This document shows positions 1 to 41,087 of a DNA stretch of 41,087 nt, piece by piece. The stretch comes from Candidatus Woesearchaeota archaeon (GTDB lineage: Archaea > Nanobdellota > Nanobdellia > Woesearchaeales > UBA10216): positions 1 through 41,087 of the forward strand of contig JACPIH010000004.1 of the NCBI GenBank assembly GCA_016188155.1, read 5' to 3'. Position 1 is the stretch's first letter. Every line of letters starts with the position of its first letter. Below the pieces are notes generated by a model. That model did no database searches, was not told the DNA's origin, and saw only the letters and a list, made by a program, of their open reading frames with translations. A program made the translations under genes and the position numbers.

Positions 1-917
1 TTTTCAGCAAATTTAGCATATTCAGCAACGTGTTTTAGCGAATTTGTTTTAAATTTTTCAAAGTTTTGTATTTGTTCTCCACCAAAACTAGATCTTAATT
101 CTACTTGTAAGCCATTTTTGTGAGCAGTATTTATCATTCCAGCTATTCTTTCTGGAGTGAAAGTAAATTCATCATTTTTTACTTGTCTTGCAGGCCATAT
201 TGTTATCATGTTTGCGCTAAGTTGCTTTGCTTTCAAAATGTCTTGCTCAGTAAATGCGTCAGAAATTACATTGACGCTTTTAGCAAATGTGATTGTTGTT
301 GCTGGGGGTTCTACTGGCTGAACTTCTTCTGTCATTCCAGGGAATCCTCCCATCCCTCCTCCTGGTGTTAATTCCCCAGAGAGAATTTTGCAAAGAGTTG
401 CATCCGGATTTTCCAAACACCAATTTTGACATGCTTCCATCTTTTGCTGACAATATTGCTGGCATGCTGGGCCGCGACATCCGTCTGGTCCTGTGATGCT
501 CATGACGTCTAAGAGACCCCCTATGCCGCTTCTCAGACTTTTTACATGTTCTTCCGGACAAACACCGGGATTTTTTTCACAAAATTCAAGACATTTTTGT
601 GGATTTTGCTGGCATTCTTGCTGACTTATCCCTCTAGTAAATTGCTCACGACCAGTTTTCCCTAATAACGTACTGCAGAGTTCTGGATTTTCTTCGCACC
701 ATTTTTCACATTCTGCTTGATTTCTTTCACAGTATGTCGAACATTCCCCCCCTATACAACCGCCTGGACCAGCAGACTCTGTTTTTGGTGTCCTATCTTC
801 TACTTGTGAAACCACCTCTGTAACTTCAGATTCATCAGAGATTATAAAATTACATCCACTAATAAAAGCGACAGTAATTATTAGCAATCCAAAAATAAGA
901 TACACATTCTGTTTCAT
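1..917 (-). CDS. Cys-rich secreted lipoprotein with C-terminal glycosidase/TIM-barrel-like segment; truncated by the window start
   Basis: Own translation (not in ORF track because it runs off the edge): MKQNVYLIFGLLIITVAFISGCNFIISDESE... lipobox-like FISGC, then Cys clusters (CSTYCERNQAECEKWCEENPELC, CQQNPQKCLEFCEKNPGVC, CQQYCQQKMEACQNWCLENPDATLC), then TITFAKSVNVISDAFTEQDILKAKQLSANMITIWPARQV...; open to position 1. Confidence 0.8.
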   Translation of the reverse strand, partial: MKQNVYLIFGLLIITVAFISGCNFIISDESEVTEVVSQVEDRTPKTESAGPGGCIGGECSTYCERNQAECEKWCEENPELCSTLLGKTGREQFTRGISQQECQQNPQKCLEFCEKNPGVCPEEHVKSLRSGIGGLLDVMSITGPDGCRGPACQQYCQQKMEACQNWCLENPDATLCKILSGELTPGGGMGGFPGMTEEVQPVEPPATTITFAKSVNVISDAFTEQDILKAKQLSANMITIWPARQVKNDEFTFTPERIAGMINTAHKNGLQVELRSSFGGEQIQNFEKFKTNSLKHVAEYAKFAE

Positions 918-931
918 TAGGTATGTCTCAT

Positions 932-2104
932 TTATCTTTCCCAAATTTCATATCCACTGCTTGGTTCTGCCGATGGACATGTTCCAGAAGCAATAGACAC
1001 TTTCATTTTGTTAATATCAATCACTTGAAAGTAAGCAAAGCGCGTATTATCCGAATAGCAAACAGACTCCCCGACTTTTACCTGATCGGGATTTTTGGAA
1101 GGATTCGCATCTCTTAACCTGAATCCATAATCTTTGTCTGTGCTTTCTTGCGGCTCCCTCACCATATCAACCGTATTAAAATCATCAGCTATATATAGAT
1201 GAGCTCCTTGCCTATCAGTGGCATCACCCTGGAACCATGCCCCCGCCAGAGTTCCAACAACATCTCTTGAGGCGCTTCTGCATGTTTTGACATCAGGTAC
1301 AAAACCACCGGCTGAGGTAAACAAAGAATAATACTTCTGTTTTAACTCATTAGTAAAGTAATCATAAGGGCAGTCAGCCACTGTATTATGGTCCAACATC
1401 CATCTTTTAGGATTTATATGCTCAACTTTCTTTGCTCTGTTAAACAAAAAGAAGTCCAATCCTTTTCTGGTAGATCCCACCTGTTCACCTACCTCAACAA
1501 GAACAGGTGTAATTGGATTGTCATGCGTGTTATCTGCTGGTTTTTCTGGCGCCAATTTAGAAAGTTTATCTGACAATTGAGGGATGTGATCAAATGAGTA
1601 TGTGACTTCACAACTAACTTGAAAGTCAAGTCTATATTCAGCTACTCCGGCAGCCTTATCTCCTCTCCAAGCATAGACTATCCCCACCAGTTTTGAGTCA
1701 ACAGGAGCATAAACCGGCGAAAGCGTTGAAAAATCATTTCCATCTTTTTTCATACCGACGTAACTGCGTGATTGACTGCCCACCATAATACCGCCAATTG
1801 GAGATATACGCGCCAGCTTATCAATATCAGTAAAAGAGGCGGTGAAGACAGGGTGATCATTTGGCTGACAGTCTGCAGAACTCGTTGAATCTCGTTGGCT
1901 GCTTTGTGTACTTTCAGCAGATGCTTCTATACTTGTTGTATCTTCTTTTACGATTGTTGCGTTCACTGCTTGTTCTTGTACAGGAGGAATTTCATTCATT
2001 TCTTCTTGAATAGCAGGCATTTCCCCTGTTTGCCTGTCTTGTTGAGCACAACCACTAATAAAAATTAAAGAGGTTACTAATAAGAATAATAAGCTTGTTT
2101 TCAT
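932..2104 (-). CDS. Hypothetical lipoprotein
   Basis: ORF 390 aa; N-terminal signal peptide with lipobox-like IFISGC, acidic Ser/Thr-rich linker; middle segment resembles a beta-rich lipoyl/M23-like domain (weak). Confidence 0.8.
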   Translation of the reverse strand: MKTSLLFLLVTSLIFISGCAQQDRQTGEMPAIQEEMNEIPPVQEQAVNATIVKEDTTSIEASAESTQSSQRDSTSSADCQPNDHPVFTASFTDIDKLARISPIGGIMVGSQSRSYVGMKKDGNDFSTLSPVYAPVDSKLVGIVYAWRGDKAAGVAEYRLDFQVSCEVTYSFDHIPQLSDKLSKLAPEKPADNTHDNPITPVLVEVGEQVGSTRKGLDFFLFNRAKKVEHINPKRWMLDHNTVADCPYDYFTNELKQKYYSLFTSAGGFVPDVKTCRSASRDVVGTLAGAWFQGDATDRQGAHLYIADDFNTVDMVREPQESTDKDYGFRLRDANPSKNPDQVKVGESVCYSDNTRFAYFQVIDINKMKVSIASGTCPSAEPSSGYEIWER

Positions 2105-2106
2105 CT

Positions 2107-3231
2107 TTAATCCACATTTATGAGTCGTTCGGCATTCTTATAAGCAAATTTCTCCTGCACTGCCGGATCAAGCTGCCCAATAAACTCACGCCCGATTTCG
2201 TCGAGAAGTGCGCTAACTTCAGGATCAAAATGCCAGACATATGCACGATCAGTACCCCATAAAAATTTGTCGGGGTTTTTTTCGATTGCATTTTTCCATG
2301 CTTTGATTGCAATTGCAAGTACTTGATCATGATCTCGCTTAAAGTTTGCAATAAATGATTCTTTTGTCTTGTCGCCGTAGAGGCTGACCGATTGATGTTC
2401 GTAGGGTATGTCCGATAGCTGATCCATGGTGTAAAATGCGTTTGGATACGCTGCAACTATTTTAGCTACATATGCTTCTGTTTCAAAGCCGTGAAACAAG
2501 AATTTTACTTTGGGATAATCTTTAAGTATTGTTTCTACTTCTTCACGCTGGCCCTCGTCGGGATGAATCATGACAATCAAGCCGTGCTTGGCTGCTATAT
2601 CGTAGAATGGACGCAGCGACTCATCATCAGGTTTTATTCCAAGATAGGCATCTTTATAGAGAGCGAGTTCCCCATAGCCTTTGAACAAGCCCGGGTTTGC
2701 GCTCAACACAGATTCAACGTCACTCGGCTGTAGATTGAGTGCCGTCACATGAGCTGACATGATGAACGGAGTAATTCGTCCCGCGAACTTTGAATCGACT
2801 TTTGTGACAGCATTTACTGCCTCTCCTTTCAAGAGATTTGGAATTACATAGAACCCGTATGCAGATTTTACGTTGGTTTTATCAAATAGGCACACGATGC
2901 TCCCTGCTGCCACTTCTTTTTCAAGGACTGCGCCATCGTAATCGGCCTGAGCGTACATTGCTTTCGGCACCTCAAAAGTTAATGGCATGTGCAAATGGGT
3001 ATCTATTAATGGACCACTATAGTATGCCGAGGATGAAAATTGGCGTAGTGATGTTATTTTGTCACAGGGGATGTCCTTGAGGGCTTTCGTGATGGACATA
3101 CCCATGCGCTGCATCTCACGTTCCGTAATGTCACGAGTCACTTTTTCTATGACTGCTTTGGTGATGAAACCTGCCACTACCAGAACTACCAGAATTACTC
3201 CCAAGGTTATGATTAATTTCCGCGTTTTCAT
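2107..3231 (-). CDS. Membrane-anchored amidohydrolase (metal-dependent TIM-barrel hydrolase)
   Basis: N-terminal TM helix (LIITLGVILVVLVVAGFI), IDTHLHMP metal motif, HPDEG, FLWGTDRAY; amidohydrolase_2-like. Confidence 0.8.
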   Translation of the reverse strand: MKTRKLIITLGVILVVLVVAGFITKAVIEKVTRDITEREMQRMGMSITKALKDIPCDKITSLRQFSSSAYYSGPLIDTHLHMPLTFEVPKAMYAQADYDGAVLEKEVAAGSIVCLFDKTNVKSAYGFYVIPNLLKGEAVNAVTKVDSKFAGRITPFIMSAHVTALNLQPSDVESVLSANPGLFKGYGELALYKDAYLGIKPDDESLRPFYDIAAKHGLIVMIHPDEGQREEVETILKDYPKVKFLFHGFETEAYVAKIVAAYPNAFYTMDQLSDIPYEHQSVSLYGDKTKESFIANFKRDHDQVLAIAIKAWKNAIEKNPDKFLWGTDRAYVWHFDPEVSALLDEIGREFIGQLDPAVQEKFAYKNAERLINVD

Positions 3232-3414
3232 TTAGACTAGAAAAGCCGCAATGCCCCAGACTAGTGAAACTGCCGCCCATGCATAATGCAGCCATCTTGG
3301 CCATTTCAGCCCTTCGGTTGCGGCTATCAAAATTGCCAGCAGGATTGCCCCTGCGCCAAAAATCGGATTTGCCATGATCACACCTCTTCGTAATCGTTCT
3401 TTTCCATCTTTCAC
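3232..3414 (-). CDS. Small hydrophobic membrane protein
   Basis: 60 aa ORF with two hydrophobic segments, tightly packed between same-strand genes. Confidence 0.55.
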   Translation of the reverse strand: MKDGKERLRRGVIMANPIFGAGAILLAILIAATEGLKWPRWLHYAWAAVSLVWGIAAFLV

Positions 3415-4391
3415 AGCCAGTTATGCTTCTTAGCATAAATGAGAATGACGAATATTACAGCTGCCATGAAACCGTTTATGGCGTAAAAGCCCCACCAAAA
3501 ATCTGAGAGAGGTATGTACTTAAAGTTCATGCCGTATACGCTTGCTATTAGTGTTGGTATAAGCAGTATAAGGGCGTATCCTGAGAGTCTCTTTACAATG
3601 AGGTTAAGTTCGTTTGAGGTAACTGCAAGCCTATTGTTCACGCCGGTTGAATAAACTGTGAGTGTATCGCTTAGCATCTCCTTCTGTGCAGCAGCAACGT
3701 CTATCTGGTGCAGGAAGGTTTCGTGTATGTCTCCAAGAAGCCTTATGCTTTCGGTGTCCATCCTTATCTGGGTTACGCCCATCCTTATCAACGAGATGAC
3801 CCTTGTCGTTGCCCAGAACTGCCTGCTGAGCTTGTAAAGCTGTGATTTGAAGTATAGTATGTCATCAACTTTTACCTTGGACTCCTTTTCGAACACTACC
3901 GCCTTGAATTCCACGTCCTTTATCTGGTCCTCTATCCTGCCAAGCACTTCATAGTTCTCGTCAACGTCTTCCTGGAGGAAGTTGCAGAATATGTGCGCTA
4001 CGCCCCTCACCTTCACCTTCCTGAATTCTTCAAACAGGTCATTGACAAGCTCATCATAGTAGCCGGACTCCTTGGACGAAGCCACTACAAGGCAGCGCTC
4101 TGTTAAGACAAACAGCAGGTTTGTGGTCGCTATCTTGCCATTCTCAAGGTAGGCTGACATCATTACGAACTGGAATGGTGTTGTTATGTATCTTCGTGAG
4201 TGTGATTCCTTTGAGAAGGTTATCAGCGGTTTTTTGTCGAACTTGAAGTCACTGGAAGCCTTTTCGATTTCTTCCCTTGTGGGTGTGCTTAAAAATATGA
4301 AGAGGTAGTCGTTTTTGCCCGGTTTTGGGTAATCAGTTCTTGAGCCTTTCCTTACAGAGCCCTTCTCGTTAAACAGGACGTACCTTATCAT
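3411..4391 (-). CDS. corA: CorA-family divalent cation transporter
   Basis: 326 aa; YGMNF motif followed by a second TM helix at the C-terminus. Confidence 0.92.
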   Translation of the reverse strand: MIRYVLFNEKGSVRKGSRTDYPKPGKNDYLFIFLSTPTREEIEKASSDFKFDKKPLITFSKESHSRRYITTPFQFVMMSAYLENGKIATTNLLFVLTERCLVVASSKESGYYDELVNDLFEEFRKVKVRGVAHIFCNFLQEDVDENYEVLGRIEDQIKDVEFKAVVFEKESKVKVDDILYFKSQLYKLSRQFWATTRVISLIRMGVTQIRMDTESIRLLGDIHETFLHQIDVAAAQKEMLSDTLTVYSTGVNNRLAVTSNELNLIVKRLSGYALILLIPTLIASVYGMNFKYIPLSDFWWGFYAINGFMAAVIFVILIYAKKHNWL

Positions 4392-4552
4392 TGCCTTCCC
4401 CTTTTGCTGTCGTCGTCTGTTACGGCGGCGGCTCTTATTGCTTTCTGTGTTTTCTTTGCCCCTTATTTAAACTTTGCTCTTTTGTTTTGGCGACTGATGC
4501 CTCGGCAACAATTATTTATAGTCGCTGTAGCCGCTGCTGTAGCTGTATTGCT

Positions 4553-5689
4553 ATGATAAATGTTGACGGAAGCTACTTGGAAGGAGGGGGCCAGATTCTC
4601 AGGACAGCCCTTGCCCTTTCCACCCTGACGCTGAAGCCTTTTGAAATTGTTAACATTAGGAAGGGCCGCCCGAATCCGGGCCTGCAGCCGCAGCACCTTG
4701 CATGCGTAAAGGCGCTGGAGGAGTTCTGCAACGCTTCATCTGAAGGTGCGGCAATCGGCTCAACATCTGTGAGGTTTTTCCCAGGCAAGCCCCAATCGAG
4801 AACATTGAGCGTTGATATAGGCACTGCCGGCTCTGTCACTCTGCTGCTGCAGGCGCTCCTGCTTCCTGCCCTGTTTGCGCCTGGTAAGGTGCGCCTCAAG
4901 CTTACAGGTGGCACAAACGTTTCCCACAGCCAGCCTGCTGAGTATTTTGGCAGCGTTTTTCTCCCGCACCTTGCAGCACTTGGCAATGTTGGCTTCAGCC
5001 TTTTGCAGCGCGGCTATTTTCCAAAAGGCAATGGCAGGGTCGAGCTTGAAATCCGCCCTCTTTTCCACATCAACGATTTTGATACCTTTGCTGATTTTCA
5101 TAAGTCGCTGCAGCAACAGCAAAACATTGGCATAAACATGAGTGAAAGGGGGAAGCTCCTGAAAATAAGCGGAGTCTCTCACGCCTCTGTTGACCTTAAG
5201 GCAGCTGAGGTTGCCGAGCGTCAGGCAGGGGCAGCCAAGCTGGCGTTGTCGCAGGAACTGCAGCGAATTAACAGCGGTTGCCCTATCAGCATTAGCACAG
5301 AGTATTCGAACTCCCTTTCAACCGGCTCCGGGATTACTCTGGCAGCTTATTTTGCTGCCGCCGGGAAGGACGAGCCTGCCCTTCGCAATCCGGTTATTTT
5401 GGGCGGTGATGCCTTGGGTGAGCGGAGCAAGAGAGCGGAGGTTGTTGGCCAGGAAGCGGCATCGGCATTGGTGAAAGAAATCAGTTCCGGAGCTTGCGCT
5501 GACCATTTCCTGGCAGACCAGCTTATGCCGTTTATGGCATTAGTTGGCAACAGCAAAATATTAGCTTCGGAAGTGACCCCTCACTGCCTTACAAACATCT
5601 ATGTGGTGGAGAAGTTCCTTGGAAGGTGCTTTGGCATTGGAAAAGATGCTGCCCGGGCTGCTGCAATCTGGACAGCGGCAACCCAGTAG
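4553..5689 (+). CDS. rtcA: RNA 3'-terminal phosphate cyclase
   Basis: INVDGSYLEGGGQILRTALALS...RPNPGLQPQHLACVKAL; start set at internal ATG 4553. Confidence 0.95.
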   Translation: MINVDGSYLEGGGQILRTALALSTLTLKPFEIVNIRKGRPNPGLQPQHLACVKALEEFCNASSEGAAIGSTSVRFFPGKPQSRTLSVDIGTAGSVTLLLQALLLPALFAPGKVRLKLTGGTNVSHSQPAEYFGSVFLPHLAALGNVGFSLLQRGYFPKGNGRVELEIRPLFHINDFDTFADFHKSLQQQQNIGINMSERGKLLKISGVSHASVDLKAAEVAERQAGAAKLALSQELQRINSGCPISISTEYSNSLSTGSGITLAAYFAAAGKDEPALRNPVILGGDALGERSKRAEVVGQEAASALVKEISSGACADHFLADQLMPFMALVGNSKILASEVTPHCLTNIYVVEKFLGRCFGIGKDAARAAAIWTAATQ

Positions 5690-5739
5690 TGTCAGCAAAA
5701 GCGATACTTTATTAAGCGTGTTTTGTGCGGTGCGAAGGC

Positions 5740-6267
5740 ATGGGTGCAATCGCTTTTTTAAGGGGTTTGGCTCATTTTATTTGCAGGGCAGGTTTTAAGG
5801 ACGACTGCATCAAAAAGTTTGCAGGCACAGTTAGAAATAAAAGAATATTGGAGCTGGGCAGCGGGAAACCGGACATGGGCCGTTACCCGTATTCGTCAAA
5901 GCAGCTTTTTGGCGCTTCTAATGAGTTCATTCGATCGGACGTTGTCGGAGAATACGGGCATAAAATTGTGGACGTCACCAGGATGAGGTACAAAAGTGAG
6001 TTTGACATTATCTTGTGCACGAATGTGCTTGAGCACGTTTTTGACTTCGGTAAGGCGATAGAAAACATCTATAACGGGTTAAAACATGGTGGCGTTGCGC
6101 TGATATACGTGCCGGGCTTTTATCCCCTCCATGATGAGCCGAGCGACTATTGGAGGTTTACCGAGCACTCGCTGAGGAAGTTGCTTAAAAAATTCAGGGT
6201 GTTGAGGCTAAGGCATTCGGGCGTAAGGCGGTATCCTTTTGGATATTACGTAGAGGCAGTGAAGTAG
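5740..6267 (+). CDS. Class I SAM-dependent methyltransferase
   Basis: ILELGSGKPDMG...FDIILCTNVLEHVFDFGKAIENIYNGLKHGGVALIYVPG; start chosen at the second Met. Confidence 0.8.
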   Translation: MGAIAFLRGLAHFICRAGFKDDCIKKFAGTVRNKRILELGSGKPDMGRYPYSSKQLFGASNEFIRSDVVGEYGHKIVDVTRMRYKSEFDIILCTNVLEHVFDFGKAIENIYNGLKHGGVALIYVPGFYPLHDEPSDYWRFTEHSLRKLLKKFRVLRLRHSGVRRYPFGYYVEAVK

Positions 6268-6281
6268 CAGAGTAGCGAACC

Positions 6282-7745
6282 TCACCTGAGCGATGCAAGC
6301 TTTAAGTCGTGCTCGACTTCAAGAATTTCGTATTCTAGCTGTTTCTTCTCCCTTGCTGGGATGTATACTGTGTTGAACACGGCCTGTATCTCGCCAAGGG
6401 CTTTTTGCGCTTCAGCAACATTGTTTTCGTGTATGTGCTGCTTTGCTTCTTCCAGCAGTGCCACAAGCCTTTCTTTTCCGTAGGCGCCAGCCAGCCTGAA
6501 GTCTGGCATTCCTTCAAGGCGTGTTTCGCGCGATTCTTCTTCGGCAGGCAGTGATACGCTCTCTTTTGCAAGGCTTCCTTCCCTTTCGGTTGCCTCTCTC
6601 TGCCTTCTTATGAAGTCGTCAAACCGCCTTTTGTCTAGGTCGCCCTTTCGCTTGATTAGCTCATACCTTCTTCTGGTGAGTGCTATCCTTTTCATGTTGA
6701 GCTCTTCATCTTCCCTTTCCAGTGCGTTTTCCATTTGCTCTAGTTCGCGCGCTTCATGGCTTAGCCTTGGGCCTTCCTGTGGCATTTCGATTTCTTCAGC
6801 TTCCTTTTCCTGTCTTCTCCTCAAGCTTCTTTCTCTTGCGCCGGTATGCAGTGCTTCCTCATCTTCAGGTACCTCAGTCATTTCTTCTGCCTGCTCAGTT
6901 TCTTCTGTTTTGGCCAGCGGCAGCTCATCCTGTGCTGGCAGCTCTTCCCATTTTTCGTGCTGAGGCTCTGTCTCAAAAGTGCCAGTCGGGGTTGATAAGG
7001 GGTTTCCCCTTATTGCTGCTGCCTCTGCGAGTTCTTTTCCCGCCTCGCCTTCCAGATTAGGCATGTCAGGCATATAAGGCATTTCTGCCAGTTCAGGCTC
7101 CATCTTTTTCTCTCTTTTTTTGAATGGCCAGAAGGATAGTTTCGGCTTGGCAACGGCTTTGGGCTCCTCAGGTTCTTCAATAGCGGGCAGCCCTTCGGTT
7201 AGCTCTGGAATTTCTGGAATTTGAATCTCTTCCCGTGGCGTTTCTGTTTCTGCAGCTTCTGGCAATGATATTTCAGGAATCCGCATGGCTGCCCTGAATT
7301 CTCTCTTTGGCGCCTCAGTTTTTGCTGCGGCCCTCCTTGCCTTCCCGGTTGTTCTTGCGGCTTTGAGATTCTTCATTTCCCTTTCAACAGCCTGTGCTGC
7401 CTGCACTTTGGTTTTTGCCCTTCGCAGCTGCCTTGCAAGCGAATCATCATTTAGTATATCCTGCACCCAGTCAGCCAGCTCGTTCCTTTCCTTGTTCACA
7501 TGCTCTTTGTAGTCCTTTGCGCCCAATTTTTTCAAAGCAGCAGCCAGCTCATTTAAGCTTCTTACAGTTGCGCCGTTGCTCAGCCAGAGCGCAAGCTCAG
7601 GCTCAACCTCCTCTTTAATCGCATTTTCAGCCGGTTCCCCAGCAGCTGCCGTATCTATTTCCTTCAAGAATTCTGGCTCTTCAGGCGGGAGCTGTATAGT
7701 CCCGCTAGTCTCACCTTTCTTCTTCAAAAACCCGAATAAGCCCAT
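6282..7745 (-). CDS. Acidic coiled-coil protein of unknown function
   Basis: 487 aa, Glu/Lys/Ala-rich, predicted helical C-terminal domain (GKERLVALLEEAKQHIHENNVAEAQKALGEIQ). Confidence 0.8.
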   Translation of the reverse strand: MGLFGFLKKKGETSGTIQLPPEEPEFLKEIDTAAAGEPAENAIKEEVEPELALWLSNGATVRSLNELAAALKKLGAKDYKEHVNKERNELADWVQDILNDDSLARQLRRAKTKVQAAQAVEREMKNLKAARTTGKARRAAAKTEAPKREFRAAMRIPEISLPEAAETETPREEIQIPEIPELTEGLPAIEEPEEPKAVAKPKLSFWPFKKREKKMEPELAEMPYMPDMPNLEGEAGKELAEAAAIRGNPLSTPTGTFETEPQHEKWEELPAQDELPLAKTEETEQAEEMTEVPEDEEALHTGARERSLRRRQEKEAEEIEMPQEGPRLSHEARELEQMENALEREDEELNMKRIALTRRRYELIKRKGDLDKRRFDDFIRRQREATEREGSLAKESVSLPAEEESRETRLEGMPDFRLAGAYGKERLVALLEEAKQHIHENNVAEAQKALGEIQAVFNTVYIPAREKKQLEYEILEVEHDLKLASLR

Positions 7746-7868
7746 TATGTCCCCCTCTTTTTACAACGAGCTTCTGCCGCTTTTCTGGTATTTAATACTT
7801 TTGATTTTGGCTTTTCTGTTTCGGAGTTGCCGCAAGCTTTTTAAATGCCCTGTTGTTCTCGGTTTTTC

Positions 7869-8036
7869 ATGGCTTATGTTTGCAGTTCATGCAGGAAGCA
7901 GGTGACCAATACTAAGGGCTCAACCAGGTTCAGCTGCCCTGGCTGCGGTAATGTGGAATTCATCAGGTGCGCAAGCTGCAGGTCCAACGCTGTCCGTTAT
8001 ACCTGCCAGGAGTGCGGCTTCTCAGGCCCGAACTAA
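7869..8036 (+). CDS. Small double zinc-ribbon protein
   Basis: MAYVCSSCRKQVTNTKGSTRFSCPGCGNVEFIRCASCRSNAVRYTCQECGFSGPN; four CxxC pairs; immediately upstream of aEF1B. Confidence 0.85.
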   Translation: MAYVCSSCRKQVTNTKGSTRFSCPGCGNVEFIRCASCRSNAVRYTCQECGFSGPN

Positions 8037-8049
8037 GGTCAAGGCTAAA

Positions 8050-8325
8050 ATGGCTACGGTAATTGTTACAATGAAGGTTATGCCTTCCTCTCCTGATGAG
8101 GACCTTGATTTTATCAAGTCAGCCGCTGCAGGGATGATAGCAGAATTTGGCGGCACTGTCGGCAAGACCGAGCTTGAGCCAATTGCTTTTGGCCTGAAAG
8201 CTGTTGTGTTCATGTTTGCGATGGCTGAGGACCTTGGTGATACAGAAGAACTTGAGAAGAAAATAGCCGCCATTAGCGGCATAAACAGCGTTCAGGTGAC
8301 TGACGTGAGAAGGGCGATTGGATAG
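8050..8325 (+). CDS. ef1b: Translation elongation factor 1-beta (aEF1B)
   Basis: MATVIVTMKVMPSSPDEDLD...LEPIAFGLKAVVFMFAMAEDLGDTEELEKKIAAISGINSVQVTDVRRAIG. Confidence 0.95.
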   Translation: MATVIVTMKVMPSSPDEDLDFIKSAAAGMIAEFGGTVGKTELEPIAFGLKAVVFMFAMAEDLGDTEELEKKIAAISGINSVQVTDVRRAIG

Positions 8326-8340
8326 GTTTTTATGTGTGCA

Positions 8341-8910
8341 TTACTGGCTCACCACTATCTGCTTCAGCCTTTCAAACTCTTCCTCTGTTATCGTTCCGTT
8401 GACGTACTTGTCAGTGAGGTAGTGCGCTTCGGCCATTGTTGCCTGCCTGAGCAGGCTGCTGTGAAGCTGCATTATCCTTGAGTGGTGCTGTGCCTTTTCC
8501 TGTTCCTGCAGCTTTGCGTACTGTTCCCTTATTGCGCTGTAAAGCACGTGCGCCTCTGCGTAGTTGCCTCCTTTAATGGAAGCTTCTGCCTTTCTTACGT
8601 TGTCTTTTATCCCAGGTTCGGCGCTCTCCACTGCGTTTCTCATCGCGTTTTGCCCTATCCTGGCAACCACAACCAGCGCTGTTATTGATGCCAGCCCGAG
8701 CAGTATTGAGCCTGCTGCCTTTCCGAGGCCGCTCGCCTGCTGTGCTGTTGTTTCCGCAACCACTTTTCCAGTGACGGCTGCAAAGTCGCCTTTTGACAGG
8801 GTGTCGCTCGCTGTTGTGAGCCCTGTTATGGTGTTTGCCGCAAAGAAAGTTCCCATTACTGAAACAAGTATCGCGCTCATAATTATGATATGTGCTGCCC
8901 CCACCTTCAT
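8341..8910 (-). CDS. Membrane protein with helical domain and SHOCT-like C-terminus
   Basis: Two hydrophobic segments; C-terminal LTDKYVNGTITEEEFERLKQIV resembles the short C-terminal (SHOCT) motif. Confidence 0.75.
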   Translation of the reverse strand: MKVGAAHIIIMSAILVSVMGTFFAANTITGLTTASDTLSKGDFAAVTGKVVAETTAQQASGLGKAAGSILLGLASITALVVVARIGQNAMRNAVESAEPGIKDNVRKAEASIKGGNYAEAHVLYSAIREQYAKLQEQEKAQHHSRIMQLHSSLLRQATMAEAHYLTDKYVNGTITEEEFERLKQIVVSQ

Positions 8911-8984
8911 TTTGTTATCCCCTGCTTTTTATATTCCTCTTTTTAGCTTCTTGCTCTTATTGTTGTATGCTCTTTTAAATCTTT

Positions 8985-10139
8985 TTATTTGCCTCTGACA
9001 GCAGCCAGAACCGCCTTCAGCTGCGCATTCGTCTTTACCCCTGTTGTCGTGCAGTGCGTTAGCGAAGCGCTGTAGCCGTTTCGCTGCAGCCTTTTTATTG
9101 CATCAGCTGTCTTCGGCTGCTGCCCTATCCTGTGCTTTTCGCATACGTCTTCCATTGCGTAAAATCCCACTCCTGTCTTGCCTTCTTTTTTTGACTCCTC
9201 AGCAATTGTTTTCAGGAACTTTTTCGTTTTTTCGTCAGTTGCTGCCGCAGCTATTTTAGCGGCCAGCCTTGTGTCAAACAGTTTTCCAGCCCACAACGGC
9301 CCCGCCTTTCCCATCTTTTGTCCACAGCTGCAGCTGTTGTTGTCATCATCTCTCCTTATTCTAATGCTACAGCAGTTGTCGCAGTAGAGAATTTCCTTGT
9401 GCCTGGCCAGCAGCTCATCTGCCCTTCCACTTCCTTCTTTGCAGTGGAAGAATGCCCTGATGTAGTGGTCCTTGTAGTAGCTGAAAACCGGTGTGAGCGC
9501 TTTTTCGTGCATTGCCCCAATCAGCTGCACAAGCCGTACCAGTATCCTTATCCCTGTTTCGTGCATAAATCCGTTCCTTAGCGGTGTTGCAAGGTATTTT
9601 CTTCTGCATGCCGCAACAGCTGTTCCAGCCAAAGCACTTGTGTCGGTTGCTGTCACAGCGAGGATTCCGTTGTGCCGCAGCCTCTTGGTAGCTGTATCCA
9701 GGAATGTTCCCGGGTAGCCAAATGGGTCAATGTCAATGTAGTTGAGCGGCTTGTTGTTCAGCAGGAACTTGTTGGCCTCGTTTATTGAGACGGTAACCTT
9801 TCCTCCTGTCTTTATCCTGTTGATGAGCAGGTTCTTTTTAATCAGCTTCACTGCGGCAGCCGAGTAGTCATTCATCGCTACTGACCCGACATTTTTGCCC
9901 AGCTCAAGCAGCAGCCTTATCCCCCTTATGCCTGTTGCCGCCATTGGGTCTGCAACAGCCCATTTTTTTATCCCGTAAATCTTGGCTGAAGCCGCCAGCA
10001 GCAGCACGGTTATGTCCCTGTTTGATTTCATTGCAGGATTGTAGAACACAGGCATCTTGCTGGAAACATTTCTTCCAGAGTATCTTGGCACGGCTATTCT
10101 GGCTTTTCCCTCAACAACTATTTCATATCCCTTTCCCAT
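8985..10139 (-). CDS. trm1: tRNA (guanine(26)-N(2))-dimethyltransferase Trm1
   Basis: FYNPAMKSNRDITVLLL, IDIDPFGYPGTFLD, ATDTSALAGT, zinc-binding CDNCCS...CSCG; internal Met start at 10139. Confidence 0.95.
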   Translation of the reverse strand: MGKGYEIVVEGKARIAVPRYSGRNVSSKMPVFYNPAMKSNRDITVLLLAASAKIYGIKKWAVADPMAATGIRGIRLLLELGKNVGSVAMNDYSAAAVKLIKKNLLINRIKTGGKVTVSINEANKFLLNNKPLNYIDIDPFGYPGTFLDTATKRLRHNGILAVTATDTSALAGTAVAACRRKYLATPLRNGFMHETGIRILVRLVQLIGAMHEKALTPVFSYYKDHYIRAFFHCKEGSGRADELLARHKEILYCDNCCSIRIRRDDDNNSCSCGQKMGKAGPLWAGKLFDTRLAAKIAAAATDEKTKKFLKTIAEESKKEGKTGVGFYAMEDVCEKHRIGQQPKTADAIKRLQRNGYSASLTHCTTTGVKTNAQLKAVLAAVRGK

Positions 10140-10194
10140 AGCTGCCGAAAGTGATGCGCAGTTTAATAAAGGTGTTGCTTCAACCGCTGCTTTA

Positions 10195-10596
10195 ATGAAG
10201 CTCATAAAGAAATCGGCAATGGTGGTTGTCAGGGATAACAAGCTGCTTGTTGTGAGGAAGCGCGGCAGCCCTGACTTCCTCATGCCCGGCGGCAAGCCCG
10301 AAAGGAACGAGTCTCCCATTGAGGCGCTTAAGAGGGAGCTTATGGAGGAAATCAGCTGCGGCGTGGACGGCTCCTCTATTGCCCTTTTGGGAACTTTTGA
10401 GGACTTAACCTCCGATGGCAGGGCCAGGGTTTCTATTGACCTATTCTCAGGCGAGCTTATAGGGGAGCCGAAGCCAGCTTCTGAGATTGAGGAGCTTAAA
10501 TGGATTTCCGCAGCCGATGCCATCAGCCCTAATCTTACTCCCATAATTAAGAGGCAGATACTGCCTTTTCTGCTGCAGAAGGGGATGCTGCGCTAG
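10195..10596 (+). CDS. NUDIX hydrolase
   Basis: Nudix box GGKPERNESPIEALKRELMEEI. Confidence 0.93.
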   Translation: MKLIKKSAMVVVRDNKLLVVRKRGSPDFLMPGGKPERNESPIEALKRELMEEISCGVDGSSIALLGTFEDLTSDGRARVSIDLFSGELIGEPKPASEIEELKWISAADAISPNLTPIIKRQILPFLLQKGMLR

Positions 10597-10679
10597 CTGC
10601 TTGTAGGTAGCAAATCTTTAAAAAGCCGCTGTGGATTCTTTTATGCGATGCGAGGCAATGTTTTACACTTGTGGTTAAA

Positions 10680-12602
10680 ATGGCAGCCAAAGCTACAAAT
10701 ACGGAAGGCGGGAAAAGTGAAAACGGAAATAGCGGCAGCAGCCAGAAATCCCTCCGCTCTGTCATCTGCACAGTTCTTGGCCATGTTGACCATGGCAAGA
10801 GCAGCATCCTCGATAGGATTCGCGGAACTTCCATTGTCAAGTCAGAGCCCGGCCAGATTACCCAGGCCATTGGCGCTTCCATAGTTCCTGTTTCTGTAAT
10901 TAAGAAGCTGTGCGGCCCGCTTTTGCAGCAGCTGAAGCTTACCCTGACAATACCCGGCCTGCTTCTGATTGACACGCCTGGCCATGCCGCCTTTGTTTCC
11001 CTGAGAAAGCGCGGCGGTGTGCTTGCTGACATTGCCATTCTTGTCATTGACTTGAACGCGGGCTTCATGCCGCAGACGCTTGAGGCGCTAGACATTCTCA
11101 AGAACTACAAGACGCCTTTCATTGTTGCAGCAAACAAGCTGGATTTAGTCCCCGGGTGGAGAACTGATTTGAATGTTGGCAATAATGACACTTTCGCTCC
11201 AGTATCAGCCCCGGGCAGCAGCGTTGCCATTGATGAGGAATTGTTGCTTGCCAAAATATCAAAACAGCAGCAGCCCGTCCAGGAGGAGATTGACAAGCGC
11301 CTTTACAACCTCGTTGCAAAGTTCGCCGAGCTTGGCTTTGACTCTGACAGGTTTGACCGCGTTTCAGACTATTCAAAGCAGCTTGCGATCATTCCTTGCT
11401 CTGCTAAGACCGGAGTGGGCGTACCTGAGCTTTTGGTTGTTGTTTCCGGCTTGGCGCAGCGTTTTCTCGAGTCAGAGCTGAGCTTTAATCCTGACTCTGC
11501 AGCCCGGGGAACGGTCCTTGAGGTCAAGCAGGAGAAAGGTTTGGGGGCTACTGTTGACGTCATAATTTATGACGGCTCTATTAAGAAAAATGACGAAGTT
11601 GTGATTGGCGGCCTGGAAGGCCCTATAGTAACTAAGGTCAAGGCGCTCCTTGAGCCCTCTCCACTTTCAGAGATGCGTGACAGTAAGGCAAAGTTCAGCC
11701 ACGTTGATAAGGTGGTTGCGGCTACGGGCGTTAAAATTGTTGGTGCCGGAGTTGATTATGCTGTTGCGGGCATGCCAGTTGTTTCAACCTCCGAAATCCT
11801 TTCGCTTGAAGCTGCAAAGGAGCTTGTCCAGAAGGAAATCAGCGAGTTCAGCCTTAAGGTTGATAGTTCTGGCATAGTGATAAAGGCAGACACGCTTGGC
11901 TCTCTTGAGGCCCTCATGAAGCTTCTTCATGAGAAAGGCATTAGCGTGAAGTCAGCATCGATTGGAGGCATCTCCAGGAAGGACATTGCTGATGCGGAGT
12001 CAAATCTTGAGTCAGACCCTCTTAACTCGGCAATCCTCGGATTCAATGTTGCCTTAAGCAAGGAGATTGAGGGCTCTGTTCCCCCCTCTGTTAAGGTAAT
12101 CACTGGCAACATTATCTACTCCATTGAGGACGAGTTTCTGGAGTGGCAAAAGGGCGAGCGGCAGCGCCTTGAATCGAAATCCCTGGAGAAGCTGACCAAG
12201 CCGTGCAGAATCCAGATTCTTCGCGGCTACACTTTCAGGCAAAGCAATCCCGCCATTGTCGGGGTTGAGGTTCTTGCAGGAACAGTTGCTGTTGGAACGA
12301 ATCTTATGAAAGCCACCGCAGCCGCTGATGAGGTGGGCAAGCCAATCACTTCAGTGAAAGAAATCCAGCTTGAAAAGGAAAATGTGACAACCGCTGGGAA
12401 AGGGAAGCAGGTTGCTGTCTCGCTTGAGAAAGTGATTGTCAGCAGACAGATTAACGAAGGTGATATTCTCTTAAGCTTTATTCCCGAAGAAGATTTCAGA
12501 AGGCTGAAGGAGCTCAAGCAGTACCTCTCTCCTGATGAGGTAGATGTGCTTAGGGAAATTTCTGAGCTAATGAGAAGAGAAAATCCAGTGTGGGGGATTT
12601 GA
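10680..12602 (+). CDS. infB: Translation initiation factor aIF5B (IF-2 homologue)
   Basis: GHVDHGKSSILD, DTPGHAAF, NKLD; typical aIF5B domain order; no intein seen. Confidence 0.97.
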   Translation: MAAKATNTEGGKSENGNSGSSQKSLRSVICTVLGHVDHGKSSILDRIRGTSIVKSEPGQITQAIGASIVPVSVIKKLCGPLLQQLKLTLTIPGLLLIDTPGHAAFVSLRKRGGVLADIAILVIDLNAGFMPQTLEALDILKNYKTPFIVAANKLDLVPGWRTDLNVGNNDTFAPVSAPGSSVAIDEELLLAKISKQQQPVQEEIDKRLYNLVAKFAELGFDSDRFDRVSDYSKQLAIIPCSAKTGVGVPELLVVVSGLAQRFLESELSFNPDSAARGTVLEVKQEKGLGATVDVIIYDGSIKKNDEVVIGGLEGPIVTKVKALLEPSPLSEMRDSKAKFSHVDKVVAATGVKIVGAGVDYAVAGMPVVSTSEILSLEAAKELVQKEISEFSLKVDSSGIVIKADTLGSLEALMKLLHEKGISVKSASIGGISRKDIADAESNLESDPLNSAILGFNVALSKEIEGSVPPSVKVITGNIIYSIEDEFLEWQKGERQRLESKSLEKLTKPCRIQILRGYTFRQSNPAIVGVEVLAGTVAVGTNLMKATAAADEVGKPITSVKEIQLEKENVTTAGKGKQVAVSLEKVIVSRQINEGDILLSFIPEEDFRRLKELKQYLSPDEVDVLREISELMRRENPVWGI

Positions 12603-12665
12603 TGGGTTAATACTGAGTTATGTTCAATTGTCGGCAGAAATATTATTAGGGAGTCGGCTCGGGAA

Positions 12666-12992
12666 TTATTCAACTCTATAAACTGGTTGTCCTTCAAACC
12701 CGTCTAGACCAAGTCTGGTTTTAGCTAATTCCGCATTTACCTTTCGGTCGTGTTCTTCCCATATAGCTATCATACGACCATCAAGACCCTCCCAAATTTT
12801 AGGAAATACGCTGAGTTCAGGATTATTAGCAAAAGGACTATCAAAAAGCCTTCCTCGTACAGCTTCCTCTCCAGCTCTTAAATAAGTAGCTATAGCATTT
12901 TCTTCTTGACCTTGCACCTCAAATTTTTTAGCTTGTTCGATTAGTTTCAAAGCTATCTTGCATTGCTGTAGCATATCATTGTAATCTACCAT
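12666..12992 (-). CDS. Hypothetical protein
   Basis: 108 aa ORF, AT-richer than neighbours; helical N-terminus; no family recognised. Confidence 0.6.
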   Translation of the reverse strand: MVDYNDMLQQCKIALKLIEQAKKFEVQGQEENAIATYLRAGEEAVRGRLFDSPFANNPELSVFPKIWEGLDGRMIAIWEEHDRKVNAELAKTRLGLDGFEGQPVYRVE

Positions 12993-13077
12993 AATTATAG
13001 TTTATAATCAAACCAGTTTAAAAATTTTCTATCAACTGTTCCCCTCCGCCCCTGCAGCGGCCTACGAAGCTGTGTGT

Positions 13078-13491
13078 TTATTCTATTGACACGCAAAACT
13101 GCCGCGCCCCAAGCGGTATTATTTCGGCTTTCTTCTTATGAACGCTGTGTGCGAATTCCTTTGGTATTCTCATTGTCCAGTTGTCTCCATCATAGCTTAT
13201 GGCGCGTTCCATCTTGAAATCGTTCCTCAATATCCGGCTTACTATCATCGCCCTGTCCAGCTTTTTTGCCTCTTCCAGGCCGAGGTACTGCTTCCCGCAT
13301 TTATCGCATTCAAACCCGTCTGCCCTTACAGACACATCATTTCCAACCACAACTTCTATCTGGCTCTTCTTTGCTTTCGAACCGCACTGGGCGCAAGTCA
13401 GGGTTTTTGGCTGGAAAGCGCCTTCTTCTATCTGAAACTCCGCATCCTCCAATCCATCAAAGTCAATTTCTTCCTTTTCCATCTTGACCAC
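13078..13491 (-). CDS. YgiT/MqsA-type zinc-finger protein, candidate antitoxin
   Basis: CAQCGSK...CDKCGKQYLGLEEAKKLD then a beta-rich tail; downstream partner of a BrnT/DUF4258-like ORF. Confidence 0.7.
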   Translation of the reverse strand: MVKMEKEEIDFDGLEDAEFQIEEGAFQPKTLTCAQCGSKAKKSQIEVVVGNDVSVRADGFECDKCGKQYLGLEEAKKLDRAMIVSRILRNDFKMERAISYDGDNWTMRIPKEFAHSVHKKKAEIIPLGARQFCVSIE

Positions 13492-13498
13492 CTTTGCT

Positions 13499-13771
13499 TT
13501 ATTTTGCCTTCTTGTAAGATTTTACCTGTTTCTTGCTTGAAGGGTATGCTGTTGTTACTTCGGCTTCCTTCGTCTTTTCGTCATAGCTGAAGTAAATTGT
13601 TATGTGCCTGTTGCTGCTTAGGCCGATTGCCACATACTGGCCGCCGCCCACCTTCTTGAATTTTGGGCTGCCCTCTTTCAGCGCATCGTGAACTTCTTCC
13701 TGCAGCACGTTGTGCTTCTCGAAAATCTTAATGGCTGTTGACGGCTCAATCTTAACGACTTTAACAATCAT
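13499..13771 (-). CDS. BrnT/DUF4258-like (RelE-fold) candidate toxin
   Basis: FEKHNVLQEEVHDAL...YVAIGLSSNRHITIYFSYDEKTKEAEVTTAYPSSKKQVKSYKK; promoter inverted repeat. Confidence 0.65.
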   Translation of the reverse strand: MIVKVVKIEPSTAIKIFEKHNVLQEEVHDALKEGSPKFKKVGGGQYVAIGLSSNRHITIYFSYDEKTKEAEVTTAYPSSKKQVKSYKKAK

Positions 13772-13882
13772 TCTTACCGTAAGGAATTAGTACGGTTTTA
13801 GTATTTAAGCTTTTTGCTTCTGCATCCGTGCAACGGCTGTGGCAACATGTTTATAAAAACCGCCATAGTTACGTCTCTTGCA

Positions 13883-14350
13883 ATGCTGAAAGGCCTCAAT
13901 AAGTGGAAAGTTCTTAACAGCAAAGAGGTGCGGAGTATCCTCAAAACCATAAAGCAGCAGTGGGGCACTGAACTTTCTTTTGACCATGGCTTTCTCGAAG
14001 GCAAGGACGGCGACATCTTCCTGATAAGCCGCGATGTTGAAAGGCTTGACCTAGAGCGCCTTCACCTTGAATCGCTTGGCCTTTACTTCGGGCAGCTGCG
14101 GAATAGTGAGTTGCGATTAAGCATAGAAGGCAGCCAGCTTGTCGGAAAAGCAGCAACAAAAAACGTTGTTGAGCTTACCGGCGAAGAGTTCAAACAGTGG
14201 CTGCGGGGGGAGGACGTTGAAAAACAACTCGACAGCTGCATCGGCTACGTTTTAATAAAGCACAACAGCGATTTTGTCGGCTGCGGAAAATACAAGGAAG
14301 GAAAGATTCTGAATTTTGTGCCCAAGGCGAGGAGGGTGGCTAATCTTTAG
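13883..14350 (+). CDS. NIP7-like PUA-domain ribosome biogenesis/RNA-binding protein
   Basis: MLKGLNKWKVLNSKEVRSILK...C-terminal PUA-type VELTGEEFKQWLRGEDVEK...GYVLIKHNSDFVGCGKYKEGKILNFVPKARRV. Confidence 0.8.
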   Translation: MLKGLNKWKVLNSKEVRSILKTIKQQWGTELSFDHGFLEGKDGDIFLISRDVERLDLERLHLESLGLYFGQLRNSELRLSIEGSQLVGKAATKNVVELTGEEFKQWLRGEDVEKQLDSCIGYVLIKHNSDFVGCGKYKEGKILNFVPKARRVANL

Positions 14351-15687
14351 GCGAGCCTGGATTCTTCCCGGGCTCGGGCTTGAGAAAGCCTTCTTTCCAC
14401 AATCAGCTGATTATATGCAACACTGGACGGGTCAAGGCTTATGCCTGCTAAACGTAGCGCAATCATCCAGTCACCTGCTGTAGCAGTCTCTCTTTTTCTA
14501 TGTTTTCTTTCCTCATAGCCAATTCTGCTCTGTGACTCTATTCCGTTTATGTCTGCGTAGTTAGGAGGATAGACAAGCGTGTCCACAGCGTTTGAGTCAG
14601 CGGTTGTACGCCTGTTTCCAAACGGCCTGAGTAACTCTGTGTAGTTCGCCGGCTTTTCAACACCGTTTCTTCTTGTTACCAAAGGCTTTTCCTCTGGAGT
14701 TGCGTTAGGCATAATACGGGACTTAAAATAACTGCGCATTCCATTTTTCCCCGCAAGCTGCGTCGTCATCAAGTCATTGAAATCTCCATTATCATAATTC
14801 TGCGGTATTACTGCGCCGTACCAGTCCATCTGGGGCGATGCCATTAATATTCCCACAATGGCTAATGCTGCCTCTTTTTCAGTTGCTGCCCTTACCCTTG
14901 CAGCAAAAGCGTCAGGTACGCCTGCAGGCGGCATGCCTGTCCTCTGGCCCTCTACAAATTTGACATACTTCCACAGGTATTCGAATGTTGTCTTTAGCCT
15001 TGCTTCAACTACCGGCGAGCCTGGCAGTGCCTCTGATTTTTCAGCCCCTTTTCGTGAAGTGGCTGCTGGGTTTGTTGCAAAAACCTGGTGCACAACAGCA
15101 AGCTGGGAAACCTCATCCTTTCCATGAACCTGGCAAGTTGGGGTGAGCATGTCCTTCAAGCCGACTTCTTCTGCAAGCATTTGGTCTGTGACAACAAGGC
15201 CTCTCCAGCCGCCTTGGACTACATCATCAAGCCTTTGCTGCCCAATCTCGAATTCAGTCCCATACATCATTCCAGCCATCGGTGCAAAGCGGTTTTGCCG
15301 CATGCATCCGACGCATTGCGCGTCAATGACAACCTTGTAGGTAAGTTGTGTTGAACCATTGAACCCGCCAAAAACTACAGGAACTATAGACTCAAACGTA
15401 ATCTGCAGTCCCTTATCCTCAAAGACAGGCCGTGTTTGGGCTTCATTACCAACCAGAAAACTGACTGTTGGATGGTCTAATACGCGCTCTATACCCCCTT
15501 CAAGCTCCTCAATAGAAATCATTAAATTTGGCTTGCCATTGAATCCTGATCTGTACGCTTGGGGGTAAGCCTGCCGCATGAGCTGCGTAAGCTCATCTTT
15601 CACTTCCCTCACACGTACAATGTGCCCATCTTCAATAGAAGGCACGTCGTTTTGGCTGAATAGGCGCTTTGTTCCGTTACTGCTCAT
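14347..15687 (-). CDS. Hypothetical protein, 446 aa
   Basis: Long ORF without a recognised family; 3' end overlaps the convergent NIP7-like gene by 4 nt. Confidence 0.75.
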   Translation of the reverse strand: MSSNGTKRLFSQNDVPSIEDGHIVRVREVKDELTQLMRQAYPQAYRSGFNGKPNLMISIEELEGGIERVLDHPTVSFLVGNEAQTRPVFEDKGLQITFESIVPVVFGGFNGSTQLTYKVVIDAQCVGCMRQNRFAPMAGMMYGTEFEIGQQRLDDVVQGGWRGLVVTDQMLAEEVGLKDMLTPTCQVHGKDEVSQLAVVHQVFATNPAATSRKGAEKSEALPGSPVVEARLKTTFEYLWKYVKFVEGQRTGMPPAGVPDAFAARVRAATEKEAALAIVGILMASPQMDWYGAVIPQNYDNGDFNDLMTTQLAGKNGMRSYFKSRIMPNATPEEKPLVTRRNGVEKPANYTELLRPFGNRRTTADSNAVDTLVYPPNYADINGIESQSRIGYEERKHRKRETATAGDWMIALRLAGISLDPSSVAYNQLIVERRLSQARAREESRLA

Positions 15688-15800
15688 TCTCCCAACCCAT
15701 ACCGCTAACTAACAGCAACTAAGCCAAAATATTATAAAAATTATAAACTTTATATAAAGTGAGGTTTGTGGTATTAAAAGCTTTGTCTATACTTTCTATA

Positions 15801-16223
15801 TTACGGTGTATGATGCGTTTCGTGTGTTTCAATCGTTACAGAAACCGCTGTGGCGCTGTTTTTCAGCTTCTCTACCAGTTCCCTGCTTAGGCCAGCAGCC
15901 GCTTTGTTAGCATGAATTCCGAGTGTCCGTTCCGAGGCAAAGCTGCCTTTTCTGAGCACTATCTCCTTGTCGCTGCCGAAGTTTTTGTTGACGACAGCGA
16001 TTATTTCTTCTTTAATTCCGGCAACAGCTATTGTTAGCAGTATTTTATCGTTGCTGCTGCAGCTGCCAATCACTTCCTTTATCCGTAACAGCGAAAAGTC
16101 CGCCCAAACAGCTACAATGCAGTTGCCTTTCTCGGTCAGCTGAGTGTCTTTTGTTATCTCAAGCGTTGTCTTGTGCGTTGCCAGAATGTTTGGGTGGCCG
16201 TAAGCTGTGAAGGTGTATTTCAT
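15801..16223 (-). CDS. DUF371 family protein
   Basis: MKYTFTAYGHPNILATHKTTLEITKDTQLTEKGNCIVAVWAD; start at 16223. Confidence 0.85.
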   Translation of the reverse strand: MKYTFTAYGHPNILATHKTTLEITKDTQLTEKGNCIVAVWADFSLLRIKEVIGSCSSNDKILLTIAVAGIKEEIIAVVNKNFGSDKEIVLRKGSFASERTLGIHANKAAAGLSRELVEKLKNSATAVSVTIETHETHHTP

Positions 16224-16266
16224 TGGTCTTAAAGCAGACGCTTTGGAAATAAAAAGCTTTATATAC

Positions 16267-16276
16267 TGTGTACACA
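16267..16276. promoter_or_regulatory. Perfect 10-bp palindrome (TGTGTACACA), candidate VapB operator
   Basis: Lies directly after the TATA-like TTTATATA and 14 nt before the vapB start. Confidence 0.55.
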
Positions 16277-16290
16277 TACCCATACGCAGA

Positions 16291-16533
16291 ATGGCTACGA
16301 AGAACATCGCTATAACAGAGCAGGCGTATGAGCTGCTGGTGAGGAATAAGCTCCCTGGGCGCAGTTTTTCGGAAGTAATCAGGGAGCACTTCACGAAGAA
16401 AAAGCTCACGGACTACGCAGGGCTCTGGGCTGATGTTCCTGAAAAAGCATGGAAAGAGCTTGAGCTTAACGTTGCTGAAGCGAGGAAGGGTCTTAGTGAG
16501 TCCCTGAAAAAGAGAATATCGGCCTTGAAGTAG
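16291..16533 (+). CDS. vapB: VapB-type (DUF217) antitoxin
   Basis: MATKNIAITEQAYELLVRNKLPGRSFSEVIREHF; followed by a PIN-domain toxin. Confidence 0.9.
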   Translation: MATKNIAITEQAYELLVRNKLPGRSFSEVIREHFTKKKLTDYAGLWADVPEKAWKELELNVAEARKGLSESLKKRISALK

Positions 16534-16543
16534 GTTGAAGCAG

Positions 16544-16939
16544 ATGCTCGGTGTGGATAGCAGTGTTTTGATAGACATACTTCGCAACAAAGCAGTTGCA
16601 AGTAAGCTGCAAGAATATTCTGCTGAAGACTTGTGCACAAGCGAAATAGTTGCATATGAGATTCTTTACGGTTTATATGCTTCAAAGTACTTTAATGAGC
16701 AGCGGCTTAAAGAGTTCGAAGCAGTTTTGGACAGTTTTACTCACGTTTTTCCTTTAGAAAGAGGCGCTTCTGTCCTTGCCGCTCAAATCGCTGGCAGGCT
16801 TTCAAGGTTAGGGCAGACGATAGAGCATAGTGACGCGTTAATTGCGGGAACTCTTCTCGCCAACGGATGCGGAAAGTTTATTACAAAAAATATTAAGGAT
16901 TTTGAGCGCATAAAAGAGTTAGAAGTTGTAAAGTTTTAG
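16544..16939 (+). CDS. vapC: VapC-type PIN-domain ribonuclease toxin
   Basis: GVDSSVLIDILR; HSDALIAGTLLANGCGKFITKNIKDFERI. Confidence 0.92.
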   Translation: MLGVDSSVLIDILRNKAVASKLQEYSAEDLCTSEIVAYEILYGLYASKYFNEQRLKEFEAVLDSFTHVFPLERGASVLAAQIAGRLSRLGQTIEHSDALIAGTLLANGCGKFITKNIKDFERIKELEVVKF

Positions 16940-16955
16940 GATTTCAGGCACTTGT

Positions 16956-17225
16956 TCACAACAACTCATCAATCGGCGGCTTTTTCTCGCCAGGCTTTGC
17001 TGCTTTCATTGCTTCTGCAGCCTCCTTGGATAAATCCACGCCAAGCCTTTTGAGCTCTGAGAGGTGCATCTGCATGAGCTGCTCTACTATGCCCAGAATC
17101 CTTTGAAGCTCCTGCCTTTCCTTTGCCAGGACAGTGAGCGAGCCCTTGTGGAAGCCGACCTGCTCGTCTTTCGGCATTTCCTTTGTTTCGGCTGCCGCTT
17201 TTTTGTCTTCTTTCTTAGTACCCAT
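16956..17225 (-). CDS. Small helical hypothetical protein
   Basis: 89 aa, charged and helical; divergent from the asparagine-synthase-like gene. Confidence 0.6.
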   Translation of the reverse strand: MGTKKEDKKAAAETKEMPKDEQVGFHKGSLTVLAKERQELQRILGIVEQLMQMHLSELKRLGVDLSKEAAEAMKAAKPGEKKPPIDELL

Positions 17226-17237
17226 GTTTCATCACGT

Positions 17238-17269
17238 TTTTGGATTGACCCTTTTAACAAAAGGGTCAA
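17238..17269 (+). repeat. Hairpin element copy A (TTGACCCTTTT-AAC-AAAAGGGTCAA, 11-bp stem)
   Basis: Perfect inverted repeat 17245-17255/17259-17269 preceded by GTTTTTGGA. Confidence 0.85.
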
Positions 17270-17313
17270 AGGGCAACGTATTTAAATGTTTTCCCCACCC
17301 ACTTGAAGGCACT

Positions 17314-18216
17314 ATGTTGTTGTCAAGCGTTGTTGTGGCTGGGAAGCTGGTTTCGCAGCAGAAGTGGGTAAGTTACGTTAGCGGCTTGCGGAATGAGTGC
17401 GATAAGCTTGGCTTTTTCAAAACAAAGGCAGCTGTCAAAAAAGAGATTTACGCAGCCATGGTTGCGGCTGTGAAGAAAAGGGCCGTCGCACATAAAAGAT
17501 TCGGCGTCCTCCTGTCTGGCGGTGTTGACAGCTCATTCATCGCTCTCCTGCTGAAGAAGCTTGGCTACAGGTTTCCGTGCTTCAGCGTTGGCATCATTGG
17601 CAGCAAGGACCTGGCGGCAGCAAAATATGCGGCGAAGAAGCTAAAGCTGAGGCTGGTTTCAAAGGAATTCACCGTTGCAGCTGCTGGGAAAATAATAAAG
17701 GAAGCTGTCAAGCTTCTTAAAACAGATAGCCCTGTTACAATTGGCATAGCAGCAACAGAGATTGCGGCGTTGAAGCTGGCAGCAGCGAATGAAATTAGCG
17801 TAGTCTTTACCGGCTTGGGTTCTGAGGAGATATTTGCAGGCTACCAGCGCCATGCAGCTGCGAAAGACATCAACGCAGAGTGCTGGGCTGGCTTGAAGGG
17901 AATGTGGCAGCGTGACTTCCTCAGGGATTTTGCAGTGGCAGCCAAGTTTAAGGCAACAGCATTGACTCCTTTTCTGGATAAGAATGTTGTTGTGACTGCG
18001 ATGAGGGCTCTGCCGGAATGGAAAATAAGCGGCGGTGAAAAGAAGCTGATATTGCGCGAAATAGCAGCAGCTGCCGGGCTGCCAAAAAACATCGCGTTCA
18101 GGCCTAAGCTGGCTGCCCAGTACGGCTCTGGCTTCGACAAGGCCTTGGAAAAGCTTGCAAAAAGGGCAGGATTCGGCAACAAGCGGGATTACCTCGTTTG
18201 TTTTCCGCAGTGGTAA
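17314..18216 (+). CDS. Asparagine-synthase-like PP-loop protein lacking the glutaminase domain
   Basis: FGVLLSGGVDSSFIALLLKKLGY; FTGLGSEEIFAGYQRH; LTPFLDKNVV; N-terminal region too short for an Ntn glutaminase domain. Confidence 0.85.
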   Translation: MLLSSVVVAGKLVSQQKWVSYVSGLRNECDKLGFFKTKAAVKKEIYAAMVAAVKKRAVAHKRFGVLLSGGVDSSFIALLLKKLGYRFPCFSVGIIGSKDLAAAKYAAKKLKLRLVSKEFTVAAAGKIIKEAVKLLKTDSPVTIGIAATEIAALKLAAANEISVVFTGLGSEEIFAGYQRHAAAKDINAECWAGLKGMWQRDFLRDFAVAAKFKATALTPFLDKNVVVTAMRALPEWKISGGEKKLILREIAAAAGLPKNIAFRPKLAAQYGSGFDKALEKLAKRAGFGNKRDYLVCFPQW

Positions 18217-18286
18217 CTTTCCCTTGCTTTTCAGACATAAAAATCTAAAAATTTATAAATCTCTCTCCGGTGCCAATTTCAGTAAA

Positions 18287-18928
18287 ATGAGGTTGAATCT
18301 GCTTATGGTTTTTGCAATTGCCGCTGCAGCCGTTGTTCCGCAGCTTGTCTCGGCTCACCTGCTTGACGGCAATAAGGGGCCTGTTGACGCTTTCAATTAT
18401 GATGAGGGCCAGCTTAAGCACCTTGACAGCGACTGTGCCGCCTCTTTCGAGTGCAAGCCGAACGATGTCAATGGCGTTTATTTCTACAACTGCCATTATG
18501 ACGTTTATTCTTCAGAGTGCCAGTGCTTGAAGGGCGAGTTTTCGAAATGCGATGCGGCTAAGAGCTCGCTTGGGGCAGCGGCTGTGGCAACAGGCGGTAT
18601 CGGCGGTGTTTTTGACGCTGTCAAGGTAACCGTGAAAACCGCTTTCGGCTTATTTGACTCGTTGCCTGCACTGGCAAAGGTTGCTATCCTGGCTATTGTG
18701 GCAGCTGCGGCAGTGTTTGCTTTCAGCAGGCTCAGGAGCACAGCTTCCAATAACCTAAGAAGGGCAAGGGAGTTTCACGAACAAGCAACCCTGCTTCATG
18801 AGGCAGGTGATGAGGAAGAGGCTAAGCTGCTGTTGGAAAGGTCAAACTACCACCGCGAGAAGGCTTATGAGCAGATGAGGCAGCAAAACCCTTTTGCCGA
18901 AAAGGGTTTATCGAAAACTGGAAAGTGA
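18287..18928 (+). CDS. Secreted/membrane Cys-rich protein with cytoplasmic helical tail
   Basis: Signal peptide MRLNLLMVFAIAAAAVVPQLVSA, six-Cys luminal segment, TM (VAILAIVAAAAVFAF), helical tail; C-terminus read through hairpin copy B. Confidence 0.75.
   Translation: MRLNLLMVFAIAAAAVVPQLVSAHLLDGNKGPVDAFNYDEGQLKHLDSDCAASFECKPNDVNGVYFYNCHYDVYSSECQCLKGEFSKCDAAKSSLGAAAVATGGIGGVFDAVKVTVKTAFGLFDSLPALAKVAILAIVAAAAVFAFSRLRSTASNNLRRAREFHEQATLLHEAGDEEEAKLLLERSNYHREKAYEQMRQQNPFAEKGLSKTGK
18886..18918 (-). repeat. Hairpin element copy B (AAACCCTTTT-GCCG-AAAAGGGTTT, 10-bp stem), reverse orientation
   Basis: Inverted repeat 18886-18895/18900-18909; minus strand reads TTTTCGATAAACCCTTTT. Confidence 0.75.
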
Positions 18929-18935
18929 ATGGAAA

Positions 18936-19661
18936 ATGGAATGGTACGAAGAGCTTGGGTTTGAAAGTAACCCATTTGACAACAGCCCCGGCTTCGCAGC
19001 GAAGTTCGCTGTAGGGCTTGAAAAGCCTTTGGGCGAGCTTGAGTATTATGCAAGCTCTGGCAGCCTTGTTTTTGTAGAGGGCGCTGCTGGCTCTGGCAAG
19101 AGCGTCCTGCTCAGGAAGCTTGCCGGGAAGCTTGGCGGCAGGGCTGTTTATGCTGATTGCTCTGCTGCCGAGGTTGATGTCAGGTCAATAATTAGGAGAA
19201 AAACCTCGCTGCTTGACAAGCTGCTTGGAAGGCGCCCGAAAAACCTTGTGCTAATGATTGATAGTACAACAAACCTCTCCGCAAACACCATGGACCTGCT
19301 AAAGTACCATTACGACAGCAACAGCCTCGGCTCAATCATTTTTGCAGGCGCCAGCTTGAAGTCCGCACGGCTGTCACCGGCGCTTGTTGACAGGATAGGA
19401 AGCAGGATTGTGAAGCTGCCAGCCCTTAGTGGGGATGACGCTGTGCTTATGGTTAAGAATCGTCTTGGTAATTCTTCCATCCTGAGCGATGGTGTTATTC
19501 GTAAGCTTTATTGGATGTCTGGAAAAAACGCTGCGAAGCTTCTTCAGCTCTGCGAGAAAGCGTGCAGGGCTGCTGTTTTGTCGAAGTCTTCAGAAGTCAA
19601 TGATGAGCTTTTGGTGAAGATGAAAAAGGAGATGCTGGTAACGGGTGATTCGCTTGGCTGA
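18936..19661 (+). CDS. ExeA/Orc1-like AAA+ ATPase (paralogue 1)
   Basis: LGFESNPFDNSPG start, Walker A GAAGSGKS, Walker B-like LVLMIDST (no DE). Confidence 0.85.
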   Translation: MEWYEELGFESNPFDNSPGFAAKFAVGLEKPLGELEYYASSGSLVFVEGAAGSGKSVLLRKLAGKLGGRAVYADCSAAEVDVRSIIRRKTSLLDKLLGRRPKNLVLMIDSTTNLSANTMDLLKYHYDSNSLGSIIFAGASLKSARLSPALVDRIGSRIVKLPALSGDDAVLMVKNRLGNSSILSDGVIRKLYWMSGKNAAKLLQLCEKACRAAVLSKSSEVNDELLVKMKKEMLVTGDSLG

Positions 19662-20700
19662 CGTTTGGTTCAGGAAGCTTGGCTTCAGCCGAAATCCATT
19701 TAACATAAAGCCTGCAGCCTTCAGCTACGAGCTGTTCGGCATCAGCTTGGATGGCGTGCTTTCAGGCATTGAGGAAGGCAAGGTCCTTTTCGTTGAAGCT
19801 CCTCTTGGCTACGGCAAGACAACAATGCTGAAAGGCATCATTCACCGCTTTGGAGGCAGGAAGAAGGTCATTTATGCCAATGCCCTGCCCTCTGAGAAGG
19901 TTGATGTCAAGGACCTTCTGAAGCGTTCTTCCCTTGTAAACTACATCACAGGAAGCCTTCCTACGGGCATGATTCTTGTTGTTGACGAGGCACAGAACCT
20001 TACCTCTGGCAACAGCGCTGAAGTTTTTGAGTTTTACAGAAGCGGCAACGTAAGGGCGGTTGTTTTCTTCGGCACAAGGTACAGCAGGACAAGCTTCGTT
20101 GAGGGGCTCAACAGTGTGATGAATGGCAATGTAATCCACCTTTCCAGCCCAACGCCAGAACAGGCCATTTCCCTTGTAAGGGGCAGGATTGGCAACCTTC
20201 CTCTTCTTTCTGATGACACGATAAGGGCTGCCTACCGCAGGGCAAAAGGCAACCCGAGAAGGCTTTTGCAGATTTGTGATGACCTTTGCAGGTATGCGTC
20301 CGAGCTCGGCAAGCTACCTGCCCAGGAAATGGAGCCGCCAGCAACCGCAGCAGAAGCAACAGGAGCAACAGAAACAGCAGAAGCTGAGCAGCCAGCCGCA
20401 TCAGCCGCATCAGCCACAGCAGCCATAGCAGTTGTTCCTGCAAAGAGAAGAGGTCGTGCTAAAGCTGCCTCAGCGGCATCAGGAAGAAAGCCCAAACAGC
20501 AAAAAAACAAGCAGAAAAATAAGCGGCAGAGGCAGTCGAAGGGAAAAAGCCCGCCAAAGTTATCGAAGCCGTTAAAATCATTAAAATCATCAAAGACGTC
20601 AACGCATGCGGCAACTATAAAATCAACCGTTACAAACTACCAGCAGCCCGAGAGCACCGAGGGAAGCTACTGGGGCGAGTTCATGGGGATGCAGAAGTAG
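19645..20700 (+). CDS. ExeA/Orc1-like AAA+ ATPase (paralogue 2) with basic low-complexity C-terminus
   Basis: LGFSRNPFNIKP, Walker A APLGYGKT, Walker B MILVVDEAQN; tail of Ala/Thr/Glu then Lys/Gln/Ser-rich repeats ending SYWGEFMGMQK; overlaps the upstream gene. Confidence 0.85.
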   Translation: MIRLADVWFRKLGFSRNPFNIKPAAFSYELFGISLDGVLSGIEEGKVLFVEAPLGYGKTTMLKGIIHRFGGRKKVIYANALPSEKVDVKDLLKRSSLVNYITGSLPTGMILVVDEAQNLTSGNSAEVFEFYRSGNVRAVVFFGTRYSRTSFVEGLNSVMNGNVIHLSSPTPEQAISLVRGRIGNLPLLSDDTIRAAYRRAKGNPRRLLQICDDLCRYASELGKLPAQEMEPPATAAEATGATETAEAEQPAASAASATAAIAVVPAKRRGRAKAASAASGRKPKQQKNKQKNKRQRQSKGKSPPKLSKPLKSLKSSKTSTHAATIKSTVTNYQQPESTEGSYWGEFMGMQK

Positions 20701-21088
20701 AAATAGATATAGGTGAGTGGTTCTTGTAGTGACCTTTTGGTCCGTTTGCCCATAGTTCCCTAGCATTTCTTCTCTTTTCCTCTACAATGCGTCTCTCAAG
20801 CCCGCCCAACAGAGGTAATTCACCGCGGACCTTTCTCGACGCTTCCAGGATCATCCCTCCGGTAACAGAAGGCGGGGAATCCTTTATGCTCTGCTCAAGG
20901 TCAAGGTACAATATACCATTTACTTCAACTGAAACTAAGCAAGGACTATCGCTTCCTATTCCTGAGCCGTTAGAGCCCTGAGAAGCGACAGCATCATATT
21001 CCGGGTCAATACGAGGAATAGGAATAGTAGAACCATCTTCACTGACTAGCTGCCCGCTATTGTTGATGTACCAGTAGTCAGTCACCAT
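20681..21088 (-). CDS. Hypothetical protein
   Basis: 135 aa ORF; overlaps the 3' end of AAA2 by 20 nt; inverted repeat AACTAC...GTAGTT upstream. Confidence 0.6.
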   Translation of the reverse strand: MVTDYWYINNSGQLVSEDGSTIPIPRIDPEYDAVASQGSNGSGIGSDSPCLVSVEVNGILYLDLEQSIKDSPPSVTGGMILEASRKVRGELPLLGGLERRIVEEKRRNARELWANGPKGHYKNHSPISISTSASP

Positions 21089-21144
21089 TAACTACTACTC
21101 ATGGTAGTTTGAAGTATTTAAATCTTTTTCCAGCGCGGCAGCGA

Positions 21145-22210
21145 TTACCTCAAATGTATCTCCACAACGTCCTTGTCGGCCAGCTTGTGGTCAATCTTGA
21201 ACTTCTGCCCCGGGAACTTGGCTGACTTGCCCCATACCCTTGAGAACTTGAACTTCGCAACGAAATCGCGGTGCAGCTTTTCGCACACTTCTTTTATCGT
21301 AATTCCATGCCTCATTATTAGTGGCGTTTGCAGGTCAGGCTTTTTCCCAACCTCCTTGAGGTACACCCTGATCAGGCTTAGCTTGCTGTAAATTTTCTCT
21401 TTCAGCTTGTCAATGTTCATGTTTTTCTCTGCAGAAATAAGGATGGCTTCCTCGTTTTTGTCAATGGCCTGGCTGCTCCGAAGTTGCATCTGCAGCTGTT
21501 TCATTCCTTCATCGTTGAGTGAGTCAATCTTGTTCACGACGGCGATTGCGGGCATGTATTTTCGGTTTCCTTCAATGGCGTCTATGAGCTGGTCTGCGTT
21601 TATGTCCTCCCTTATGACGACATCTGCGCTTACTATCCTGAACTCGTTGAGTATGGCCCCTATGGTTTTCTCATCAATCTTTGTGAGTTTTACCGTTGTT
21701 GCTATGCTCAGCCCTCCCCTCCTCAAGCTCTTTTCTCAGTGTACCAATCTGGTTTACCGTGAACACGTCAACCATAAGGATTGCAAGGTCCGCGTTTCTT
21801 GCTACAGCTATTACCTCCTTGCCCTTTCCAAGCCCTGATGCCGCTCCTTTTAGTATGCCCGGAACGTCCAGCACCTGTATTTTGGCGCCGTTGTGCTCCA
21901 TTATGCCTGGTATGCAGGTTAATGTTGTGAAGTCGTAGGCTGCTGTTTTTGATTCTGCATTGGTTGTTTTGTTGAGCAGCGTTGATTTTCCAACCGAAGG
22001 AAAGCCTATCAGTATGACGGTGGCATCGCCGCTTTTCCTTACAGCATAGCCCTCGCCTTTTTTGCCGCCTTTTGAGCGCGCAACTGCCCTTTCCTTGAGG
22101 CGGGCTATCTTTGCCTTTACAAGGCCTATGTGGTGCTGCGTTGCCTTGTTGTACTGCGTCTTGGATATCTCTTCCTGCAGCGCCCTTATTTCCTCTTCGT
22201 AGCTTACCAT
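21145..22210 (-). pseudogene. DRG/Obg-family GTPase with TGS domain, split by an apparent frameshift
   Basis: N-terminal half ORF 21674-22210 (GFPSVGKSTLLNK, DVPGILKGAASG) and C-terminal half ORF 21145-21726 (VVNKID, TGS domain TPLIMRHGITIKEVCEKLH...GQKFKIDHKLADKDVVEIHLR) in different frames; together they form a full-length DRG-like protein. Confidence 0.85.
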
Positions 22211-22327
22211 TTACATCCTACACCTTCTGAGAGCTTCTCAAATTTGGTTTTGGTTAAGAGCTTTTCGGCTCACATACCAATTATTCTCATGCCCTTATCA
22301 CTAGAATCCTTCACCCCACAACTAAAA

Positions 22328-22347
22328 TAATCACTAATTAGTGGTTA
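22328..22347. promoter_or_regulatory. Near-palindrome TAATCACTAATTAGTGGTTA upstream of a TATA-like box
   Basis: Core CACTAATTAGTG (22332-22343) is a perfect palindrome; TTTAAATA box follows at 22359. Confidence 0.45.
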
Positions 22348-22411
22348 AAATAGAAAGATTTAAATACTGGCAGTCTATAGGGGCTATTGAGTTAATAAGC
22401 AAGGTGAAAAA

Positions 22412-23350
22412 ATGAAGCTCAATATTGGCAAATGGTTTTCAAGAAGCGGAAGAGCAAAAGCAGCCGACTCTGGGCAAGGGTTAGCATACGACCAAAGCCT
22501 GGCAATGAGTAAAATAGAGTTTGCTATTCGCACGTGGTTTGTCACACAATACCTGGAGTTTATTGGATCAAAGGACGCAAGCTCTGCAAACATAACTGTT
22601 TCTGGCGGGCATAATTCCGGTGAGTATGTGCCATATGCGTCACGACCTCAAATTAATACGGGTGTGCTCTCACTTCCTGTAATGTGGGGAAGGGGCCCGG
22701 AAAGTTATTTAATTGCTCAAACAGTCATAGATGAAAACACTGACCGCCCTTTTAGTGGAAACTTAGAAAGGTTGATAGACGGTGGGGCTGATATGGCTTC
22801 GTACGTCGCTAATAATTCTAATAAGTTTTTGGAGGCGACTAAAATAGTTTTACAGATTCGGCCTTTAAGCTCAGACCGTGAAGCTGAATTGTTCTCACAG
22901 GGAATAGTCTATCGTTTAAGAGGAGTTTATTCAAACGAATTAGTGCCTAAAGTTTCCGGGGAAGAGTTGGAAGCTTTCGAATTAGGAGCGGCTGTTGGTA
23001 GTGCAGCTAACCCAGATTTTGGCGGTCACTTGAACGGAACAACATGGGCCGTAATGCAAGCATGCGAAGCAAGCGGGAAAGACCCAAGAATGTTTGGTCG
23101 TAAGGTGCTGGAGGAAATACTTTCCGATAAGGCGTTTAGTGATGGTATAGATTATTATAACCGTGAAGGTAAAGTACAAAACCCGGCAGGTCACCAAGTG
23201 TTAGTTAGTTTTAAAGAAGGAACATATCCTCTTCACTTGACTGGGCTAGATTTCTCGAGGGAGTATTATGGGTTTATTTACAAAGCACTCGATAAGGTTC
23301 TTGGTTTGCAAATGGGTAATTTAAGGTCAAAAGCTGGAAGCCCTAAGTAA
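22412..23350 (+). CDS. Hypothetical protein, 312 aa
   Basis: ORF preceded by TTTAAATA and the SD-like AAGGTGA; no family recognised. Confidence 0.75.
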   Translation: MKLNIGKWFSRSGRAKAADSGQGLAYDQSLAMSKIEFAIRTWFVTQYLEFIGSKDASSANITVSGGHNSGEYVPYASRPQINTGVLSLPVMWGRGPESYLIAQTVIDENTDRPFSGNLERLIDGGADMASYVANNSNKFLEATKIVLQIRPLSSDREAELFSQGIVYRLRGVYSNELVPKVSGEELEAFELGAAVGSAANPDFGGHLNGTTWAVMQACEASGKDPRMFGRKVLEEILSDKAFSDGIDYYNREGKVQNPAGHQVLVSFKEGTYPLHLTGLDFSREYYGFIYKALDKVLGLQMGNLRSKAGSPK

Positions 23351-23394
23351 AAACCGATGCGAAAATATGCGGATAAAACAGCCTGTTCAATACC

Positions 23395-23655
23395 CTAAAT
23401 CTTTTCCAGCATGCTGACGACGTTCCACAGCTGGGTTCTGCTGTAAGACTGCAGGTTTGAGTCCTCTGACAGGCTGTCGAGAATCTGAAGTGCCTTGTTA
23501 ATCCTTATTGAAACCTCTAGCTTTTCGTCTTTGAGTGTTTCAATTACGTTATGAACCTTTTCCTTCACGTTCTTTGGGACAGTATTGTCGTCCTGAAGCT
23601 CTGAGATGGCGGCGATTATGCCTTCAACAGTTTGGGCTTTGCTTCCGGGGAACAT
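23395..23655 (-). CDS. UPF0147 family protein
   Basis: 86 aa; ISELQDDNTVPKNVKEKVHNVIETLKDEKLEVSIRINKALQILDSLSED. Confidence 0.92.
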   Translation of the reverse strand: MFPGSKAQTVEGIIAAISELQDDNTVPKNVKEKVHNVIETLKDEKLEVSIRINKALQILDSLSEDSNLQSYSRTQLWNVVSMLEKI

Positions 23656-23656
23656 T

Positions 23657-23992
23657 TTAGTGCTTGTTCATTGACTCTATTACGTCTTTTTGGAGCGATG
23701 CTGCCTTTTCCCTTGTCTTTGTTTCCTGCTTTTCAAGGGAGCTTATCCTGAGCTCCACGGTTTCCTTCTTTTCCTTGAGGTCTTTCTCAAGCTCTTCTTT
23801 CCTGGTTAGGACCATTATGTTGCCCACTATCTTGTATGCCTCCTGTGTTCCCTCAAGCTCTTTCAGGGCCGAGTCTGTCTCCATGAGCTGGAGCTGGAAC
23901 GCCTGTTTTTGCATGAGGAGCTGCTGTAGTGCCTGCTCGAGCATCTGGAGCTGCCTTATCTTCTCTTGCGTTTGTTCAGGTATCTCTGGCAT
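23657..23992 (-). CDS. pfdB: Prefoldin subunit beta
   Basis: QLQMLEQALQQLLMQKQAFQLQLMETDSALKELE...VGNIMV coiled coil. Confidence 0.93.
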   Translation of the reverse strand: MPEIPEQTQEKIRQLQMLEQALQQLLMQKQAFQLQLMETDSALKELEGTQEAYKIVGNIMVLTRKEELEKDLKEKKETVELRISSLEKQETKTREKAASLQKDVIESMNKH

Positions 23993-23993
23993 T

Positions 23994-24224
23994 TTAATCA
24001 CCAATCCTCTTGACTTTCTCTATGACTGTGAGGACTTTTGTTATTGAGTTCAGCACGGTCCTTAATCCCACGCTGTTTTCTGCATCAATGGCGAACGCAA
24101 CCCCCTCTGCAGTTTTCCTTATCTTGTAGCTTGCCTTTTCTTTTATTGCTGTGTCTTCTGCAGCGAAGACCTTTTGTATCAGCGCTGCATCGCCGCTTAC
24201 GTTTATGACTGCCGAGTATTTCAT
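23994..24224 (-). CDS. pcc1: KEOPS complex subunit Pcc1
   Basis: 76 aa; AFAIDAENSVGLRTVLNSITKVLTVIEKV; located next to prefoldin and RpoP. Confidence 0.75.
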   Translation of the reverse strand: MKYSAVINVSGDAALIQKVFAAEDTAIKEKASYKIRKTAEGVAFAIDAENSVGLRTVLNSITKVLTVIEKVKRIGD

Positions 24225-24243
24225 GTGGCTGCTGTGCGGATTC

Positions 24244-24381
24244 TTATCGCGCTTTTATCTTGGTTGAAATTCTTCTTGGCTTGTAGAGAATTTTGCTGCC
24301 GCAGTACGGGCACCTTACCTTCTTCCTGAGGTATTCTGTTGATACCTTCTTGCCGCAATCAAAGCATTTGTACTCGACCAT
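24244..24381 (-). CDS. rpoP: DNA-directed RNA polymerase subunit P (Rpo12)
   Basis: MVEYKCFDCGKKVSTEYLRKKVRCPYCGSKILYKPRRISTKIKAR. Confidence 0.95.
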   Translation of the reverse strand: MVEYKCFDCGKKVSTEYLRKKVRCPYCGSKILYKPRRISTKIKAR

Positions 24382-24382
24382 T

Positions 24383-24736
24383 TTAACTTTCCTCTTCCTG
24401 CTCTTCTTCTTCCTCTTCAGCGTCTTCTTCGCCGAAGTCACCTGCCGCTGCGGCTTCCTGCGCTGTTTCTGCTGCAGGCCGCGCAGCTGTTTCAACTGCT
24501 TCTTTTATGGCAACATGCCCTCCTGGGGCATATGCCTTGCCTGTGAACTTGCTTTTGCACTTGCCGCAGCTCCATATCCCTGCAGCTATCCTTTTGGCTT
24601 TGCCGTAATGGCAGTACGGGCACTTTGTTGACAGGTGTCTTTCTGCCTCTATCTTCGCTATCTTGCCCTTCAGCTTGGTTCCGTACCTTACGCCGTACCT
24701 CTTCACCGAGCCGTATAGCTTTTTTTCTTCTGGCAT
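24383..24736 (-). CDS. rpl37ae: Ribosomal protein eL43 (L37Ae) with acidic C-terminal extension
   Basis: YGVRYGTKLKGKIAKIEAERHLSTKCPYCHYGKAKRIAAGIWSCGKCKSKFTGKAYAP; C-terminal poly-Glu tail. Confidence 0.95.
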   Translation of the reverse strand: MPEEKKLYGSVKRYGVRYGTKLKGKIAKIEAERHLSTKCPYCHYGKAKRIAAGIWSCGKCKSKFTGKAYAPGGHVAIKEAVETAARPAAETAQEAAAAGDFGEEDAEEEEEEQEEES

Positions 24737-24814
24737 CTTAGTTTTACCTGAATTTTGGATTGGGGCGTGCTTTATAAATCTATGTGGTTTTACAGGTGGA
24801 TTTCTTGGCCAGTC

Positions 24815-25060
24815 GTTTTTTGATTAACCTTTCCACATCGTCTTTGGACGATGGGACCAATCGAGCTTGCTCGATTTGGTTTCCTAAAAAGGTTGAATGG
24901 GGCCACCCGGACTTTCAGCGGACCCTTTTGCTCGTTGCGACTCGCAAAAGCGCCCCCGGAAAACGACGGCGTTTTTGGTTGAGCTTTTTTGCGAACTGCG
25001 TGAACTGCGTGAGCAAAAAAGGTCATTTGAACCGGGGTCATCTGGTCCCAAACCAGATAG
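24815..25060 (+). repeat. Compound cluster of hairpin elements (copies C, C2, D plus nested hairpins)
   Basis: GTTTTTTGATTAACCTTT...AAAAAGGTTGA enclosing two further hairpins; CTTTTGC/GCAAAAG at 24925-24950; GAGCTTTTTTGC/GCAAAAAAGGTC at 24981-25024; ATCTGGT/ACCAGAT at 25040-25058. Confidence 0.75.
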
Positions 25061-25150
25061 GTTAGACCAAGCTGCCCCATGGCCCCATGCCAACTGAGTC
25101 TTTCACTATGTTTTTTAAATGTATTGAAATTCCCCTGCCTTTTGCAAATC

Positions 25151-25158
25151 TTTAAATA
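25151..25158 (+). promoter_or_regulatory. TATA-like box (TTTAAATA) for the aRF1 leader transcript
   Basis: 31 nt upstream of the ATG of a 24-codon ORF and 187 nt upstream of the aRF1 ATG. Confidence 0.6.
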
Positions 25159-25181
25159 CCCTTTTTCATGCCTTTTTTGAC

Positions 25182-25256
25182 ATGGTAATTGCAGCTGAAG
25201 CTTTGAGAAGTGAAAAAATTGGCAATTCTAAGGTAGCTTCAGCCTTGTCCGAATAG
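25182..25256 (+). CDS. Putative leaderless 24-aa upstream ORF in the aRF1 leader
   Basis: MVIAAEALRSEKIGNSKVASALSE-UAG; ATG at leaderless distance from the TATA box; in frame with aRF1. Confidence 0.4.
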   Translation: MVIAAEALRSEKIGNSKVASALSE

Positions 25257-25337
25257 CCTGCTTCTGCTGCAGCGAAGGCAGATAGTTTCTTTATCACTAA
25301 CCGCAGCAGCAAGGAAAATTCAAGTGGTGCCTGAAAA

Positions 25338-26441
25338 ATGAGCTTGACAGAAAAGCAGAAGCATGACCTGAAGAAGTTCATCAAGGAGCTTGAGCAGTAT
25401 AAGGGCAGGCATACCGAGCTTGTCTCTGTTTACATCCCGCAGGGCTATGACATAGTCAAGATTATACAGCACATCCAGCAGGAACAGGGAACAGCCATGA
25501 ACATAAAGTCAGCTACGACAAGGAAGAATGTTACCGGCGCCCTTGAGCGCATGGTCCAGCACCTGCGCCTTTACAGCCGAACTCCTGGCCATGGCCTGGC
25601 GGTTTTCTCCGGCAACATTGCTGCCGAGGGCCAGCAGGATTTCAGGGTGTGGAGCATAGAGCCTCCCATTCCAGTCCAGACAAGAATCTACCGCTGCGAC
25701 AAGGACTTTGAGCTTGGCATCCTGCAGGGCATGCTTGAGACTAAGGAGACTTACGGCCTTGTTGTCATGGACAGGAGGGAATGCGTTATTGCCGAGCTTC
25801 GGGGCAAGAGCATTACCATAATTTCAAAGCACACTTCCAATGTTCCTGGGAAATTCCGAGCCGGTGGGCAGTCTGCACAGCGTTTTGGCCGCATAAGGGA
25901 GAACGCTGCAAAAGAGTTTTACGTGAGGGTTGGCGAGTACATCAAAGAGGCTTTTTTTAACAACCAGTACCTTAAAGGAATAATTATTGGCGGCCCAGGC
26001 CCTACTAAGCACGAGCTTATTGAGGGCAGTTTCATCACCAATGAGCTTAAGAAAAAGATTATTGCCGTAAAGGACATTACCTACACGGATGAGTTTGGCA
26101 TCCATGACCTTGTTGACAAGAGCCAGGATGTCCTCGCTGCCGAGGAGCTTGCAGGGGAGAAAAAGCTTGTCAACCGCTTTTTCGGCTACCTTGTTACCAA
26201 GCCGGGCATGGTTACTTATGGTGAGCAGCACGTTCTGCAGGCAATCGGTAACGGCTCTGTTGACATATTGCTTCTCTCTGAAAGTCTTACTGACGAAAAG
26301 ATTGAGTCTTTTGAGCAGGAAGCAAAGAGGATGGGTACCAATGTTGCGATAATCTCAACCGAAACCAGGGAAGGCGCCCAGCTTAAGGACTTTGGCGGCA
26401 TCGCGGCCATTCTGAGGTATGAGGTTAATACAGAGACTTAG
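25338..26441 (+). CDS. prf1: Peptide chain release factor aRF1
   Basis: TATTRKNVTGALERMVQHLR-type region (SATTRKNVTGAL), KFRAGGQSAQRFGRIRE (GGQ motif). Confidence 0.97.
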   Translation: MSLTEKQKHDLKKFIKELEQYKGRHTELVSVYIPQGYDIVKIIQHIQQEQGTAMNIKSATTRKNVTGALERMVQHLRLYSRTPGHGLAVFSGNIAAEGQQDFRVWSIEPPIPVQTRIYRCDKDFELGILQGMLETKETYGLVVMDRRECVIAELRGKSITIISKHTSNVPGKFRAGGQSAQRFGRIRENAAKEFYVRVGEYIKEAFFNNQYLKGIIIGGPGPTKHELIEGSFITNELKKKIIAVKDITYTDEFGIHDLVDKSQDVLAAEELAGEKKLVNRFFGYLVTKPGMVTYGEQHVLQAIGNGSVDILLLSESLTDEKIESFEQEAKRMGTNVAIISTETREGAQLKDFGGIAAILRYEVNTET

Positions 26442-27241
26442 TGATGCCGCAGCAAATTTTTTATACGCCTTATTCCAGTTGCAACCCCATGGGCATTGTT
26501 GAAGAAGCGTTCTCGCGATTGTTCCCTGAAGCAGCTTTTGCTTATGCTGTGCACCTGCGTTATTCGGGCAGGTTCAAGCCGTACAACGCAACCGTGAGGA
26601 AAGTCGGCAGCTCCCTTTATTTTAACCTCAGCAGAAGCTGGAAAAGCACCAGTGAAGAGATTGTCATAGGCCTTATCCAGCATCTTCTTGTCAAGATTTT
26701 GAGAAAGGAACGTTTTTTGGCGGCTGCAAGAGATAATAGCGGAAAAACATCGTCATTGAACATGCAGCTTTATGACGATTTTATTAAGGGGATTTCTGAA
26801 GTTGCAGCAGTTAACAATGGCAACGGCAGCAGCGATGAGAGTCTTGAGTCGTCCTTCGCCAGGGTGAATGAGAAATATTTTCTTGGCATTGCTGACAAGC
26901 CAAACCTGAGATGGGGCCTTGACTCATTTAGGAAGCTTGCAAGCTACGACTACCACACCAACACAATTACCGTGAGCAACCTTTTTCGTGATGCCCCGCA
27001 GCAGCTTCTTGACTATCTCATGTATCACGAGCTGCTTCACAAGAAGCTGAAGTTCAGCAGCAGCGGAAATGGCAGGGCAGTGCATCACAGCAGGGAATTC
27101 AGGGCCCTGGAGCAAAATTTTGACGGGAACGACACAATTGAGGATGAGCTTAATGCTTTTATTCGTGGCATGACCTTTTTCAGAAAAAGGTCAATCAAAA
27201 ACCGCACTTTTAGCTGGCGCAGGCTGCTGCTGTTGCGTTAA
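26441..27241 (+). CDS. SprT-like zinc metallopeptidase
   Basis: LDYLMYHELLHKKL (HExxH), HSREFRALEQNF, RWG...ITVSNLFRDAP; C-terminus read through hairpin copy E. Confidence 0.85.
   Translation: MMPQQIFYTPYSSCNPMGIVEEAFSRLFPEAAFAYAVHLRYSGRFKPYNATVRKVGSSLYFNLSRSWKSTSEEIVIGLIQHLLVKILRKERFLAAARDNSGKTSSLNMQLYDDFIKGISEVAAVNNGNGSSDESLESSFARVNEKYFLGIADKPNLRWGLDSFRKLASYDYHTNTITVSNLFRDAPQQLLDYLMYHELLHKKLKFSSSGNGRAVHHSREFRALEQNFDGNDTIEDELNAFIRGMTFFRKRSIKNRTFSWRRLLLLR
27171..27202 (-). repeat. Hairpin element copy E (TGACCTTTTT-CAG-AAAAAGGTCA), reverse orientation
   Basis: Inverted repeat 27171-27180/27184-27193; minus strand reads GTTTTTGATTGACCTTTTT. Confidence 0.88.
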
Positions 27242-27263
27242 ATTTATATATGAACCGAGTTAG

Positions 27264-27295
27264 TTTTTTGATCAACCTTTTTTGTAAAAAGGTTG
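27264..27295 (+). repeat. Hairpin element copy F (CAACCTTTTT-TGT-AAAAAGGTTG)
   Basis: Inverted repeat 27273-27282/27286-27295 preceded by GTTTTTTGAT; followed by the SD-like GAGGTG and the aIF5A ATG. Confidence 0.88.
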
Positions 27296-27310
27296 TGAGG
27301 TGTGCAGTTT

Positions 27311-27730
27311 ATGGCTACTAAGACCGTTGGCTGTAATGAGCTCAAGGTCGGCAGCTACATAATAATTGATGGCGCTGCCTGCAAGATCGTGAATATTGAC
27401 ATTTCAAGGCCTGGCAAGCACGGCCATGCCAAGATGCGCATGGAGGGCATGGGCATTATTGACGGCAAAAGGCGCATTATTGTCATGCCTGCCCATGATA
27501 ACATCGAGGTTCCAATCATAGAGAAGCGCTCTGCCCAGGTCCTTTCGGTCCATGGCAGCACAGCTAATGTCATGGATGCCGAGACTTACGAAACCTTTGA
27601 CCTTCCAATTCCGGAAGAGTTAATAGGCGGCTGTGTTGCAGGCATTTCAGTGCTTTACTGGAAGGTTTTGGAAGACAGGATCATGAGGCAGGTCAAGGGC
27701 GAAGGCAGCAGCAGCGGCGAAGAGGAGTAA
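27311..27730 (+). CDS. eif5a: Translation initiation factor aIF5A
   Basis: MATKTVGCNELKVGSYIIIDGAACKIV...SRPGKHGHAK (hypusination loop). Confidence 0.97.
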   Translation: MATKTVGCNELKVGSYIIIDGAACKIVNIDISRPGKHGHAKMRMEGMGIIDGKRRIIVMPAHDNIEVPIIEKRSAQVLSVHGSTANVMDAETYETFDLPIPEELIGGCVAGISVLYWKVLEDRIMRQVKGEGSSSGEEE

Positions 27731-27808
27731 ATTTTTTCTTCTGGTTGTTTTGCTGGTTTAAAATCCTTTTCAGTAAGCTTTTTAAATATCCCCTTCATCC
27801 GGGCAGCT

Positions 27809-27973
27809 ATGGCAAAAATACCTGAAGCGGAAGCAAGAACTTTTAGGAACATATTTGTCTGCAGGAAGTGCAAGCACAAGATGAGGGCTTCCAGCCTTAA
27901 GGTTGCGCAGGGCAAGGTCAAGTGCAGGAACTGCACAGCTTCTGTCTTGAGGCCTTTGAGAAAGAGAGGATAA
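27809..27973 (+). CDS. rpl40e: Ribosomal protein eL40
   Basis: 54 aa, below ORF-track cutoff: MAKIPEAEARTFRNIFVCRKCKHKMRASSLKVAQGKVKCRNCTASVLRPLRKRG; TTTAAATA box 28 nt upstream. Confidence 0.93.
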   Translation: MAKIPEAEARTFRNIFVCRKCKHKMRASSLKVAQGKVKCRNCTASVLRPLRKRG

Positions 27974-27977
27974 AGGC

Positions 27978-28013
27978 TTTCTTGGTTCGTTTCTTGGTTC
28001 GTTTCTTGGTTCG
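27978..28013 (+). repeat. Three tandem 12-bp repeats (TTTCTTGGTTCG)x3
   Basis: Perfect copies at 27978, 27990 and 28002, leading into TTTCTTGATTGACC of hairpin copy G. Confidence 0.9.
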
Positions 28014-28045
28014 TTTCTTGATTGACCTTCTTCCTAAGAAGGTCA
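28014..28045 (+). repeat. Hairpin element copy G (TGACCTTCTT-CCT-AAGAAGGTCA)
   Basis: Inverted repeat 28023-28032/28036-28045 with head TTTCTTGAT. Confidence 0.88.
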
Positions 28046-28088
28046 TGATAAAGGAAGCTTTTTAAATAGCCACAGTAGCTTTTCTTTC

Positions 28089-29288
28089 ATGGCGTTTGAC
28101 TTTTTGTCTGGCTTGCTGGACTTTGTTGTTAGGCACAAGCTCGTTGTTGGCTTTTACGTTCTAGTGGCTATGCTCTTGTTCATTTACCGGAAGAAGTTCC
28201 AGTTCCAGCTCAAGTTCATTGCCATCTGCCGCACAAAGCTTGGCCTCGGCCTTATGGACAGAATCGCCTCGCGGCATAGGGAGCTTGTTAGGCTTCTTGG
28301 CTATGTCGGCATTGGCATTGGCTTTTTCGGCATGTTTTTTATTGTCTTTGTCCTGGTGCAGAGCGTCTTTGTGCTCCTTACTGTCCCTGGCGCTCCATCG
28401 CCAATAAGCCCTGTGCTTCCTGGCGTGAGGATTCCTGGAGTTCCTGACGGATTTTTTGTTCCTTTCGTGCAGGGCATAATAGCAATATTCATCATTGCTG
28501 TTGTTCACGAGTTCGCCCATGGCGTTGTTGCGAGGGCACATGACATTAAAGTCAAGAGCTCCGGCCCTGCAATTATCGGCCCTATCCTTGCTGCTTTTGT
28601 TGAGCCTGATGAGGCGCAGATGAGGAAGAAGGATGACGTTGCCAACTACTCAATCTTCGCGGCAGGCTCCTTTTCCAACATTGTTCTCGCCATGCTGCTT
28701 TTGTTTGTGCTTTCAGCAGTTTTCGCGCCCATAGGCTCTGCCTTCTTCAGGGAAGAAGGCGTCATTTTGAAGTCTGTAGAGCAAGGAATGCCTGCCGCAG
28801 CAGCCGGCCTTGCAAGCGGCATGATGATAAAATCCATTGACGGCCAGCCTGTTGGCAGTTTGCAGGGAACAGTTGAGGCTTTGCAGTTTACAAAGCCCAA
28901 CCAGACTGTTATTTTCGGTGATGGAATGTCTGAGTTTGCTGTTGTTGCTGGCTCAAATGAAAAGTTCCCGCGGAGGGGCTACTTCGGCATAGTCATGCAG
29001 CCGCTCCTCAAGAACCAGAACACGGCTTATTTCAGCATTTTCTCATGGCTCCAGGGCCTCCTGGCGCTTACGGCCACGCTGAGCTTTGGCATAGGCCTTG
29101 CAAACATGATACCTGTTGGTCCCCTTGACGGCGGAAAGATGCTTCACCTGGCCCTTAACAGGATTAGGGGGGAGGCCAAGGCAAACAAGGCGTTCGTGCG
29201 CATCAGCCTTCTTCTGCTCATCGTAATACTTTTCCTCCTGAGCCCCATATTCAAGGCTATTTTGAAGTCTGTTGCCGGCATTTTCTGA
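28089..29288 (+). CDS. Site-2 protease-type intramembrane metalloprotease (M50) with PDZ domain
   Basis: AVVHEFAHGVVARAH (HExxH), GLASGMMIKSIDGQPV (PDZ), NMIPVGPLDGGKM; multiple TM helices. Confidence 0.92.
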   Translation: MAFDFLSGLLDFVVRHKLVVGFYVLVAMLLFIYRKKFQFQLKFIAICRTKLGLGLMDRIASRHRELVRLLGYVGIGIGFFGMFFIVFVLVQSVFVLLTVPGAPSPISPVLPGVRIPGVPDGFFVPFVQGIIAIFIIAVVHEFAHGVVARAHDIKVKSSGPAIIGPILAAFVEPDEAQMRKKDDVANYSIFAAGSFSNIVLAMLLLFVLSAVFAPIGSAFFREEGVILKSVEQGMPAAAAGLASGMMIKSIDGQPVGSLQGTVEALQFTKPNQTVIFGDGMSEFAVVAGSNEKFPRRGYFGIVMQPLLKNQNTAYFSIFSWLQGLLALTATLSFGIGLANMIPVGPLDGGKMLHLALNRIRGEAKANKAFVRISLLLLIVILFLLSPIFKAILKSVAGIF

Positions 29289-29343
29289 AGCCTGGGATTA
29301 GTGTGTTAACGAGTCAGGTAACCGAAACATTTTTATAGTTATT

Positions 29344-29361
29344 ATACACACTAGTGTGTAT
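29344..29361. promoter_or_regulatory. Perfect 18-bp palindrome ATACACACTAGTGTGTAT, candidate operator
   Basis: Overlaps the promoter/start region of the Fic/Doc-like gene. Confidence 0.7.
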
Positions 29362-29716
29362 GAAATCTGGTTTAAATCACATCAGCCAACAGCTTATGGA
29401 AATCAACAAAAAATTCGGCAGCGGAATCGTAGTTAACAAAGGCAGTTTAGAGTTTGCATTGAGCGCGGCTCGTAGGGGCAAGGACTGGCACGAGCAGCTG
29501 GCCTTTGTAGTTCGGGCATTGCTTTGCGACCACGTATTCGAGGACGGGAATAAAAGGACGGCGGCAGCATACGTGATGGCTGTACTGGAGAATTTTAAGT
29601 ATAGATACGACCCTTTCAAGATAGACCAATTAGTGCTTAAGGTCGCGAAGAATAATATTTCCGATATTAAGAAGATAAGGAGGATGATTGCTAATGCATC
29701 AACCAGGAATATTTGA
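29360..29716 (+). CDS. Fic/Doc-family protein, candidate toxin
   Basis: HVFEDGNKRTAAAYVMAVLE matches the HxFxDGNKR motif. Confidence 0.85.
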   Translation: MKSGLNHISQQLMEINKKFGSGIVVNKGSLEFALSAARRGKDWHEQLAFVVRALLCDHVFEDGNKRTAAAYVMAVLENFKYRYDPFKIDQLVLKVAKNNISDIKKIRRMIANASTRNI

Positions 29717-29945
29717 CAAGAAGGTCTTTGAATTGGCAAAAAAGCTCCCTGATATAATGCCGGAGCCCTTTAAAGCCTTGGAGGAATATGATCGCACTCA
29801 TAAATTGAGGCGCTGGGACAATAAGGTCAGGGTCAACTTTACCTTGGACCCTAATCTTTACAGCAGGTTTAGGACTTACTGCGAGAAGGGGGGCTATAAA
29901 ATGAGCACTCTTGTGGAGAAGCTTATTAAGGAAGCAGTTCGCTAG
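29694..29945 (+). CDS. Ribbon-helix-helix-like candidate antitoxin
   Basis: C-terminal VRVNFTLDPNLYSRFRTYCEKGGYKMSTLVEKLIKEAV; AGGAGG SD 10 nt upstream of ATG; overlaps the Fic/Doc gene. Confidence 0.7.
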   Translation: MHQPGIFDKKVFELAKKLPDIMPEPFKALEEYDRTHKLRRWDNKVRVNFTLDPNLYSRFRTYCEKGGYKMSTLVEKLIKEAVR

Positions 29946-29993
29946 CTTACGCAGCAAAATAAGTTTAAATACGGTGCCCTTTCCCTTCCTCAT

Positions 29994-30719
29994 ATGTTAT
30001 CTGTTGTGCTTGTTGAGCCAAAAACACCGGGAAACATTGGCTCTGTTGCCAGGGTGATGAAGAACTTCGGCGTTAGGCACCTGCTTCTGGTTAATCCCAA
30101 GTGCAATTATCTGGATGGCGAGGCTTATGGAAGGGCAATGCACGCCAGAGACATTTTGAAAGCTGCAACTATTGAAAAAAATTTAAGCAGCTGCTTAAAA
30201 AAATTTGACTATGCTGTTGCTACAACCTCTGACTTGGGCAGCGATTATAATGTGGTAAAATCTCCAATAACGCCTGGCCAGCTTGCTCAGCAGCTGCAGC
30301 GGTTTGGCAACGGCAAAGGTAAAGGCAGCAGAGTGGCTTTGGTGTTTGGAAGGGAAGGAACTGGCCTGACTGCCAAGGAAGTGGGCAGCTGTGACTTGGT
30401 TGTTACAATCCAATCTTCCAAAAAATACCCCTCGTTGAACCTTTCCCATGCCGTGGCTATTGTTCTCTACGAGATTTTCCAGAATTCCAGAGCAGTTAAG
30501 GTAGGCAGCCATATCCACCCAGCTTCTGCCAGTGATAAAAGGGTTGCCGTTTCAATGGTTGATGCCATTCTTGACAGGATGGATTTTGCAATCCACAGCA
30601 AGAAAGAGACCCAGGAAGTTGTCCTGTCCAGGCTCATAAACAAGTCCTTTCTCACTAAACGTGAAATGTATGCCTTTCTTGGATTCTTGAGGAAAATTGC
30701 AGAAATGATTAAAAAATGA
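29994..30719 (+). CDS. trmJ: SpoU/TrmH-family RNA methyltransferase (TrmJ-like)
   Basis: VVLVEPKTPGNIGSVARVMKNFGV; ALVFGREGTGLTAKEVGSCDLVVTIQSSKKYPSLNLSHAVAIVLYE. Confidence 0.9.
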   Translation: MLSVVLVEPKTPGNIGSVARVMKNFGVRHLLLVNPKCNYLDGEAYGRAMHARDILKAATIEKNLSSCLKKFDYAVATTSDLGSDYNVVKSPITPGQLAQQLQRFGNGKGKGSRVALVFGREGTGLTAKEVGSCDLVVTIQSSKKYPSLNLSHAVAIVLYEIFQNSRAVKVGSHIHPASASDKRVAVSMVDAILDRMDFAIHSKKETQEVVLSRLINKSFLTKREMYAFLGFLRKIAEMIKK

Positions 30720-30723
30720 TTTT

Positions 30724-31059
30724 CTATGGCTTTGAGCGTTGCGCTGCAGCTATCGAGTCATAATATTTTTTTACCTTTACCTCTCCAGTTGGTTTTGCCA
30801 TTTCCCCAAGCGCGTAGTAAACGCGCTGGGCTTCCGGTCCCCAGCTGTAGCTGCCCTGCTGCTTTTCGACCTTTGCAACCTTGAAGTAACCTTTTTTGAC
30901 GCCGTTGCGTAGGCTGTAGTAAACTGCCCTCATAGTGACTTTTGGGAATAGCTTGGCATAATGCTTGTAAACATCGTAGCCGTGCAGCTCTCCGAACTGT
31001 GACAGTAGCTCAATTACGTTGTTCCTTACCGGGCTTCCAGCAGGCCTTCCTCGTTTCAT
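30724..31059 (-). CDS. Winged-helix-like hypothetical protein
   Basis: MKRGRPAGSPVRNNVIELLSQFGELHGYDVYKHYAKLFPKVTMRAVYYSLRNGVKKGYFKV. Confidence 0.75.
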   Translation of the reverse strand: MKRGRPAGSPVRNNVIELLSQFGELHGYDVYKHYAKLFPKVTMRAVYYSLRNGVKKGYFKVAKVEKQQGSYSWGPEAQRVYYALGEMAKPTGEVKVKKYYDSIAAAQRSKP

Positions 31060-31213
31060 GTTGCTGATGTTATAACTTCTGCATAAATAACTTTCCATAT
31101 TGAATTTTGCAGAATCTTTTATCTTTTCAGGCAAACCTTTAAATAGTAAGATTAGGCAGCAACGTCTAATTTAGTCGATAATAACTAATTGTTTGAACGT
31201 GAGGTGAAGAAGA

Positions 31214-31360
31214 ATGGTTGAAGGAAGGTGCATGAAGTGCAAGAAGCCTGTTCAGATTAAGGACGGCAAGGAAATCACGATGAAGAACGGCATGAAGGCC
31301 ATGAAGGGTCTTTGCCCGAAGTGCGGCACAAAGGTCTTCAGGATTCTCGGAAAGGCTTAA
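31214..31360 (+). CDS. Small zinc-ribbon protein (DUF5679-like)
   Basis: 48 aa, own translation: MVEGRCMKCKKPVQIKDGKEITMKNGMKAMKGLCPKCGTKVFRILGKA. Confidence 0.85.
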   Translation: MVEGRCMKCKKPVQIKDGKEITMKNGMKAMKGLCPKCGTKVFRILGKA

Positions 31361-31463
31361 GGGCCTTTTCTTTTTTCTTTTCTTTATTCTTCTTGCTTTC
31401 AACTTTTTCTCACGGTTTTTTTTTCCAAAAAGCATTTAAATAAGAGTTTGTACGTCTGCAGTT

Positions 31464-31925
31464 ATGGCCAAGAGTTGTTTGCTGTTTGCATCACTTCTCA
31501 TAGCAACACTTGCACTCGCTGCAGTTCCTGTGTTTGCACATGCTGCTGGCTTTAATGAAACAAAAAAGCTTATTGATTCAAACGTTGCCTGCGATGAGCT
31601 GACTGACGAACAGCTTGAGGAGATTGGCGAATACTACATGGAGCAGATGCATCCTGGAGAGGCTCATGAGTTCATGCACCAGAGGATGGGGCTTGCGGAA
31701 GGCTCAGAAACAGAAGAGAAGTTTCACATAAATCTCGCTAAAACAATGTACTGTGGCGAATTAAGCACGGGCATGACGGGCATGGGGATGGGTGGCATGA
31801 TGGGTGCTTCGTCCAGCTTATGGAGTTTTAACAGCGCTCTTTTTTCTGTACTTCTAATTCTGTCAATAATTGCGTTAGTTTTGCTAATCATTTGGCTTTA
31901 CAAAGCTATTAAGAGAAGGAAATGA
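31464..31925 (+). CDS. Secreted/membrane protein with Met/Gly-rich linker and C-terminal TM
   Basis: Signal peptide; EQMHPGEAHEFMHQRMG; GMTGMGMGGMMG; C-terminal TM; TTTAAATA box 29 nt upstream. Confidence 0.8.
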   Translation: MAKSCLLFASLLIATLALAAVPVFAHAAGFNETKKLIDSNVACDELTDEQLEEIGEYYMEQMHPGEAHEFMHQRMGLAEGSETEEKFHINLAKTMYCGELSTGMTGMGMGGMMGASSSLWSFNSALFSVLLILSIIALVLLIIWLYKAIKRRK

Positions 31926-31926
31926 T

Positions 31927-32367
31927 ATGGAAGAAATCATCCTTAAGCCAATCGGGTTTGTAAGAAACAATGTCAAAGCGCCCAGGTTCGGGAACTTTGC
32001 CAATGAGGTTTCTGAGATTGTAGTGGATGAGAAATTTACTGAGGCTTTGAAAGGCATTGACGATTATTCCCACGTTATCATTGTTTACTGGATGGACAAG
32101 GTTAAGGAGCATGTTATCCAGCACAGGCCCCAGGGCAACCCGAACGTGCCAATCGTTGGCATTTTCGCCTGCCGCTGCCCCCAGAGGCCAAACCCGATTG
32201 CAATCACAACCGTAAAGCTGGTTGGCCATGAAGGGAACAAAATTAAGGTAAAAGGCCTGGATACCTTGGATGGAACCCCAGTCATCGACATCAAGCCTTA
32301 CTGGCCCCAGTATGACAAGGTTGAGGACGGAAAAATACCTGACTGGGTTAATAAACTTGAGTTCTAG
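31927..32367 (+). CDS. trmO: tRNA (N6-threonylcarbamoyladenosine(37)-N6)-methyltransferase TrmO family
   Basis: LKPIGFVRNN; HRPQGNPNVPIVGIFACRCPQRPNPIAITTVKL; LDTLDGTPVIDIKPY. Confidence 0.93.
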   Translation: MEEIILKPIGFVRNNVKAPRFGNFANEVSEIVVDEKFTEALKGIDDYSHVIIVYWMDKVKEHVIQHRPQGNPNVPIVGIFACRCPQRPNPIAITTVKLVGHEGNKIKVKGLDTLDGTPVIDIKPYWPQYDKVEDGKIPDWVNKLEF

Positions 32368-32417
32368 GGGCTGATTCCGCACAAACTTTTTATCCCGTTG
32401 TGTTTCTCGTTGCAGCT

Positions 32418-33155
32418 ATGGAGCTTGACATTGCAGCCTTTAATGACGCCTTGGGCAAAAATGCCGTAATAATCCTCAGCTGCAGCTGCGAAATCCATTA
32501 CAGCGGCAGGGCTGAGAGCTTTCTTGGCAGCGGCGGCAGGATTATTGTAATTAAAGCCGACAAAACACTTTTAATCCACCAGCCGGCAGGCAGCAATCCC
32601 ATTAATTACATGAAAGAAGGCACCAGCTACAGCCTTTCCCGCAATGAAGGAAAACTCGTTCTTCGCTGCAGCAATATTCCTTTGAAGGAATACATGGACA
32701 TCTTTATCTCAAAAGTCCATTCTTTCCAGCAGCTGCAGATGGAAGATTCCGCGAAAATCCAGCTTGTTGGCTCTGAAAGGGATATGTCTGACATGATTTA
32801 CGGTAATCCTGCTTTGATTGAGCCTGGCTTCAAGCCTCTCAGTCGTGAGGAGCATACAAAATACGGCTTTATTGACGTTTTCGGCTACGATAAAAACAAT
32901 GTTCTTGTCGTCATCGAATGCAAGCGGTACACAGCAGACTTGAAGGCTGTTGACCAGCTGCAGCGCTATGTCAAGAAAATCAAGGAGCTAAAGGGCCTTG
33001 TCAAAGTCCGCGGCATAATAGCAGCCCCGGAAATTTCCCCAAACACTCTTCAGATGCTGAAGGACAACGGGTTTGAGTACAGAAAGATTTCCCCGCCAAA
33101 GTACCTTGAGCGTTTTAACAAGGGCCAGAAAAGCCTTGGGGACTATGAGTCTTAG
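32418..33155 (+). CDS. nucS: Endonuclease NucS/EndoMS
   Basis: YGFIDVFGYDKNNVLVVIECKRYTADLKAVDQLQRYV nuclease core; C-terminal QKSLGDY PIP-like. Confidence 0.93.
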   Translation: MELDIAAFNDALGKNAVIILSCSCEIHYSGRAESFLGSGGRIIVIKADKTLLIHQPAGSNPINYMKEGTSYSLSRNEGKLVLRCSNIPLKEYMDIFISKVHSFQQLQMEDSAKIQLVGSERDMSDMIYGNPALIEPGFKPLSREEHTKYGFIDVFGYDKNNVLVVIECKRYTADLKAVDQLQRYVKKIKELKGLVKVRGIIAAPEISPNTLQMLKDNGFEYRKISPPKYLERFNKGQKSLGDYES

Positions 33156-33158
33156 AAG

Positions 33159-35591
33159 TTACTGGCCGTGCCTTTGCATCCGCTTTTCTTTTGCTGCTAT
33201 CGTCATCAGCGTCTTCACAACTGCATCCGGGTTTAGTGATATTGAATCTATCCCGCATTCTACCAAGAACTCAGCAAATTCAGGATAATCGCTTGGGGCC
33301 TGCCCGCAAATTCCAATCTTTCTCTTCTTTTTCTTTGCGACTTCTATGACGTGCTTTACCATCCATTTTACTGCGTCGTTCCTTTCGTTGAAAATGTGGC
33401 TTATGAGTTCAGAGTCGCGGTCAACGGCGAGCGTGAACTGCGTCAGGTCGTTGCTGCCTATGCTGAAGCCGTCAAAAATCCCTGCAAATTCCTCAGCAAG
33501 GATTACGTTGCTTGGCACCTCGCACATCACATATACATCAAGCCCGTCCTTGTGCTGCTTTAGTCCGTAGGAAGCCATTGCGGCGATGACTTTCTTTCCT
33601 TCTTCCGGGGTTCTGCACATGGGAACCATTGCTTTTATGTTTATCAGCCCAATTTCTTCCCTTGCCTTGAGGAAGGCCTTGCATTCAAGCTCGAAAGCTT
33701 TTTTGTAAGCCTCGCTGTAGTACCGGCTGGCGCCTCTCCATCCAAGCATCGGATTCTCTTCTTTTGGCTCGAACAGGTGCCCTCCTATGAGGTTGGCGTA
33801 TTCGTTGCTTTTGAAGTCGCTCAGCCGGACTATTACGTCATTCGGGTAGAATGCGGCAGCAATGGTTGCGATTCCTTCTGCTAATCTGTCAATAAAATAT
33901 TGTTTCTTGTCCTTGTAGCTGTGAGTGAGCCCTTCTATCGTCTTTTTCACAACAACGTCCTTTATTTTGTCGTATTCCACAAGTGCAAGGGGGTGTATTG
34001 CTATGTAATTATTGATTATGAACTCCTCCCTTGCCAGCCCTACCCCCTGAACTGGCAAAAAGCTGTACTTGAATGCCTCTTCCGGGCTTCCTATGTTCAC
34101 CATTACTTTTGTCCTTGTTTTCGGCAGCCGCTTCAGGTCAATGTGCTCAACGTCGTATTTCAGCAGCCCATTGTAAACCCGGCCTTCTTCGCCTTCGCTG
34201 CAGCTAACTGTTATCTTTTGCCCTTCTGCTATTTTCTCTGTTGCGTTGTTTGTTCCCACAATGCAGGGTATGCCCAGCTCCCTGCTCACAATTGCAGCGT
34301 GGCATGCCTTGCCGCCCCTGTTGGTGACTATTGCGGCTGCCATTTTCATGATAGGCACCCAGTCCGGGTCTGTCATTTCTGTTACAAGCACTTCTCCTGC
34401 TTTGAACTCCTTGATGTGCCTTATTTCCCTGATTATGTGTGCCGTGCCCTGGCCAATCCTGTCCCCAACGCTCTGCCCGGAAGCCAGCAGCCTGCCTCCC
34501 TCTTTCAGGACATACCTGTCAAGCCGGGTGATATCCCTGCCTGCCTGGACTGTTTCAGGCCTTGCCTGCACTATGAACAGCTTTCCCGTCAAGCCGTCCT
34601 TTGCCCATTCAAGGTCCATTGGAGTGGGCTTGCGGTTCTTCTGCGAGTAGTGGCTCTCTACTATGCATGCCCACCTTGCCAGCGTCAGTATTTCCTCGTC
34701 TTTGAGAACATAGTTTTTCCTCTCCTCATACGGTACATCCACATTTTTTGTCGTTGCGGCGCCTTCCTGGTTGTACACCATGCGTATCTTTTTGTCGCCA
34801 AGCTTCTTTGATATGATTGCCCTGTGCCCTTTCATCAGGGTTGGCTTGAAAACACTGTATTCGTCAGGGTTTATCCTGCCTTTCACTATGTTTTCTCCAA
34901 GCCCGTATCCTGCGCTTATCGCAACAACGTCCTTAAATCCTGATTCTGTGTCTATGGTAAAAATAACCCCTGAGCCTGCTTTGTCAGACCTGACCATTTT
35001 CTGGACCCCAATTGATAATGCAACTTTGAAATGGTCAAAGCCTTTCTCATGCCTGTAAACTATTGCCCTGTTGGTAAACAATGACGCAAAGCACTTCCTG
35101 CACGCTTCCAGAAGTGAGCTTTCCCCTCTTATGTTCAAATACGATTCCTGCTGTCCTGCAAAGCTTGCTCCGGGCAGGTCCTCGGCTGTTGCAGAGCTCC
35201 TTACAGCTACATCAACATGGCTGCCGTACTCCTTGCACATCTTTGCATATGCTTCGGCAATCTCTTTTTTGAGCTTCTGCGGGAACTCTGCCCCCATGAT
35301 GAGCTCCCTGACGTGGTGCCCGGCTTCTGCCAGCTTTTCAACGTCCTTGACTTTGAGCCCTGAGAGAATCCTTCTGACGTCTTTCTCTATTCCTGCTTCC
35401 CTGAATAAAAGCCTGTAGGCTGTTGCTGTTATCGCAAATCCGTTTGGTATGTTCACGCCTTTCCTGACCAGCTCGCGGTACATCTCGCCCAGCGAGGAAT
35501 TCTTCCCGCCCACAAGCGGGGTGTCCTCTATTGTTATCTCATTGAACCACAGAATAAGTGAATTCTTCTTGTTTTTGGTTTCCTTGTCCAA
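33159..35591 (-). CDS. ppsA: Phosphoenolpyruvate synthase
   Basis: VGGKNSSLGEMYREL; TNRGGKACHAAIVSRELGIPCIVG; CGQAPSDYPEFAEFLVECGIDSISLNPD. Confidence 0.97.
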   Translation of the reverse strand: MDKETKNKKNSLILWFNEITIEDTPLVGGKNSSLGEMYRELVRKGVNIPNGFAITATAYRLLFREAGIEKDVRRILSGLKVKDVEKLAEAGHHVRELIMGAEFPQKLKKEIAEAYAKMCKEYGSHVDVAVRSSATAEDLPGASFAGQQESYLNIRGESSLLEACRKCFASLFTNRAIVYRHEKGFDHFKVALSIGVQKMVRSDKAGSGVIFTIDTESGFKDVVAISAGYGLGENIVKGRINPDEYSVFKPTLMKGHRAIISKKLGDKKIRMVYNQEGAATTKNVDVPYEERKNYVLKDEEILTLARWACIVESHYSQKNRKPTPMDLEWAKDGLTGKLFIVQARPETVQAGRDITRLDRYVLKEGGRLLASGQSVGDRIGQGTAHIIREIRHIKEFKAGEVLVTEMTDPDWVPIMKMAAAIVTNRGGKACHAAIVSRELGIPCIVGTNNATEKIAEGQKITVSCSEGEEGRVYNGLLKYDVEHIDLKRLPKTRTKVMVNIGSPEEAFKYSFLPVQGVGLAREEFIINNYIAIHPLALVEYDKIKDVVVKKTIEGLTHSYKDKKQYFIDRLAEGIATIAAAFYPNDVIVRLSDFKSNEYANLIGGHLFEPKEENPMLGWRGASRYYSEAYKKAFELECKAFLKAREEIGLINIKAMVPMCRTPEEGKKVIAAMASYGLKQHKDGLDVYVMCEVPSNVILAEEFAGIFDGFSIGSNDLTQFTLAVDRDSELISHIFNERNDAVKWMVKHVIEVAKKKKRKIGICGQAPSDYPEFAEFLVECGIDSISLNPDAVVKTLMTIAAKEKRMQRHGQ

Positions 35592-35731
35592 CTAAACTTC
35601 CCCCTCTTTTCTGCTGATGGCTGTTACCACAGCTGCCGCTTATTTAAACTTTGCTTTTTCTCCCTTCTACATGATGTTTTTAATTTTTGCCCTTGGAAAA
35701 GTATTAATACGCCCGTGTTACAGCGTATTTT

Positions 35732-36445
35732 ATGGCAGCTAATAGCAAATTGCAAAAATATTCAAACTTATTACGTCTTGTCATTGTGGCATCTGCTCCT
35801 GTAATGATTATTCTTGCAAGCTACGCGTTTCTGCTTTCAAGCAATGGCTATCTTTACTCTCTCGCAGCAGCCACAGCCACCCCGGAAAATGCAGCGCAGC
35901 AAATGACTAGGGAAACCGCAACGGCTGTATCGGCAGACGTTATTGCTTACGTTAAAGGTGACGAATCGGGGATGCAGTATGCCTCTTATTTTAGGCCTGA
36001 GGAGCTCTCCCATCTTGCTGATGTCAGGGCTGTAATGTCTGCATTGTTTGCCCTTATGTATTTTCTGGCAGTAGTTACTGCAGCTTCGATAGTCTGGCTT
36101 TTTGTTATCTCACGCAATACTGCATCTTTTATCTTTGCCTTGAAACAGGCATTTTTTTGGTCAGGACTGGCTGCTGTGGCCTCGGTTGCCATCCTGTTTA
36201 TCGCGTCTCTTGGCTTCGATTTAGCCTTTACAGCTTTTCACAAGCTTCTTTTTAGAAGCGGCCAGTGGCAGTTCCCTTCCGATTACCTGCTTGTTAACCT
36301 CTTTACTACTGATTTTTTTGCAGGGATGGCAAGGGACATTTTGCTTGGCTCCCTGTTTTTCGGGGTTTCTCTGATCGCTGCAGCTGCCGCTGCCAAGAAA
36401 TTTATCCGGCCAAGTGCTAAGAAGGTGGTGAATGTTGGAAAGTAG
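35732..36445 (+). CDS. Polytopic membrane protein, unknown
   Basis: 237 aa with about four TM segments. Confidence 0.75.
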   Translation: MAANSKLQKYSNLLRLVIVASAPVMIILASYAFLLSSNGYLYSLAAATATPENAAQQMTRETATAVSADVIAYVKGDESGMQYASYFRPEELSHLADVRAVMSALFALMYFLAVVTAASIVWLFVISRNTASFIFALKQAFFWSGLAAVASVAILFIASLGFDLAFTAFHKLLFRSGQWQFPSDYLLVNLFTTDFFAGMARDILLGSLFFGVSLIAAAAAAKKFIRPSAKKVVNVGK

Positions 36446-37085
36446 CTTTTCGCAGTCAAAAGCGTTGAAAATAATCTCTCTGCTTAAGCAGCGATATGGC
36501 CGAAGCTTCCACCGCAATGAAGACCCCTTTTTTGTTCTCATCTTTACAGTTCTTTCAGCAAGGAACCGGGACGCCCAGACTTACAAGGCAGCCACGGCAT
36601 TGTTCAGGCGATTCCCAACGATGAAAGGTTTGGCGGCTGCAACAACCGCCGAAATTGAAAAAACAATCAAATTCATCGGCCTTTTCAGGCAGAAGGCAAA
36701 AAGAGTCAAGGCAATTTCGCAGCAGCTGTTACAGAAGTACGGCGGCAAAGTCCCGGACTCTATGGATGAGCTGCTGCAGCTTCCAGGAGTTGGAAGGAAA
36801 ACAGCCAGCTGCGTTCTCATTTACGCCTACAACAAGCCAGCTATTGCCGTTGACACCCACGTCCACAGGATTTCCAACCGCATTGGCCTTGTAAAAACAA
36901 AATCTCCTGAGCAGACAGAGAAAGCGTTGATGCAGCTGCTGCCGAAAGGTAAATGGCTCGACATCAACGAACTTCTAGTGAAGCATGGTCAGCAGACCTG
37001 CCTGCCAATTAAGCCGAGATGCCCTGAGTGCCCTGTTAAGAAATACTGCAATTATTACGTGACTATTTTCCAGAAATCCCTTTGA
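36432..37085 (+). CDS. nth: Endonuclease III
   Basis: LPGVGRKTASCVL HhH, VDTHVHRISNRIGL, CLPIKPRCPECPVKKYC [4Fe-4S]. Confidence 0.95.
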   Translation: MLESSFSQSKALKIISLLKQRYGRSFHRNEDPFFVLIFTVLSARNRDAQTYKAATALFRRFPTMKGLAAATTAEIEKTIKFIGLFRQKAKRVKAISQQLLQKYGGKVPDSMDELLQLPGVGRKTASCVLIYAYNKPAIAVDTHVHRISNRIGLVKTKSPEQTEKALMQLLPKGKWLDINELLVKHGQQTCLPIKPRCPECPVKKYCNYYVTIFQKSL

Positions 37086-37494
37086 ACGTCCTTTCGGCTT
37101 CTTCCTGCGACCTTTTTATTTTTTCTTCTGATGTTGCCGAAGTTGGCGCATTATTCAGCAGCTGCATTATCCTTTTGCCTTCTTCTGTTTTCTTATCAGT
37201 GTAATTGTAAATCGGGTTCTCTGCCAAGTCACACATCCTTTTTCCGGGAAAATCCCTGCAGTTGTTCGGCCTGTTTTCATAGATTGTGCAAATCCCGATT
37301 CTGCCTTCCCGCTTGAAGAACGTGCACCATCCATTCTCCCGCTTCAGCAGCGGCTTCCCGTCGTTATCGGCAGCAACAAATTCTTCTCGTTTGCGGCCGC
37401 TGCCTTTTTCTATTCGCTTTATGTCCTTCTCGCTTAATCTGACCGTCAATGTGCAGCACAGACCACAGAAGGTGCAGTTGTCAGGAATGGTCAT
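37063..37494 (-). CDS. YkgJ-family cysteine cluster protein
   Basis: CTFCGLCC, CTIYENRPNNCRDFPGKRMC. Confidence 0.85.
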   Translation of the reverse strand: MTIPDNCTFCGLCCTLTVRLSEKDIKRIEKGSGRKREEFVAADNDGKPLLKRENGWCTFFKREGRIGICTIYENRPNNCRDFPGKRMCDLAENPIYNYTDKKTEEGKRIMQLLNNAPTSATSEEKIKRSQEEAERTFKGISGK

Positions 37495-37545
37495 ATTTGG
37501 CTTGGCTGCTTTCTGTTCAATTTAAATATTCTGTGATTCCTCAGG

Positions 37546-37890
37546 TCAAACTTTCGACTGCTTGTAAAACCGGCTTAAGAATGGCTCGTGACTACCTGTT
37601 ATTGCTTCAACAGCTGCCTCAATCTGAATAGCACTTCTGTATGGGATTTTTCCTCCACTAAACCAGTCATGTAAGGAGGCATAGTTTACCTCTGAAAGTT
37701 TGCCGGAAGGATCGTGAATTGCCAAAATGTCAATAAGCTTCTCTCTGGATGTGCCGCCCATCTGCCTTATCAGTTCCTGCATGACAGAGTGTATTGACGG
37801 CTGCTTCATTAGCTCCTCAAGGTCTATGCCAACTTTCGGTTGCCCGTTGGCACCGAAAGGTTTTATACGGTCTCCTGCCATGCCTGACAC
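37546..37890 (-). CDS. Hypothetical protein
   Basis: 114 aa ORF with TTTAAATA-type box upstream on the minus strand. Confidence 0.65.
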   Translation of the reverse strand: MSGMAGDRIKPFGANGQPKVGIDLEELMKQPSIHSVMQELIRQMGGTSREKLIDILAIHDPSGKLSEVNYASLHDWFSGGKIPYRSAIQIEAAVEAITGSHEPFLSRFYKQSKV

Positions 37891-37944
37891 GGTGCTTTAC
37901 TTTGGTTTAAATATTATTCTATGACGTCGTTCCAACTTCTGGCA

Positions 37945-39213
37945 CTAGAAGAATTCGTTCAGCCCTTTCTGCTTTCTTTTTGCAGCAACAGTTTCTTTTT
38001 TCATTTCGCTTCCGTTTAGTACCGGCTTCCCGTAAACCCCGTCGTAGCCAGGCTCTACCTTTATCCTGCTTTCCCTGTTCTTTATAATTGCAGCAGCCAA
38101 TTTTTCGTCTACCGCTTTTTTTAATTCTGTCTCCGGAGCCTCAAGTAGAACGTTAAATTCGTTGCCAAACCTTTCAATAAGCGAGTTATAAATCTGCCAC
38201 GTTTTTCTCGAAGCTACCGGAAACCCGTTCAGCTCTGCGATTATTTCGGAAAGCGGTATCAGTGATTTGAATGGCACTGCTTCTTTTTTCACAAATCCTT
38301 CTGGCCTGTCAGGAGCAGCCAGCTCGTTCACCCTGTTCAGCACTCCAATTGTTAGTTTCTTGCCGCATTTTGGGCACACGTTCTTGTGTTCTGCCGACTC
38401 CTCCGGGCTCATGACAACATTGCAGAGCCTGTGGCCGTCAAAATGGTATTTGCCGTAGGAAGGCGGGGTTTCAACCGTTTCAACGAACCCTTTCCTTTCC
38501 CTTATGGCTGCAAGCACGTTCTTGTAAGTAAGCTCCTTAAATTCAAGCACGTTTGCTTCCCTTCCCATGCGCCAGGGCCAGTAGCTGTGGCAGTCTGAGT
38601 TTGACGTGAGAGTTATGCCATCCAGCCAGGGTATGCGCCAGTTCATTGCAGGGTCGCTTGACATTCCCGTCTCAATTGCGTGGATTTTGTTAACTTTGTC
38701 GCCAAAGCACTCCTTTAGCGAGTCAAAGCCGGATTCTGAGCCGAATATTCCGAACCAGCTTGTCCACGCATGCGCCGGTATGAGCTCAATATCGTTGCTT
38801 ATCCGCATCAGCTCGTCAAGCAGCTCTATGCTGTCCATTCCGAATATGGGCCTCCCGTCGTAACCCACCCTGCCTTTCTTTAGAAGAAACTCTGTTATCT
38901 GCTGGACAACCTCGCCGCTTGGTGCAAGTATGATGTAATGTATCCTTCTGCCTTTCCCGTTTTGCGTGTAGGCAAGTGAGAGCTCAGTCTGCCACAGGAA
39001 TGGAAATCCTGTGCTGCTGTAAAGAATGCCTTTCTCGTCTTCCTTTAGTTTGGTTTTTACTTCCTGAACCCATTTAGGATGCGTAAAGTCGCCAGTGCCT
39101 AGCAGCCCTACTCCCTTTATCCTTGCATACTTTTCAAGGTTCTCAAGGCTCAGGTCCTTGCTGCATGCCCTGCTGTAACTACTATGAATATGCAGATCAG
39201 CTATTAGCTTCAT
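37945..39213 (-). CDS. endoQ: Endonuclease Q (PHP-domain)
   Basis: MKLIADLHIHSSYSRACSKDLSLENL; GTGDFTHPKW; TSNSDCHSYWPWRMGREANV; C-terminal PIP box QKGLNEFF. Confidence 0.92.
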   Translation of the reverse strand: MKLIADLHIHSSYSRACSKDLSLENLEKYARIKGVGLLGTGDFTHPKWVQEVKTKLKEDEKGILYSSTGFPFLWQTELSLAYTQNGKGRRIHYIILAPSGEVVQQITEFLLKKGRVGYDGRPIFGMDSIELLDELMRISNDIELIPAHAWTSWFGIFGSESGFDSLKECFGDKVNKIHAIETGMSSDPAMNWRIPWLDGITLTSNSDCHSYWPWRMGREANVLEFKELTYKNVLAAIRERKGFVETVETPPSYGKYHFDGHRLCNVVMSPEESAEHKNVCPKCGKKLTIGVLNRVNELAAPDRPEGFVKKEAVPFKSLIPLSEIIAELNGFPVASRKTWQIYNSLIERFGNEFNVLLEAPETELKKAVDEKLAAAIIKNRESRIKVEPGYDGVYGKPVLNGSEMKKETVAAKRKQKGLNEFF

Positions 39214-39286
39214 ATGCGTTTTTGATCAACCTTTTTGTTAAAAAGGTTGTGCTGCTGTGGATGTGCCCGTCAAAAATTATCTTCAT
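39197..39286 (-). pseudogene. Remnant PHP-domain N-terminus (29 codons) fused to hairpin copy H
   Basis: Own translation: MKIIFDGHIHSSTTFLTKRLIKNAYEANS*; first 12 residues match EndoQ MKLIADLHIHSS at 9/12. Confidence 0.65.
39218..39249 (+). repeat. Hairpin element copy H (CAACCTTTTT-GTT-AAAAAGGTTG)
   Basis: Inverted repeat 39227-39236/39240-39249 preceded by GTTTTTGAT. Confidence 0.88.
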
Positions 39287-39342
39287 ACGCGGGCTGTGGC
39301 TGTTGCTGCTTATTTAAATATTTGCAGAGGCTGGGAATGGCG

Positions 39343-40056
39343 TTATCCCTGGTGCTCCCCGTATCTGTCTATCCTTTCCCCTTTCAGCGGGAACAGCCTT
39401 GTCAGCGTTTCGTTCTTCTTTTCCTTGAAGCATTCTCCCCACATTCCAAGGCCGGCAGCTTTCGCTTTGGCTTCAAGCTTCTTGTAATATTCGACTTTTG
39501 TTGTGAGTGATGGGTATGCTTTTGCAAAGCCGCCATTTACCAGTTCCTCGTTTACAGAAACGTTCATGCCTATGACTGTGACATACCTTAGCAGCCTGCC
39601 GTACTTGTCCTTGTCATCAGTCTGGAGCTTGTCCTTTTCCAGCAGAATGAACTTGTTGGATGCAAGTTTTCCAAGTTGCTGGGTTGCCTGTGCGCTGTAG
39701 CACTCTGCCTTTTCCTTAGGGCTTGTTTCGGGGGCGTCAATTCCAAGGAGCCGTACTTTTTCCTTCTTGCCGCCCAAGCCGAGATAAACGCTTAGGGTAT
39801 CCCCGTCAATGACTCTTTCAACCCTCCTGTAAGTTTTGTCGCCGTAAATCCTTGGCGCAATCTGTATGTTTGTGCTTTGCACGCTGACAGAGCCGTGGCA
39901 GTGATACTCATTTTTTACAAGGCCGTATTTTTCGCAGTCCTTCATGCACTTGTGGCAGCCGAACTTGTCTGTTTTTTCGGGGCTTGCACTTGCAATTGTT
40001 GTCAGCAGCAAAAGAGAAATAACAGCAGCTGCCGCAACTATGCTAACAAGTTTCAT
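39343..40056 (-). CDS. Secreted thermonuclease (SNase-like) protein
   Basis: Signal peptide; VERVIDGDTLSV, KVRLLGIDAPET, DKYGRLLRYV, NGGFAKAYP; extra N-terminal Cys segment CHKCMKDCEKYGLVKNEYHC. Confidence 0.92.
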   Translation of the reverse strand: MKLVSIVAAAAVISLLLLTTIASASPEKTDKFGCHKCMKDCEKYGLVKNEYHCHGSVSVQSTNIQIAPRIYGDKTYRRVERVIDGDTLSVYLGLGGKKEKVRLLGIDAPETSPKEKAECYSAQATQQLGKLASNKFILLEKDKLQTDDKDKYGRLLRYVTVIGMNVSVNEELVNGGFAKAYPSLTTKVEYYKKLEAKAKAAGLGMWGECFKEKKNETLTRLFPLKGERIDRYGEHQG

Positions 40057-40103
40057 CCTTAACCTCTTTTTCTCTGTTGCCGTTGAATTCCGGATATTTA
40101 AAC

Positions 40104-41087
40104 CTATCCAAAGTACGCCTGCAGCTTTTTCTGCGTTTTTTCTTCAGCGAGCTCTTCTGCGTTGTAGCCGAATATTTCGAGTATCTTTTCAACTGCCGGC
40201 ACTACCTGGTTGTTCACGTAATATTCCGGGTCGTACTCGCCTTCCTTTACCTCTTCTGGCAGCCTGACCCTGTCCCTTATCCTGTCGCTGCCTTGGATTA
40301 CGACATATCTTATGACTGAGCCTGGCCCTACTGGTATGTTTTGCTCTTTCATCCTTTGTGCTGCTGCCACGTGCGGCCCGTATGACTCGTAGCTCTTTAT
40401 TTCCTTCTGCAGCTGTGTTGTTATGATAACCTTTTCCACCGGTGTTTTTCTGCTTCTTATCTGGTGTATTACGCCTTTCACGTGTTCAACTGCCGTAGCA
40501 AGGTCGTTTTCCCGCAGTATTATGTCAAGGACTCTTTCCTGTGTTTCCTTTGCTATTTTTGACAGGTTTCTCCTGACTGTTTCAAACCCCCTTATTTTCA
40601 TCCTGCCGTCCTCTGATATGAGCGCGTATTTTTTCTTAGCACCCAGGCCTGTGCCCTTTGTTCCCACAAATATCCCTGCAGGGTAGAATCCTTCGTAGTC
40701 GAGCTCCATCATTCCGGGCAGCGTTTTGTTTATGTCCGCTACGAAGTTGAGCGCTTCTCCGATAATTTTGCCTTCCAATGCCACCATGATTGAGTCTGTG
40801 TCGCTGTAAAGCACTTTGAAGCCTTCGCTTTTTGCCTTTTCTATGACGCTTTGTATGTGGTTCCTGCCGTAGGCTGTTATTGCCTTCGCGCATTCTATGC
40901 TGTACCACCTTGCCCCGAAGAAGCCGAAGTAGCCGTACATGGAGTTGGCTATTGTCTTCAGTGCCATCTGCCTGGCGTTGAGGGTTTTGTCGTTGCCTGT
41001 GGCTTTTATTATTTCCTTGACCCGTATCCTTCTTTTTATGACTTCGTCTATTACTGTTGGTATAAAACCGCGTCGCTTTGTGCAGAA
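40104..41087 (-). CDS. polB: DNA polymerase family B, C-terminal part; continues beyond the window
   Basis: Frame is open to 41087 (FCTKRRGFIPTVIDEVIKRR...LNARQMALKTIANSMYGYFGF); VLYSDTDSIMV motif C. Confidence 0.96.
   Translation of the reverse strand, partial: FCTKRRGFIPTVIDEVIKRRIRVKEIIKATGNDKTLNARQMALKTIANSMYGYFGFFGARWYSIECAKAITAYGRNHIQSVIEKAKSEGFKVLYSDTDSIMVALEGKIIGEALNFVADINKTLPGMMELDYEGFYPAGIFVGTKGTGLGAKKKYALISEDGRMKIRGFETVRRNLSKIAKETQERVLDIILRENDLATAVEHVKGVIHQIRSRKTPVEKVIITTQLQKEIKSYESYGPHVAAAQRMKEQNIPVGPGSVIRYVVIQGSDRIRDRVRLPEEVKEGEYDPEYYVNNQVVPAVEKILEIFGYNAEELAEEKTQKKLQAYFG

Follow-up and report, generated by a model that had tools for sequence, protein, structure and literature searches.

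Apparently mobile archaeal hairpins whose head and stem arms covary by the rule of an intrastrand triplex

The 41,087-nucleotide stretch of DNA analysed here (the window), from a Woesearchaeota-type DPANN archaeon, contains members of a multi-copy family of hairpin elements that display target duplications, empty orthologous sites and covariation of three segments, the two arms of the stem and the head that precedes them. Comparison of sequences indicates that the copies are mobile, and the element is probably non-autonomous, its folded DNA single strand being recognised and mobilised by either a putative enzyme or host repair.

The hairpins are far more frequent than composition predicts. Six perfect hairpins (stem of at least 10 bp, loop of 3-4 nt) occur in the window, compared with a mean of 0.08 and a maximum of 1 in 60 dinucleotide shuffles, and across the 1.08 Mb genome of the host the pattern ACCYTTTTN{3,5}AAAARGGT has 31 matches against 0 for the reversed control pattern. 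A covariance model made from 23 copies recovered ~40 full-length copies in the same genome. Within the stem, four of the ten pairs vary on both sides, 100% of cells are paired and 0/500 shuffles were as good. These data bear out a sequence-only reading of the window, which had listed seven hairpins, held that their arms covary, proposed a genome-wide search with a covariance model and named the lack of any excess over a dinucleotide-shuffled control as the result that would count against it. All seven were read and checked at their coordinates, and six have perfect stems of 10-11 bp and loops of 3-4 nt; copies lie beside genes in both orientations, as had been claimed (18886 and 27171 are in minus orientation). 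The seventh (24981-25024) is present and proves to be a distinct subtype within the intron of a minus-strand tRNA-Pro(TGG) gene, and the list, given as at least seven, had missed a long multi-hairpin member at ~24813-24897. The pairing described was perfect, although the stem proper is exactly 10 bp, with the T of GAT unpaired. The head, described as T-rich, is not merely that, as it covaries with the stem.

The element is ~36-40 nt long, with the consensus CG-TTTTXGAT-NR-ACC-YTTTT-nnn-AAAAR-GGT-YN'. A logo of 114 oriented copies reads CG-TTTTTTGAT-NR-ACC-TTTTT-nnn-AAAAAGGT-YN', after which TGC is preferred and further out there is no conservation. The outer pairs NR/YN' are free to vary, but in every copy (127/127) they are Watson-Crick, with no G-U; this pairing was not a criterion in selecting the 127 copies. 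The next pair outwards does not form, T standing opposite T in 81/127 copies. The subclasses have the arms AAAAA in A, AAAAG in B, AAGAA in C, AAAAG with a left-arm A-G mismatch in D, and AAAGG with a G-G mismatch in E. In the long forms further hairpins sit inside the loop. The members found in the window are listed in Table 1.

Table 1. Hairpin elements and associated features of the window.
Feature	Position	Strand	Details
Element, class B	17232..17270	+	Head GTTTTTGGAT, stem TGACCCTTTT/AAAAGGGTCA; model 49.9 bits; class C long form at the G007 site
Element, class B	18884..18923	-	Head TTTTCGAT; in C-terminal codons of a gene; model 38.5 bits; conserved in G007
Long member: head, basal stem, two inner hairpins	24813..24897	+	Outer pair is a G-T mismatch; weak model match, 17.6 bits; layout common to long forms L124, L113 and L087
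tRNA-Pro(TGG) with 114-nt T-loop intron	24898..25086	-	Exons 25086-25025 and 24910-24898; intron 25024-24911; spliced gene recognised by ARAGORN
Element, atypical subtype, inside tRNA intron	24966..25027	+	Head GTTTTTGGTTGAG, arms CTTTTTTGC/GCAAAAAAG, long loop; model 23.9 bits; class B element at the matching T-loop position in G007
Element, class A	27169..27207	-	C-terminal codons of ORF 26441-27241; model 55.8 bits; conserved in G004
Element, class A	27259..27297	+	Between TATA-like box and start of next gene; model 58.3 bits; absent at the matching site in G004 and G007
Element, class C	28009..28047	+	Head TTCTTGAT, stem ACCTTCTT/AAGAAGGT; model 52.3 bits; conserved in G004; head amplified in tandem on upstream side
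Head-side copy of duplicated gene start	39178..39213	-	MKLIADLHIHSS; joined to intact gene, strongly changed
Element, class A	39213..39251	+	Within 5' end of minus-strand PHP-domain-like gene; model 54.5 bits; G007 site empty
Tail-side remnant of gene start	39250..39286	-	MKIIFDGHIHSS; 1 base off the G007 gene

The sequence-only reading had raised selection on the hairpin as one possibility, and the data support it and extend it to a third strand. In 137 copies chosen by the stem alone, with the five bases preceding GAT left free, the purine arm, read in parallel register, predicts the bases of the head (T over A, and either C or G over G), with a phi of 1.00 at all three variable head/purine-arm positions. 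All 50 of the informative copies, those with arms other than AAAAA, fit the parallel register, whereas the antiparallel register fits only the 16/50 that are symmetric. The rule is drawn from four short arm types and one long form and, as copies of one class may share a master, the independent changes are fewer than the copies. Each arm type and its head were found in several genomes with differing loops, and at one orthologous site the host carries class B and G007 class C, so that all three segments differ together. As a further test, short hairpins with asymmetric arms (off-centre C/G pairs) were predicted, and none were found in 371 genomes of the phylum; this extra test thus falls to a single long form whose C/G pair is off-centre and which obeys the parallel register only. 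Two alternatives, in which the head pairs with the right arm in antiparallel fashion or directly repeats the left arm, were rejected, as each fails at off-centre positions.

This covariation rule fits that of a pyrimidine-type intrastrand triplex, a fold that the sequence suggests the element could adopt. The blocks TTTTXG, CYTTTT and AAAARG, with loops of 6 and 3-6 nt, conform to an intrastrand triplex motif in the ITxF sense, except that G lies over G in 22/28 class B heads, which is not a classical pyrimidine-motif triad; the run of triads is only ~6 long. Such a geometry is possible: alongside the purine arm, the head would run 5'->3' from the loop towards the base, and ~six bases would link it to the left arm.

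Propagation of the hairpin itself, the other possibility raised by the sequence-only reading, is supported by the genome-wide copies, by empty orthologous sites and by target-site duplications. Of 104 orthologous comparisons, 30 sites were occupied and 36 had <20 bp at the position of the element; both occupied and empty sites, the comparison that reading had called for, thus exist. Direct repeats start immediately after YN' and recur ahead of the head. Within the genus they comprise 33 bp with two differences (L150), 26 bp (L117), 15 bp (L104), 12 bp (L012 and L084) and 11 bp (L161), and elsewhere 37 bp (Altiarchaeota), ~36 bp (Methanosarcina), 13 bp (Micrarchaeota) and 9 bp (Nanoarchaeota), so that duplication length varies over ~9-37 bp. 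There were 10 cases in the genus at a score of at least 11 (1.6 expected), and 10 in other archaea and Clostridia at a score of at least 12 (0.6 expected), a few of the latter being tandem arrays. The tail end is exact (+3, at the junction of GGT-YN' and target) and the head end is loose, with 0-28 extra bases. Several duplications comprise the first 5-14 codons of a gene, so that the head-side gene retains a start and a remnant is left on the tail side. The two copies of some duplications differ at many bases, mostly at third codon positions. At the 39227 site, where the remnant is nearly identical to G007 (Table 1), the intact side has 12/36 bases changed, third positions being altered in 7/12 cases versus 1/19 in the following codons (p 0.002), and simple ageing does not explain the difference. 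A search of 145 genomes of the order gave no donor for the recoded start of the gene (39178-39213).

The sister genomes are Candidatus Woesearchaeota, mostly from groundwater, and the family is unevenly distributed among them. Members of the same genus gave 110 (G001), 69 (G004), 45 (G005), 25 (G006) and 67 (G007) model matches, and the copy-poor G002 and G003 gave 5 and 1; because some of these matches are the same palindromes hit again on the reverse strand, the true numbers of copies are lower. The model had no matches in the 11 genomes taken from other genera of the family, few in the order, and up to 16 per genome beyond the genus. Among the matches listed, the full class-A pattern is present in Altiarchaeota, Aenigmatarchaeota, Micrarchaeota, Diapherotrites, Nanoarchaeota, Methanosarcinales and other archaea, and also in some Oscillospiraceae (a few Clostridia). 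A viral carrier was considered and rejected; IMG/VR gave a single match, one copy in a viral contig.

None of the four enzyme types sought (Y1 transposase, reverse transcriptase, TnpB, tyrosine recombinase) tracks copy number. The sequence-only reading had suggested looking for a Y1/HUH transposase elsewhere in the genome; Y1_Tnp (PF01797) was found in neither the host genome (G000) nor four of the five copy-rich sisters (G001, G005, G006 and G007; incomplete genomes), and G004 gave one weak match. A reverse transcriptase domain was lacking in the copy-rich G000, G001, G004, G005 and G007 (82-92% complete) and present in the copy-poor G002 and G003, and in G006. Of the genomes in the genus, G001 and G007 alone carry TnpB. 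One Xer-sized tyrosine recombinase gene is present in most genomes (none in G415) whatever the copy number, and is thus uninformative.

In tRNA-adjacent copies the tail points to the tRNA in 22/23, mostly 1-3 nt off (p 6e-6). Relative to co-directional protein genes, counted in stretches around copies with rough gene calls, the two directions are about equal (18 vs 17), and a terminator was rejected on this lack of strand preference. A protein-coding repeat was also rejected; some copies are translated, but the reading frame differs between sites. Rfam 15 gave 0 gathering matches in the window, and eight other loci gave only rRNA and tRNA.

In the mechanism that we favour, a single strand would fold into the 10-bp hairpin, and the 5' pyrimidine strand TTTTXG would turn back to occupy the stem's major groove in parallel orientation with the purine arm, generating T.A-T, C+.G-C and G.G-C triads and thus an intrastrand triple helix. 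This structure may be recognised by a putative mobility enzyme or host repair factor. Insertion would be precise at the tail, GGT-YN', but not at the head, duplicating ~9-37 bp of target. Copies would persist where harm is small, such as at gene ends, in the introns and flanks of tRNA genes, and at gene starts that the duplication rescues. The lack of G-U pairs in the stems and the occurrence of copies in both directions relative to genes favour a DNA single strand over RNA. It is a real possibility, advanced here tentatively, that the family represents a widespread class of archaeal mobile DNA, shared with some Clostridia, whose mobile form is a pyrimidine-motif triple-helical single strand, and that a putative new enzyme or host pathway inserts it, with variable target duplications, repeatedly at gene starts, tRNA ends and tRNA introns.

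It could be argued that the element works at the RNA level: a U-rich strand would join an A-U hairpin in a U.A-U triple helix serving to cap, protect or terminate transcripts, and selection would keep copies at transcript ends. RNA triple helices obey the identical covariation rule, and copies do lie at the starts and ends of genes and at tRNA ends, almost all tRNA-adjacent tails facing the tRNA. It should be emphasized, however, that the near-equal directions relative to co-directional genes would leave one strand with a purine third strand, that opposite strands would be needed at the 5' and 3' flanks of tRNAs, that there are neither G-U pairs nor an Rfam family, and that empty sites and target duplications indicate insertion; we regard an RNA function as unlikely. 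Target-primed, retro-type (SINE-like) insertion by a reverse transcriptase acting in trans would give an exact tail, extra bases at the head, variable duplications and a T-rich end, and the ends of the element are of this form, but no reverse transcriptase was found in five copy-rich genomes, all incomplete, and one is present in G002, G003 and G006; such a route appears improbable.

An explanation that dispenses with a dedicated enzyme, and that appears about as improbable as the retro-type route, is that the fold stalls replication and template switching then copies the element and makes the flanking repeats. Bacterial triplex motifs are tied to instability (PMC4666352), and the variable duplication lengths, the arrays in which element and duplication recur in tandem (L165, L187 and L110), the tandem amplification of the head at the 28023 copy and the failure to find an enzyme among those searched would all be consistent with this view. 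Template switching is, however, difficult to reconcile with an exact tail boundary, outer bases that are always paired, the fixed geometry at tRNA ends and 25-110 matches in one genus against none in sister genera. Least probable is a REP/BIME-type element moved by an IS200/IS605-like Y1 transposase. The short palindrome, the single-stranded and guide-like head, and dispersed copies that are intergenic or, in some cases, within genes recall such elements, which the sequence-only reading had offered as an analogy. An analogy it stays, as the foot is GAT-NR in the 114-copy logo and not GTAG or CGTC, target duplications are present and Y1_Tnp was not found in the host and most sisters. To our knowledge, IS200/IS605 insertion makes no target duplication. 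The folded DNA single strand is retained as the probable mobile form.

No description of this hairpin family was found in the open PubMed Central literature. We are not aware of previous comparative evidence of this kind that a triple helix is under selection in mobile DNA, nor of third-strand covariation in mitochondrial GC clusters or sponge hairpin elements. Here evolution itself appears to report the triplex, as three segments change together while copies move. With this family, the question of how hairpin repeats lacking their own enzyme are mobilised can be tested in archaea. It also suggests one route by which altered gene starts and tRNA introns arise again and again in DPANN genomes.

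Several known systems share features with the element. MITEs are likewise short, non-autonomous and multi-copy, with target duplications; they carry terminal inverted repeats from a DDE element and have a fixed duplication length, whereas the duplications described here range widely (9-37 bp) and one end of the element is the foot of a hairpin. REP, REPIN and BIME elements and the CGTC repeats are also multi-copy palindromes of 20-40 bp with a short end tag, located between and inside genes, and the CGTC repeats similarly lack a known transposase (PMC3733652, PMC3116915, PMC2817692). The archaeal element is not assigned to the REP group because it lacks a GTAG tag and has target duplications, and neither a Y1 transposase nor a reverse transcriptase was found in its own genome; it differs further in lacking a CGTC tag and in having a tag that covaries with the stem. 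Intrastrand triplex motifs consist of three consecutive blocks of 6-15 nt with T-A-T or C-G-C type triads and loops of 1-6 nt; in bacteria such sequences are described as abundant, conserved and linked to instability, and no association with mobile elements was found (PMC4666352). Their biological role is speculative. Like the archaeal element, ITxF/TM-ECO are short repeats able to form a triple helix by two successive folds of one strand, and are dispersed, patchy among close relatives, intergenic, without strand bias and at variable loci (PMC4666352). TM-ECO, studied in proteobacteria, is a G-rich purine motif with a third strand that is 3' and antiparallel, in contrast with the archaeal element, which is pyrimidine-rich, parallel and 5', mostly archaeal, and has three-strand covariation and target duplications (PMC4666352). 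Yeast mitochondrial GC clusters (PMC4478555) and sponge mitochondrial repetitive hairpin elements (PMC2800124) are, similarly, tiny hairpins without an enzyme of their own. The GC clusters resemble the archaeal element in their putative target duplications, and both DNA and RNA routes are possible for them; they differ in that the duplication is the dinucleotide AG and the stems are GC-rich (PMC4478555). The yeast mitochondrial GC clusters are the nearest enzyme-less mobile hairpins, and the intrastrand triplex motif the nearest published kind.

The two copies of a duplicated gene start that lie on either side of an element encode the same peptide, and the copy on the side of the intact gene carries numerous third-position changes. 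At copy 39227, in the 5' end of the PHP-domain-like gene, the neighbouring codons have changed far less than the duplicated start. At some copies the head, together with its upstream bases, forms two to four tandem repeats, as at copy 28023, where the repeated unit is GGTTCGTTTCTT, and at three loci the element and a flanking repeat are arranged in tandem arrays.

Long members contain at least two inner hairpins, the arms of which vary from one to another while pairing is kept; these may represent a fuller or ancestral form of the element. A separate hairpin type, with arms CTTTTTGNC/GNCAAAAAG and head GTTTTTGGTTGAG, occurs mostly within or adjoining tRNA genes, and its A5G arm is likewise paralleled by a T5G head. 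Many tRNAs of the genus have long introns, several of which harbour elements, and the window's tRNA-Pro(TGG) has a T-loop intron that was missed by ARAGORN.

Features associated with the elements (L-numbers, other loci with copies, in local coordinates)
Feature	Locus	Position	Detail
Recoded duplicated gene start	window	39178-39286	
Recoded duplicated gene start	L086	14200-14330	
Recoded duplicated gene start	L115	about 7019	
Recoded duplicated gene start	L024	about 1534	
Tandem head repeat	window	about 27984-28022	
Tandem head repeat	L109	about 6710	
Tandem head repeat	L014	about 1480	
Array, element and flanking repeat	L187	3939-4190	period 111 bp
Array, element and flanking repeat	L165	3671-3768	period 68 bp
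Array, element and flanking repeat	L110	4871-5010	period 53 bp
Long member	L087	2600	reverse strand
Long member	L113	4967	
Long member	L124	5343 and 9775	
Long member	window	24813	
Second hairpin type	L002	2019	
Second hairpin type	L013	1406	
Second hairpin type	L047	1723	
Second hairpin type	L130	6956	
Second hairpin type	L159	6381	
tRNA-Pro(TGG) gene with T-loop intron	window	24898-25086	orthologous sites: L087, L129

Copies also occur in Oscillospiraceae/Clostridia (L172, L184, L196 and L235), all with CG/CG outer pairs and sharing AAAAG 5' of the head and a second hairpin, GGGGC..GCCCC, 3' of the tail. These copies are a bacterial relative of the family.
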